The notes beneath the pieces were generated by a model, which had not been told where the DNA came from, did no database searches, and saw only the letters and a program-made list of their open reading frames with translations. Position numbers and translations under genes: made by a program. Positions 1 to 64,000 of a stretch of DNA of 64,000 nt are shown here, piece after piece. The stretch's first letter is position 1. Each line of letters begins with the position of its first letter. This DNA comes from Quercus robur (lineage: Eukaryota; Streptophyta; Magnoliopsida; Fagales; Fagaceae), in contig NC_065544.1 in assembly GCF_932294415.1 (NCBI RefSeq), forward strand, positions 13,863,351 to 13,927,350, written 5' to 3'.

Positions 1-548
1 TTATTATGAAAAATTGAAAATTTGTCAAAAAGTTAGTTAATTTTAATTTTTCACATAAAAGACTTTTTAAAATGGTTTATTAATGCATGTCCTAAGGGCA
101 TACGTTAGTAAAACCCTTATAAAATTTATATTTTCTAAAATTTTCAAGTATAAAAATAAAGATTTTAGATTAAAAATGAGACAAAAATCAAAGTCTAAGA
201 CAAAGTATATTCTACCTTTTAATTATGTTCTTTAATACTTAAAAACCCAATTAGGCTTGACAACTTCTTTTGTATAAATTGTATTATTTATTACCACACA
301 TGATATCCACAGTTGTGATTTTCTTAACTAAGCCTTTTTCAATCTAATAATTACAACAGCTTTTGTAATAATGTTTTAGAACTATCCTTTTTAATATTTA
401 GGTGATTTTTTCACCGACTAAGTTTCGTAGCAATCCAATATATTATTAGGGTTGACGAAGTGCACCTTCAACTTTCTGGATAATTAGTTTATTTTGAGTG
501 CATTTTGAGCTTCCGCACTTTTGACTTTTACAATTAACGCAGCACATT

Positions 549-616
549 TTGACAATTTCTTGTCAACTTGAACATTTGTATAGAAGAAATAGTAAGCACG
601 AGATTTACTATAAATA
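549..616 (+). promoter_or_regulatory. CRRSP promoter: inverted TTGAC pair plus TATA box (copy 1)
   Basis: TTGACAA (549-555), a 4-bp spacer and TTGTCAA (560-566) form a perfect inverted repeat of the TTGAC core bound by WRKY factors. The base after the core is A, not the C/T of the strict W-box, so WRKY binding is inference. A TATAAATA box lies at 609-616, about 60 bp before the ATG. The same module occurs at 38410-38477 and, inverted, at 54745-54811. Close variants precede the pseudogenes at 29491 and 55111. Confidence 0.6.
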
Positions 617-673
617 ACAGCTGCATGGACCAAAGTTTAAACCCATCAATCATCCTCTCATCTCCTTTTGACA

Positions 674-1402
674 ATGTCTTCCTCACACTTCACCTTCTCC
701 ATCTACTTTCTAACCTTTGCTCTCTTTCTCCAAACCATTTTTGGAGCGAGCCCTCTCTTCCATTTCTGTTCAAGCTCTGAGAACTTCACCACCAATGACC
801 CTTATGAATCAAACCTAAAAAAGCTCTTGGGTAACCTTTACTATCAAACCCCTCTCCTGGGCTTTGGTCTTGGTTCAGTGGGTTCATATCCATACCAAAC
901 TAATGGACTTGCTCTTTGTCGTGGTGATGTTGCAACCACAGACTGCAAGACTTGTGTCAATGAGGCTAGCAATAAAATTCACAAACTTTGCCCATACAAT
1001 AAAGGTGCCATTATATGGTACGACAATTGTCTTGTGAAGTACTTGAACAAGGATTTCTTTGGCCAAATTGATAATCAAAACAAGTTCTACTTGTGGAACT
1101 TGAGAAATGTTAGCGATCCGACAACATTTAACGAAAAGACAAGAAAGTTGTTGAGCCTCCTAGCCAAAGAAGCATCTGTTACTCCAAAACTGTATGCAGT
1201 TGGAGAGCTAGAGCTTGGAGAATCAAAGAAGCTTTATGGTTTGGCCCAATGCACTAGGGATCTTTCTAACAGTGACTGCTTCAAGTGTCTTGATGGTGTA
1301 ATTGGTGAACTTCCCCGATGTTGTAATGGGAAAGAAGGAGGAAGAGTTGTTGGTGGGAGTTGTAACATAAGATATGAGATTTACCCATTTGTCAATTCTT
1401 AG
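674..1402 (+). CDS. Cysteine-rich repeat secretory protein, CRRSP38-like (two Gnk2/DUF26 domains), copy 1
   Basis: The predicted protein has 242 residues in a single exon and should be secreted to the apoplast. A hydrophobic signal peptide spans about residues 1-25, with likely cleavage near FGA/SP. Two Gnk2 (DUF26) domains follow, at about 27-130 and 140-240. Each has the family signature C-x8-C-x2-C: Cys82/91/94 and Cys193/202/205, with further cysteines at 32, 106, 119, 216, 217 and 230. There is no transmembrane segment or kinase domain, so this is a CRRSP and not a CRK receptor kinase. Its length fits CRRSP38-type proteins. Members of the family include ginkbilobin-like antifungal, mannose-binding proteins; activity here is inferred. 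The ATG at 674 is chosen because it opens the signal peptide and lies about 60 bp downstream of a TATA box. An AATAAA lies at 1450-1455. It differs from copy 2 at two residues and from copy 3 at five. Confidence 0.93.
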   Translation: MSSSHFTFSIYFLTFALFLQTIFGASPLFHFCSSSENFTTNDPYESNLKKLLGNLYYQTPLLGFGLGSVGSYPYQTNGLALCRGDVATTDCKTCVNEASNKIHKLCPYNKGAIIWYDNCLVKYLNKDFFGQIDNQNKFYLWNLRNVSDPTTFNEKTRKLLSLLAKEASVTPKLYAVGELELGESKKLYGLAQCTRDLSNSDCFKCLDGVIGELPRCCNGKEGGRVVGGSCNIRYEIYPFVNS

Positions 1403-1827
1403 ATTATGTATGTCCTAGGGTTTAGAACTACCCATATGTCGTAACATGAAATAAAGTGTTTGTAGAAACACCCTTATGATGATTCTCCATTTTGGAAGAA
1501 TGCAGAAATAGAACCTACTTTGTATTTGTTGGATGTTTCAACTTTCAACCATCCTCATATGTTGTTAAATAAATTTTCTTTTTATGACTGTTATGGATAA
1601 ACGACAAATTTTGCATCCTTGAATGGACAAGTAGGGTGGATGACTTCAAAAAACTTAACAAAAAGTCTAATACTGTAATAAATTTTAAACAAATTTTACA
1701 ATTATTGAGGTGGCATTGGTATAAATGAAAAGTGATGTTAGTAGTAGTCTTACATGAAAATTATGTATACATTAATAACAGTTTATTACCTCAATAACTG
1801 TGAAATTTATTGTATTTGTAACATTGC

Positions 1828-1859
<32 letters not shown>

Positions 1860-1920
1860 AATATCATTGCTGAAAACTTAAACCATAACTATATAAAAAT
1901 TTTAAATGATTTAACTTATT

Positions 1921-2533
1921 TCTAGTACTTTTATTTATTGGAGATAATATGGGCATAACATATGTTATAAAATGATCATGTGTCAATCTCGTGTTTTGTC
2001 CAATATATAGGAGCACTAAAGAGAATTCTTACCCATTTTAAAACAATAATGTAGTACTACATTTCTTGGTTGCCAATTTCTTATGTGGCAAAAAATAAAA
2101 TAAAATAACAAATAACAATAACAATTATAATAATTAAAAGAAAAAAGAGAGAGAAGGCTGCTAACTGCTCTATATTAATTGTGTGTGTATATATATATAT
2201 ATTATCCTACTTCTCCTCTAATACATCTCTTGTGTAATAATTAACAAGAAAATTTTTTTAGTTAAACTCTAGTACTTTTATTTATTATTGGAGATAATAC
2301 AAGTATAACATATGTCATAAAATGATCATGTGTCAACCTCGTATCCTGTCCAATATTGAGGAGCACTAAAGAAAATTCTTACCCATTTTAAAACAATAAT
2401 GTAGTACTACATTTCTTGGTTGCCAATTTCTATTGTGGCAAAAAATAAAATAAAAATAACAATTATAATAATGAAAATAAAATAGAAAGAGAGATAAGGC
2501 TACTAACTGCTCTATATTAATTGTGAATATATA

Positions 2534-2567
<34 letters not shown>

Positions 2568-2615
2568 CACACTTCTCTTCTAACACATCTCTTGTGTAAT
2601 AATTAACAAGAAAAA
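1921..2615 (+). repeat. Two-copy direct repeat, about 347 bp period
   Basis: The unit starting CTAGTACTTTTATTTATTGG at 1922 recurs at 2269, with matching interior (GATCATGTGTCAA, GTAGTACTACA, TTGGTTGCCAATTTC) and a TA tract at each unit's end. The same pair lies at about 39772-40430 and, inverted, at 52755-53450. The local duplication is therefore older than the segmental duplications. Confidence 0.8.
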
Positions 2616-3589
2616 TTTTTAGTTAAACTAACTCTCACATAACTACGTATCTCTTTTTGCTAGTAGTGTCATTTTTGTTTATTTTTGTCTTTTCTTCTTT
2701 TTGACAAAGCTACCCAAATCCCAGGTGGTGATCGATGAGACAATACGTGTCTGTTTGCGATCCATTTATTTTACTGAAACTAAAAAATTTTGCTAAAAAT
2801 ATTGTAAATAAAAGTAAAAGTTAGCTAAAATAGTACAGTGAGACCCATGAATAGTATCAAAAAGTGAAATGAGACCCATGAATGATAGCAAAAATAAACT
2901 TAATAGTAAATAAGTTGACTTTTTAATTTGTGCCAAATGCACACTACATACTATTCCTCCTCTTTTTATATAAAAAATTTGAGAAACAACAGTGTGTCAT
3001 TGGATTTTTAGTATGGTAGAATGAAAAAATTTTAGGGAGAGAGAGGGAGAGAGAATCAGAAAAAACAAATCCTTTTTTTTAAGGTCAAACACTCAAACCC
3101 TAACCTTTTCTTTTTCTTTTTCTTTTTTTAATTATGGTCAAACCATGCATAACTGGCAGACGAAAACCAAGAAACTGGATTAGAAAAAAACAAATTATCT
3201 TTTTCTAGAACAAGTGACAAAACAAGACAAGGCGATGATTATATATATAAAATTATAAATGCAAAATCGCCTAAGAAATTACTGTGCCGCAGCACCAAAC
3301 ATTCAACTTTTTTTACATTGAACAGCTGATGTAATCACGGCAAGTTGGGTGGTTCGCTGTAATAATTGCTTTTCCCTTTTATGTAGGCCAAAAAAAAAAC
3401 TGCCAAAATAATGTGATCTGGGATAGAGCTTAAATCAATAGAATTGTAATAGTTGAACTGTTAAACCCGCCTTGCGAGAATGTATGCAGCACTATTTGCA
3501 GCTCTAATATCCTGTGTTGTTGAGATCGGTAAAATGAAAAAAAAAAAAAATATATGAATTACTTTTTTAAGATTAGTGTTACATTAATA

Positions 3590-3707
3590 TCTAAAAAAAA
3601 TTTTTTGAGAAATAATTACAATATGCTACTAACCTCACAGCTCGAACCCTTTCCCCCTTAGACCCCCAAGCACTATGTGCATGGGGAGGTGCCAATTCAA
3701 ATGACGC
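3590..3707 (-). mobile_element. SINE-like fragment
   Basis: On the minus strand this reads GGCACCTCCCCATGCAC, then GGGTTCGAGCTGTG (a B-box-like pol III promoter element), then TTAGTAGCATATTGTAATTA and an A/T-rich tail. That arrangement resembles tRNA-derived plant SINEs. Block C has different sequence at the same place (about 50745-50840). No clean TSD was found, so the call is tentative. Confidence 0.45.
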
Positions 3708-3935
3708 GTCAACATCAAAATTGGCCTATGCACTAAAGTGGAGCGGTTTACAACATTTAAGGATTTCATTTTTATTTCTTAAACTCTAAAGACCAAATTA
3801 GAAAACGAAGAAAATTTTAAACAATAAACTGGTATTATTCACATGAAACCCTCATATTAATTAGAAATTATATGTAAATTTAAATATGTATATTAATTAT
3901 TTTAAATTACATCGAATAATACACATCATGTAAGC

Positions 3936-3981
<46 letters not shown>

Positions 3982-4833
3982 ACAAAAACCCAAAGGTTCT
4001 TATTGATTATAAAATAATTTAAAATAAATAAAGAAATTCCTTATAAATATTTTAAAACTAATAAAAAAAATTGACTTTTAATCGAAACAATATTCACTTC
4101 TAGATATTTAAAACTTTTCAAATTGGATTTCAATTAAAGTAAACTATGTTAATAATTTTAATGTACTTATAATAAGTCATAGAGCAAAATTGTTTCATAC
4201 AACTTATAATACTTACATTTAGCACACATGTGATCAACACTTTCTTCGGTTGTTGCAAATGGTATCGAAGCCAATTGGTAATGCCATGTGACTCAAGAGT
4301 ATTACAACACAACTTGAACTTTGATGAGGACAAATGAAATTTATGTGAGAGGGATTGTGCCATCCCGATTATGTAAATTTGATTGAAGAAGAGTATTGAC
4401 ATTAATCTCTGTATAATATATGAAAAAAAGTTGTAAAATTTACATAGTTTTGCCTAAAAATGACTCATAGCAGTCTGTTTATAATTAGGTAAATTTATAA
4501 GTTTGCTACGGTAATCGTAAAAATTTATATTGACACTATTCATTTTGTATTTAGTTGTTTATTCTTTCTTTACGTATCTCAAGAATGAAAGAAGAGAGTA
4601 GATGATGGTTGTTGTGTGTGAAAAAAGAGAAAAAAAAATGATATTTTAATAAAATGTATTGTAAAACAAATAATCTGATATTGAGTATTTTGAAAAGTAA
4701 GTACCTAATAAAAAAAATGTAGGTTCTTTTGCTAAAATAAATAGAAATTTTTGTACGAGCAGGTACAAATACTCAGTATGTTTTGTGCAAACGTGTGTGT
4801 GAAGCTCATATTGGGTGTATACAAAGTCAAATT

Positions 4834-5846
4834 TGTTAGGACATATGTGATTTGATGTTAGGAACATATGTCAACATTTTATATAATTGGTTAATCTTTT
4901 GACAAAACACACTTTACTTGTAATTGAGTAGATCTAGGATATGTTTAATACTTAAAGAAACAAGGTTTTAAGTTCAAGTGTTAAAGCCATGCAAGTCTGT
5001 CCAAAAATAAAGTAATGAAGTGCTGAATTTTAAAACTCGACAGCTAACATTTATTGAAGTTTAAAAGCTACTGAAGTCCGTGGCTCGACAGCTAGCTCGA
5101 TAGATGACTATTTATCGAGGTTTATGAAACTCAGTTTTTCAGAGTTGTTTTTCATCTAATTCATGGGTATATGTTTAGGCTTTCTTTTCTCACAACCCTA
5201 AACATATATAATGATTATTTTGAGGGCCGTAAAAGGTTACACAAGTTGCACTAGAGTACAATTCCACAAGTGTGAAGAAAAGTGTGACCGAAAACCTAGT
5301 TTACCCTAATTCATCTTTCTCTTAAAGAAACTGCTGTGTTTGTACACCGTAGGGTTTTGTGACCAAAGAGCTTCTTGATTTTCATCATGTAATGAACTGA
5401 AAAACTTTGCAACCAACATTCTTCTTAAGTTGGTGATTAAGTTGCATACTAGGATCCGCACATCTATTGTTTAGCCACGTACTAGGAGCCGTGTATTAAA
5501 AGGAGAGATTATCACTACAAAACAAGTCCAATTAGGTATTGGGGTAAGGGTTCAACTGTAGGTTGGTATAAGGTACTGGGATTCCTTTACTTGTAAGCGC
5601 TTATTTTGATAATAATAGATTATTGGGAGTAGTGACTTTAAAATCACCCAATAGGGTTTTTGCTATGTAGGTTTTCCCCATTCGTAAATAAATCACCGTG
5701 TCAATTTATTTTCCGTTGCATATTTAGTTTAATTGGTGATTCGTTTGTGCTATCATGCAACTTGCATGTTAATTTGATTAATTAATAAACTTGACTAATT
5801 AATCAATTAAGTCATCACAAGGAATCAGTACATTCTTGGCCTATCA
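4834..5846 (+). mobile_element. Solo LTR (1013 bp) with 5-bp TSD AAATT
   Basis: The element starts TGTTAGGACATATG and ends GGCCTATCA. It is flanked by AAATT at 4829-4833 and 5847-5851. Block C has the uninterrupted site at about 49603-49607, so the insertion came after the A/C duplication. Part of its 5' end (about 4880-4960) resembles the reverse complement of the LTR of the nested element at 10874-16450, so it belongs to the same broad Copia-like LTR group. There is no internal region, which fits LTR-LTR recombination. Confidence 0.85.
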
Positions 5847-5851
5847 AAATT

Positions 5852-7944
5852 GGAATATATAAGTAATTACAAGGAGCCCCACTTGACATTAAGTAGTAGA
5901 TAAAAATAATGAAAATATTTTTAAATTTTAAAGAATCATGGTTATAAAACTTTAACAAAAATTAGTATTTTAAACTATGTTAATTCTTTTAATGTACATT
6001 TAGTGTATCACATGACATAGGAGAAACAATTGGGAAAATTAATTAAAAAAAATAAAGGAGAGGGTGTCCACTTAGCATGACCACAAATTATAGGATACAA
6101 CTTTTATTATATAGTATAATTATGATATTATTTAGAGATGAACTCATAATAAATAATTTTATTGTGAATATTTTGATGATATAATATACTATACAATAAA
6201 TAAATATAAAATATTATTTTAATGTGATAGTTATAATAGTGGAGAAGGTTGAATCTTAAACATTTTTGTTGGAGACACTAAAAGGTGCTAATTGAAAATT
6301 TTTACATTTATGAAACAAAAAACAAACTTTAGACAATATCCTACTGATAAAAGGCAAATTTCTAGGTTTCTTTTTTTATTAATTCTTAAATCAATTGGCC
6401 TCCCCAACCTTTTATTTATAACATTAATACACGATTTTATCATGATTCATCATTTTCGTAAATAAACTTCTTTTCAAATTTAACTACACATGAACTTTCT
6501 AGTTCATAATGTAATAATACAGTATCACACTACTTCAATAAAACTAAAAATTATATTTAAACCCCTCGTTGATTTTACAATGAAATTAATCAACTTATTA
6601 AATTAACCAATTATGTAATATTTGTTTAGAATTAACCAATTATGCACTCTCATTTGATTATTAGTTAATTACCATGAGCATGCGTTTTCCATAAGGAAAA
6701 CAATAAGCAATAAAAGAAGTAACACAAACAAAAGTACAGTGACAAAGTGGAAAATAGATAGAAAATATTTTCAAAGGAAAAACTACTACGAAAATAACCT
6801 ACCCCAACAAAGTAATCCACTATATCAAGAAAATTTTACTATCTAGATTAAAACCTTTAATCCTAGATGAACTTACTACATAAACCTTCTACAGCTCCAT
6901 AAATTTTAAACTCTTCAATCGATATATGAAAGCTTTCTAGGATGATGCATCTGTGTTCACGATTAGAACCTTTAACCGACTCCAAAAACCTGTTGAAGAT
7001 TTGAACTCCTTAGCATCACTCAAATGATGATGGCTTTGTAGTTCTTTGATCTCATTGATGAGAAACAACTTGAAAAATCTCTTCTAAACTCATGGGTACA
7101 CAAGATGGAAGTTAGAATTCTCTCTCTTATTGGAAATGGGTTTTCTACCTCTCAAACCATACATATGGAAGTCGTACGTAATAGTCTTTTTGGGTTAAAA
7201 GCAATCTAGCAACATTAATTAAAACACGTTAGTATAATATATTTTGCAATTTTCGATCAATTGAGTGTTAGTGAAACGACAATCGTGCGGCACTCAGCAC
7301 TTTGTGGAAATTACAAAGTTATCTTTCATTTGAATTGCATCTTGGACACTTGATATTGTACCTAAGTAATGAAATTTACCAACATCTTAAACCTAACAAA
7401 AAATTTTCATTTTCACTCTTAATGTTCCTCTTTATAATCCACCGATCGTAATTTACCACAAATTTTTTCTTCCTAAGAAAATGATCTAAATTTGAAAAAA
7501 ACAAATTAATTAACATGCTAAATATTACTATTGGTGGAATATAAAAGAGGAATACAATGCATAAAATGGAAGAATTTTGTACTTTTTTATATTTAAAAAA
7601 AAGGGACTCACGCGTGTGGTCACTGTCTCCCAAATATTTAAACCCTACTCATGATGTATGGTGTGTGACTGCCTTGAGAAGTAGTGGGGCTTGCCACTAT
7701 TCAAATCTACAACTTCTAAAATTACAAATGTGATAGATAATGAGAGCTACCTACCATTAACAACTCTATTAGGTAGTTAAAAGATTTTTGTATCAAATAC
7801 CGTAGAACTTTCACTTTTAATATTCTCATTATTGCATAATATTATTCAAGCTCCTAATTACAATTTTATTTTTAATTTTTTTTAAATGGATAGTAACTGG
7901 ATCAAAGTTTAGTTTTTGATTGCCCATTTTTGACTTTTGCAAAA
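5852..7944. other. Non-coding part of block A
   Basis: No gene is supported. The sequence matches the inverted copy at 42074-49600 apart from insertions there. It ends exactly at the insertion site of the 13.7 kb LTR element, in the remnant of a CRRSP-type promoter that continues at 21649. Confidence 0.7.
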
Positions 7945-9038
7945 TGTAAAGTTGAATTTAATCAACCATTTTGTTTGTTTTATTCCGTGCCAAATTTGCT
8001 TGTAATTTAGCATTTAGAAACCCTGTATTTAGGTGGGAATCATGTGAGGGTAGTATGTGAGAGAGTGTGAAGAAAAACTCAAGATTATCCACTCAGCAAG
8101 GGACTCGCGATTGGATCTCGCGACTTGCTCGCGGCTTGCAAGTCGCCAAGGGATGCACACAAGTGAAGCATGCAGAGGAGCTGAACAATCATGCTAGCTG
8201 AAGCACTACAGGACAAAAAGTCCAATCTGGCCATTCAATTAGCTCGGGACTCGTGACTCAGTCAAGTCGCGAGGCCAAGTCGCCAGTCCACTCTGTTTGG
8301 GAAAAACTGACTTTTCGCATTCCAAACACACACCAGTATAAATACCCATAATACCCACAAAATGTAAAGAGCTTCTAGAGAAAATTTTGAGAGAGAAACC
8401 CTAGAGAAAAACAAGATTGACTCATCCACAATTTTCATCATTTGATTCTCCAAATTCCTCTACTCTCATCCTCTTCATTGTTACATCCTTGAGAGGTACA
8501 TTAGCCAAAACATTTTCTCACCATACCCATATCTGTGAGGCGGCTATTTGGTGTTTGGTATGCAGTTAGAAAGGGATCAATTGATATTGGTTGATGCTAT
8601 GGGTTATAGCGGAATCCGGTAAGCTAAATAAGACAAAGGTTCGAAGTAACCTCGTTGGAGTAAGAAGCTTAGAGGGCTTAGGTACACTGGGTAGATTAGG
8701 CGTGGAGGGTGTTTTGCTGTTCATGTATCCAACTTCATTCTTTAGTGGATTATTGACCACTTGAAGGGCGGCGAAGAGGTTTTACGTTGAGGACTTTGGT
8801 TTCCTCTTCGATAACACATCACTGTGTTGTCCTTGTGTTTGCATCTCTCTTCCCTTAATCTTTGCCATTTAATTTCTGCTGTGGTTGTGACTTTATTTAG
8901 TTTAGATTGTTTTATCAATTCTGTTTTAACTTATGTTCACGTTCCACACATATATTGCTTGATTATAAGCTTGAATTGGTAATTTATTAATTGGGGGTCT
9001 AAACGTTCAAGGTGTTTTGTACACTAATTGAACATTTG
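7945..9038 (+). repeat. 5' LTR of the 13.7 kb element
   Basis: Matches 20559-21648 along its length. It has a TATA-like TATAAATACCC near 8337. Its U3 part (8100-8290) is unusually CpG-rich, with repeated CGCGACT / AAGTCGC motifs in both orientations. Confidence 0.9.
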
Positions 9039-9082
9039 ATTGGTATCAGAGCGGGTGCACTTGTTGTGGTTTAATTACCTTA

Positions 9083-10844
9083 GTGCGATCCTTGACCCCA
9101 TTTGAGATGGACCGATCTCAATCTCTAAATGCTCCACCATATTTTTATGGTAGCAGTAATGCTTTTTGGAAAGTCAGGATGAGAGCATTTTTGTGTTCAA
9201 TGGATAAAACCGTTTGGGATGCAATGGATATTGGATGGACTAGGCCAGAGGCTGCCAAATCCACGTGGAATAAGGCAACCCTCATAGCGTCTAATGCAAA
9301 TAGCAAAGCACTTAACGCCATTTTTTGTGGTGTATCTCCAGATGAGTTCCACAAGATATCTCACATTTCTATTACCAAGAAGGCATGGCAGATATTGGAG
9401 ACCACGTATGAAGGAACAAAGAAAGTGAAAGACACTAAGTTGCAGATGCTGACCACTCAGTTTGAGGAGCTGAAAATGAGTGAGGACGAGTCATTTGACT
9501 CTTTCTATAGCAAGCAGAATAAGGTGGTCATTGGCAAGTTCAACTTGGGTGAGAAAACAGAGGACTCAAAGATAGTGAGGAAAATCTTTCGATCATTGCC
9601 GAAGAGCTTCCGTGCAAAGGTTACAACAATTGAAGAAAGCAAGGACCTTGATGATATCAAAGTTCAAGAACTGATTGGCTCACTTCAAACATATGAGCTG
9701 TCATTGCCATCCCAAAGGAAGAGCAAATCTCTTGCACTTAAGAAGGTTAACGAAAGGCTAGAAGCTCACGACTCATCGGATGAGGATGTTGTCGAGAAAG
9801 ATGTTGCTTACCTTGTGAAAAATTTCCGTAAATTTTTGAAGTTCAAGAACAATGGAAAATTTGGCGATAAAGGGAGATTTCCAAGTTCTAGAAAGGAGAA
9901 AAAGGACTTCAAAAGGAAAGATGGAAATGAGTCTCAATCCACTCAAGGAGTCACTTGTTTTGAATGCAATGCACATTAAGAAGGAATGTCCTAATTATTT
10001 GAAGATGAAGGGTAAGGTGTATGCCACCACTCTTAGTGACTCAGACTCTTCCAATTCTGATTCAGAGGAAAGCTGTGACGGAGAAGGGAATTACTCTGCT
10101 TTTATGACTATTGATCAAGTTGAGTCTTCGGAGGACTTGAGTTTGCTTGCAGAAGAGCTTGGGGAGCATAGTGATGAGGAATCAATGGGAGTTGTGGAAG
10201 AATCGGATGTTGAAGAAGATGAAAGTACAGCGGATCTTCAAGAAAACTACAATTCCCTCCTTAAGAAGTCTGGAGAATATGCAAGGGTAGCCAAGGCAGC
10301 CGTTAAAAAGATGAAGAAGGCAAAGGAGGACTATAGAAGTCTCTTAGTGCGATAAAAGGAGGCCAAATGTGAAATAGAGATGCTGAATGGAGAGCTGACC
10401 GAAGCCTACTCAAAGATAAAATTTCTTGAACTTGAGGTGATTCAAGCAAATGCCAAAGTAGAGACAGTCTCCTCCAAGAAGCTAAATGAAGTCCTTTCTC
10501 ATCAAAAATCTTTCTCTGACAAAACTAGATTGGGATATACCGGAGAAAGTAGTTCGGCTGTGAATATCTCCAAGGAAGTAAAGTTTGTAAAAGCAAAAGA
10601 ACCGGTTGTAGTTGCCCCCACTGCTGAGAAAGTAAAGGTGGAGAAAAAGAAGATTGTGGCTGACCAACGGGTTTTGAATAAGCCCCGTAATCAATCAATT
10701 GTCAGGACTGAAGTCAAAGGGAAATCACTTCCAAAATCACAAAGAGGTCTAAGAACAAACCACTTCTGCCATTATTATGGAATTCAAGGTCACACCAGAC
10801 CCAATTGTCATAAGCTGCAAGCATTGAAGAATTCAAGTGCTTAA
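9083..10844 (+). other. Fossil Copia-type gag region of the 13.7 kb element
   Basis: The N-terminal part reads like the Copia gag family (DUF4219/UBN2-type), starting near the ATG at 9107 with MDRSQSLNAPPYFYGSSNAFWK. Two zinc-knuckle-like stretches follow, around 9955-10005 (CFEC...C) and 10765-10815 (CHYYGIQGHTRPNC). An acidic, Ser-rich and coiled stretch lies between them. The gag tail, ending DVWVKKGTHA, lies beyond the nested element at about 16456-16654. The nested insertion therefore split gag. Treated as a fossil. Confidence 0.8.
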
Positions 10845-11873
10845 AGGTCGAAAGGACCAAGAAATGAAAAAATTGTTAGGAAATTTAGACCCCGGTTGAT
10901 AGAATTAACAAGTTTTAAATCCAAGTTGTTAATTAGATTTATTATGAATAAAACTTGTTAAAACAAACAAATATCAATATCATTTCAAAATCATGCAACG
11001 AAAAAAATAAATAAAACAAGATATGATGACCCAAAAAAACCAATGAAACCAACCAATTTCATAGTAAAAAACCTGGGGGGAAACCTTCCCGAAAAGCAAT
11101 CCACTATAGTAAAGAAAAGTTTCAGATATAGTAAAAAACCTTTGTCCCTAAACTCTACAATCCCCGTAGATGAACTCACAGCATAAACCTTCTACCGCTT
11201 CAGAACCTCTGAACTCTTCAATATATGAACGCCACCCTTTGATGCACGAATCCCAATACGTGACTAATCAATTGCGTGGATCCCAGTACGCGACTTAATC
11301 ACCAACTAGAAGAAGATTTTTGGCTGTAAAGTTCTTCATTTCATTAACAATGAAGATCCAAAAGCACTTGGTTACAAAACCCTAAGGCGTAAATACGCAA
11401 TAGCTTCTTTTAGAGAGAACAAGGCTTCGGTCACCTTTTGCATATGTTCTCCTTATTATTCTCTTATGTGACGGCTCTAAAATAAGTTTTATATAGGTCT
11501 AGGGTTATGAAAAAAGAAGCCCTACACAAATACAAAAACTTGGGCCGAAAATCAGATCTAGAAATCTAAATTCCCATAACCTCGATCGATCGGGAGGTGT
11601 CAAGGAGGTGTTGAGATTTAAACTTCAATAGATACAGCTATCGAGAAGCTATCAAGCAGGTGTCGAGCTATCTGCCTGCAGGTGTCGAGCTATCTATCCA
11701 GCTTTAATGAACAACTTTTCTTCACTTGTTTCTTGGTCCAATTTTCATGGCTTTAATACTAGACTTAAACAACATGTTTTTTGAAGTATTAAACACATCC
11801 TAGATCTGCCCAAATACAAGTAAAGTGCATTTTGTCAAAGGATTAGCCAATTACACAAAATTTGTCCTTAACA

Positions 11874-12194
11874 ATCTCCCACTTTGGCAATCCGTGACAA
11901 AACCACAACAAACATATGAACATATGAGAGAAGTCATAAATCACTCAACTCATATTCACTTGTTGAATTCAGTAAAATCTATCCTAACACAAACACTTGA
12001 AAAAACTTTGCAAGAAGAGAGTTTATGTCAAGTAGACTTTGACAACCTGTATTTCTGAAACACTTTAAACAAAACTCATTAAGACATCTTTGTGTGAAAC
12101 AAAAATAATAGATTGCATACAAGAATAAGAAACATATGTATAAAGATGGAAAAGAAACAACACATATAAAGGTAGGTAAAAGAAAAACATACAT

Positions 12195-12236
<42 letters not shown>

Positions 12237-13614
12237 AAGATATGCACAATGTATGTAAACATGGTCACAAGACCGGTGTACAAGAACAAGGAAGTAAGCA
12301 CTCCCCCTAACAAGATGAAACACATCTCTCCCTTACAGAGGCATGTATTTCTCGTGCTAACATGTAGAATCTTAGAAAGAAACCACATATTCTCCACAAT
12401 TTCTCCCCCTTTTTGTCATGATTGACAAAGGGTATAAGAAGCTAGAAAGCTTCACCCGAGAGAAAAAAAAAAATGATCAAGGATGATCAAGGGGGCACAA
12501 GAAATCCATATAAATGCATGAATGTAATGAAACAAGATGCTACGGATGACAAGATAAAAGAAAGATGCAAAATATGTGAAAGACAAATCTCTCAACAAGA
12601 AAAATGTTAAGCACATAGATCCCAAAACACACACACACACACAACTAACAAGTCTAACCAATTTTATATTTCAAAAAACAAGTTAAGACAGTTTAGTGAG
12701 CATACATTAACACAAGTATTCCTTGTGATGGCCAAATCACATTGTATCTACACATGTATCAAGAGTAGCAAAGACTATTGCGTGTTGTGTGTGAAAAATA
12801 TCGCAAGATTGCATAAGTGTATACATGTTATGATGATTTGAGATATGAGAAAATCACTTTAACTCACACACAATCATAACTGTTTGATGGGGACTATCAC
12901 CTTCGAGGTACATCCTATAACTCCCACATCTCGTAGAATACACGCTTGCAATCATTTTTTAAAGCATTTTTTTATCTTTTTGCTTTTGATTTTTCTTTTG
13001 CATATTTTTCTTTTAAGCATATCAAGCATGGGCATATTAGAGAGAAAATAAATACCCAATGATATTTGACATTTCAATTTTGCTATGCCTAAGCACACAA
13101 ATGTCATTGACACTGCACTTTTACTATGCCGAAGCATACATGTGTCATATTATGATTGACGGGTAACAGTGGTGAGATGGTTATTTATGCCTTTCTCTTA
13201 GAATTTTCTAGTCCTTCCCGTCAAAAAGAGTGATATAAGTGTTAAGTATAAGAGATAACTTAATCTTACTCATCACAAATAAGAACCACAAAGCTCACTT
13301 GCTTAGTTGTGCATAGAGTTGCTCATCTAAGCTACAAGAGATACAAAGTTTAGAAAACTTTGTTTCAATGGTCATCCAAAGTATACAAGTACCAATGTAC
13401 ACAAACACACACTATTTTTTGTATTTTTTTTTATTTTGAAAAATAAACAAAATAAAGACTAAACAACCAGACAAAAACAGACAAACAACATGAAAGTATG
13501 AATGAAAGATACATATGCATGAAGGCATGATTCCAAAAACAGATAAGAAATCAAGCAAAAAAAGTCCTACTTTAGATAGAAAGAATAAAAGCAAAGGACA
13601 AACAGAAAAGACAA
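11874..13614. other. Non-coding interior of the nested element
   Basis: No domains were recognised. The stretch holds a 50-bp AT microsatellite (near 12200) and AT-rich sequence where an autonomous Copia would carry pol. Confidence 0.6.
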
Positions 13615-15404
13615 TTAAGTTTTAGACTTCTTTCTCACCCACACAGCACGAGTTTTTGGCCGTGAAGATGAAAATGCACGTGTCCTAATATGTCTACCAA
13701 AGGACATAGAAGAATTTGAATTCTCCTGAAATTGAGTTAAAAAGCTCAAGACTTTTAATAACTTTCCAAACAAAAGTGTAGGTCCTTGAGAGAAAACCTG
13801 TGACCGTTTGGACAATTGCTTATAAAGATACAATTTGAAGCAATTAGGATGAATGTGTCCAGAAATACCACAATGGTGACAAACATAAGGTCTAACAAAG
13901 GATTTAGAATTAGCCAAAACAGTCTTGGATTTCATACCTTTATCACCTTTCTCAGATTGGGGCACAAAGACAGTCCTTGATCTAGAAGTCGTGGAAGAGG
14001 AGGGGCTGGAGGAAATAGCATATCCTAAGCCAGCCTTATCAAAACTAGGCTTTTTAGCACTCAATACCTCATCAAGCTTTGCACTAGACATCCTCTCTAT
14101 TTGAGTTCTTGCTTGACTAAGCTCAACCTCAAGATTCTTGACCTTCTCTTCTAATGAGGTGTTCTCCACAACAAGAGTCTCAACTAACCTTGTAGTCTCA
14201 TCTAGTTTGACTAACAGATCAGCTTTTTCAGTTTTTACCTCATTAAGCTCTTTTCTACAAAGATGAGAAGTCTTTTTAGATTTTATGAATTCAGTGCAGC
14301 TTATCATAGGCTTCTTGAAGGGTCAATTTCTTGGATATTTCATCATCAGAAGAATCTTCACTGTCACTAGTACTCTCCACAATCACCTTATCGGTTGAGG
14401 TAGCAAAGACCATAACGTGACGACATTCATCCACATACTCATCAGAAAAGTCATTCTCAGTGTCACTCCAGGTAGCAACCAACTCTTTATCTTCTGACTT
14501 CTTGGTCTTTTCCTTCATATAGTAGTTTAGGCACTCTATCCTTATATGACAAAAACCTTTGCACTCGTGGCATTGGATGAGGGGTTTCTCATTCTTTCCC
14601 TTCCTTGAGGATTTAGATTTCCTAGGAGGTTTGCCCATATTCTTCTTCCTAAATTGAAGAAGCTTGATAATCTCATCAGTTATGAAAGTTAGATTTAGAT
14701 TTCCAAAATCACTTTATCTTCATCTTCATCTTCAGAGTCCTCAATCTCTTCCTCTATACCCTTAAAAGCCAAGTTTTTACTCTTTCACCTTTTCCAATTA
14801 AGCCTAATCTCATCTCATAGGTTTGAAGGTTCCCTACAAGCTCAATCAAAGGAGTTTGATCAATGTCCTTGACTTCTTCAATGACAGTGATCTTGGCATG
14901 GAATCTTTCATGTAAGGACCTAAAGATTTTTCTAACAATTTTGGATTCTGCAATACATTCTCCAAGGTTGAAGGCAGAATTCACAATATCCTTGAGTTTA
15001 GCATAGAACTCATCAAAGGTCTCATCCTCCTCCATCCTTATTTCTTCAAAACTACTAGTGAGTCTTTGAAGTTTCACAATCTTTACTGCCTTGGTACCTT
15101 CATAGGTGGTCTTAAGAATGGTCTATGCTTCCTTGGCAACTTCCGTGGATGATATTTTCTTGAATTCCTCATGGGTCACCCCACAAAACAATGCATTCAA
15201 GGCCCTACTGTTGAAATTTGCTGCTATGATTGTTGCATCATCCCAATCCACCGGCGCTTCCTTTGACTTAATCCAACCAACTTCAACAGCTTGTCGTACC
15301 TGTTCACTTAGAGCCTGCAAAAAAACTTTCATACGAACTTTCCACTACGCATAATTAATTCCATCAAATAAAGGAGGAATCAAAAGAGATTGTCCACGAT
15401 CCAT
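13615..15404 (-). other. Fossil gag region of the nested element
   Basis: Read on the minus strand, this has a UBN2-like core (for example MKLQRLTSSFEEIRMEEDET and ESKIVRKIFRSL), an acidic stretch, a zinc-knuckle-like CHECKGFCHIRIEC and a second one, CHHCGISGHIHPNC. It ends with a basic tail including AVWVRKKSKT. The order matches gag of the enclosing element, so the two are relatives. Treated as a fossil. Confidence 0.75.
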
Positions 15405-16455
15405 GACAACGGGGGTCAAGGATCACACTTAGGAAATTAATTCAATTAGAGTGTACCTGCCCTGATACCACTTGTTGGGAAATTTAGACCCCGGTTGATA
15501 GAATTAACAAGTTTTAAATCCAAGTTGTTAATTAGATTTATTATGAATAAAACTTGTTCAAACAAACAAACATCAATATCATGTCAAAATCATACAGTGA
15601 AAAAAATAAATAAAACAAGATATGATAACCCAAGAAAACTAATGAAACCAACCAGTTTCACAGTAAAAAACCTGGGGGGAAACCTCCCGAAAAGCAATCC
15701 ACTATAGTAAAAGAAAATTTCAGATCTAGTATAAAACCTTTGTCCCTAGACTCTACAATCCCCGTAGATGAACTCACAGCAGAAACCTTCTACCGCTTCA
15801 GAACTTCTGAACTCTTCAATATATGAATGCCACCCTTTGATGCACGAATCCCAATACGTGACTAACCAATTGCGCGGATCCCAGTACGCGACTTAATCAC
15901 CAACTAAAAGAAGATTGTTGGCTACAAATTTCTTCACTTCATTAACAATAAAGATTCAGAAGTACTTGGTTACAAAACTCTAAGGCGCAAATACGCAGTA
16001 GCTTCTTTCAGAGAGAATAAGGCTTCGGTCACCTTTTGCATATGTTCTCCTTATTATTCTCTTATGTGACGGCCTCTAAAATAAGCTTTATATAGGTCTA
16101 GGTTTGTGAGAAAAGAAATCCTACACAAATACAAAAACTTGGACCAAAAATCATATCTGGAAATCTGAATTCTCGTAACCTCGATCGATCGGGAGGTGTC
16201 AAGGAGGTGTCGAGATTTAAACTTCAATAGATACAGTTATCGAGAAGCTATCGAGCAACTGTCGAGCTATCTGTCCAACTTTAATGAACAACTTTTCTTC
16301 ACTTATTTCTTGGTCCAATCTTCATGGCTTTAATACTAGACTTAAACAACATGTTTCTTGAAGTATTAAACACATCCTAGATCTACTCAAATATAAGTAA
16401 AGTACATTTTGTCAAAGAATTAGCCAATTACACAAAATATGTCCTTAACAAAAAT

Positions 16456-18785
16456 GAATTAGGTTGTTGAGCATCCAAGAGGTCGAGATGGTGATTCTGG
16501 AGTGATGGATGTGATGAAGATGATTGATGCATTCACTACCTGCTTGGCAAGCTTCACCAGAAGGTTTGAAAGCCCTAACACCAGTACCCAATCCTATTGG
16601 GATATCACCCCAAACACACGTGACGTGTGGGTGAAGAAGGGTACTCATGCATAAGCATTACAACATGTCCATGCATCAATACTTTCTATGTTTTGTGACT
16701 ATGCTTGGTTGTGTGCTTTTTGCTAGCTTGAGTTGAAAATTGTTTGTTTGTTTGCATTTGTTTTAAATGTTTTTACATTGTTGTTTTTTATCAATCTTTC
16801 TTGCTTTTATGTCAAAAATCCAAAAACACATAAAAAGTAGAAAATCCAAAAAATTTGATCGACATTATTGTGTTTTGTCACAAACATATTTTGCTTTGTA
16901 CCTTTGTACTAATGGCCTTGTACATTTACGAACGTAGCTTGTTCTCTATGAACTCATATCATTGTGGGAAAACTCTTGACATCTATATGATTGTTGTAAA
17001 TAGATCTTTAATTTTGTCATGAATGATTAGTCAATAGTTTTGTTGATCTTGAGACATGCATATACTTGTGCCTATATATCTTCCCACTCTTTTATTTTAC
17101 TGTTTTTTCTTAAAGAGCTCAACAAATGTAAATCTCCAAATGAAAAAAGATAATGAGCTGCAAAAGCTTGTTGCACATACTAGTATTTAACTAGGAAAAA
17201 GGGAAAGTGACTTAAAATAAAATGTTTGATGCCCAAAAAGCCAAAGGCTTGCTCTTCAATTGAAATATCAAAAATTTCAGGCATCGATTTCACAATGAAA
17301 TGTAATGATTTAAAAAGATCAAATGATTTGATGTATATGGAGCCAAATGAAAAGCTTCAAAGTTATGTTATCAAGTTATGTGGGAAGTCATATATGCATA
17401 TTTCTATAATTGAGATAGGTCACTTTATCTAGTGCTAATTGTGTATGACTTGGTTGAATTGATCATTGAAGCTTCACATTAGACTAAGGACTATCTCATT
17501 GTTGATATCCACACACATCACACATATCTATGTTCAACGAATGTCATATTCATTTGTGTGATTATACTTGATTAAATGTATTTTCATGCTCAATTTTTGT
17601 TGATCAAATACAAAAAGATTTTTGAGTGTTTAGTTGTTTTCGGAAAGTATTTTGTTTTTGCAAAAATTGTCAAAATTTTCAAAAACAGTGTTGCCCTGTT
17701 CTAGCGACTTGGTCGCCGGTCAATCCAATCGCATGCCCCTAGTTGTGAGCACCACTCAAAGAATATTCGCGATTCATTGGCGAGTCAAAATCTCAGTTGC
17801 AAAAAATACTTAGAAAATTTTTCAAAATTTGGGTTTTTAGGTTTCTTGCGACTCAGACTGGTGACTTCCTCACGGGTGGAACTTCCAGTCATGAAAAACA
17901 CTTAGACAAATTTTTCAAAATTTTCATCTCAGGTGTCTCGCGACTTGGCCTAGCGACTTGCACGCGACATGGCTCAGTTGCGAAAAACGCGTGTTTTGCG
18001 ATTTAAGGACAGTTTTTAAAATTTTTCAGTTTTCCCTCAAACTTTTCTGACTGTTCATTGTCTTCTTCATTTGTCTCTCTCACTCTCACCGTGTTTCACT
18101 CACAAATCCACCATTTTCTTCATCATTTCTACTTCAATCTTCAAGAAAAAGGTATGGGTTTTCTTATTCTCACTATATATTTCATGTTCTTTGCCTTGGA
18201 TTTCTTAATTTGTGAGTTGTTATTAAGATTTGTGATATATGATGATTTGGCCATGGGTTGGTTTATTTTTGTTGAGTTTGACTGAATGGGTTTTGTTGAT
18301 ACCGTTTTTAGGATGCTAGATGTTATGTTATCATGAGTGTTTTTCATCCTTGACTTTGTTTCCTAATCTGTATTGTTTTGAGCATGTCATACCCATTGAG
18401 ATATGTCTTATAGACTTATGCTTCTTTTTCTTAATTTTTGTATTAGACAATGTTTGAGAGTATGGTTGGTTCACAATGTTTGTCTATTGCATGATTGGAT
18501 TATGTGTTTGGCTGTGTTCCCTAGGATGTTCATGTTGGGTTTCCGTGCTCACTATCACAATGTGTTATGCCTAAGAGTTGTTGATAAATTGTTTTGTGTT
18601 CTTCTACTCTGAGTATAGACTGAACTGAGCTTATGTATCTCATGTCATGATTGATTCTGAACTGTCTATAGACTGAATGTTTGGTAGTCTTCTCTGTTCT
18701 TTTAAGTGCTACTAATCTCTTACTGATTTTTGAGTTTCCATTTATTGTGCTCTGTTTTTGTGGGCTTTGCTGCTGTGTTTTGCAG
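16456..18785 (+). other. Interior of the 13.7 kb element: gag tail, then non-coding with CGCGACT-rich repeats
   Basis: Bases 16456-16654 hold the gag tail. Bases 16655-17690 are AT-rich with no supported gene. At 17700-18005 there are about three imperfect repeats combining a GCGACTTG-type motif with an AAAATTTTTCAAAATTT stretch, resembling the CpG-rich tracts of the LTRs. A candidate 5'UTR intron runs from a donor at about 18151 (AAAAG/GTATGG) to an acceptor TTTTGCAG just before 18786. Confidence 0.55.
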
Positions 18786-19586
18786 ATGACTCCTACAAAG
18801 AAGAAGACTACTGCCAAGAAGGGTGACAAGAGACTGAAGATGGATAATACAAAGTTCAGGTCTTCTCAACATTTTGAGAGGTACACTCAGTTCTACTTGA
18901 AGGCACCTATCATCCAAGAGAGATTTGTTGACTTGGTGGATTTGAGGGACACATTCATTCCCAGTTGTTTTGAGGGCAGAGGTTGGGATAAGCTATTGAG
19001 TGATCTGCCTGGAGTATGTGAACCTCTGATTAGGGAGTTTTATGCTAATGCTGTGTTAAGAGAGCATGAGATCAATTGTTGGATAAGGGGACATGAATTC
19101 ACCATAGATGTAGATGACATTAATGAGGTGCTAGGTTTTGAGGATATGGATGACCATGATTTCACACATTACAAGGATAGGATGCTATCCTTAGAAACTG
19201 TTCAAACTCATATTGGTGGAGTTAGAGAGGGGAGATGTCTCAACACCACTGCCTTTGCAGCTGATATGAGATGCCTAACTGTGATAATGATGTTCAACCT
19301 GTACCTAGTGAAGAAGTTGACCAGAATCAACAATGCCAGAGCCATCTTCCTCTTGGAGCTCAAGGAGAACACCTACATAGACATCAGTGCTCATATCTTC
19401 TACACCATTGTTGATGAGACTAGAACAACCTCTAGGGCCAAGCTGATTTTCCCCAGCCTACTTATGAGGCTTTTTAGAGCAAATGGTGTGGCAATCCCTC
19501 AAGATATTAGCCTCATGCCTACTCCCTCAGCCATTAACAATCTAACCATTACGAGGATAAGAGTTCGTCTTCCAGGTGATGAATAG
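18786..19586 (+). other. Plant transposon-protein-like ORF inside the 13.7 kb element
   Basis: The open frame begins with the ATG at 18786, directly after a good splice acceptor. It starts with a Lys-rich stretch (MTPTKKKTTAKKGDKRLK), followed by FRSSQHFERYTQFYLKAPII, a V-REFYAN-type stretch, RGHEFTIDVDDINEVLGF, and a C-terminal LIFPSLLMRLFRANGV. This is the pattern of the 'putative plant transposon protein' family that sits between retroelement sequences in many plants. Its biochemical function is not established. It lies on the same strand as gag, 2.1 kb after the gag tail and about 1 kb before the 3' LTR. Whether it was captured or is a regular part of this family is unknown. Treated as part of a fossil element. 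Confidence 0.65.
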
Positions 19587-20558
19587 GAGGGTGATCAAGA
19601 AAAAGGTGAACCAATGGAGACTAAGATAGAGGCTGAAGGACAACCCTCAAGCTCAAGAGGCCATGGCAAGAGGAGCAGAGCTTCATCTTCATCTGATGTA
19701 CCTTCAGATGCATTCCAGATTATCCTTGAGAGGATTGATGGGCTCAGAGATGTCTAGAATGAGCAATCTAACAGGTTGGCTGCTCTCCAAGATCAGATGA
19801 ACTTACTTTCAGCAAAGCTTGATAGTTTTACCACCCAGCAGTAGCCCTTCGGCCATTCTGGTCAAAAAGGGAGAGAATTTTGAAGGGTAGCTCTTATGGG
19901 GGAGTGCCTTTTTGAGGGAGAGCATACCAAAAACTTAATTTTAGCAGTGTTTACTTTATATTTTTTTGTGTTTTTGGTTTTAATACTTTGCTTAAAGCTT
20001 TTGGTACATTGGTTTATATAATTATATAAGATGATATTCAGTTTAAGTTTACTGTGTGTTTTGTATCCTTGCTTTGTAGCATAGTACTTATTGTTAAATG
20101 TTATGCATTTTCTTTAAGTACATCACTCTTGTGCCCTTCATTGGATTTTATATCCATAATGCAATTTCCTTGAGTTGTTGCATTGATTAAGTGTTGGACA
20201 TACAAATGATACTTTGCATTGAGCTTATTAGCTTGCATGTCTGGATGTTCATTCCTTGTGTGAATAAGCATTGTGGTCACTATTTATAGTGATTGTTCAT
20301 TTTTTTTCAAGCCATGTTTTATTTCTTTATTCCATTTTGCTTGATCGCATTGTGCTTACTCCATATGCATTACAAGTTTTCTGCATACAATGATCATATT
20401 GTGCTGTTGTTTTTTAGGAGATACTTGTTCTTATGGTTCAAGAGCTACACAAATTCTAGAGTTAGGTGTGAGTGAGTTTTGTTCAACTATTCCCAACTCA
20501 CATGTTAAGTCTAGAGTTTGTTTTAGGGTTTTGTCACGGAATAGCCAAAGGGGGAGAT

Positions 20559-21648
20559 TGTAGAGTTCAATTTAATCAACCATTTTGTTGGCTTTATTCT
20601 GTGCCAAATTTACTTGTAATTCAGCATTTAGAAACCTTGTATTTAGGTGGGAATCATGTAAGGGTAGTGTGTTAGAGAGTGTGAAGAAAAGTTTAAGATT
20701 GTGCACTCAGCAAGGGACTCGTGACTGGATCTCGTGGCTTGCAAGTCGCTAAAGGATGCACACGAGTGAAGCATACAGAGGAGCTGAATAGTCATGCCAG
20801 CTGAAGCACTACAGGACAAAAAGTCCAATCTGGCCATTTAGTTAGCTCGCGACTTGGACTCGCGACTCAGTCAAGTTGCGAGGCCAAGTCGCCAGTCCAC
20901 TCTGTTTGGAAAAAACTAACTCTTCGCATTCCAAACACATACCAGTATAAATACCCCTTATACCAACGAAGTGTAAAGAGTTTCTAGAGAGAATTTTGAG
21001 AAATAAACCCTAGAGAAAAACAAGATTGACTCATCCATAATCTTCATCCTTTGATTTTCCAAATTCCTCTATTCTCACCCTCTTCATTGTTACATCCTTG
21101 AGAGGTACATTAGCCAAAACTTTTTCTCACCATACCCATATCTATGAGAAGGCTATTTGGTGCTTGGGAAGCAATTAGGAAGGGACCAATTGATATTGGT
21201 TGATGCTATGGGTTATAGCAGAATCTGGTAAGCTAAAGAAGACAAAGTTTCGGCGTAACCTCGTTGGAGCAAGAAGCTTGGAGGGCTTAGGTACACTGAG
21301 TAGATTAGGCTTGGAGGGTCTTCTATTATTCATGTATCCCAACTTCATTCTTTAGTGGATTATTGACCGCTTGGAGGGCAGTGGAGAGGTTTTACGCCGA
21401 GAACTTCGATTTCTTCTTCGATAACACATCGCTGTGTTATTCTTGTATTTGCATCTCTCTTCCCTTAATCTTTGCCATTTAATTTCTACTGTAGTTGTGA
21501 TTTTATTTGGTTTATATTGTTTTATCAATTCTGTTTTAGTTTATGTTCATGTTCTACACATATATTGTTTGATTATAAGTTTGAATTCGTAATTTATTAA
21601 TTCAGAGTCTAAACATTCAAGGTGTTTTATACACTAATTGAACATTCA
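20559..21648 (+). repeat. 3' LTR of the 13.7 kb element
   Basis: Copy of 7945-9038, starting TGTAGAGTTCAATT and ending GAACATTCA. It is followed by the TSD CAAAA and then by the CRRSP-type promoter that the insertion interrupted. Confidence 0.9.
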
Positions 21649-21910
21649 CAAAAAACGCAGACCAATTCAACATTTCCATGTCAACTCGAACAGTTAGTAA
21701 CATGAAAAAGTCAACCTCTCTAGCTTTTCCGAATAAGTTTTAGTTTTAGTTTTAGTTTTAGTTTTTTTTTTTTTTTTTTGGTGGTGGTGGGGGTGGGGGG
21801 GGGGATAATATAAGTTTTAGTTAAGATTTACTATAATTAACTGCTACATGATCCATAGTCCATAGACTCCATACCTTAAACTCATGATCATCCTCTCATT
21901 TCCTTCTAAA

Positions 21911-22170
21911 AATGTCTTACTTCACCTTCTACATCTGCCTTCTAACCTGTGCTCTCTTTCTCCAAACCACTTTTGGAGTTAATTAACCCTCTCTTCTATT
22001 TCTGTTTAAGCTCAGCTGGGAACTTCACCTCTAATAGCTCATATGAATCAAACCTAAACTATCTCTTGGATAATCTTTAATTACAACCAAACTTATCCAC
22101 AGGGGTTTGGTTTCAATTCAATGGGTTTTACTCCAAACCAAACTTATGGGCTTTCACTTTGTCGAGGTGA
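21911..22170 (+). pseudogene. Truncated CRRSP38-like pseudogene
   Basis: From ATG 21912 the sequence resembles the 5' third of the CRRSP genes: signal-peptide region (TTCTAACCTGTGCTCTCTTT), CTCCAAACCAC.TTTTGGAG, AACTTCACCTCTAATAGC and, near the end, CTTTGTCGAGGTGATGTT, which encodes the start of the first C-x8-C-x2-C motif. It has in-frame stops (TTAATTAA after TTTGGAG, TCTTTAA near 22078) and small indels. It stops abruptly at about 22170 where LTR-type sequence begins; the rest of the gene was not found downstream. Upstream it keeps part of the family promoter (ATGTCAACTCGAAC at about 21678). Confidence 0.85.
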
Positions 22171-25100
22171 TGTTATGTTCGTGTGGGTGTGTTCCAAACA
22201 CTTTTATAATTCTTTATTTTTTAGCCATTGGAAATTTATGTTGGGCAATAAAGAATAAAATAGCCATTGGACAATTATGAGAAAAATAGTCATTGGGCAA
22301 TAATAGGTTGGGCTTTTATTGGTGTTTAGTAACCAATGACTATAGGTTGTTATGGTCATAAGTAGCCTATCTAATACCTATCACTACACCTTTCCCAATA
22401 AGTTTTTCCTATTATTCTATATTTTCCAAATACATAATTTCTATTCTTTCCTATCCCACATATTTTTCTACAATATATATTTGTTCTAAGGAAAGACAAT
22501 AGAGGATTGTTCTTGAACTTTCGTGAGTGGAAGTGTGTCCATCATGAAAGCTGACACTATTGTCTAATCTTGAGGGGTTATTTAGCCAAGAGAACCAGTT
22601 GCACCGAGTTTTACTCCAGGTGGCATGAATCAACCTTTAAGGACAACGCTTTTGCAGCATGATTCATTAACATTGTGAGATCGTTTTAAACTCCTTTTTA
22701 TTTTATGTTCTTGCTAATTATTTGGGATCTCAATTTTGTATCAAAACTTGTTTATTCACTAAAATATTTCCAACATTCTTTGTCATGCCCCAAACCGGGT
22801 CCAAAGCATGAGAAAGACATCTCAAAGTACCTGTAGATTTTTTTTCCTTTTTGAACAATGCAATCCATATAAATCATATCCAGTACTAACATCAAGAATT
22901 ATCATAATAATTTCATTGAATATACTGTCAAAGTAAATCAGAGCTTTAAGAATTAATTACAAAGACCATTGGTCACAAAAGAATAGAGGTCTAAATAAAT
23001 AATTACATATCAACAGCTTGTCCCATCAGTGGGACTAACGTCACAACCACTATAATATACAAAAGAATGAGTCAAGCCTGTTTTAAGATGTACATCATCT
23101 AATATCTCCATTACAAAAGTTCAGCCTCGATCAGTAGTTAGTCTAACTACTGTTAGCCACCAAAAAGCTGTCTCAAAATATTGTTGCTGACTCTGAAAAG
23201 TTTATAAAATAATGGGATGAGACAGAGCCCAGTAAGTAGCATATTTAATGGGGGTGGGGGAAATACAAGTTTCATCTTCAATAATAATAATATGACAGGA
23301 ATGATTAAGTAGTGAAACACAAAATTTCTCAAAATAAATACCTTGAAACTATATACTATAATCTGTGAGCATCAACAATATAATTTCCAAAGTCATAATA
23401 TCTAACATAAGATAAATTATCACAAATATACCACACTACCACATAGACTGGTCAGGGGATCCACCCATTCACACTGGCATGATATTGTCTTCTCTAGTAT
23501 GCAAACTCTTGACCCCATGGACAGCAGCCTCACCCATACCCTCAAGGTTTTTCTCTCCCCCTATGGGCAGCAGAGAGAGCACGTCAAATAGGATCTCTCT
23601 TGCATGTGGTCTCTTGGCCCCATAAACAGCAGCCTCACCCACACACAATCAAGGAACATCTTCCCCCCATGGGCAGCAGGAAAGAACGCGTCATCCAAAG
23701 TGAAAGGGCACTAACCTAGATTTAATTCCATTGTCACAAAGACTACGGAGACTAAATCGGGAGATCACCGGGAAATAACACATAGCATGGTGTTAAAACA
23801 ACTCACAAGTTACATTACTTTGAAACACATAGTTCATATCCAGGTAATTTCAGAAAAACCTTAAATAATATAACTTCTACGAAGTTTTTAAGGTTTTCAA
23901 CTTCATTCTTGTCAAGAGATTTTCTATCAATTTCTCACATAACAAGACAAGATAAGCATCTTTAAATTTTCTAATATACCATGAATTCCAAGATTTTCTT
24001 ATCAAAGATTAAATAAAAAATGCTCATTTTTCAATATCAACAATTCATGCATTTCCCCAAATGCAATACCAAATATGATGTACTTTTCATATATAATAAT
24101 ATATAATAGGGTCACAACACAATACTTTTAAGAAAACATATATCCGTATATAATTTTCCAAAATGTGTTTGACCCAAAAACAACATTTATAAAACATGGT
24201 TATTTTCCAAAAATCCCATTAAAAGCTACTTACCTCACAATCGCAAAATCCTAATTCTCCAAACTCCAAGGAGATTAGCTAGAACCTAAACAATATCAAA
24301 TGAACCTTTCACAATAAGTATAGAGCTTGAAATTGCATCTAACCACCATTTAAGAATTGCCAAATAATCACTTAATTAGGCAAGCCTAGTATTTAACCTC
24401 ATCAATAATAATATATTCCACTTCCATAGTTTCTCAACAAATTGATTCACAAGGCATAAACTCCAATTTATAAAGTTAACCCATTTAATATCATCTCCAA
24501 CATTATGACTAGCTTCCATAAAATTTACACTAAATCATTAAGAGACCCATGAAAGCAAAATCAATATATCCTCCAAGACAAGAAATTTAGAACTTCAACT
24601 AACTCCAAACAAACCCAATGGCAATGGAAAAATTAAATTTACCAACTAGCACATGTTATAACTTAAAACTCCTAAATTTTCCACCATACATACACCTTAA
24701 GTAGTCATCATTAACACAAATTATATATCCACTCATCAAATAATTCCACCAATACAAAACCCATACATAAAAACACACAAATATCACTTCCAATGCTCAT
24801 AAATCACATGAATATCATTATTAAAGCTTAGATAAAAATAACCTCAAGCAAAAGTGTAAAACCCACCAAAAATATTAGAAATTTTTACCTCAAAGAAAGA
24901 ATGTGAAGGTGTTTATGAGTTCTCAAGAATTTTCCAGTGATCTTGCCGGAAAAATGATGGTGGAAATGGTGATATGGAGGTGCCAGCAAGAGAGTTTGAA
25001 GGAGTGAAGAGGAGTGTTCTACCAAAAATGAAAAAGAAGAAAAAGAAAGAAAAGAGAAGTAAGGAAGTGACCTAGCCAAATGAATGAAAAGATGAGTGAA

Positions 25101-26075
25101 AAAGGAGTGGTGGGAAGTGGAGTTAGGTGGGGCACGTGGGAACCATAAAAATCTAACCTTACATTTTTTTTTTTTTTTAAACTGATTGGGATGTTACAAT
25201 CTTAAAGGTTGACTTCCATGCTTCAAAATGGATAAACAAGTTATTGATTATGAAATTTTATGTTGTGATATGATATTGTGTTTATAAAGAAAAAATGCTA
25301 CTAGTTATATTCTTAGATATAATTACTTATATCTTTTGTGGAGTTTATTTTGCTATATGTTTTATCGAAACAATTTGGTAGACTAATATTTTAAAAGAAA
25401 AAATAAATGAGGTCCATCCAAATGTGATTTTGATTCTTTAATCTAAATCAATATGTGAATAATATTATGTAACGTTGTCTTGAAATGTGGATATCAACTT
25501 ATTGCATTTGCAATTTGTGTGATACTATATGTTTATCATATTTAATGAAATTGTTTTGTGTCTATTGAAACATGAGGAACATGAGATTGAATAAAAATGT
25601 ATGTGTTTTGAGAAATGTTTTTTGGAATTCATAATAAAAATTGTTAACAATAATATTTTCTGAGAAATGAGATAAAAACTTATTTTTTTTTGGCACAATT
25701 GTGAAAAGAAAAAAAATGGTGCCATATGAACTTGGCATCCTATTCAAGTAATCATTTATGATCATGTGAAAAAGAAATTGTGAATGATTAAACATTTGTA
25801 TTATACAATTGTGGTATAATGATGTCAAATTTTACCAAATATTGAGTGTCTTATTCTTATGAAATTATGGGCGTTCTTAAGAGTGGTTTCTAGTAGCCAG
25901 AGTCTATTGGCTCTCTTGACACAGATATATGAAATGAGAAATTATGGAAAATATTTAAAAATTTCTTTATATAAAAAATTTTAAATAAAATGATCCAACT
26001 AGTATTTTGGGCTAGTGTATAAGATTTAGTGGGAATGTATATTCCTTTTATCCACCAAGTGCAAGAGTGATATTG

Positions 26076-26112
<37 letters not shown>

Positions 26113-26660
26113 CATATTTTTATTGGCTATAATTGTTGTTTTAAGATGGTGGGCAGGGTTTTGTAAATTTGAAATAAAAATGCCTTGCGAATCTGTAACA
26201 AGAGAAACCCAACTCCTTAGTATAGTACATAGTAATTTGGATGATTTAGCATACCCAATGACTAGAGATGGTAAGAGTTTTTATGTAATATTTGTTGATG
26301 ACCATTCTTTTCTTCCTTAGCTTTGTTTATTAAGAATCAAATATGAGGTTTTGAAATTTTTTATAAAATATAAAAAATGAAGTTGAGAATGGCATAAGCT
26401 TAACTTGGTATACCTCAAATTATGTGGGTGGTTGGCTAAGATGTTACCCAAATCTAAAAAGAGAATACCTCAAAGTGTGGGGGTACTTGCCTAAAGTCAT
26501 GCTACATGAACCTAAAAGGAGGAAACTTGATTCTTAAATATATGATTGTGTGTTTATTGGTTATGTTTGCTATAATTCATGATATAGAATTATTTTCATC
26601 AATAGTGATGTATTTAGAATTTAATAATATTGTTGAATCTTAAAGAGGGTGATATGAGCT
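22171..26660 (+). mobile_element. Decayed Copia-type LTR retrotransposon (fossil)
   Basis: An LTR-like segment spans about 22171-22775. Interior sequence resumes after the inserted solo LTR (25204 onward). Integrase-like reading occurs near 26175-26320 (ESVTRETQLLSIVHSNLDDL and FYVIFVDDHSF), the 'HSDL...FIDD' pattern of Copia integrase. A later integrase/linker-like stretch lies near 26480-26600. It is heavily degraded with many breaks and large parts missing. The start sits in the CRRSP stub, so this insertion probably cut that gene. The ends are uncertain. Confidence 0.6.
22781..25198 (-). mobile_element. Long solo LTR (2.4 kb) inserted in the Copia relic
   Basis: Starts TGTCATGCCCCAAACCGGG and ends GGGATGTTACA, so it has TG/CA termini. 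Flanks TTCTT (22776-22780) and ATCTT (25199-25203) agree at 4 of 5 bases, consistent with a mutated TSD. Inside are phrases such as GAGACAGAGCCCAGTAAGTA and two copies of a 'CAGCAGCCTCACCCA...GGGCAGCAG' module near 23520-23690. No coding region is convincing; the 64-codon ORF on the minus strand at 24885-25079 is low-complexity. Family assignment (Ty3-type) and strand are tentative. Confidence 0.65.
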
Positions 26661-26681
26661 AGTTGCTATGCAACGTGAAAG

Positions 26682-26764
26682 CAGGGTCCGCCCTAGGCCT
26701 AGGCCACTTAGGCCATCGCCTAGGGCCCCTTGCTAGAGAAAGACTCCCAAATTTTGGGGCAAAA

Positions 26765-26811
<47 letters not shown>

Positions 26812-27080
26812 GAGATATAGGAAAAAAAATTAGTTTTAAATTTTTCCTCTACTTTTAAGAAGTCCCAAAGAATTGAGTAATGCTAGAGATAATACAACTT
26901 TAAATGCATAGAGCTTACAAATATGTGTAATTAATTACAAGAAATAATTCATTTAGGAAAATGTTAGAAATACTATAAATTATGATATTAAAAAACTAGT
27001 TAAATATTATTTAAGTAATAACAAAAATGCCTCATTTAAATATACCACCTTAGGTCTCAAAGTTTGTTAGGCCGCCCCTG
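26682..27080 (+). mobile_element. hAT-type MITE, 399 bp, 8-bp TSD
   Basis: Terminal inverted repeats CAGGGTCCGCC and GGCCGCCCCTG (complement CAGGGGCGGCC) are typical of hAT-derived MITEs. The 8-bp TSDs CGTGAAAG (26674-26681) and CGTAAAAG (27081-27088) differ at one base. A 48-bp TA tract lies inside. There is no coding capacity. It sits in or beside the decayed Copia element. Confidence 0.85.
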
Positions 27081-27088
27081 CGTAAAAG

Positions 27089-27699
27089 CATAACACAAAG
27101 GCCAAGATCTACATCCAAGAGGAGATCTTATGTTTCATCCCCTCTATCATTCCCAAATTCACCAATCCAAATTCATTCCTCTTCTCCATGCAATAATGGC
27201 ACAAGATAGGCTACGGTGTGGGCAAAGAAGGAATGTGGTGGTGGTGAGCCAAGAAAAAAGACAACCACCGCAGCTGGAAGAGAGGAAATAAACCTAAAAA
27301 ACAATAAAATAAAAATTCTAAAGAATTCGAACAGTATCACGAGAGTTTTAAATTATCAAGAATAAAATATTTTACCAAATAATATTCTTTAAACAAAATT
27401 CTTCATTTGAATCTTGTGATGAGAGTCCTTTATATTACACGCAATACTTTCTTAACTTTATTTGATTTTAGTAATTTACCAAATGGACCGAAATGCTATT
27501 CGGTCATATTTAACTAATATGCAAAATTATTATGCCATGTTGTCAATTTGCTAAGTTATGTACATATTGTAGTTTTTTTTTTTTTAGAATACTAAATATT
27601 TTTAACACACACATACAGAAAGAGGAGAGAAGGTTTTTAAAAACTTTATTACAGTTACTATAGATTGGCCTTGGAAGTTGAAAGCTCAAATAGTGTAAA
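27089..27699. other. Non-coding AT-rich stretch
   Basis: No gene, RNA or clear repeat ends were recognised. It contains an 11-base T run and a GA-rich patch. Confidence 0.5.
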
Positions 27700-28507
27700 A
27701 TACTATAGCTTGTTTAGACTCCCAATTTTAAAGTATAGTTTAATTGTTTTTACTCTAACTTATCTAAGTGCGGAATAAAAGTAAATAACACGCAATAACC
27801 AGAACAACTCTTTAAGCCATAACCATAAGCAAGCAATAAAAAATATAAAACTTAAAGAGTAGGGGAAGAGAGATGCAAACACAAGATAACATCAAGACGT
27901 GTTATCGAAGAGGAAACCGAAGTAATCAGTGAAAAACCTCTCCGCAGCCCTCTAAACTGAAATCGATCCACTAGTGAATAAAGTTGAAGTACACGAACAT
28001 AAAAAAGATCCTCCAAGCTTAATCTACCCAATGTACTTGAACCATTCAAGTTCCAGCTATTAACGGGCTTCACGGAGCCATGTCTTCACTAGTTATCTGG
28101 ATCCTGCAATTAGCTCCAAATTGCATCCGCCAATCAATGGCTTCTTCCAATACGTCCCATACACACCAAAACTTTTTTCAATACTCAGAATGAGTGAGGT
28201 AAGTGTTTGGGTTAAGAACCTCTCAAGGATGTGTAAATGGAGAGGTAGGAGTAGAGGAAAACTTTAGAGAAAATTGTGTAAATAATTGTGGGTTTACAAT
28301 CTCTAACTCTCAAATGTTTAGCTAGGATTTTCTCTTTCAAAAGTTCCTTGGAAAAACTCCTTACAATTTCATGGGAAATGTGGGTTTATATAGTGTTGGT
28401 AGAGGAATAAGAAAAAGCACACTTAAAAGGTTTAGGCAGTGATTTTCACAGGTTACTCGCAACTAAAGCCAACATAAAATATAATTGTAAATCACAACTT
28501 TACAAAA
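27700..28507 (-). mobile_element. Old LTR fragment related to the 13.7 kb element's LTR
   Basis: Reading TTAGACTCCCAATTTTAAAG, AGATGCAAACACAAGATAAC, GTTATCGAAGAGGAAACCGAAG and AATCGATCCACTAG, it matches in order the reverse complement of 7945-9038. It is closer to the LTR beginning at about 63302. The right end near CAACTTTACA (28507) is a guess, and no TSD was identified. Likely solo or truncated. Confidence 0.6.
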
Positions 28508-29325
28508 GTCTAAAATGGTTACAATGAAACCTATCATCTAAGGGTTTAATAATGGGAATTAAGTTTCACAATGATAGGGGCTAGTGTTAAAATTATAATG
28601 AATTGTCTTTGGGGACGTTAAATCTGTTGAGCTTATCAAATTACGGGATTTTTAATTAATTATAGCGAACTCATTCTCAGCTGATTTTTTTTATGGTGCA
28701 TTGTGTACATGCAAGAGTCCACTCCTATGACACTCCTATAAAATTTGAAACTAATTGGATAACTCTAAGTGGGATAAATGAACTTTTCAAAAAGGGATGA
28801 TATGCTGTCAATTTAACTTGAGAGCACAATAAAAAGGTTGACTTTATGTGGAGTTTATTACAAATCTTTGTCTAGTGGATTGACGGGTAATTTCATATAA
28901 GAATTCTTTGGTATATCATATATGTAATAATTGCTATTTTTTTTTTTTTTTTAATGACTTGATTTATTGCATAGTATACCCAAAAGCTTTTGGGTATACT
29001 TAAGACTTGTTACAATGATTTATAAGTGGCGTGTCACATTGCTTGCAATAGAGCATTTAGATGCTTTGGTAGTATTATGGTCCCTAAAATTCCTTGTATA
29101 AGTTTGATTCCCAAATGAGAGTGAGTTCTTGCCTTAGGACAGCCAAGTTAGCTTTTGAGGCCTTCAGTTTGATTTTGGGGGATCTTTTGGAGCAAGTTTT
29201 ATTAAAGCTTGCTAGGTTTAAACCGTTAATCGTTGAATTGAAAAAAGTACATTCGCATCAATCGAGGACCGTATCAACAAATTTTATGTATACAATCAAA
29301 TCATTATATTATCAACTTTTCCCAA
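28508..29325. other. Non-coding stretch before block D
   Basis: Nothing coding is supported. A perfect 28-bp palindrome centred on CCAAAAGCTTTTGG lies at 28973-29000. Confidence 0.5.
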
Positions 29326-29640
29326 CTTCATTTTGACCGATTTCTATTAGACGTCGTAATGATGAATCTCAATACTCTAGGTTAAACATTAATTTTGAGG
29401 AAGGTTTGAAGGAAAATTTCGCTAGTTAATTTAAGTAAGTGCGTTGTCCTTCTAAAGAGCATGAAATTGATTTAAAAAACGCAGCCTACATTGACAATTT
29501 CATGTCAACTTGAAAAATAATAAGGAAGAAATAATCAGCCCCTTTTAACTTTTCCAATCAGAATGAAGCTGATATTTAATATAAATAAGTGCATCATGGT
29601 CCATAACTTAAATCTATCATCCTCTCAATTTCTTCTGAAA

Positions 29641-30357
29641 ATGTACAGTTCACTTTGTCCATCTACCTTCTAACCTTTGCTCTCTATCTCCAAACCACTA
29701 TTGGAGCTAGCCCTCTCTACAATATTTGTTCAAGCTCTGGGAACTTCACCACCAATGACCAATATGAATCAAACATAATAAAGCTCTTGGGTAATCTTAA
29801 TTACCAAACCCCTTCCCTTGGTTTTGGTCTTGGTTCCGTAGGTTGGTACCCATACCAAACTTATGGGATTGCTCTTTGTCGTGGACGCTACAGCCACAGA
29901 CTGCAAGACGTGTGTAAATGAGGCTAGCAACGAAATTCACAAACTTTGCCCGTATGATAACGGTGCAGTTATATGGTATGATAATTGTCTTCTGAAGTAC
30001 TCAAACAAGGATTTCTTGGGTCAAATTGATAATGAAAACTGGTTCTCCTTGTTGAATGTGCAAAATGTGAGTAACCCCACCATATTTAACCAAAAGACTA
30101 GGGTGTTGTTGAGCCAACTAGCCAAGGACGCGTCTTTCACCACAAAAAAGTATGCAGTTGGGGAGCTAAAGCTGAGAGAATCAACCAAACTCTATGGCTT
30201 GGCTCAATGCACATGGGACCTTTCTACCATTGAATGTTTTCAGTGTCTTGATGATGCAATTAGTCAACTTCCTAGTTGTTGTGATGGGAAAGGAGGGAGA
30301 GTTGTTGGTGGGAGTTGCAACATAAGATATGAGATTTACCCATTTCTCAGTTCTTAA
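29641..30357 (+). pseudogene. CRRSP38-like pseudogene (block D)
   Basis: Nearly the whole gene is present: signal peptide (YLLTFALYLQTTIGAS), first Gnk2 domain with WYDNC, and second domain with CTWDLSTIECFQC and GGRVVGGSCNIRYEIYPF. The start is damaged: after ATG 29641 a 7-bp deletion relative to the block E copy (CTTCCTC missing) puts the ATG out of frame. A 2-bp deletion near 29885, shared with block E, destroys the C-x8-C-x2-C motif of domain 1 and leads to a stop. From about 29890 the reading is open to TAA 30357. TATA at 29580-29587 and the TTGAC/GTCAA pair at 29491-29508 persist. Confidence 0.88.
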
Positions 30358-30714
30358 TATTGGATTCAGGAGCTTGTTTATGATTCTTACTTTTAGAGAG
30401 AAATTAAGGAAAAATTCTTTGTAGTTCTTTATTTTTCATTGGATGAATGTAATTATAAAATTCATTTTCAATAAATTGAATTTATTTTTGCCGTTTGATA
30501 AATGAAGTGGTGATTCCATTTGTAAGTCACCCGATTTAGGGGATAAGTAATATTGTTAGTTGAGCCTCCATTGTGTGATATACTATCGAAGAGCACCAAA
30601 AATCCTATGTATTAATTGTTCATTGATCCTTCATTATGTGATATACTATCTAGGAGCACCAAAAATCCCAATCCACCTGGTTGCAATTTTCAACACAATT
30701 GCACTTGCTAAAAT

Positions 30715-31640
30715 TGTTGGTGATTGAGTGATGAGCATAAGCATATAAGAGAGAGCAAACATGGAGATTTATGTGGTTCAGTTTGATAACTATAGACATC
30801 CATAATGAAAGTCCTTGGTGGCTAGATATTTGACATTAAGCTCTTGTTTAAAATGAATTTCATGTAGAATTTAGATGCTAGAAAACCCGGGACTAATCTT
30901 AGGTTAATTATAGACTAACCCAATGTTAATTTGCTTATTCTACAAGAAAATTGGCCTACAATTGGATTGAACCACTTTAACCATAATATGTCTAACAACA
31001 CTAACCACATGCTTTTATCTTTCCTTTCCCTTGATAATTTATTTTGACAGTTGTTTCCTTCGCTACATTAACTATAGCTTCTTGTTGAGGTCCTCAATGA
31101 ACAAGATGAAACTATAAAGTGTGACTCGCGAATGAGCGTTAGTGGAGCGGAGCACCAAGGTTCTTCAAAGCCAGGATTATCAACTAGTGGATTTTTTTTT
31201 TCAAAGCCAATGTGTTCGCTACCTAGTTGTTTAGATTTGTTCTACATTGTCAAGGATCGCAACCTAAGCGTTCGGTTTTATTCTTTGTTTTCTAAAGGAG
31301 GCCAATGTAGCAATTAGGTAAAAGAAATAAGAAATTTTTCTAGTGTTTGTTATTTGTGAGAGAAAACCATTTAGTTGTATTGAGTTTGGGTCTTGTGAGA
31401 GTGTCTTTACGCTAGTTTTGTATCTCGTATTTGTTAGTGAAATTTTATCCTTATCATTGCTTGTGAACATTGGCAAAAGGTCGAACCACATAAATCCTTA
31501 ATCCTCTCTCTTTTGTGTGTGGTTGTCTATGTTTCTTTTGGGTTCTTTTCTATTATTTAGTTTGGTGATCTTTCTAAAGTCATAATATTTTCATAATCAT
31601 CTAATGTGTGAGTGCTATTTGAAAGTCATTTCCTACTACA
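30715..31640 (+). mobile_element. Old LTR-like segment with PBS (block D)
   Basis: Starts TGTTGGTGATTGAG and ends CCTACTACA, followed by TGGTATCAAAGC (31643-31654), a tRNA-Met type primer-binding site. The copy in block E is 56345-57269, so it predates the D/E duplication. It is treated as the 5' LTR of a decayed Copia-like element; no partner LTR in the same orientation was found. Confidence 0.5.
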
Positions 31641-31964
31641 ACTGGTATCAAAGCTTCAATTATTACAAAAAAAATAGTATCAGGGTCAATGGCTTGATGG
31701 GCAAATGTTTGTTAGTAGGTACAACCATATAGAACGAGAAAAACTATCATGTCAGCTCTATCCATGGTTGAGTAAAGGTTCTCTACTAGTTGTGATTGGT
31801 GAGTCAAGGTAATTGTGCATATTGGTAACTCTCATAATTGTACAAGGAAGACTCATGTTTGTTCCACCCATCGTCAAATAAAGAACATTCTATTGGTAAT
31901 GTTATGGCATAACATATGGTATTTGAGCTTGTTTGTTGTAATAGCGGAAGCTCTAATACCAATT

Positions 31965-32871
31965 TGTTATGGGAAATAGCTTTTGGTATTTAGACATATG
32001 ATTTTTTCGTTTTGTTTAGACCCATGTACACTCAAATTGTTTAACCTAATTAATTAACTAAGTTGATACTTGGGTTTATTATGCAGATTTAGGTTAAACA
32101 CATACAATCATATCACATTGTGTAGAAAAGTAAAAAAAGACAAGCAATATAAGTGCCTAGGAAAACCAATGAAACCAACAGTTTCAAGTTAAAAAACGTA
32201 GGGAGGATTTAACTTAATCTATCCTCAAGGCAACAAATTCACAATGATAAAATGGAAGTTTTACAATAGATTTAAACTCTAAATCTAAAGCTACCTCTTA
32301 TAGTACTTACTCACACGACCACATGTAGCTCCAAATCTATGGACTTTTCTATCTGAATTTGTTGAACACAAACACCCCTATTTGTGGCTCTAAGATCCCA
32401 GTCAAAGCTTTAAATCATCAACTATGTATGATTTTGTATGCAGCAACTTAATCCTCCAGTTCTAGAATATAGATCTTCTTTCTGGTAGATGTTTGTTGAG
32501 TTAGATGGCTACAAAAATCTCACAAATCTCACAAGAGTAGCTCACAAGACTTCCAAGAACTTCTAAAACATATTTAGGGTTTTCCTTTTATACCTAGTAG
32601 TGTTGGACATAAACCCTAAACATTTTCGCGGGCTTTGGGTTGATTTAAAATCTATAGAAAATGATCTTCGATTGGTTAACCTTTTCTTTCAATCTATCAA
32701 GCTTTGCAGAACCTAAATTCTTCTTTTTGTAACTTGACTATTCTTAAATATTGACTTGAACCTATATAAGCAATGTCTAACACTTAAACTAGACATGTTT
32801 TTGTTCTCAATTTGCCAATGTACATAAAATTAGAACATAAACATTTATTCCTAAATATTTAGAACCTAACA
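31965..32871 (-). mobile_element. Old minus-strand LTR with PBS (block D)
   Basis: Ends TGTTATGGG...GAACCTAACA. On the minus strand it begins TGTTAGGTTCTAAATATTTA and ends before AATTGGTATTAGAGC, a tRNA-Met type PBS. Its minus-strand start matches the LTR at 41516-42073. Copy in block E: 57592-58500. It faces the LTR at 30715-31640 across about 320 bp. Confidence 0.65.
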
Positions 32872-35800
32872 AGATTGATCGTGAACAATGGATTTAGAAA
32901 TTAAAGATCACCAAATATAAATAATAAAAATGAGCAAAAAGATGGAGAAAAGTGGGATATTTTGCACTCTTTTCGTTAATATCTAATGTGAAATTTCACT
33001 ACTTAACTAACCACCACTCACACATAAATATTCTAACATCTATAAGATGGAGCCATGAAGAATAGAGAGAGATCTCAAAGGAAAGCGAAGTGAATATCAA
33101 AGAGAAATTGAATTTGGGGGGGAGGGGGAGTTGTACTATTATCACCAATTAATTATATAACTTCCCTTTGTTCATATTAATACTAGTGTGTAGCCCTGTG
33201 TATATGCACGTGTATAATTAAAAATAATTATAACTATACGATATGCATGGTATTAGTTTACACTTTTTTAAATTACACACACACACACACACTAGAATTT
33301 AATTAATTGTAGATATTTTGGTTTTTACACCCAATAATTCATTTGCTACAAAAATTAAGAACTTAGATGGACACATGGCGGAAAATTGACCTTCAATTGA
33401 AATCCAATTTAGATTTGAATTGGATTTGGAATCTTCAATTTTTACACTCAATAATTCACTTGGTACAAAATTAAAAATTAAATGGGACACATAGTACAAA
33501 ATTGAGAATCCAATTGAATTTTTTTTTTTCCCTGAGCTTTGGCTATATATATATATATATATATATATAGATTAGTATTGATACACCATGTTGAGTATGC
33601 TAAAATAGAAGTGGGAGTTGAATCATAAAGTATAGAACACAAGAACACAAAGATTCATAAAGTATAGAACACAAGAACCCAAAGGTTATTTGATTCAACC
33701 TAATAACTTATGTCCATAGAGGAAATCCTTAAGAGCTACACATTTAATATATGAGAGTATAGTACAAATCATGTATTACAATGAACCATAACATGGTGTG
33801 TGTGTATGTGTGTGTGTGTATATATATAGTAAACTAAACCTTAGATTAACAATACATTAACTATGTTTTATAGACTTCTAGTAAAAGTAGGAGACTTGAC
33901 TTGCATGCATAAAAAAATTGTACTTGGGCTAATATATCTCTAATAATATATTTACAGTCTAAGAAAGAAGATAAAATGAAAGCAACTGAACTTTGTTACA
34001 ATAATTTACAACCGATTGTTAACTGCATTAACATACCCCCTCACTAATTTAACAGGTTGCTTGCTTGGATGCTTAGTCATTTTTTCCAGTTGCAACAAGT
34101 GGCTTATGCTGATTATATTGCAACAGTGAGAGTACTAACCACTTGTGCTAATATGGTTTTGAAAGCATATATATAATTCACTTTCTGGTGGAGGTGGGGA
34201 AGAATCATTTATACTCTGACCAAGTTTTTCTCATTAAAAAACATATACTCGGCCAACAGATTTAAAATAAAAAATAAAAAAATAAAAATGAAAGGGTTTT
34301 GTATTTTATTCCATCATTGCATCTGACTCAATACATTACTGTTAAAAGTCTGGAGCATTCTCCATCCAGCACATGCTATGTCTAGCGAATAAATTGACTA
34401 AGATTTTCTTTTGGATCACAATTTTGTACCATAACTTTTATCATAATTTTGACTATCATAATTTTGACATAGTAGATAATGAGTAACCACTTATCACTTT
34501 CATATAAATCTACTATTTTATTTCAAGTACTTATAATCAAATACATCAAAATTATGGCAAAGTTGTGTTCATCCATTTTCTCAAAAATAAAAGCTAATAG
34601 ATATGCAGTATTGCTTCCTTGTCTTCTGACGCACATGTTAACGCCAACTTCTTTTTTTTACAATTAGCATGTTACAATGGGACCAGAAGAGAGAATTGAA
34701 CCCTAGATATTTTTATTAAAAATCCTAAAAAGTGTCATTTAAACTACAAAACTCTTGACATGTTCTAAAATATCTCAGTACTCCATGAAACAGCTTTACA
34801 GTCAATGCTAATCCTGCTTATTTTATTTTATTTTTTTGTTCAAATCTTGATTTGTAAATCCAAACCACGAAATAAACTTTAAGGTCTTATCTAGAACATG
34901 TGAGCAAACAAGTCAAGGTCTTATCTAGAACATATGATTATTCGTAAAGATACTAGGCATATACGCTTAATCAATCACCTAAGAAATTAAACATTCAACT
35001 TTTTACGCGCGCGGAGCGTATATAAGTCATGGCAATATAAACTATTCTGCCATTGATAGAAGGGTTTGTTATAATAGTCTTCTTCTGTTTTTTTCTAGAC
35101 AAGAAATAAATAAAAAAAGCTAGATTTCGCCAAAATAATGTGATCTTCAATCATGCTGATATATATCAATGGAACCGAAATGGTTGAAGATAGTATTTTG
35201 CAGCTCTATGTATTTAGAGTACCAATTGCTTCATCCTGTCTCGTCACAATTCCTCAAAACATCAAAATTTAGCTTCATATGATAGAAGGAGAATACATAT
35301 CCTTTGTTTCATATTAAGAGTGTTCAACTTTATTATTCATCAATTATATTAGATCAGTGTCTGCCTTTAAAAAAAATAAAAATAAAAATAAAAACTTGTG
35401 TTATGTTATAAGGAATTGAAAGGGATTGTGTGACAAATTAAATTGTGCTAGGTGAAACTTAAAATGAATTACAGACGTTGAGAAATGGGATTTTTATTCG
35501 AGAAGGGTGCTGTTTGGTGATAGATTTCCTATATGGGTTCATGGAATAGTCCAATTGAATTTTCATGAACCTGTTTGACCAATGACAGATCCAGAATTTC
35601 AGCTTTGTGGGCCTATAAACCCCCCCCCCCCCCCCCAAAAAAAATCAATAATGAAAATATGATATATAAGATTCAACACTAAATTAATGAAAAAAAAAAA
35701 AAAAATAGAAGAAATGAAAAATTAAAATTAGTGTCCATTAAATGTTAACGAAAGAAAAGACACAAATAATTATTTATCAATACATTAAATCAATCATTTA

Positions 35801-36674
35801 TCAAGTAGAACATGGCATACTTTTAAATCCCAAAAATTATCTTTGATAAGTTTTCTACTATGATTAACACTATTTTCCTTTCAAAGTAAATAATCAAAGA
35901 GTCTTTGAGAGAATAATATTACATTTTGTTGTGAAGTTTAGTTTTAACAGTATTCGTGGCTGCAAAACTGTTTGCTTTGTAGTTGCAATAAGTTGGAAGA
36001 TTGTTGATCTAAGAATGGAGTCAATATTTGGAATTAGGGGGTAGTTTAGTTGTTGGTTGAGTGCAGTAACGTTTACCTTCAACTCTGCTACTTAATCATT
36101 GAGAGTTTTTATTTATTTATTCTTATTTTTGTTGTGTGCGTCCACAGCTGGATAAGGACGCAATTATTTTGTTCAAATTAAAAATTTTAGAGGACCATGT
36201 TGTTTGTTTTGGGTAAAATAGGTTGATTAAGCTTAATATTTTTTGTCTTTATTATTAGTAATTTTTATTGTTAGGCTAATATTTTTGGACTTGTATATTT
36301 AGTTTTATATTTTAGCTCTATAAATTTTTTAATGGAAATTAAAAGGAGGAAAATCCTAGAGTTACAAATATTTTTTGAATTGCTGGTATGTGAAGTGGTT
36401 ATTGGTGAATAAAAATGTGATGTAAATGGTGCATCCAGATACGAACAACAAAAATTTGCTACTTTAACTGTTTTGTAAAAATATTATATAAAAGTTTGTG
36501 GTTATAGTATTATTCTCAAAAGAATTAATGATATTTTTAATAGAAAGTGTGTAATTATGTTAAAAAAAAGGGGCCCGGGGGGGCCCGGGGGGGGGGGGGA
36601 GGGTGGGGTGGGGTTGCCCCCAAGTCTTTGTTTGCTAGTTGATCTTTATAATCATTACTAACCAATTGGCAAAC
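32872..36674. other. Non-coding remainder of block D
   Basis: AT-rich DNA with CA, TA and GT microsatellites (33280, 33544, 33800), an 18-base C run (35618) and a G-rich tract (36570-36616). No ORF is conserved between blocks D and E beyond chance. No gene is supported. Confidence 0.65.
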
Positions 36675-36790
36675 TTCAGAAGAAATAATAATAATAATGA
36701 ATATAAAATTATATGTGATACTTCAGATCTTTGAATATCCCCGGCCCATAAATAATTTGACGGAAAAAATATTTGATTAAATAATGAAGC

Positions 36791-36832
<42 letters not shown>

Positions 36833-37860
36833 GGATTTTTACTGTATAAAACACAAAATGTAAAAATAAAAAAAAAATAAATTTCAATGTTTTATGCTAC
36901 AAATGATTTTACTTTTTCTAGGAGAGCCACACATCATAGGCTAGTCGACCATTCTTGGGGGCCAAACTTTAAATATTTATATAAATTTATTTGTTATAAA
37001 ATAAATAAATTTTCAAGAAGGGGTTTAGCCTATTTTTATCATAGGCTAGTAGGGGGGAAATAGATAAATACCCTTTATTTTTAAAGTATATAACAAAACG
37101 TACATCTATCCAAACTATGTAGCAAAATGCTCCTATTTTGAAACTCAATTTTAACAAAATCGAGTTCTACGTAAAATTTAATATCCTCAAAATTAAGTTC
37201 AATGTGTGCTCTTAAGTAAAACTCAACATTAACAATGTCGAGTTTCATTTAAATTTTCAAAAAAAAAAATAATAGTTGGAAAATTTTGCATAGAATTGGA
37301 AATTGCTCCACCTGGAACTCATAGGGGCATTTGCAAGATATTTTACAAAGCGGGGTGCGTTGCTACATACTTTAAAAATAAATGACATTTAGTCATTTTC
37401 CTCCTAGTTGGGATCCTAATATAGATCCGTCTCTGTCTTTAACTTATATTTATATAATGCAGTGTAGTTGTAGAACTAAATTCTTCGAAATGGACAACTA
37501 AAATAAGTCTAATAGGTTTGTAGCTCAATGACATTGACCAATATTTTTTACAAGGAGAACTAGAGTTTAAATCTCACTTCTCCTGCTTGTTGTAGTAACT
37601 GAATTATAAAAAGTATAAATAAATTAAGTCATAAATAAAAATAAACTACTTGTCCAAACGTTAACTTCATTTTAAACAAACTTTAAACTTCAATCAAAAT
37701 CTAATGTAAAATTCTATATTTATTTATTTTGCAACAGGTATACACTTTTCATGCATAAAATTTGGTCATTTTCACCGGATAAATCATAGATGGAATTATA
37801 AAATGGGTTCGGTTCATGTATGCTTTTAGAATATACATTAATCATCCATTTTAGAAAATT
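36675..37860. other. Spacer between blocks D and B
   Basis: Single-copy in this window. It has an ATA/ATT trinucleotide microsatellite (36791-36830). At 37140-37250, repeated AAACTCAA.TT.ACAA..TCGAG phrases occur in both orientations, perhaps remains of a small inverted-repeat element. No gene is supported. Confidence 0.5.
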
Positions 37861-38409
37861 TATTTGAAAATTTGAAAAGTTGTCAAAAAGTTAGTTAATT
37901 TTTAATTTTCACATAAAAAGTTTTTTAAAATGGTTTATTAATATATATCCTAAGGGCATACGTTAGTAAAAACCCTTATAAAATTTATATTTTCTTAAAT
38001 TAACTTTCAAGTACAAAAATAAAGATTTTAGATTAAAAATGAGACAAAAATCAAAGTATAAGACAAAGTACATTCTACCTTTTAATTATGTTCTTTAATA
38101 CTTAAAACCCAATTAGGCTTGACAACTTCTTTTGTATAAATTGTATCTATTATTACCGTACATGATATCCTCAGTTGTGATTTTCTTAACTAAGCCTTTT
38201 TCAATCTAATAATTACAACAGCTTTTGTAATAATGTTTTAGAACTATCCTTTTTAATATTTAGTTGACTTTTTCACCTTCTAAGTTTTGTAGCAATCCAA
38301 TATATTATTACTGTCGGCGGACTGCACCTTCAACTTTCTGGATAATTAGTTTATTTTGAGCGCATTTTGAGCTTCCGCACTTTGACTTTTACAATTAACG
38401 CAGCACATT

Positions 38410-38477
38410 TTGACAATTTCTTGTCAACTTGAACAGTTGTATAGAAGAAATAGTAAGCACGAGATTTACTATAAATA
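38410..38477 (+). promoter_or_regulatory. CRRSP promoter module, copy 2
   Basis: TTGACAA (38410-38416) and TTGTCAA (38421-38427) flank a 4-bp spacer. TATAAATA lies at 38470-38477. Identical arrangement to copy 1. Confidence 0.6.
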
Positions 38478-38534
38478 ACAGCTGCATGGACCAAAGTTTA
38501 AACCCATCAATCATCCTCTCATCTCCTTTTGACA

Positions 38535-39263
38535 ATGTCTTCCTCACACTTCACCTTCTCCATCTACTTTCTAACCTTTGCTCTCTTTCTCCAAACCATT
38601 TTTGGAGCGAGCCCTCTCTTCCATTTCTGTTCAAGCTCTGAGAACTTCACCACCAATGACCCTTATGAATCAAACCTAAAAAAGCTCTTGGGTAACCTTT
38701 ACTATCAAACCCCTCTCCTGGGCTTTGGTCTTGGTTCAGTGGGTTCATATCCATACCAAACTAATGGACTTGCTCTTTGTCGTGGTGATGTTGCAACCAC
38801 AGACTGCAAGACTTGTGTCAATGAGGCTAGCAATAAAATTCACAAACTTTGCCCATACAATAAAGGTGCCATTATATGGTACGACAATTGTCTTGTGAAG
38901 TACTTGAACAAGGATTTCTTTGGCCAAATTGATAATCAAAACAAGTTCTACATGTGGAACTTGAGAAATGTTAGCGATCCGACAACATTTAACGAAAAGA
39001 CAAGAAAGTTGTTGAGCCTCCTAGCCAAAGAAGCATCTGTTACTCCAAAACTGTATGCAGTTGGAGAGCTAGAGCTTGGAGAATCAAAGAAGCTTTATGG
39101 TTTGGCCCAATGCACTAGGGATCTTTCTAACAGTGACTGCTTCAAGTGTCTTGATGGTGTAATTGGTGAACTTCCCCGATGTTGTGATGGGAAAGAAGGA
39201 GGAAGAGTTGTCGGTGGGAGTTGTAACATAAGATATGAGATTTACCCATTTGTCAATTCTTAG
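38535..39263 (+). CDS. Cysteine-rich repeat secretory protein, CRRSP38-like, copy 2
   Basis: A single open frame of 242 codons encodes a signal peptide (about 1-25) and two Gnk2/DUF26 domains with intact C-x8-C-x2-C motifs (Cys82/91/94 and Cys193/202/205). It differs from copy 1 only at residues 140 (Met for Leu) and 218 (Asp for Asn). It should be a secreted apoplastic protein; the antifungal or carbohydrate-binding role is inferred from the family. Its promoter and 3' flank (AATAAA at 39311-39316) are duplicated together with the gene, so it is expected to be expressed like copy 1. It lies 15 kb from the inverted copy 3. The start is taken at ATG 38535 for the same reasons as copy 1. Confidence 0.93.
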   Translation: MSSSHFTFSIYFLTFALFLQTIFGASPLFHFCSSSENFTTNDPYESNLKKLLGNLYYQTPLLGFGLGSVGSYPYQTNGLALCRGDVATTDCKTCVNEASNKIHKLCPYNKGAIIWYDNCLVKYLNKDFFGQIDNQNKFYMWNLRNVSDPTTFNEKTRKLLSLLAKEASVTPKLYAVGELELGESKKLYGLAQCTRDLSNSDCFKCLDGVIGELPRCCDGKEGGRVVGGSCNIRYEIYPFVNS

Positions 39264-40852
39264 ATTATGTATGTCCTAGGGTTTAGAACTACCCATATGT
39301 CGTAACATAAAATAAAGGGTTTGTAGAAACACCCTTCTGATGATTCTCCATTTTGGAAGAATGCAGAAATAGAACCTACTTTGTATTTGTTGGATGTTTC
39401 AACTTTCAACCATCTTCATATGTTGTTAAATAAATTTTCTTTTTATGACTGTTATGGATAAATGACAAATTTTGCATCCTTGAATGGACAAGTAGGGTGG
39501 ATGACTTCAAAAAACATAACAAAAAGTCCAATACTGCAATAAATTTTAAACAAATTTTACAATTATTGAGGTGGCATTGGTATAAACGAAAAGTGATGTT
39601 AATAGTGGTCTTACGTGAAAATTAATGATGTATACATTAATCACAGTTTATTACCTCAATAATTGTAAATTTTATTGTATTTGTAACATTGCTATTTTTT
39701 TTTTTTTTTTTAGAATATCATTGCTGAAAAATTAAACCATAATTATAAAAATTTTAAATGATTTAACTTATCTCTAGTACTTTTATTTATTGGAGATAAT
39801 ACAGGCATAACATATGTCATAAAATGATCATGTGTCAATCTCATGTCTTGTCTAATACACAGAGCACTAAAAAGAATTCTTACCCATTTTAAAACAATAA
39901 TGTAGTACTACAGTTCTTGGTTGCCAATTTCTTATGTGGCAAAAAATAAAATAACAATAACAATTGTAATAATGAGAGAGAGAGAGAGAGAGAAAGAAGG
40001 CTACTACCTGCTCTATATTAATTCTGTATATTTTTTTTTATCCTACTTCTCCTCTAATACATCTCTTGTGTGATAATTAACAAGAAATTTTTTTAGTTAA
40101 ACTTTAGTACTTTTATTTATTATTGGAGATAATACAAGTATAACATATGTCATAAAATGATCATGTGTCAACCTTGTGTCCTGTCCAATATAAAGGAACA
40201 CTAAAAAAAATTCTTACCCATTTTAAAACAATAATGTAGTACTACAATTTTTGGTTGCCAATTTCTATTGTGGAAAAAAAATAAAATAACAATAACGATT
40301 ATAATAATGAAAATAAAAGGGAAAGAGAGAGAAGGCTACTAACTGCTCTATATTAATTGTGTATATATATTTTCTTATCCGACTCTTCTAATAGATCTCT
40401 TGTGTAATAATTCCAAGAAAATTTTTTAGTTAAACTAAATCTCACATAATTACGTATCTCTTTTTGCTATTAGTGTCATTTTTGTTTATATTTCTTTTCT
40501 TTTCTTTTTTGACAGAGCTACCCAAATCGCAGGTAGCGATCGAAGAGACAATACGTATCTGTTTGGAATCTACTTATTTTACTGAAACTAAAATTTTTTT
40601 GCTGAAAATACTATAAATAAAAGTAAAAGTTAGCTGAAATAGTACAGTGGGACCTATAAATAGTATCAAAAAGTGCAATAGGACTCATGAATAATAGTAA
40701 AAATAAACTTAATAGTAAAATAAGCTGGCTTTTCAATTTGTGCCAAACGCACACTACATACAATTCCTCCTCTTTTTATATAAAAAATAAATAAAAATTT
40801 GTGAAACAACAGTGTGTCTTTGGATTTTTAGTGTGGCAGAATGAAAAAATTT

Positions 40853-40890
<38 letters not shown>

Positions 40891-41515
40891 GAGAGAGAAT
40901 CAGAAAAAACAAATGTTGTTTTTTTAAGGTCAAACACTCAAACCATAACCTTTTCTTTTTCTTTTTCTTTTTCCTTTTTTAATTATGGTCAAACCATGCA
41001 TAACTGGTAGACGAAAACCAAGAAACTGGATTAGAAAAAAAAACAAATTTATTATCTTTTTCTAGAACATGTGACAAAACAAGACAAGGTGATGATTATA
41101 TATATAATTATAAATGCAAAATCGCCTAAGAAATAATTGTGCCGCAGCACCAAACATTCAACTTTTTACGTTGAACAGATGTAACCACGGCAAGTTGGAT
41201 GGTTCGCTGTAATAGTTGCTTTTCCCTTTTATGTAGGCCAAAAAAAAAAAAAAAAAAAAAAGTAACAAATCTGCCAAAATAATGTGATCTGGGATAGAGC
41301 TTAAATCAATGGAACTGTAATAGTTGAACTGTTAAACCCACCTTGCGAGAATGTATGCAGCACTATTTGCAGCTCTAATATCCTGTGTTGTTGAGATTGG
41401 TAGAATGAAAAAAAAAATGATTTACTTTTTTAAGATTAGTGTTACATTAATCTATAAAATTCAAGTTCTAAAATTTACCGTATTCTTAGTATCATCATTC
41501 TTTTATCATTGATGT
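39264..41515. other. Non-coding 3' part of block B
   Basis: Holds the 347-bp direct repeat pair (39772-40430), a GA microsatellite (40853-40888) and a 21-base A run (near 41241). ORFs here are microsatellite-derived. No gene is supported. Confidence 0.65.
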
Positions 41516-42073
41516 TGTTAGGTTCTAAGTACTCAGGAACTAATGTATTAGAACTCTAATTTGTATTGTTGGCAAATCATGATCAAAACAGGTTTTTAGT
41601 CTTGTTTAGACTTGCTCAAAGTGCATGCGTTTTATGTGAAGTTGGAATCGAGTTGCAGAAGTTATAGTATGGTTCTGCCTGGCTCGATCGATCGAGAATT
41701 AGACTCGACCGATCGAAATTTGGGCAGAACGTTTTTCTGCAGAATTTTCCAACTCAGCCCTAAGCCCATATGACGTGTAGGGTTTTATGTTTTGCCCTAA
41801 GTATAAAAGGGAAAACCTTAGCCACGTTTTAATGAGCTCCTTTTGCTGTGTGTGTGAATCTTTTGTGAGATCTAGAAGTACTTGCCTTCACAGATACTTA
41901 GGATTATCAAGAAGGAGAAATTGATTCAAGAACTTGATGATCACTCAATTGCTGCAATAAAAGCTTAAAGATACACAAGCAAGAGTGCTTGTACTTGCTG
42001 GAGAATCCAAGAAAGAATGAATCTGTGGTCTCGGAGCTGTCACATGGTCGTGTCAGTAAGTTTTCTACTGGTG
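41516..42073 (+). mobile_element. Truncated LTR at the B/C junction
   Basis: Starts TGTTAGGTTCTAAGTACTC exactly where block B homology ends. It contains GGCTCGATCGATCGAGAATT, a TATA-like AGTATAAAAGGG near 41800 and a typical LTR R/U5-like stretch (AGTAAGTTTTCTACTGG) that runs into block C. It is the same family as the minus-strand LTRs at 31965-32871 and 57592-58500. No TSD was found. It lies between the two arms of the inverted duplication. Confidence 0.65.
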
Positions 42074-42481
42074 GAGGCTGACTTTTTCATGTTACTAACT
42101 GTTCAAGTTGACATGGAAATGTTGAATTGGTTTGCTTTTTTTGCAAAAGTCAAAAATGGGCAATCAAAAACTAAACTTTGATCCAGTTACTATCCATTTA
42201 AAAAAAAATTAAAAATAAAACTGCACTTAGGAGCCTGAATAATATTATGCAATAATGAGAATATTAAAAGTGAAAGTTCTACGGGATTTGATACAAAAAT
42301 CTTTTAACTACCTAATGGAGTCGTTAGTGGTAGGAAGCTCTCATAATCTATCACACCTATAATTTTAGAAATTGTGGATTTGAATAGTGGCAAGCCCCAC
42401 TACTTCTCAAGGCAATCACACACCATACATCATGAGTAGGGTTTCAATGTTTGGGAGATAGTGACCACACGCATGAGTCTC

Positions 42482-42526
<45 letters not shown>

Positions 42527-43229
42527 TACAAAAGTCTTCCATTTTATGCATTGTGTTCCACTTTTATATTCCACCAATAGTAATATCTAGCATGTTAATT
42601 AATTTGTTTTTTTCAAATTTAGATTATTTTCTTAGGAAGAAAAATTTTGTGGTCGATTACGATTGGTGTATTATAAAGAGGAACATTAAGAGTGAAAATG
42701 AAAATTTTTTGTTAGGTTTAAGATGTTGGTAAATTTCAATACTTAGGTACAATATCAATTGTCCAAGATGCAATCCAAATGAAAGATAACTTTGTAATTT
42801 CCACAAAGTGCTGAGTGCCGCACGATTGTCATTTCACTGACACTCAGTTGATTGAAAATTGGAAAATCAATTATACTAACGCGTTTTAATTAAAGTCGTT
42901 AGATTGCTTTCAGCCCAAAAGGACTATTACGTAAGACTTCCATAGGTATGGTTTGAGAGGTAGAAAACCCATTTCCAATAAGAGAGAGAATTCTAACTTC
43001 CATCTTGTGTACCCGTGAGTTTAGAAGAGATTTTTTCAAGTTGTTTCTCATTAATGAGATCAAAGAACTACAAAGCCATCATCATTTGAGTGTTGCTGAG
43101 GAGTTCAAATCTTCAAGAGGTTTTTGGAGTCGGTTGAAGGTTCTAATCATGAACACGGATGCATCATCCTAGAAAACTTTCATATATTGATTGAAGAGTT
43201 TAAAATTTATGGAGCTGTAGAAGGTTTAT

Positions 43230-44129
43230 ACATAGTTGTCAGTATCGTACGATTCGCGATACGTATCGTATCGTGTGTAAAATGTTCCGTATTGTATCGG
43301 CATATCATAAATGTTCATGAATCGTATGATACAATGCGTGTATCATATGAATCGTATTGTATCATAAAATCATACGTATAGTATGGTATATAGACAAATG
43401 CTTTAAAATGAGTTTTTTTATTAAAATTTGTACTCTTATTTGAGTCTAACAAGTTGTTTTGAACACAAAATTATTATTAGTTTACTTAATGTAGCCTACT
43501 AAAATAACATATTCATAAGGTTTTTTTTCTCCTCTCTTCTACAATTGGACTACACAGTACACACTTACCTTTCACTTTAATATTTAAAAAAATAATTTTT
43601 TATTTTAATTTTTATTGTTATTATTATAAGTCCAAGAAACTAGAATGTCAAAAAAAATTTATAAAAAATTATTAAAATAAAAAGAACAAGAAGAGATAGT
43701 AAATGTTAATGATGAATGGCAATGAAGAAATAAATTTGCAAAATTATAAACATGATGATAGCATTGACTTAGATGGGGTTGATTAGGCAATTTGATGAAT
43801 ATGATGAAAATAAATTATTATTTTTGGGTCATTTGTAATATATTGCCACTTTTGACTTTAAGTAATTTGAATGTATATGTTATGAACACATGCTAGTTTA
43901 ATTTATTTAGTTAGCTTGTTAAATATTATTAAATAAATGACGAATAAATTAGTCATTAGTTGAATATATTCAAAATTTATAATGAATATACCCTTTATGT
44001 ATGTATATTTATAATTTCTTATAAATTTTATTGAGTGTTTCTGTATCTTATGATACACGATACAATACAATACACGATACGAAAAAATTAAGAATCGATT
44101 TGCGATACGATTCAAGTTTTGACAACTAT
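43230..44129. mobile_element. Non-autonomous DNA transposon, 900 bp, 8-bp TSD AGGTTTAT
   Basis: Present in block C, absent from block A near 6883. AGGTTTAT flanks it at 43222-43229 and 44130-44137. The termini share ATAGTTGTCA in inverted orientation (ACATAGTTGTCAGTATCG / GATTCAAGTTTTGACAACTAT). Subterminal regions are crowded with CGTATCG / CGATACG repeats. The interior is AT-rich without a transposase. An 8-bp TSD fits hAT; the long subterminal repeats would also suit a Mutator-like MITE. Confidence 0.8.
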
Positions 44130-45849
44130 AGGTTTATGTAGTAAGTTCATCTAGGATTAAAGGTTTTAATCTAGATAGTAAAATTTTCTTGATATAGTGG
44201 ATTACTTTTTTGGGGTAGGTTATTTTCGTAGTAGTTTTTCCTTTGAAAATATTTTCTATCTATTTTCCACTTTGTCACTGTACTTTTGTTTGTGTTTACT
44301 TCTTTTATTGCTGTTTTCCTTATGGTAAACGCATGCTCGTGGTAATTAACTAATAATCAAATGAGAGTGCATAATTGGTTAATTCTAAACAAATATCACA
44401 TAATTGGTTAATTTAATAAGTTGATTAATTTCATTGTAAAATCAACGAGGGGCTTAAAAATAATTTTTATTTTTATTGAAGCAGTGTGATACTGTATTAT
44501 TACATTATGAACTAGAAAGTTCATGTGCAGTTAAATATGAAAAGAAGTTTATTTACGAAAATGATGAATCATGATAAAATCGTGTATTAATGTTATAAAT
44601 AAAAGGTTGGGGAGGCCAATTGATTTAAGAATTAATAAAAAAAGAAACGTAGAAATTTGCCTTTTGTCAGTAGGATATTGTCTAAAGTTTGATTTTTGTT
44701 TCATAAATGTAAAAATTTTCAATTAGCACCTTTTAGTGTCTTCTACAAAAATGTTTAGGATTCAACCTTCTCCACTATTATAACTATCGCATTAAAATAA
44801 TATTTTATATTTATTTATTATATAGTATATTATATCATCAGAATATTCACAATAAAATTATTTACTATGAGTTCATCTCTAAATAATATCATAATATATA
44901 TAATAAAAGTTGTATCCTATAATTTGCGGTGTGGGGCGAGAGAATTTGTGATCCTGGCCCACTTTACATTAGGGCCCAAGGCCTGAGCCGAGGAGAACTA
45001 TTGCTGAGGACGTATAGTGAAAGTCCAAAAAAGGCCTAAGGGTATGGCCGAGAACGATCTTATGCTCGACACCCCATAGAGCCCCTAAAGAAAAGGACGA
45101 GCTCAGTGCAGGAGCAGGCCAAGTGAAAAAGCTACCAATACAGCAGTAAAGAACTTTGTGTCTGACAGGTCAATGCTCTTCACCATGCTATTCAGCTTTT
45201 ACAACCACCCCCAACCACTCTAGGTATGGGCTGATAGGACAAGTCTCAACCCCAGAAAGTGGAGCTTACACATGGACAGTGGAAGGAGGGTAAATGTTAG
45301 TATAAAATGGAAAAAGAACCAATTGAAAAGGGGGTCGTCTCCCAGACCATGAAGTCTAAAAAAAAAAGAGTATAATAAGAACACTAAGCTCCTCGGACGA
45401 GGTCTAAAGACTGGAACCACTCATGTCGCATCAGAAGAAGGTCTTATTAGACACATCAGGTTCACCTTCATGTAAATTTCCATAGAAACCATAGCTCACC
45501 GCTGTTCGGTGACCCAGGCCCAGCCTTTCAAGCCCACACTCTACAAATTATATTGTTTGGGCCCTTAAACGTACGAACCCAATATCATTACGGGGTCGTT
45601 ACAAATTGTGTCCTTACAATTGGCGCCGTCTGTGGGGAAGGCTTGTGCGATGGCACAGACGGTGGGTCGAACTTCTGTCAACCCAGGGCATGCGAAAGCC
45701 CCTCCATTACTTACAGCGACCTGGTGTTGTTTCCCTAATTTAAAGTCCTACTAGGGGCTTTGCTTCAACGCACCAGCAACAAGGGCAGTTCTAGGGGATT
45801 CGACCATCAGTTCGACGACCCATGCCTTGGCTGAGGGGCTAATCCTCAC

Positions 45850-47165
45850 TACTTAAAAGAAAGATTACGAGTTTTGAACAAAACCAAGGCATTGTATGGT
45901 CCTCGGACTCAAGCTTATGGGGAAACCAACTACTTAAAAAGACAGATTACGAGTTTTGGACAGAACCAAGGCATTGTATGGTCCTCAGACTCAAGCCTAT
46001 GGGACAACCAACTACTTAAAAAGACAGATTACGAGTTTTGGACAGAACCAAGGCATTGTATGGTCCTCAGACTCAAGCCTATGAGGAAACCAACTACTTA
46101 AAAGAAAGTTTACGAGTTTTGGACAGAATCAAGGCATTGTATGGTTCTCGAACTCAAGCCTATGGAGAAACCAACTACTTAAAAAGACAGATTACGAGTT
46201 TTGGACAGAACCAAGGCATTGTATGGTCCTCGGACTCAAGCCTATGGGGAAACCAACTACTTAAAAAGACAGATTACGAGTTTTGGACAAAACCAAGGCA
46301 TTGTATGGTCCTCGGACTCAAGCATATAGGGAAACCAACTACTAAAAAGAAAGATTACAAGTTTTGGACAGAATCAAGGCATTGTATGGTTCTCGAACTC
46401 AAGCCTATGGGGAAACCAACTACTTAAAAGAAAGATTACGAGTGTTGGACAGAACCAAGGCATTGTATGGTCCTCGGACTCAAGCCTATAGAGAAACCAA
46501 CTACTTAAAAGAAAGATTACGAATTTTGAACAGAACCAAGGCATTATATGGTCCTCGGGCTCAAGCCTATAGGGGAACCAACTACTTAAAAAGACAGATT
46601 ACGAGTTTTGAACAGAACCAATGCATTGTACAGTCCTCGGACTCAAGCCTATGGGGAAACCAACTACTTAAAAAGACAGATTACGAGTTTTGGATAGAAC
46701 TAAGGCATTGTATGGTCCTCGGACTCAAGCCTATGGAGAAACCAACTACTTAAAAGAAAGATTACGAGTTTTGGACAGAACCAAAACATTGTATGGTCCT
46801 CAGACTCAAGCCTATGGGGAAACCAACTACTTAAAAGACAGATTACGAGTTTTGGACAGAACCAAGGCATTGTATGGTCCTCAGGCATTGTATGGTCCTC
46901 AGACTCAAGCTTATGGGGAAACCAACTACTTAAAAAGACAGATTACGAGTTTTAGATAGAACCAAGGCATTGTATGGTCCTCGAACTCAAGCCTATGGGG
47001 AAACCAACTACTTAAAAGAAAGATTACGAGTTTTGGACAGAACCAAGGCATTGTATAGTCCTCGGACTCAAGCTTATGGGGAAACCAACTACTTAAAAGA
47101 AAGATTGCCAGTTTTGGACCGAACTAGGGCATTGTATGGTCCTTGGACTCTGACCCATGGAGAGA
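45850..47165 (+). repeat. Tandem array, about 16 units of 81/82 bp, inside the LTR element
   Basis: ATTGTATGGT recurs at 45891, 45973, 46055, 46136, 46218, 46300, 46381, 46462, 46543 (variant), 46625 (variant), 46707, 46788, 46869, 46969, 47050 and 47131. Spacing is 81 or 82 bp, except one step of 100 bp that contains an extra 18-bp partial copy. Units share ACCAACTACTTAAAA, GATTACGAGTTTTGGACAGA and CTCAAGCCTATGGGG. Open frames running through the array follow from the unit being close to 27 codons; they are not evidence of a gene. Confidence 0.95.
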
Positions 47166-48680
47166 TTACCCATTAAAAATTGGGTTAAGTCTTGGACCGA
47201 ATGGAAGTCCCGGTCTATCCTTGGATCCTCAATTTTAAGGGAACTAACGCAAACGAGTGTTTAGGCTCGGTATAGCCATGCCTCGGTCCTCGGACCAGAT
47301 GCTAAAAATGATTAAGGTCATTTGTTACCAAGAACGCGGCCAAACCCCCTAGTATTTGGCAACTCTCTCGGATGGTTTATTTTAGGTTACTCATTCTCGG
47401 ATGACTGCCTCACGCGCAATACAGGACATTCAGCTGTTATCACGGTTAGTCTCGTATGTTTAATCTACTGTAGGTTGGTATTATTATGCTTGACAGTCTC
47501 AATAAGTTCAAAATAATAGCTTTTTGTTACAAGGGTTTCTTCCCTAAGTATCATTCAAAAAATACACATATGAAATACATCCATTCACAAAGTAATTACT
47601 GCAGAAAAGAAAGAATATGTAGAATAAAACAGAATCATCTTTCATTAAGACAAAGAAATAGTACAGCGTACAATGAAGGGCTTAAGTAAGCCTATACCAA
47701 GAGCTAAATACAGAAACAAAAAGAAAAAGATACAAGAGATAAATTCTTCAAAACTCTGCTCTGGTAGAGACTATGCATGACAGGATGGCCCCGCTGATGG
47801 AAGAGAAGAAGAAGCAGAAGAAGAAGTAGAAACACCAGGGTAGCCCCGGTGATGGGAAAGAAGAAGAAGCGGAGGCAGAAAGAGGCACCAGTGAAGGAAG
47901 AGAGGAAGAAGCAGGGATGCTTAATCCCCACATCAGCTCTGACTCCTAACACGCAGGTGTCATATCAGCATCGCTCGAGAGAGAGCGGATGGTACTGACG
48001 ACGAGAAACCCTACTGCTGTCGCACCAAAAATCTGACGCGACCAGCACCTACTTCGGATTTTGACTGAAAGAGGTGGAGGCATCGCTCCCACCTTGTGAA
48101 AGCGGAGAACTGTCTTGAGTCTCTGTCTCCCCTGTCCTGACCTCGCCATCTTGAGTCTCGGAAGGACCCAGTGCCTCTGGAGTGGGTGTGGTTCCTTCAC
48201 CCCCACTCGTGCCTCAAACATATCACTCTCTAAGGTTTAATTGCACTGGCGATGAAAACTTTGAGCACAGCTGAAGGATTAAGAATTTGAAAGGACTGAA
48301 GGATCTGTACGTAAAGGGAGTGACCACCTACCCTGCTTCTTATATGGAGGGCAAGTTGGCAGCATTTAATCTACGCAGATTTCCAAGAAGTGCTATAGAC
48401 GAGACAGTTTCTACTCAACTCCCAACACCGTCTACAACCATAGGATTTGGGTGGCCTCGTGAAAGGGACATATTAAAGATGCGCCTCGAGTACTGAAACG
48501 GTGAGGACGCCGCGTGAGAAAATCTAAAGGAATGTCTCATAATCCGGCGCACCTCCCAAGCAACGAAGAGACACCGACATTAATGAAGGGCAGAGCTGGG
48601 CAAGCCATGATGTAGGCCCGACATCACCAAAACCCTCCTCCCCAACCAAAAGGTCGGGCAGAAGGATTTTAAGGGGCTAT
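47166..48680. other. Unique interior of the 4.4 kb LTR element
   Basis: Higher in GC than its surroundings, with no recognised protein domain on either strand. Overlapping minus-strand ORFs at 47704-48221 are driven by GAAGAAG-type purine tracts and do not look like genes. Confidence 0.55.
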
Positions 48681-49373
48681 TGTGGGGCTAGAGAATTTGT
48701 GACTCCGGCCCACTTTACATTAGGGCCCAAGGCCTGAGCCGAGAAGAACTATTGTCGAAGACGCATAGTGAAAGTCCAAAAAAAGTCTAAGGGTATGGCC
48801 GAGGACGATCTTATGCTCGACACCCCATAAAGCCCCTAAAGGAAAGGACGAGCTCAGTGCAAGAGCAGGCCAAGTGAAAAAGCTGCCAATACTGCAGTAA
48901 AGAACTTTGCGTCTGACAGGTCCATGCTTTTCACCATGCTATTCAACTTTTACAACCACTCCCAACCACTCTAGGTATGGGCTGATAGGACAAGTCTCAA
49001 CCTCAGAAAGTGGAGCTTACACGTGGACACTGGAAGGAGGGTAAATGTTAGTATAAAAGGGAAAAAGAACCAATTGAAAAGGGGGTCGTCTCCCAGACCA
49101 TGAAGTCTAAAAAAGAAGAGTATAATAAGAACACTAAGCTCCTCGGACGAGGTCTAAAGACCGGAACCACTCATGTCGCATCAGAAGAAGGTCTTATTAA
49201 ACACGTCAGGTTCACCTTCATGTAAATTTCCATAGAAACCATAGCTCACCGCTGTTCGGTGACCCAGACCTAGCCTTTCAAGCCCACGCTCTACAAATTA
49301 TATTGTTTGGGCCCTTAAACGTACAAACCCAATATCATTACGAGGTCATTACAAATTGTGTCCTTACATGCGG

Positions 49374-50950
49374 TCATGCTAAGTGGACACCCTCTCCTTT
49401 ATTTTTTTTAATTAATTTTCCCAATTGTTTCTCCTATGTCATGTGATACACTAAATGTACATTAAAATAATTAACATAGTTTAAAAATACTAATTTTTGA
49501 TAAAGTTTTATAACCATGATTCTTTAAAATTTTAAAATATTTTCATTATTTTAATCTACTACTTAATGTCATGTGGGCCTCCTTGTAATTACTTATATAT
49601 TCCAATTTGACCTTGTAGACACCTAATGTGGGCTTCACACACACGTTCGCACAAAACATACTGAGTATTTGTACCTGCTCATACAAAAATTCCTATTTAT
49701 TTTAGCAAAAGAACCTACTTTTTTTTTTTTTTATATTACTTACTTACTTTTCAAAACACTCCACATCAGATTTTTTATTTTACAGTACATTTTATTAAAA
49801 TATCATTTTTTTTAAAAAAAATTTTGAATTGTTTCTCTTTTTTCACACACAACAACCATCATCCACTCAATTCTTTTATTCTTGAGATAAGTAAAGAAAG
49901 AATAAATAACTAAATACAAAATGAACAGTGTCAAAGTAAATTTCTATGGTTACCGTAGCAAACTTATAAATTTACCCAATTATAAACAAACTGATGTTAG
50001 TAATTTTTAGGCAAAATTATGTGAATTCTACACCTTTTTTTTCCTATATTATACACAGATTAATGTGAATACTCTTCTTCAATCAAATTTACATAATCAG
50101 GATGGCACAATCCCTCTCACATAAATTTCATTTGTCCCCATCAAAGTTCAAGTTGTGTTGTAATACTCTTGAGTCACATGAGATTACCAATTGGCTCCGA
50201 TACCATTTGCAACAACCAAAGAAAGTGTTCACATGTGTGCTAAATGTAAGTATTATAAGTTTTATGACATAATTTTGCTCTATCACTTATTATAGGTACA
50301 TTATAATTATTAACATAGTTTACTTTAATTGAAATCCTGTTTGAAAAGTTTTAAATATCTAGAAGTGAATATTGTTTCGATTAAAAGTCAATTTTTTCAT
50401 TAGTTTTAAAATATTTATAAGGAATTTCTTTATTTATTTTAAATTATTTTATAATCAATAAGAACCTTTGGGTTTTTGTTTATAATATATATATATATAT
50501 ATATATTAGGCTTACATGATGTGTATTACTCGATGTAATTTAAAATAATTAATATATATACATATATATTTTTAATTTACATATAATTCCTAATTAATAT
50601 GAGGGTTTCATGTGAATAATACCAGTTTATTGTTTAAAATTTTCTTTGTTTTCTAATTTGGTCTTTAGAGTTTAAGAAATAAAAATCAAATCCTTAAATG
50701 TTGTAAACTGCTCCACTTTAGTGCATAGGCCAATTTTGATGTTGATGCGTCATTTGATTGGGCACATCAATAATAAAAGAATAATGATACTAAGAATACG
50801 GTAAATTTTAGAACTTGAATTTTATAGATTAATGTAACACTAATCTTAAAAAAGTAAATCATTTTTTTTTTCTATTTTACCAATCTCAACAACACAGGAT
50901 ATTAGAGCTGCAAATAGTGCTGCATACATTCTCACAAGGTGGTTTTAACA
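49374..50950. other. Non-coding part of block C
   Basis: Inverted match to about 3710-4833 and 5852-6090 of block A. It includes the empty site of the solo LTR (49603-49607) and TA tracts near 50487. No gene is supported. Confidence 0.65.
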
Positions 50951-51744
50951 CTGTGAAGCACAGATGCGTTTCAAGACTCGGGTATAGGTGCGGGATTCGG
51001 CAATTTTTGAAAAAGGTGGGTGCCGGTGTGGCAGGACTCGACAATTAAAAAATTATTAAAAATATTTTTATTTATATTTTTAATATATTGCTAAGCATAC
51101 TTTTACACATTATATAAACATATACCAAATTTAAGGAACAATAGTAGATAATAACTAAAACATGATGTTCATAAATTAAATACAACTCACAAGATTGAAA
51201 CTGAAACATTCCATGATGTTCAGAAATTAGAATACAACTCACAAATTTGAAACTAAAACAAACTAAAAGATAATCAACAAGAAAATCAAACACCAACATG
51301 TGAGAGAGTGCGTGAGTTGAGAATGCTTTATATCAATACCTGAGTTGAGAATGCATGTGAGAGAGTGTCTCACAGGGGAGACAGAGAGCAGAGACAGAGA
51401 GTAGAGACGGAGAGGTAGAGATGGAGAGGCAAAGAGTGAAGGCAAAGTGAGCATACTGTAGAGAGCACAGAGAGACGAGTGACGGAGTGAGAGAGAGCTT
51501 AAATTTTGGTGTTTGGATGAAGTGAGAAACTGAGAATGTGTGAGAGAGGTTTAGGGTTTGTTATTAAGTTCAAACGGTGTGTTTTGCACCTTTTTTTTTT
51601 TTTTTTTTGAATTTCGGCCTGAATCGGCCATTTCGACAGTTTCGCCGGTTTCAGCCAATACAGCCAATACGGCCCAAGTCAACGCGAATCAGACCGATTC
51701 AGCATGAATCGGGCTCAGTCTCAGCCACGACGGCGCAAGTCGTG

Positions 51745-51791
<47 letters not shown>

Positions 51792-51892
51792 GTGGTAGGA
51801 CTCAGCCCGACACGCGAGTAGCGGCATCCCTCGCGCTTTGCGCCACGTCAGACGCGGGTGCAGCTCCTCTGACACTGCATCTGTGCAACCCA
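50951..51892. mobile_element. Mutator-like MITE, 942 bp, 9-bp TSD
   Basis: Present in block C only; A (near 3460) and B (near 41330) have the empty site. TSDs GTTTTAACA (50942-50950) and GGTTTAACA (51893-51901) differ at one base. Inverted termini share GCACAGATGC. Subterminal regions repeat ACTCGGGT / GGACTCGACA / GGACTCAGCCCGAC-type GC-rich phrases, and a 47-base A run lies at 51745-51791. There is no transposase; ORFs within are low-complexity. Confidence 0.75.
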
Positions 51893-52754
51893 GGTTTAAC
51901 AGTTCAACTATTACAGTTCCATTGATTTAAGCTCTACCCCAGATCACATTATTTTGGTAGTTTTTTTTTGTTTTTTTTTTTTGGCCTACATAAAAGGGAA
52001 AAGCAACTATTACAGCGAACCATCCAACTTGCCGTGATTACATCTGTTCAATGTAAAAAGTTGAATGTTTGGTGCTACGGCACGATAATTTCTTAGGCGA
52101 TTTTGCATTTATAATTTTATATATATAATCATCACCTTGTTTTGTTTTGTCACATGTTCTAGAAAAAGATAATAAATTTGTTTTTTTCTAATCCAGTTTC
52201 TTGGTTTTCGTCTACCAGTTATGCATGGTTTGACCATAATTAAAAAAAGAAAAAGAAAAAGAAAAGGTTATGGTTTGAGTGTTTGACCTTAAAAAAAAAG
52301 GATTTGTTTTTTCTGATTCTCTCTCCCTCTCTCTCTCTCTCTCTCAAATTTTTTCATTCTGCCACACTAAAAATCCAATGACACATTGTTGTTTCACAAA
52401 TTTTTTATTTATTTTTTATATAAAAAGAGGAGGAATAGTATGTAGTGTGCGTTTGGCACAAATTAAAAAACTAGCTTATTTTACTATTAAATTTATTTTT
52501 GTTACTATTTATGAGTCCTATTGCACTTTTTGATATTATTTATGGGTCCCATTGTATTATTTCAGCTAACTTTTACTTTTATTTACAGTAAAAAAATTTT
52601 AGTTTCAGTAAAATAAGCAGATCTCAAACAGAGACGTATTGTCTCATCGATCGCTACTTGGGATTTGAGTAGCTTTGTCACAAAAAAAAAAAAAGAAACA
52701 TAAACAAAAATGACACTACTAGCAAAAAGAGATACATAATTATGTGAGAGTTAG

Positions 52755-53165
52755 TTTAACTAAAAATTCTTCTTGTAATTATTACACAAGAGATGTATTA
52801 GAAGAGTAGGATAAAAATATGTATATATATATATATATATATACACAATTAATATAGAGCAGTTAGCAGCCTTCTCTCTCTTTCTCTTTTATTTTAATTA
52901 TTATAATTGTTATTGTTATTTTATTTTTTGCCACAATAGAAATTGGCAACCAGGAAATGTAGTACTACATTATTGTTTTAAAATGGGTAAGAATTTTTTT
53001 TAGCGCTCCTCTATATTGGACAGTATACGAGATTGACACATGATCATTTTATGACATATGTTATACTCGTATTATCTCCAATAATAAATAAAAGTACTAG
53101 AGTTTAACTAAAAAAATTTCTTGTTAATTATTACACAAGAGATGTATTAGAAGAGAAGTAGGATA

Positions 53166-53203
<38 letters not shown>

Positions 53204-53450
53204 ATTAATATAGAGCAGTTAGCAGCCTTCTCTCTCTCTCTTTCATTATTATAATTGTTATTGTTATTTTATTTTTTACCACATAAGAAATTGGCAACCA
53301 AGAAATGTAGTACTACATTATTGTTTTAAAATGGGTAAGAATTCTTTTTAGTGCTCCTGTGTATTAGACAAGACACGAGATTGACACATGATCATTTTAT
53401 GACATATGTTATGCATGTATTATCTCTAATAAATAAAAGTACTAGAGATA
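52755..53450 (-). repeat. 347-bp direct repeat pair, block C copy
   Basis: Inverted counterpart of 1921-2615 with TA microsatellites at 52820-52843 and 53171-53196. Confidence 0.75.
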
Positions 53451-53958
53451 AGTTAAATCATTTAAAATTTTTATATAGTTATGGTTTTATTTTACAGCAA
53501 TGATATTCTAAAAAAAAAAAAAAAAAATAGCAATGTTACAAATACAATAAATTTTACAATTATTGAGGTAATAAACTGTGATTAATGTATACATCATTTT
53601 CACGTAAGACCATTACTAACATCACTTTTCTTTCATACCAATGCCACCTCAATAATTGTAAAATTTGTTTAAAATTTATTGCAGTATTGGACTTTTTGTT
53701 GAGTTTTTTGAAGTCATCCACCCTATTTGTCCATTCAAGGATGCAAAATTTGTCATTTATCCATAACAGTCATAAAAAGAAAATTTATTTAACAACATAT
53801 GAGGATGGTTGAAAGTTGAAACATCCAACAAATACAAAGTAGGTTCTATTTCTGCATTCTTCCAAAATGGAGAATCATCATAAGGGTGTTTCTACAAACA
53901 CTTTATTTTATGTTACGACATATGGGTACGTAGTTCTAAACCCTAGGACATACATAAT

Positions 53959-54687
53959 CTAAGAATTGACAAATGGGTAAATCTCATATCTTATGTTACA
54001 ACTCCCACCAACAACTCTTCCTCCTTCTTTCCCATTACAACATCGGGGAAGTTCACCAATTACACCATCAAGACACTTGAAGCAGTCACTGTTAGAAAGA
54101 TCCCTAGTGCATTGGGCCAAACCATAAAGCTTCTTTGATTCTCCAAGTACTAGCTCTCCAACTGCATACAGTTTTGGAGTAACAGATGCTTCTTTGGCTA
54201 GGAGGCTCAACAACTTTCTTGTCTTTTCGTTAAATTTTGTCGGATCGCTAACATTTCTCAAGTTCCACATGTAGAACTTGTTTTGATTATCAATTTGGCC
54301 AAAGAAATCCTTGTTCAAGTACTTCACAAGACAATTGTCGTACCATATAATGGCACCTTTATTGTATGGGCAAAGTTTGTGAATTTCATTGCTAGCCTCA
54401 TTGACACAAGTCTTGCAGTCTGTGGTTGCAACATCACCACGACAAAGAGCAAGTCCATTAGTTTGGTATGGATATGAACCCACTGAACCAAGACCAAAGC
54501 CCAGGAGAGGGGTTTGATAGTAAAGGTTACCCAAGAGCTTTTTTAGGTTTGATTCATAAGGGTCATTGGTGGTGAAGTTCTCAGAGCTTGAACAGAAATG
54601 GAAGAGAGGGCTAGCTCCAAAAATGGTTTGGAGAAAGAGAGCAAAGGTAAAAAAGTAGATGGAGAAGGTGAAGTGTGAGGAAGACAT
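53959..54687 (-). CDS. Cysteine-rich repeat secretory protein, CRRSP38-like, copy 3 (inverted)
   Basis: The minus-strand frame of 242 codons begins at the ATG complementary to 54685-54687. It has a signal peptide (about 1-25) and two Gnk2/DUF26 domains with all cysteines of copies 1 and 2 retained. It differs from copy 1 at residues 13 (Phe), 101 (Glu), 140 (Met), 151 (Lys) and 180 (Val). The last two lose or gain charge on the second-domain side. Promoter (TTGAC pair 54794-54811, TATA 54745-54752) and AATAAA (complement of 53902-53907) were carried with it. Its promoter lies back to back with that of the block E pseudogene, about 570 bp between the two ATGs. Secreted, probably defence-related by family. 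Confidence 0.93.
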   Translation of the reverse strand: MSSSHFTFSIYFFTFALFLQTIFGASPLFHFCSSSENFTTNDPYESNLKKLLGNLYYQTPLLGFGLGSVGSYPYQTNGLALCRGDVATTDCKTCVNEASNEIHKLCPYNKGAIIWYDNCLVKYLNKDFFGQIDNQNKFYMWNLRNVSDPTKFNEKTRKLLSLLAKEASVTPKLYAVGELVLGESKKLYGLAQCTRDLSNSDCFKCLDGVIGELPRCCNGKEGGRVVGGSCNIRYEIYPFVNS

Positions 54688-54744
54688 TGTCAAAAGGAAA
54701 TGAGAGGATGATTGATGGGTTTAAACTTTGGTCCATGCAGCTGT

Positions 54745-54811
54745 TATTTATAGTAAATCTCGTGCTTACTATTTCTTCTTACTACTGTTCAAGTTGACAA
54801 GAAATTGTCAA
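54745..54811 (-). promoter_or_regulatory. CRRSP promoter module, copy 3
   Basis: Inverted TTGACAA / TTGTCAA pair at 54794-54811 and TATAAATA (complement) at 54745-54752. Same spacing as copies 1 and 2. Confidence 0.6.
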
Positions 54812-55260
54812 AATTTGCTGCGTTAATTGTAAAAGTCAAAAGTGCGGAAGCTCAAAATGCACTCAAAATAAACTAATTATCCAGAAAGTTGAAGGTGCAC
54901 TTCGTCAACCCTAAGAATATATTGGATTGCTACGAAACTTAGTACTTCATTTTGACCGATTTCTATTAGACGTCGTAATGATGAATCTCAATACTCTAAG
55001 GTTAAACATTAATTTTGAGGAAGGTTTGAAAGAAAATTTCACTAGTTAATTTAAGTAAGTGCGGTGTCCTTCTAAAGAGCATGAAATTGATTTTAAAAAC
55101 GCAGCCTACATTGACAACTTCGTGTCAACTTGAAAAATAACAAGGAAGAAATAATCAGTCCCTTTTAAATTTTCCAATCAGAATGAAGCTGATATTTAAT
55201 ATAAAGAAGTGCATCATGGTCCATAACTTAAATCCATCATCCTCTCAATTTCTTCTGAAA

Positions 55261-55988
55261 ATGTCTTCCTCACAGTTCACCTTGTTCATCTACCTTCTAA
55301 CCTTTGCTCTCTATCTCCAAACCATTTTTGGAGCCAGCCCTCTCTACAATATTTGTTCAAGCTCTGGGAACTTCACCACCAATGACCAATATGAATCAAA
55401 CCCAATAAAGCTCTTGGGTAATCTTAATTACCAAACCCCTTCCCTTGGTTTTGGTCTTGGTTCCGTAGGTTGGTACCCATACCAAACTTATGGGCTTGCT
55501 CTTTGTCGTGGACGCTACAGCCACAGACTGCAAGACGTGTGTAAATGAGGCTAGCAATGAAATTCACAAACTTTGCCCGTATGATAACGGCCGGTGCAGT
55601 TATATGGTATGATAATTGTCTTCTGAAGTACTCAAACAAGGATTTCTTGGGTCAAATTGATAATGAAAACTGGTTCTCCTGGTTGAATGTGCAAAATGTG
55701 AGTAACCCCACCATATTTAACCAAAAGACTAGGGTGTTGTTGAGCCAACTAGCCAAGGACGCGTCTTTCACCACAAAAAAGTATGCAGTTGGAGAGCTAA
55801 AGCTGAGAGAATCAACCAAACTCTATGGCTTGGCTCAATGCACATGGGACCTTTCTACCATTGAATGTTTTCAGTGTCTTGATGATGCAATTAGTCAACT
55901 TCCTAGTTGTTGTGATGGGAAAGGAGGGAGAGTTGTTGGTGGGAGTTGCAACATAAGATATGAGATTTACCCATTTCTCAGTTCTTAA
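55261..55988 (+). pseudogene. CRRSP38-like pseudogene (block E)
   Basis: The start region is intact: ATG 55261, signal peptide MSSSQFTLFIYLLTFALYLQ, then IFGASPLYNIC. The 2-bp deletion near 55511, shared with block D, replaces the first C-x8-C-x2-C with CRGRYSHRLQDVCK and a stop, giving a 95-residue truncated product. A second lesion, a 4-bp insertion (CCGG) near 55590, is unique to this copy. From there the second Gnk2 domain is open to TAA 55988. The promoter pair (55111-55128) and a TATA-like box near 55197 remain. A short secreted half-domain peptide is possible but unlikely to be functional. Confidence 0.88.
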
Positions 55989-56344
55989 TATTGGATTCAG
56001 GAGCTTGTTTATGATTCTTACTTTTAGAGAGAAATTAAGGAATAATTCTTTGTAGTTCTTTATTTTTCATTGGACGAATGTAATTATAAAATTCATTTTC
56101 AATAAATTGAATTTATTTTTGCCGTTCGATAAATGAAGTGGTGATTCCATTTGTAAGTCACCCGATTTAGAGGGGTAAGTAATATTGTTAGTTGAGCCTC
56201 CATTGTGTGATATACTATCGAAGAACACCAAAAATCCTATGTATTAATTGTTCATTGATCCTTCATTATGTGATACTATCTAGGAGCACCAAAAATCTCA
56301 ATCCACCTGGTTGCGATTTTCAACACAATTGCACTTGCTAAAAT

Positions 56345-57269
56345 TGTTGGTGATTGAGTGATGAGCATAAGCATATAAGAGAGAGCAAACATGGAGATTT
56401 ATGTGGTTCAGCTTAATGCCTATATACATCCATAATGAAAGTCCTGGGCAGCTAGATATTTGACATTAAGCTCTTGTTTAAAATGAATTCCATGTAGAAT
56501 TTAGATGCTAGAAAACCCGAGACTAATCTTAGGTTAATTATAGACTAACCCAATGTTAATTTGCTTATTCTACAAGAAAATTGGCCTACAATTGGATTGA
56601 ACCACTTGGACCATAATATGTCTAACAGCACTAACCACAATGCTTTTATCTTTCCTTTCCCTTAATAATTTATTTTGACAGTTGTTTCCTTCGCTACATT
56701 AACTATAGTTTCTTGTTGAGGTGAACAAGATGAAACTATAAAGTGTGACTCGCGAATGGGTGTTAGTGGAGCGGAGCACCAAGGTTCTTCAAAGCCAGGA
56801 TTATCAACTAGTGGATTTTTTTTTTTTTTTTTGAAAGCCAATGTTCGCTACCTAGTTTTTTGGATTTGTTCTACATAGTCAAGGATCGCAACCAAAGTGT
56901 TCGATTTTATTCTTTGTTTTCTAAAGGAGGTCAATGTAGCAAATAGGTTAAAGAAATAAGAAATTTCTCTAGTGTTTGTTATTTGTGAGAGAAAACTATT
57001 TAGGTGTATTGAGTTTGGGTCTTGTGAGAGTGTCTTTACGCCAGTTTTGTATCTCGTATTTGTTAGTGAAATTTTATCCTTATCATTGCTTGTGAACATT
57101 GGCAAAAGGTCGAACCACATAAATCCTTAATCCTCTCTCTTTTGTGTGTGGTTGTCTATGTTTCTTTTGGGTTCTTTTCTATTATTTAGTTTGGTGATCT
57201 TTCTAAAGTCATAATATTTTCATAATCATCTAATGTGTGAGTGCTATTTGAAAGCCATTTCCTACTACA
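56345..57269 (+). mobile_element. Old LTR-like segment with PBS (block E)
   Basis: Counterpart of 30715-31640, followed by TGGTATCAAGC. Confidence 0.5.
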
Positions 57270-57591
57270 ACTGGTATCAAGCTTCAGTTATTACAAAAAA
57301 ATGGTATCAGGGTCAATGGCTTGATGGGTAAGTGTTTGTTAGTAGGTACAACCATATAGAACTAGAAAAACTATCATGTCAACTCTATCCATGGTTAAGT
57401 AAAGGTTCTCTACTAGTTGTGATTGGTGAGTCAAGGTAATTATGCATATTGGTAACTCTCATAATTGTACAAGGAAGACTCATGTTTGCTCCACCCATCA
57501 TCAAATAAAGAACATTCTATTGGTAAGGTTATAGCATAACATATGGTATTTGAGCTTGTTTGTTGTAATAGCAGAAGCTCTAATACCAATT

Positions 57592-58500
57592 TGTTGTGCG
57601 AAATAGCTTTTGGTATTCCAACACAAGATTTTTTCCGTTTTGTTTAGACCCATGTACACTCAGATTGTTTAACCTAATTAATTAACTAAAGTTGATACTT
57701 GGGTTTATTATGCAGATTTAGGTTAAACACATATAATCATATCACATTGTGCAGAAAGGTAAAAAAAGACAAGCGATATAATTACCTAGGAAAAGCAATG
57801 AAACCAACAGTTTCAAGGTAAAAAACTTAGGGAGGATTTAACCTAATCTATCCTCAAGGCAACAAATTCACAATGATAAAATGGAAGTTTTATAATAGAT
57901 TTAAACCGTAAATCTAAAGCTACGTCTTACAATACTTACTCACACAACCATGTGTAGCTCCGAATCCATGAACTCTTCTCTTTGAATTTGTTGAACATAA
58001 ACACCCGGTTTGTAACTCTAAGATCCCACTCAAAGTTTTAAATCATCAGCTATGTATGATTTTGTATGCAGCAACTTAATCCACCAATTCTTGAATACAA
58101 ATCTTCTTTCTAGTAGATGTTTGTTGAGTTAAAAGGCTACAGAAACCTCACAAATCTCACAAGAGTAACTCACAAGACTTCCAAGAACTTCTAAAACATA
58201 TTTAGGGTTTTCCTTTTATACCTAGTAGTATTGGACATAAACCCTAAACATTTTCGCGAGCGTTGGGCCTGATTTAAAATCTGTAGAAAATGATCTTCGA
58301 TTGGTTGAGCCTTTCTTTTGATCTATCGAGCCTTGCAGAACCTGAATTCTTCTTTCTGGAACTTGACTATTCTTGAATATTGACTTGAACCTATATAAGT
58401 AATGTCTAACAATTAAACTAGACATGTTTTTGTTCTCAGTTTGCCAATGTACATAAAATTAGAACATCAACATTTATTCCTAAATATTTAGAACCTAACA
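57592..58500 (-). mobile_element. Old minus-strand LTR (block E)
   Basis: Counterpart of 31965-32871, TGTTGTGCG...GAACCTAACA, with the same PBS-like CTCTAATACCAAT on its left. Confidence 0.65.
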
Positions 58501-58918
58501 AGATTGATTGTGAAAATGCCATGGATTTAGAAATTAAAGATCACCAAATATAAATAATAGAAATGAGTTAAAAGATGGAGAAAAGTGGGATATTTTGCAC
58601 TCTTTTTCTTAATATCTAATGTGAAATTTCACTACTTAACTAACCACCACTCACACATGAATATTCTAACATCTATAAGATGGAGTCATGAAGAATAGAG
58701 AGAGATCTCAAAGGAAAAAGCAAAGTGAATATCAAAGAGAAACTAAATTTTGGACCGGGGGGGGGGGAGGAGTTGTACTATTATCATCAATTAATTATAT
58801 AGCTTGCGTTTGTTCATATTAATACTAGTGTATAGCTCCATGTATATACACGAGTACAATTAAAAATAATTATAATTATACGGGTTCAAATTATACATGG
58901 TATTAGTTTACACTTTTT

Positions 58919-58955
<37 letters not shown>

Positions 58956-59580
58956 CACACACACACACTAGAATTTAATTAGTTTTAGACATTTCGGTTT
59001 TTATATACCCAATAATTCATTTGCTACAAAAATTAAAAACTTATATGGACAAGTGGCGGAAAATTGGCCTCTAATAGAAATCTAATTTAGATTTGAATTG
59101 GATTTGGAATCTTCAATTTTTACACTTAATAATTCACTTGGTACAAACTTAAAAATTAAATGGGACACGTGGCATAAAATTGAGAATCCAATTGAATTTT
59201 TTTTTCATGATCTTTGGCTATATATATATATATATATTAGCATTAATACACCTTGTTGAGTATGCTAAAATAGAAGAGGAAGTTGAATCATAAAGTATAG
59301 AACACAAGAACACAAAGATTCATAAAGTATAGAACACAAGAAACTAAAGGTTTGTAATTCAACCTAATAGCTTATGTCCACAAAGGAAATCCTTAAGAGC
59401 TACACATTTAATATATGAGAGTATAGTACAAATCATGTGTTACAATGAACCATAACATGGTATATATATATATATATATATATATAGTAAGCTAAACTTT
59501 AGATTAACAATACATTGATTATGTTTAATAGACTTCTAGTAAAAGTAGAAGACTTGACTTGCACATATAAAAAAATTGTA

Positions 59581-59924
59581 TGTGGGTACCTAAGGCATGC
59601 TTAGGCATGCATGGCAACGTCCTTGGCCATCCTCAGCATGCTTTGCAACGTCCTCGGCATGCTTGGCAACGTCCTCAGCATGCTTGGCAACGTTCTTGAC
59701 CGACCTCGGCATGCTTGCAAAGTCCTAGTGGTACACTACTCCTTCACTTGAAAGCTTATAAGGTAGAAAGTTGGGGGTTTCTATTCGATGTGGGACGACT
59801 AGGACTTTGCAAGCATGCCGAGGTCGGCCAAGGACGTTGCAAAGCATGCCGAGAACGGCCAAAGACGTTGCTTGCATGCCTAGGACGTTGCCATACATGC
59901 CTAAGCATGCCTTAGGTACCCACA
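59581..59924. mobile_element. Foldback element, 344 bp, 5-bp TSD TTGTA
   Basis: Starts TGTGGGTACCTAAGGCATGC and ends with its complement, GCATGCCTTAGGTACCCACA. TTGTA flanks it at 59576-59580 and 59925-59929, and block D has the uninterrupted site near 33920. The arms are built from repeated GCATGC / AACGTCC / CTCGGC phrases. The inner arms 59700-59729 and 59798-59827 are perfect complements around a loop of about 68 bp. No coding potential is accepted. Confidence 0.9.
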
Positions 59925-60165
59925 TTGTACTTGAGCTAATATATCTTTAATAATATATTTACAGTCTAAGAAAGAAGATAAAATGAAAGGAACCGAACTT
60001 TGTTGCAATAATTTACAACCGATTGTTAACTGCACTAACATACCGCCTCACTAATTTAACAGGTTGCTTGCTTGGATGCTTAGTCCTTTTTTCAAGCTGC
60101 AACAAGTGGCGTATGCTGATTGCAACAGTGAGAGTACTAACCACTTGTGCTAATATGGCCTTGAA

Positions 60166-60202
<37 letters not shown>

Positions 60203-61769
60203 ACATATTTTCTGGTGGAGGTGGGGAAGAATCATTTATACTCTGACCATGTTTTTCTCTTTAAAAAACATATACTCGGCCAACAGATTTAAAAATGAAA
60301 AAAATGAAAGGGTTTTGTATTTTATTCCATCATTGCATCTGAATCAATACATTATTGTTAAAAGTCTGGAGCATTCTCCATCCAGCACATGCTATGTCTA
60401 GCTAATAAATTGACTAAGATTTTCTTCTCGATCACAATTTTGTGTCAAAACTTTTGTCATAATTTTGATGTGATAAATAATGAGTAACCACTCATCACCT
60501 TCATATGAATCTACCACTTTATTTCTTCAGTCAAACACATCAAAATTATGGCAAAGTTGTATTCATCAATTTTCTCAAAGCTAAAAGCTAATAGATATGC
60601 AGTATTGTTTCCTTGTCTTCTAACGTACATGTTAATGCCAACATTTTTTTACAATTAGCTGGTTACAATGGGGACAGAATAGAGAATTGAACCTTAGATA
60701 TTTTTATTAAAAATATTAAGAGATGTCATTTAAACTACAAAACTCTTGGCATCTTCTAAAATAGCTCAGTCCATGAAACAGCTTTACAGACAATGCAAAT
60801 CTTGCTTCTTCTTTTTTCTTTTTTCTTTTTTTTTGTGATTAAAATCTTGATTTGTAAATCCAAACCACAAAATAAAATTTAAGGTCTTATCTAGCACATG
60901 AGAGCAAACAAGTCAAGGTCTTATCTAGAACATATGATTATTCGTAAAGATTCTAGGCATATACGCTTAATCACCCAAGAAATTACGCGCGCGGAGCGTA
61001 TATAAGTCATGGCAACAAACTATTCTGCCATTGATAGAATGGTTTGTTATAATAGTCTTCTTCTTTTTTTCTAAAAAAAAAAAAGAAGCTAAATTTCGCC
61101 AAAATAATGCGATCTTCGATCATGCTGATATCAGTGGAATCGAAATGGTTGAAGATAGTATTTTGCAGCTCTATGTATTTAGAGTACCAATTGCTTCATC
61201 CTTTCTTGTCACAATTCATCAAAATTTAATTAGCTTCATATGATAGGAGAATAAATATCCCTTCAACTTAATTATTCATCAATTATATTAGATCAGTGTC
61301 TGCCTCTAAGAAAAAAAATAAAAATAAAAACGTGTGTTATGTTAGAAGGAATAGATTTATGTTATAAGGAATAGAAAGGGATTGTCTGACAAATTAAATT
61401 ATCGTCGGTGAAAATTAAAATGGAATACACACGTTGAGAAATAGGATTTTGATTTGAGAAGGGAGCTGTTTGGTGATAGATTTCCTATATGGGTTCTTGG
61501 AATAGTCCAACTGAATTTTCATGAACCTGTTTGACCAATGGCAGATCCAGAATTTCAGCTTTGTGGGGCCTATAAACCCAAAAAAATAATAATAATAAAT
61601 AATCAATAATGAAAATATGATAAGATTCAACACTAAATTAATGAAATATTTATAAAAAAAATTAGAAGAAATGAAAAATTAAAATTAGTGTCCATTAAAT
61701 ATTAACGAAGGGAAAGACACAAATAATTATTTATCAATACATTAAATCAATCATTTATCAAGTAGAACT

Positions 61770-61980
61770 TGGTGCTTTAACCTTGCTGTCAGAATATCAG
61801 AGACTGATGGAAGCTCAGACCGGTCGTTGATTTTTTTTGGAGTATTGTGTTCTTTTTTTTAGTTTGACTGAAATTCCCAGCTAAGCCCTACGGGCGGCTT
61901 TGAAGTCTGGGTCTGCATGTGTTTCACTCTGGAAGTATGGCTCCAAGTTCTACTACGTTGTCGTATTCATGAATAATCAA
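61770..61980. other. Block E-specific replacement of unknown origin
   Basis: Block D has about 25 bp here (CATGGCATACTTTTAAATCC); block E has about 210 bp of more GC-rich sequence that ends ATGAATAATCAATAAAATTATC. It could be a 3' UTR or LINE tail fragment, but I do not recognise it. No TSD was seen. Confidence 0.5.
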
Positions 61981-62838
61981 TAAAATTATCTTTGATAAGT
62001 TTTCTACTATGATTAACACTATTTTCCTTTCAAAGTAAATAATCAAAGAGTCTTTGAGAGAATAATATTACATTTTGTTGTGAGGTTTAGTTTTAACAGT
62101 ATTCGTGGCTGCAAAAATGTCGGCTTTGTAGTTGCAATAAGTTGGAAGATTGTTGATTCAAGAACGGAGTTAGTACTTGGAATTAGGAGGCAGTTCAGTT
62201 GTTGGTTGAGTGCAACGACTTTTACCTTCAGCTCTATTGCTTAACCATAGAAGTTTTTTTTTTTTTTGTTTTTTCTTTGTTGCATGCGTCTACAGCTGGA
62301 TAAGGACAAAATTATTTTGTTCAAATTAAACTTTTTAGAGGGCCATGTTATTTGTATTGGGTAAAATAGGTTGATTGAGCTTAATATTTTTTGGGCTTTA
62401 TTATTGGTAATTTTTGTTGTTAGGCTAATTTTTTTGAACATGTATATTTTGTTTTATATTTTAGCTCTATAAATTTTTTAATGGAATTTAAAAGGAGGAA
62501 ATATTAGAGTTATAAATTTTTTTACAAATTACTAGTATGTAAAGTGGTTATTGGTGAGTAAAAAGATGATGTAAATGGTAGATCCAAATACGAACAACAA
62601 GAATTTGTTACTTTAACTGTTTGTAAAAATGTTGTATAAAAGTTTGTGGTTATAGCATTACTCTTAAAAGAATCAATGATATTATTAATGAAAAGAGACT
62701 AACTTTATAGAATAAAATTGTTAAAATTAGTAATTATGTAAAAAAAAATAAAAAAAATAAAGGAGGGGTGGGGGAGAGATTTGTCCCTAAGTCTTTGTTT
62801 GCTAGCTGATCTTTATAATCACTACTAACCAATTGGCA

Positions 62839-63301
62839 TTGTACAAACACGATTTGGAGCCCAAGCCCAAAGTGTAAATGGATATTGGCTCAGTGGACCC
62901 AGTACAATAAATTTGTTAAGAGTGGGTCAAAGAACTAGGCTCCAATGAATTGGATAACGATTAGAATGGATTTAAGAGACAATCAAACAAAAGCAGGAAG
63001 AATTTGTCCAAGTAAATTCGCCCTCGGCACAATCCAAGAAGGTCAGTTCTTATATAACTTAATTGAACAAGTTACAAGTACAATTTTGATTGCTATAGTG
63101 TTTTCTCTCTCAATTTTTCTTCCCCTTTTCTCTCAAGGTTCTCTCTCTAATTTATATCATCTTCCCTTCTCATGCTTCCCCTACACATGGATAGTAGATT
63201 GCTCAAGTTGATCATTGTCCCATCCACCCCCTCCTGAAATCTTTGGGAGTAGTTGTAAGGCTGAAAAAACACTGTTCAGAGATCATGAAAGCTCGAAAAT
63301 G
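62839..63301. other. Non-coding sequence after block E
   Basis: The 88-codon ORF at 62945-63211 has no recognisable domain. TTCGCCCTCGGCACAATCC and the CTCTCTC-rich leader-like tract suggest a retroelement fragment. Confidence 0.4.
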
Positions 63302-64000
63302 TGTTGAAAACACAAGAGCTTGTTTAGACCCCTAATTTTAATTACGGCTTGGTAGATTTTACACTAACTTAATACTAAGTGCGGAATAGTGTAAACACAA
63401 GCATACAAGCAAGATAGCTACTCTACTTCATAATTAAAGCAACATAGCAGTAAAATGAAATAAACAAGAGTAGGGAAGAGAGATGCAAATACATATAATA
63501 CGCCGATGTATTATCGAAAAGGAAACCGAAGAACTCGGTGAAAAACCTCTCTGCCGCCCTCCAAGCGGTAATCGATCCACTAGACAATCAGTTGGGATAT
63601 ATGGATTAGCAAGAGACCCTCCAAACCTAATTTACCTGATGTACCTAAACCCTCCTAGCAACACCAAAAACACTCACTACACTCTGAAAATGTGTGGATT
63701 GTGTTTTGGTACAAATCTCTTCTCAAGGTATGATAATGGGAAAGGGAATGAGAAAATGCTACAATTAATTCTCACTAAGGATGAGTAGCTCTCTCTCAAA
63801 AAGATGGGTGTGTGTGTTGTAGAAAACCTATCTAGGGTTTTTCTCTCTAAATAGCCTCACTTATATTTGTGGGTAATAAGGGTATATATAGTATGGGTGA
63901 AGGGTAAGGAATTCACACATAAAAATCCTCCAGGCAGAATGTTTCGCGACTGTCTCGCGGGAAGGCCTTACCCACGAGACACTCGCAAAAACGACAGCCT
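63302..64000 (-). mobile_element. LTR entering at the right window edge
   Basis: From about TTAGACCCCTAATTTTAATT the sequence matches the LTR at 27700-28507 in the same orientation: AGATGCAAATACATATAAT, TATTATCGAAAAGGAAACCG, AATCGATCCACTAG. It then reaches a CpG-rich GTTTCGCGACTGTCTCGCGG tract like the U3 tract of the 13.7 kb element. It runs off the window, so its far end and any interior are unseen. Confidence 0.65.

Follow-up and report, generated by a model that had tools for sequence, protein, structure and literature searches.

The window, i.e., the whole stretch of 64,000 nucleotides analysed here, holds part of an array of DUF26 (CRRSP) genes in which a block of several adjacent genes is repeated directly and one further copy lies inverted. 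The overall account, which we consider about 70% probable, explains the array by unequal crossing-over together with a single inverted duplication or inversion, the insertion of retrotransposons, and gene conversion. The array locus is a product of ordinary gene-cluster evolution that happens to be unusually readable (coordinates in Table 1).

The array counts at least 18 loci across about 420 kb of one contig. Comparing 264 kb of this contig with itself (matches of ≥120 bp and ≥700 bp; ≥150 bp in the window self-comparison) revealed that the repeated unit is a block of adjacent DUF26 genes, with Z, A, F in the first block, D, B, ... in the second, and E, G, p99 in the third. The unit is a D-type and an A-type (plus an F-type) gene in tandem, and the Z-A, D-B, and E-G matches are direct repeats of it, as in a tandem array formed by unequal crossing-over. 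Z and G, two more intact members, lie just beyond the window edges. The set of blocks proposed in the preliminary description (A / B / inverted C, D / E) recognized the duplicates but not the unit, because the window edges cut off the map. A tandem model leading from A..D to B..E, favoured from the window alone, was also ruled out, as the extended sequence puts the D-type gene first. The block, with one gene each of the D, A, and F type, has multiplied in tandem; unequal crossing-over from one DUF26 gene to another is the most likely cause. A hint comes from gene Z, which looks like an A-type/D-type chimera; however, Z could be a conversion product instead of a crossover product. Judged from length and identity, 3-kb BLAST matches at >90% leave no room for chance as the source of the duplicated blocks. 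That the copies are haplotypes or misjoined copies is very improbable: the sequenced plant may be heterozygous, but the contig spans 56.6 Mb, the 264 kb read contain no N, the flanks of the copies differ by about 5-10%, and the copies are told apart by LTR insertions that have target duplications and empty sites. The 15-copy comparison used below leaves aside three array loci (13984107, 14054065, 14176115).

Table 1. Blocks, DUF26 genes, and LTR elements in and around the window (window positions; negative values lie to its left).
Feature	Position	Strand	Remarks
Block A, part 1	1..7944	+	blastn; unit sequence extends leftward past the window to about -1389
Block A, part 2	21649..21718	+	upstream of gene F, promoter-like; homologue in C about 42138-42070
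Block D	29325..36674	+	passes into B without a break
Block B incl. left part	36439..41515	+	blastn
Block C	42070..54943	-	B-like inverted copy of A 417-7944 (without 4834-5846) and 21649-21718
Block E	54944..62837	+	blastn vs D
Gene Z	-18224..-17499		intact, left of window
Gene A	674..1399	+	intact 242-aa ORF; two DUF26 stretches; hydrophobic N-terminus; PF01657 E 3e-38
Gene F fragment	21818..22175	+	DUF26 (also delimited as 21868-22174); nearest copy in region p99 (98735-99098, 83.6%)
Gene D	about 29640-30357	+	DUF26, frameshifted
Gene B	38535-39260	+	intact 242-aa ORF
Gene C	53962-54687	-	intact 242-aa ORF
Gene E	about 55262-55988	+	DUF26; D frameshift and private 4-bp insertion
Gene G	80686-81411		intact, right of window
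Solo-LTR-like insert	4834..5846	+	1.0 kb, in A; TG...CA; TSD AAATT; not in C
LTR retrotransposon 1	7945..21648	+	in A; copia-type gag 9032-9979; TSD CAAAA; LTRs 9.9% apart
LTR retrotransposon 2	10874..16450	-	nested in element 1; TSD AAAAT; LTRs 6.8% apart
Truncated LTR	41516..42070	+	starts at B end, cut by junction with C; about 555 of about 870-900 bp
LTR element 3	44930..49368	+	within C; TSD TGCGG; LTRs 5.2% apart; contains 81-82-bp tandem repeat
LTR element, left part	62838..64000	+	LTRs 62838-63285 and 73956-74402 (92.6%); between E and its partner G

The preliminary description of an inverted plus direct segmental duplication is borne out by blastn, with direct matches between A and B (1-3596 = 37860-41459, 91.2%) and between D and E (29325-33928 = 54944-59586, 92.9%, with more pieces up to 36671/62838), and inverted ones between A and C (417-3489 = 54943-51869, 92.4%) and between B and C (38280-41338 = 54942-51893, 93.1%). 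The count of three intact and three broken DUF26 copies also holds, as A, B, and C are intact, D and E are frameshifted, and F is a fragment. Block A is interrupted after 7944 by an LTR retrotransposon and then resumes. Among five breakpoints suggested earlier, two are junctions of the rearrangement, namely 42074 (here near 42070) and 54946, but 41515 is where an LTR in B begins on its left side, and 62838 is an edge of another LTR element. The fifth, 36674, is no junction: in the extended sequence 36439-41459 matches -1389..3596 in one continuous piece (90.1%), so neither the D end at 36674 nor the B start at 37860 marks a break.

Block C is the sole inverted block within the window; the array copy C40:13800647 also lies on the minus strand. 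Both ends of C are non-homologous. C joins E directly, as previously stated for 54945/54947 and placed here at 54943/54944, where A 417 (inverted) meets D 29325 with 0 bp of microhomology by eye; the other end lies inside the truncated LTR near 42070, with 0-1 bp, also by eye. The start codons of C and E stand head to head with 575 bp between them. B and inverted C had been seen as facing arms around an LTR remnant, of which the inverted match stands but the short spacing does not: the homologous parts are 9,248 bp apart (the ORFs 14.7 kb), because C continues from 54943 down to about 42070 and includes its own LTR element.

The second unit contains, as C, a B-like copy of the A-to-F interval in reverse orientation, which presumably arose either through an inverted duplication or through the inversion of a unit since lost; the C junctions do not tell inversion and template switching apart. 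It is quite possible, though short of even odds, that B and E were once separated by an extra tandem unit, whose A-type gene was turned round by an inversion accompanied by a deletion at each end. The demonstrated tandem multiplication of the unit, the minus-strand copy elsewhere in the array, and the separateness of B and C (about 5% apart outside the gene) agree with this; however, it requires an inversion plus two deletions, and no remnant of a D-type gene was seen between B and E in the match comparisons. The odds lean against, but leave room for, a single replication-based event (template switching) that produced C while unit 2 was copied. On this path, the polymerase would leave the B end for the opposite strand, copy backwards from the F promoter as far as 417, and then jump ahead to 29325; the inverted C, a duplicated 417-3645, and the loss of 21719-29324 would all arise in one step. 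B indeed stops at the equivalent of A-3645, C spans 21718 back to 417, and E starts at 29325, so that one path accounts for both junctions; B and C are, moreover, sisters. Against this, the LTR at B 41515 is absent from C, which means that C cannot have been copied from that chromatid at a time when it carried the LTR; either the LTR-C junction is secondary or the donor was another allele. Template-switch (FoSTeS/MMBIR) junctions typically show microhomology of a few bases, and the 0 bp at 54943/54944 and 0-1 bp near 42070 are below what is usual for this mechanism.

The order of events can be read in part from LTR elements, which, as shown by their target-site duplications (TSDs), inserted into A (two top-level elements and one nested) and into C. 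For the three top-level insertions, the sister copy represents the empty site: that of element 1 is block C, and that of element 3 is block A, reading TGTGG near 6080. The solo-LTR-like insert has relatives at 75246-76267 and -109964..-108933. The Z-A and E-G intervals contain further LTR elements. The reading of the LTR between B and C as a complete solo element was rejected, as related copies extend to the full length given in Table 1; the scan for its TSD returned one 5-mer (41517/42088), taken as chance because it is incompatible with the TG start and lies inside A-shared sequence. For the element at 62838, a clean TSD was looked for and none was found, and D homology past this edge returns only at 36690 = 74761, so that the edge is either an insertion accompanied by the loss of some sequence or the outcome of recombination. 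It was also considered that element 1 is older than the A-C split, its LTRs diverging more than the A-C flanks. This was ruled out by equal transversions (21/1083 in the LTRs vs 80/4097 in the flanks, p = 1.0), which place the excess in transitions (86/1083 vs 167/4097, p = 7e-7); the pooled flanks were 1501-3460, 3689-4833, and 6880-7944, omitting 417-1500 and 5847-6887.

Silent divergence around genes A, B, and C is 1-2%, compared with 5-7% outside. In the flanks (1591-3380), 16 of 18 quartet sites group B with C against A with G, whereas within the gene (500-1590), which offers six sites only, five place A with B and none supports the flank grouping (flank vs gene p = 2e-4; one AC/BG site at 417-499 was excluded). 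This switch of tree, absent from the earlier reading, statistically indicates that A and B exchanged sequence by ectopic gene conversion; C probably did so too. Run-length shuffling, a weak test for conversion, gave 36/5000 (four copies) and 178/5000 (three copies) for A-B and 145 to 4958 of 5000 for other pairs, uncorrected for the number of pairs. Purifying selection, or slow substitution around the genes, is an unlikely alternative to conversion as the source of the high gene identity. Non-synonymous change is constrained (dN/dS 0.19-0.60 across the tabulated pairs, covering 11 of 15 copies), repeat-rich sequence accrues extra transitions, as seen in element 1, and pairs with G show a mild island at synonymous plus near non-coding sites (25/517, 27/515, and 20/516 vs 8.5-9.2% outside; p = 0.007, 0.005, and 0.0003), so that part of the gene island may reflect a lower substitution rate. 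When only synonymous sites are counted, neither B-C nor any of the three G pairs differs significantly from the flanks (p = 0.18 to 0.36). However, A-B synonymous sites are depleted (1/154), although dS of A, B, C, or G against D-type copies is 0.40-0.53 (a range omitting the 82816-83306 piece, at 0.46-0.62, which the copy tree of 14 of the 15 copies also omits). Furthermore, the topology changes inside the gene, and an island exists in D/E despite their common frameshift, which is absent from the 13 other copies compared. Between D and E, divergence increases gradually, with a weak difference for the stretch beside the gene (47/1486, p = 0.023).

Each 242-aa ORF of A, B, and C carries two PF01657 stretches (E 3e-38 to 4.8e-38); its N-terminus is hydrophobic by eye, and the Pfam matches are to PF01657 alone. 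The translations contain, by eye, C-8X-C-2X-C (CRGDVATTDCKTC and CTRDLSNSDCFKC), the DUF26 cysteine motif according to the accessible part of PMC6368629. Distant sequence relatives of gene A are the cysteine-rich repeat secretory proteins 2 and 15 (PDB 6gre, E 3.2e-21; 6grf, E 1.4e-20; both domains covered) and, for the second-domain region (residues 142-236), ginkbilobin-2 (3a2e, 4xre; E 3.3e-8). Rfam gave no RNA gene at gathering thresholds. Going by their family, the array products are two-domain DUF26 proteins that are likely secreted and likely serve in antifungal or apoplastic defence. Some CRRSP members are known to bind carbohydrates or to act against fungi.

Vaattovaara et al. (2019; PMC6368629) described lineage-specific tandem expansions for the CRRSP/CRK genes of the DUF26 superfamily: CRRSPs have duplicated in tandem, and GENECONV detected conversion between tandem vCRK copies that are lineage-specific. 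In the accessible part of that paper, the CRRSPs are likewise secreted proteins that mostly carry two domains and sit in tandem arrays, and conversion is reported there for CRKs, not CRRSPs. Unlike those arrays, the present one has a multi-type DUF26 block multiplied, one copy inverted with non-homologous junctions, and readable breakpoints and insertion order. A literature search returned no paper pairing cysteine-rich repeat secretory genes with gene conversion, and none of the titles listed by other searches (10 of 14 and 8 of 27) concerned this family. Ectopic conversion in a plant gene cluster is reported in the available text on HMA4 of Arabidopsis halleri (PMC3749932), although those genes are metal pumps. 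Gene B and inverted gene C share about 850 bp at 99% identity and could pair as one transcript, like the inverted VIM4-VIM2 paralogues of Arabidopsis Cvi-0, where, according to the part of PMC13213937 consulted, a 2.8-kb deletion brings the genes near enough for read-through and siRNAs; between the ORFs of B and C lie 14.7 kb. It is highly improbable, at the far end of speculation, that the B-C pair is a natural hairpin locus whose read-through would yield siRNAs tuning the A-type copies (A, B, C, G), with conversion keeping them co-silenceable.

The accepted picture is unchanged; tandem growth and conversion have already been described for the DUF26 superfamily. The locus orders events within one array, namely insertions of LTR elements whose empty sites survive in the sister copy, an inverted copy, and gene islands with a history different from that of their flanks, and it is a compact test case for the multiplication of secreted defence-type genes and for the way in which they remain similar.

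The duplicated blocks (A / B / inverted C, D / E) and their orientation, as proposed in the preliminary description, were borne out by sequence comparison, together with its count of three intact DUF26 genes (A, B and C) and three damaged copies, two of them broken (D and E) and one a fragment (F). Most corrections to that map arise because the view on which it was based ended at the edge of the window. The unit comparison was extended over the window, 120 kb leftward and 80 kb rightward; window coordinates are used throughout, negative values lying left of the window and values above 64000 right of it. The intact genes and the insertions are collected in the table. Downstream of each intact gene, a tandem pair of repeats of ~350 bp is found (1904-2629 for A, 39756-40436 for B and 52753-53463 for C).

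Intact DUF26 genes of the window and the insertions within their blocks
Feature	Position	Strand	Description	TSD (target-site duplication)	Empty site (sister copy without insertion)
Gene A	674-1399	+	intact, 242 aa, two PF01657 stretches
Gene B	38535-39260	+	intact, 242 aa, two PF01657 stretches
Gene C	54687-53962	-	intact, 242 aa, two PF01657 stretches
Solo-LTR-like insert	4834-5846		in A	AAATT	C
Element 1	7945-21648		in A	CAAAA	C
Element 2			nested in element 1	AAAAT
Element 3	44930-49368		in C	TGCGG	A, one base different

The comparison shows a repeating unit: the names A, B, C on one side and D, E on the other denote two positions within it. The stretch 36439-41459 corresponds to -1389 to 3596 in a single match (90.1%), and further left 34010-36441 pairs with -7665 to -5319, 31012-34021 with -15723 to -12773, and 29474-31016 with -18387 to -16835. 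These four matches show that D-B is the same block as the one formed by A and Z, an intact gene left of the window, the Z-A copy having been opened up by inserts, one of which is a lone copy of element 1's LTR (-16834 to -15726, 78%). The relation of E to the intact gene G (80281-82265) is likewise that of D to B, but the E-G copy matches D-B in fragments: 36690-36798 corresponds to 74761-74863, 36848-37264 to 76782-77190, 37685-38173 to 79998-79514 (inverted, 92%), and 38131-40103 to 80281-82265. An LTR element (62838-74402) lies between E and G, and a search for a clean target duplication around it found none. The closest relative of fragment F in the region is a copy that comes after G, at 98735-99098 (p99; 83.6%). 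Taken together, the D-B/Z-A, E-G and F-p99 matches give the array order Z-A-F, D-B, E-G-p99. The segment 79514-79998, upstream of G, forms a 0.5-kb inversion relative to B 37685-38173, a second and small one within the array. Immediately after G, a fifth A-type gene piece is located (82816-83306); its dS to A, B, C and G is 0.15-0.19, and therefore it has not been homogenised with them.

Transversions per site between the LTRs amount to 0.0194 for element 1, 0.0113 for element 2 and 0.0073 for element 3, compared with 0.0195 (80/4097) in the pooled A-C flanks. These rates fit insertion of the elements after the A-C split, the first one soon after it. The surplus differences of element 1 are transitions (86/1083 between its LTRs versus 167/4097 in the A-C flanks). 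Element 1 also contains a 304-aa open frame (18672-19586) matching PF20167, a putative plant transposon protein (E 1.3e-20). Within element 3, an 81-82-bp unit is repeated over 1.3 kb (45848-47150; ~16 copies by length, 15 listed in register). Related arrays occur left of the window around -26.3 to -25.6 kb and -4.4 to -3.8 kb, and right of it around 115.0-116.3 kb. Adjoining the element 3 site, a stretch without long ORFs (A 5847-6887, C 44130-49608) diverges by 2.7%, its surroundings by 6%.

The rearrangement has produced new gene neighbourhoods: B and C lie tail-to-tail, 14.7 kb apart, and the start codons of C and E head-to-head, 575 bp apart. A hairpin role for the B-C pair, modelled on VIM4-VIM2 as described in PMC13213937, may be considered, but it is unlikely because of the distance between the genes.

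On its contig, which measures 56.6 Mb and belongs to a 42-contig genome of 786 Mb, the window occupies positions 13863351-13927350. Gene A has at least 150 matches in this genome (150 of 242 candidates scored), and the matches listed include at least 18 DUF26 loci at 13755394-14176622 of the same contig, a count outside which fragment F falls; 16 are on the plus strand and two, C among them, on the minus strand. In PMC6368629, DUF26 is described as confined to land plants and CRRSPs (secreted DUF26 proteins) as growing by tandem duplication, and conversion is reported among lineage-specific tandem copies of the related CRKs. The oak locus is a further case of the same kind.
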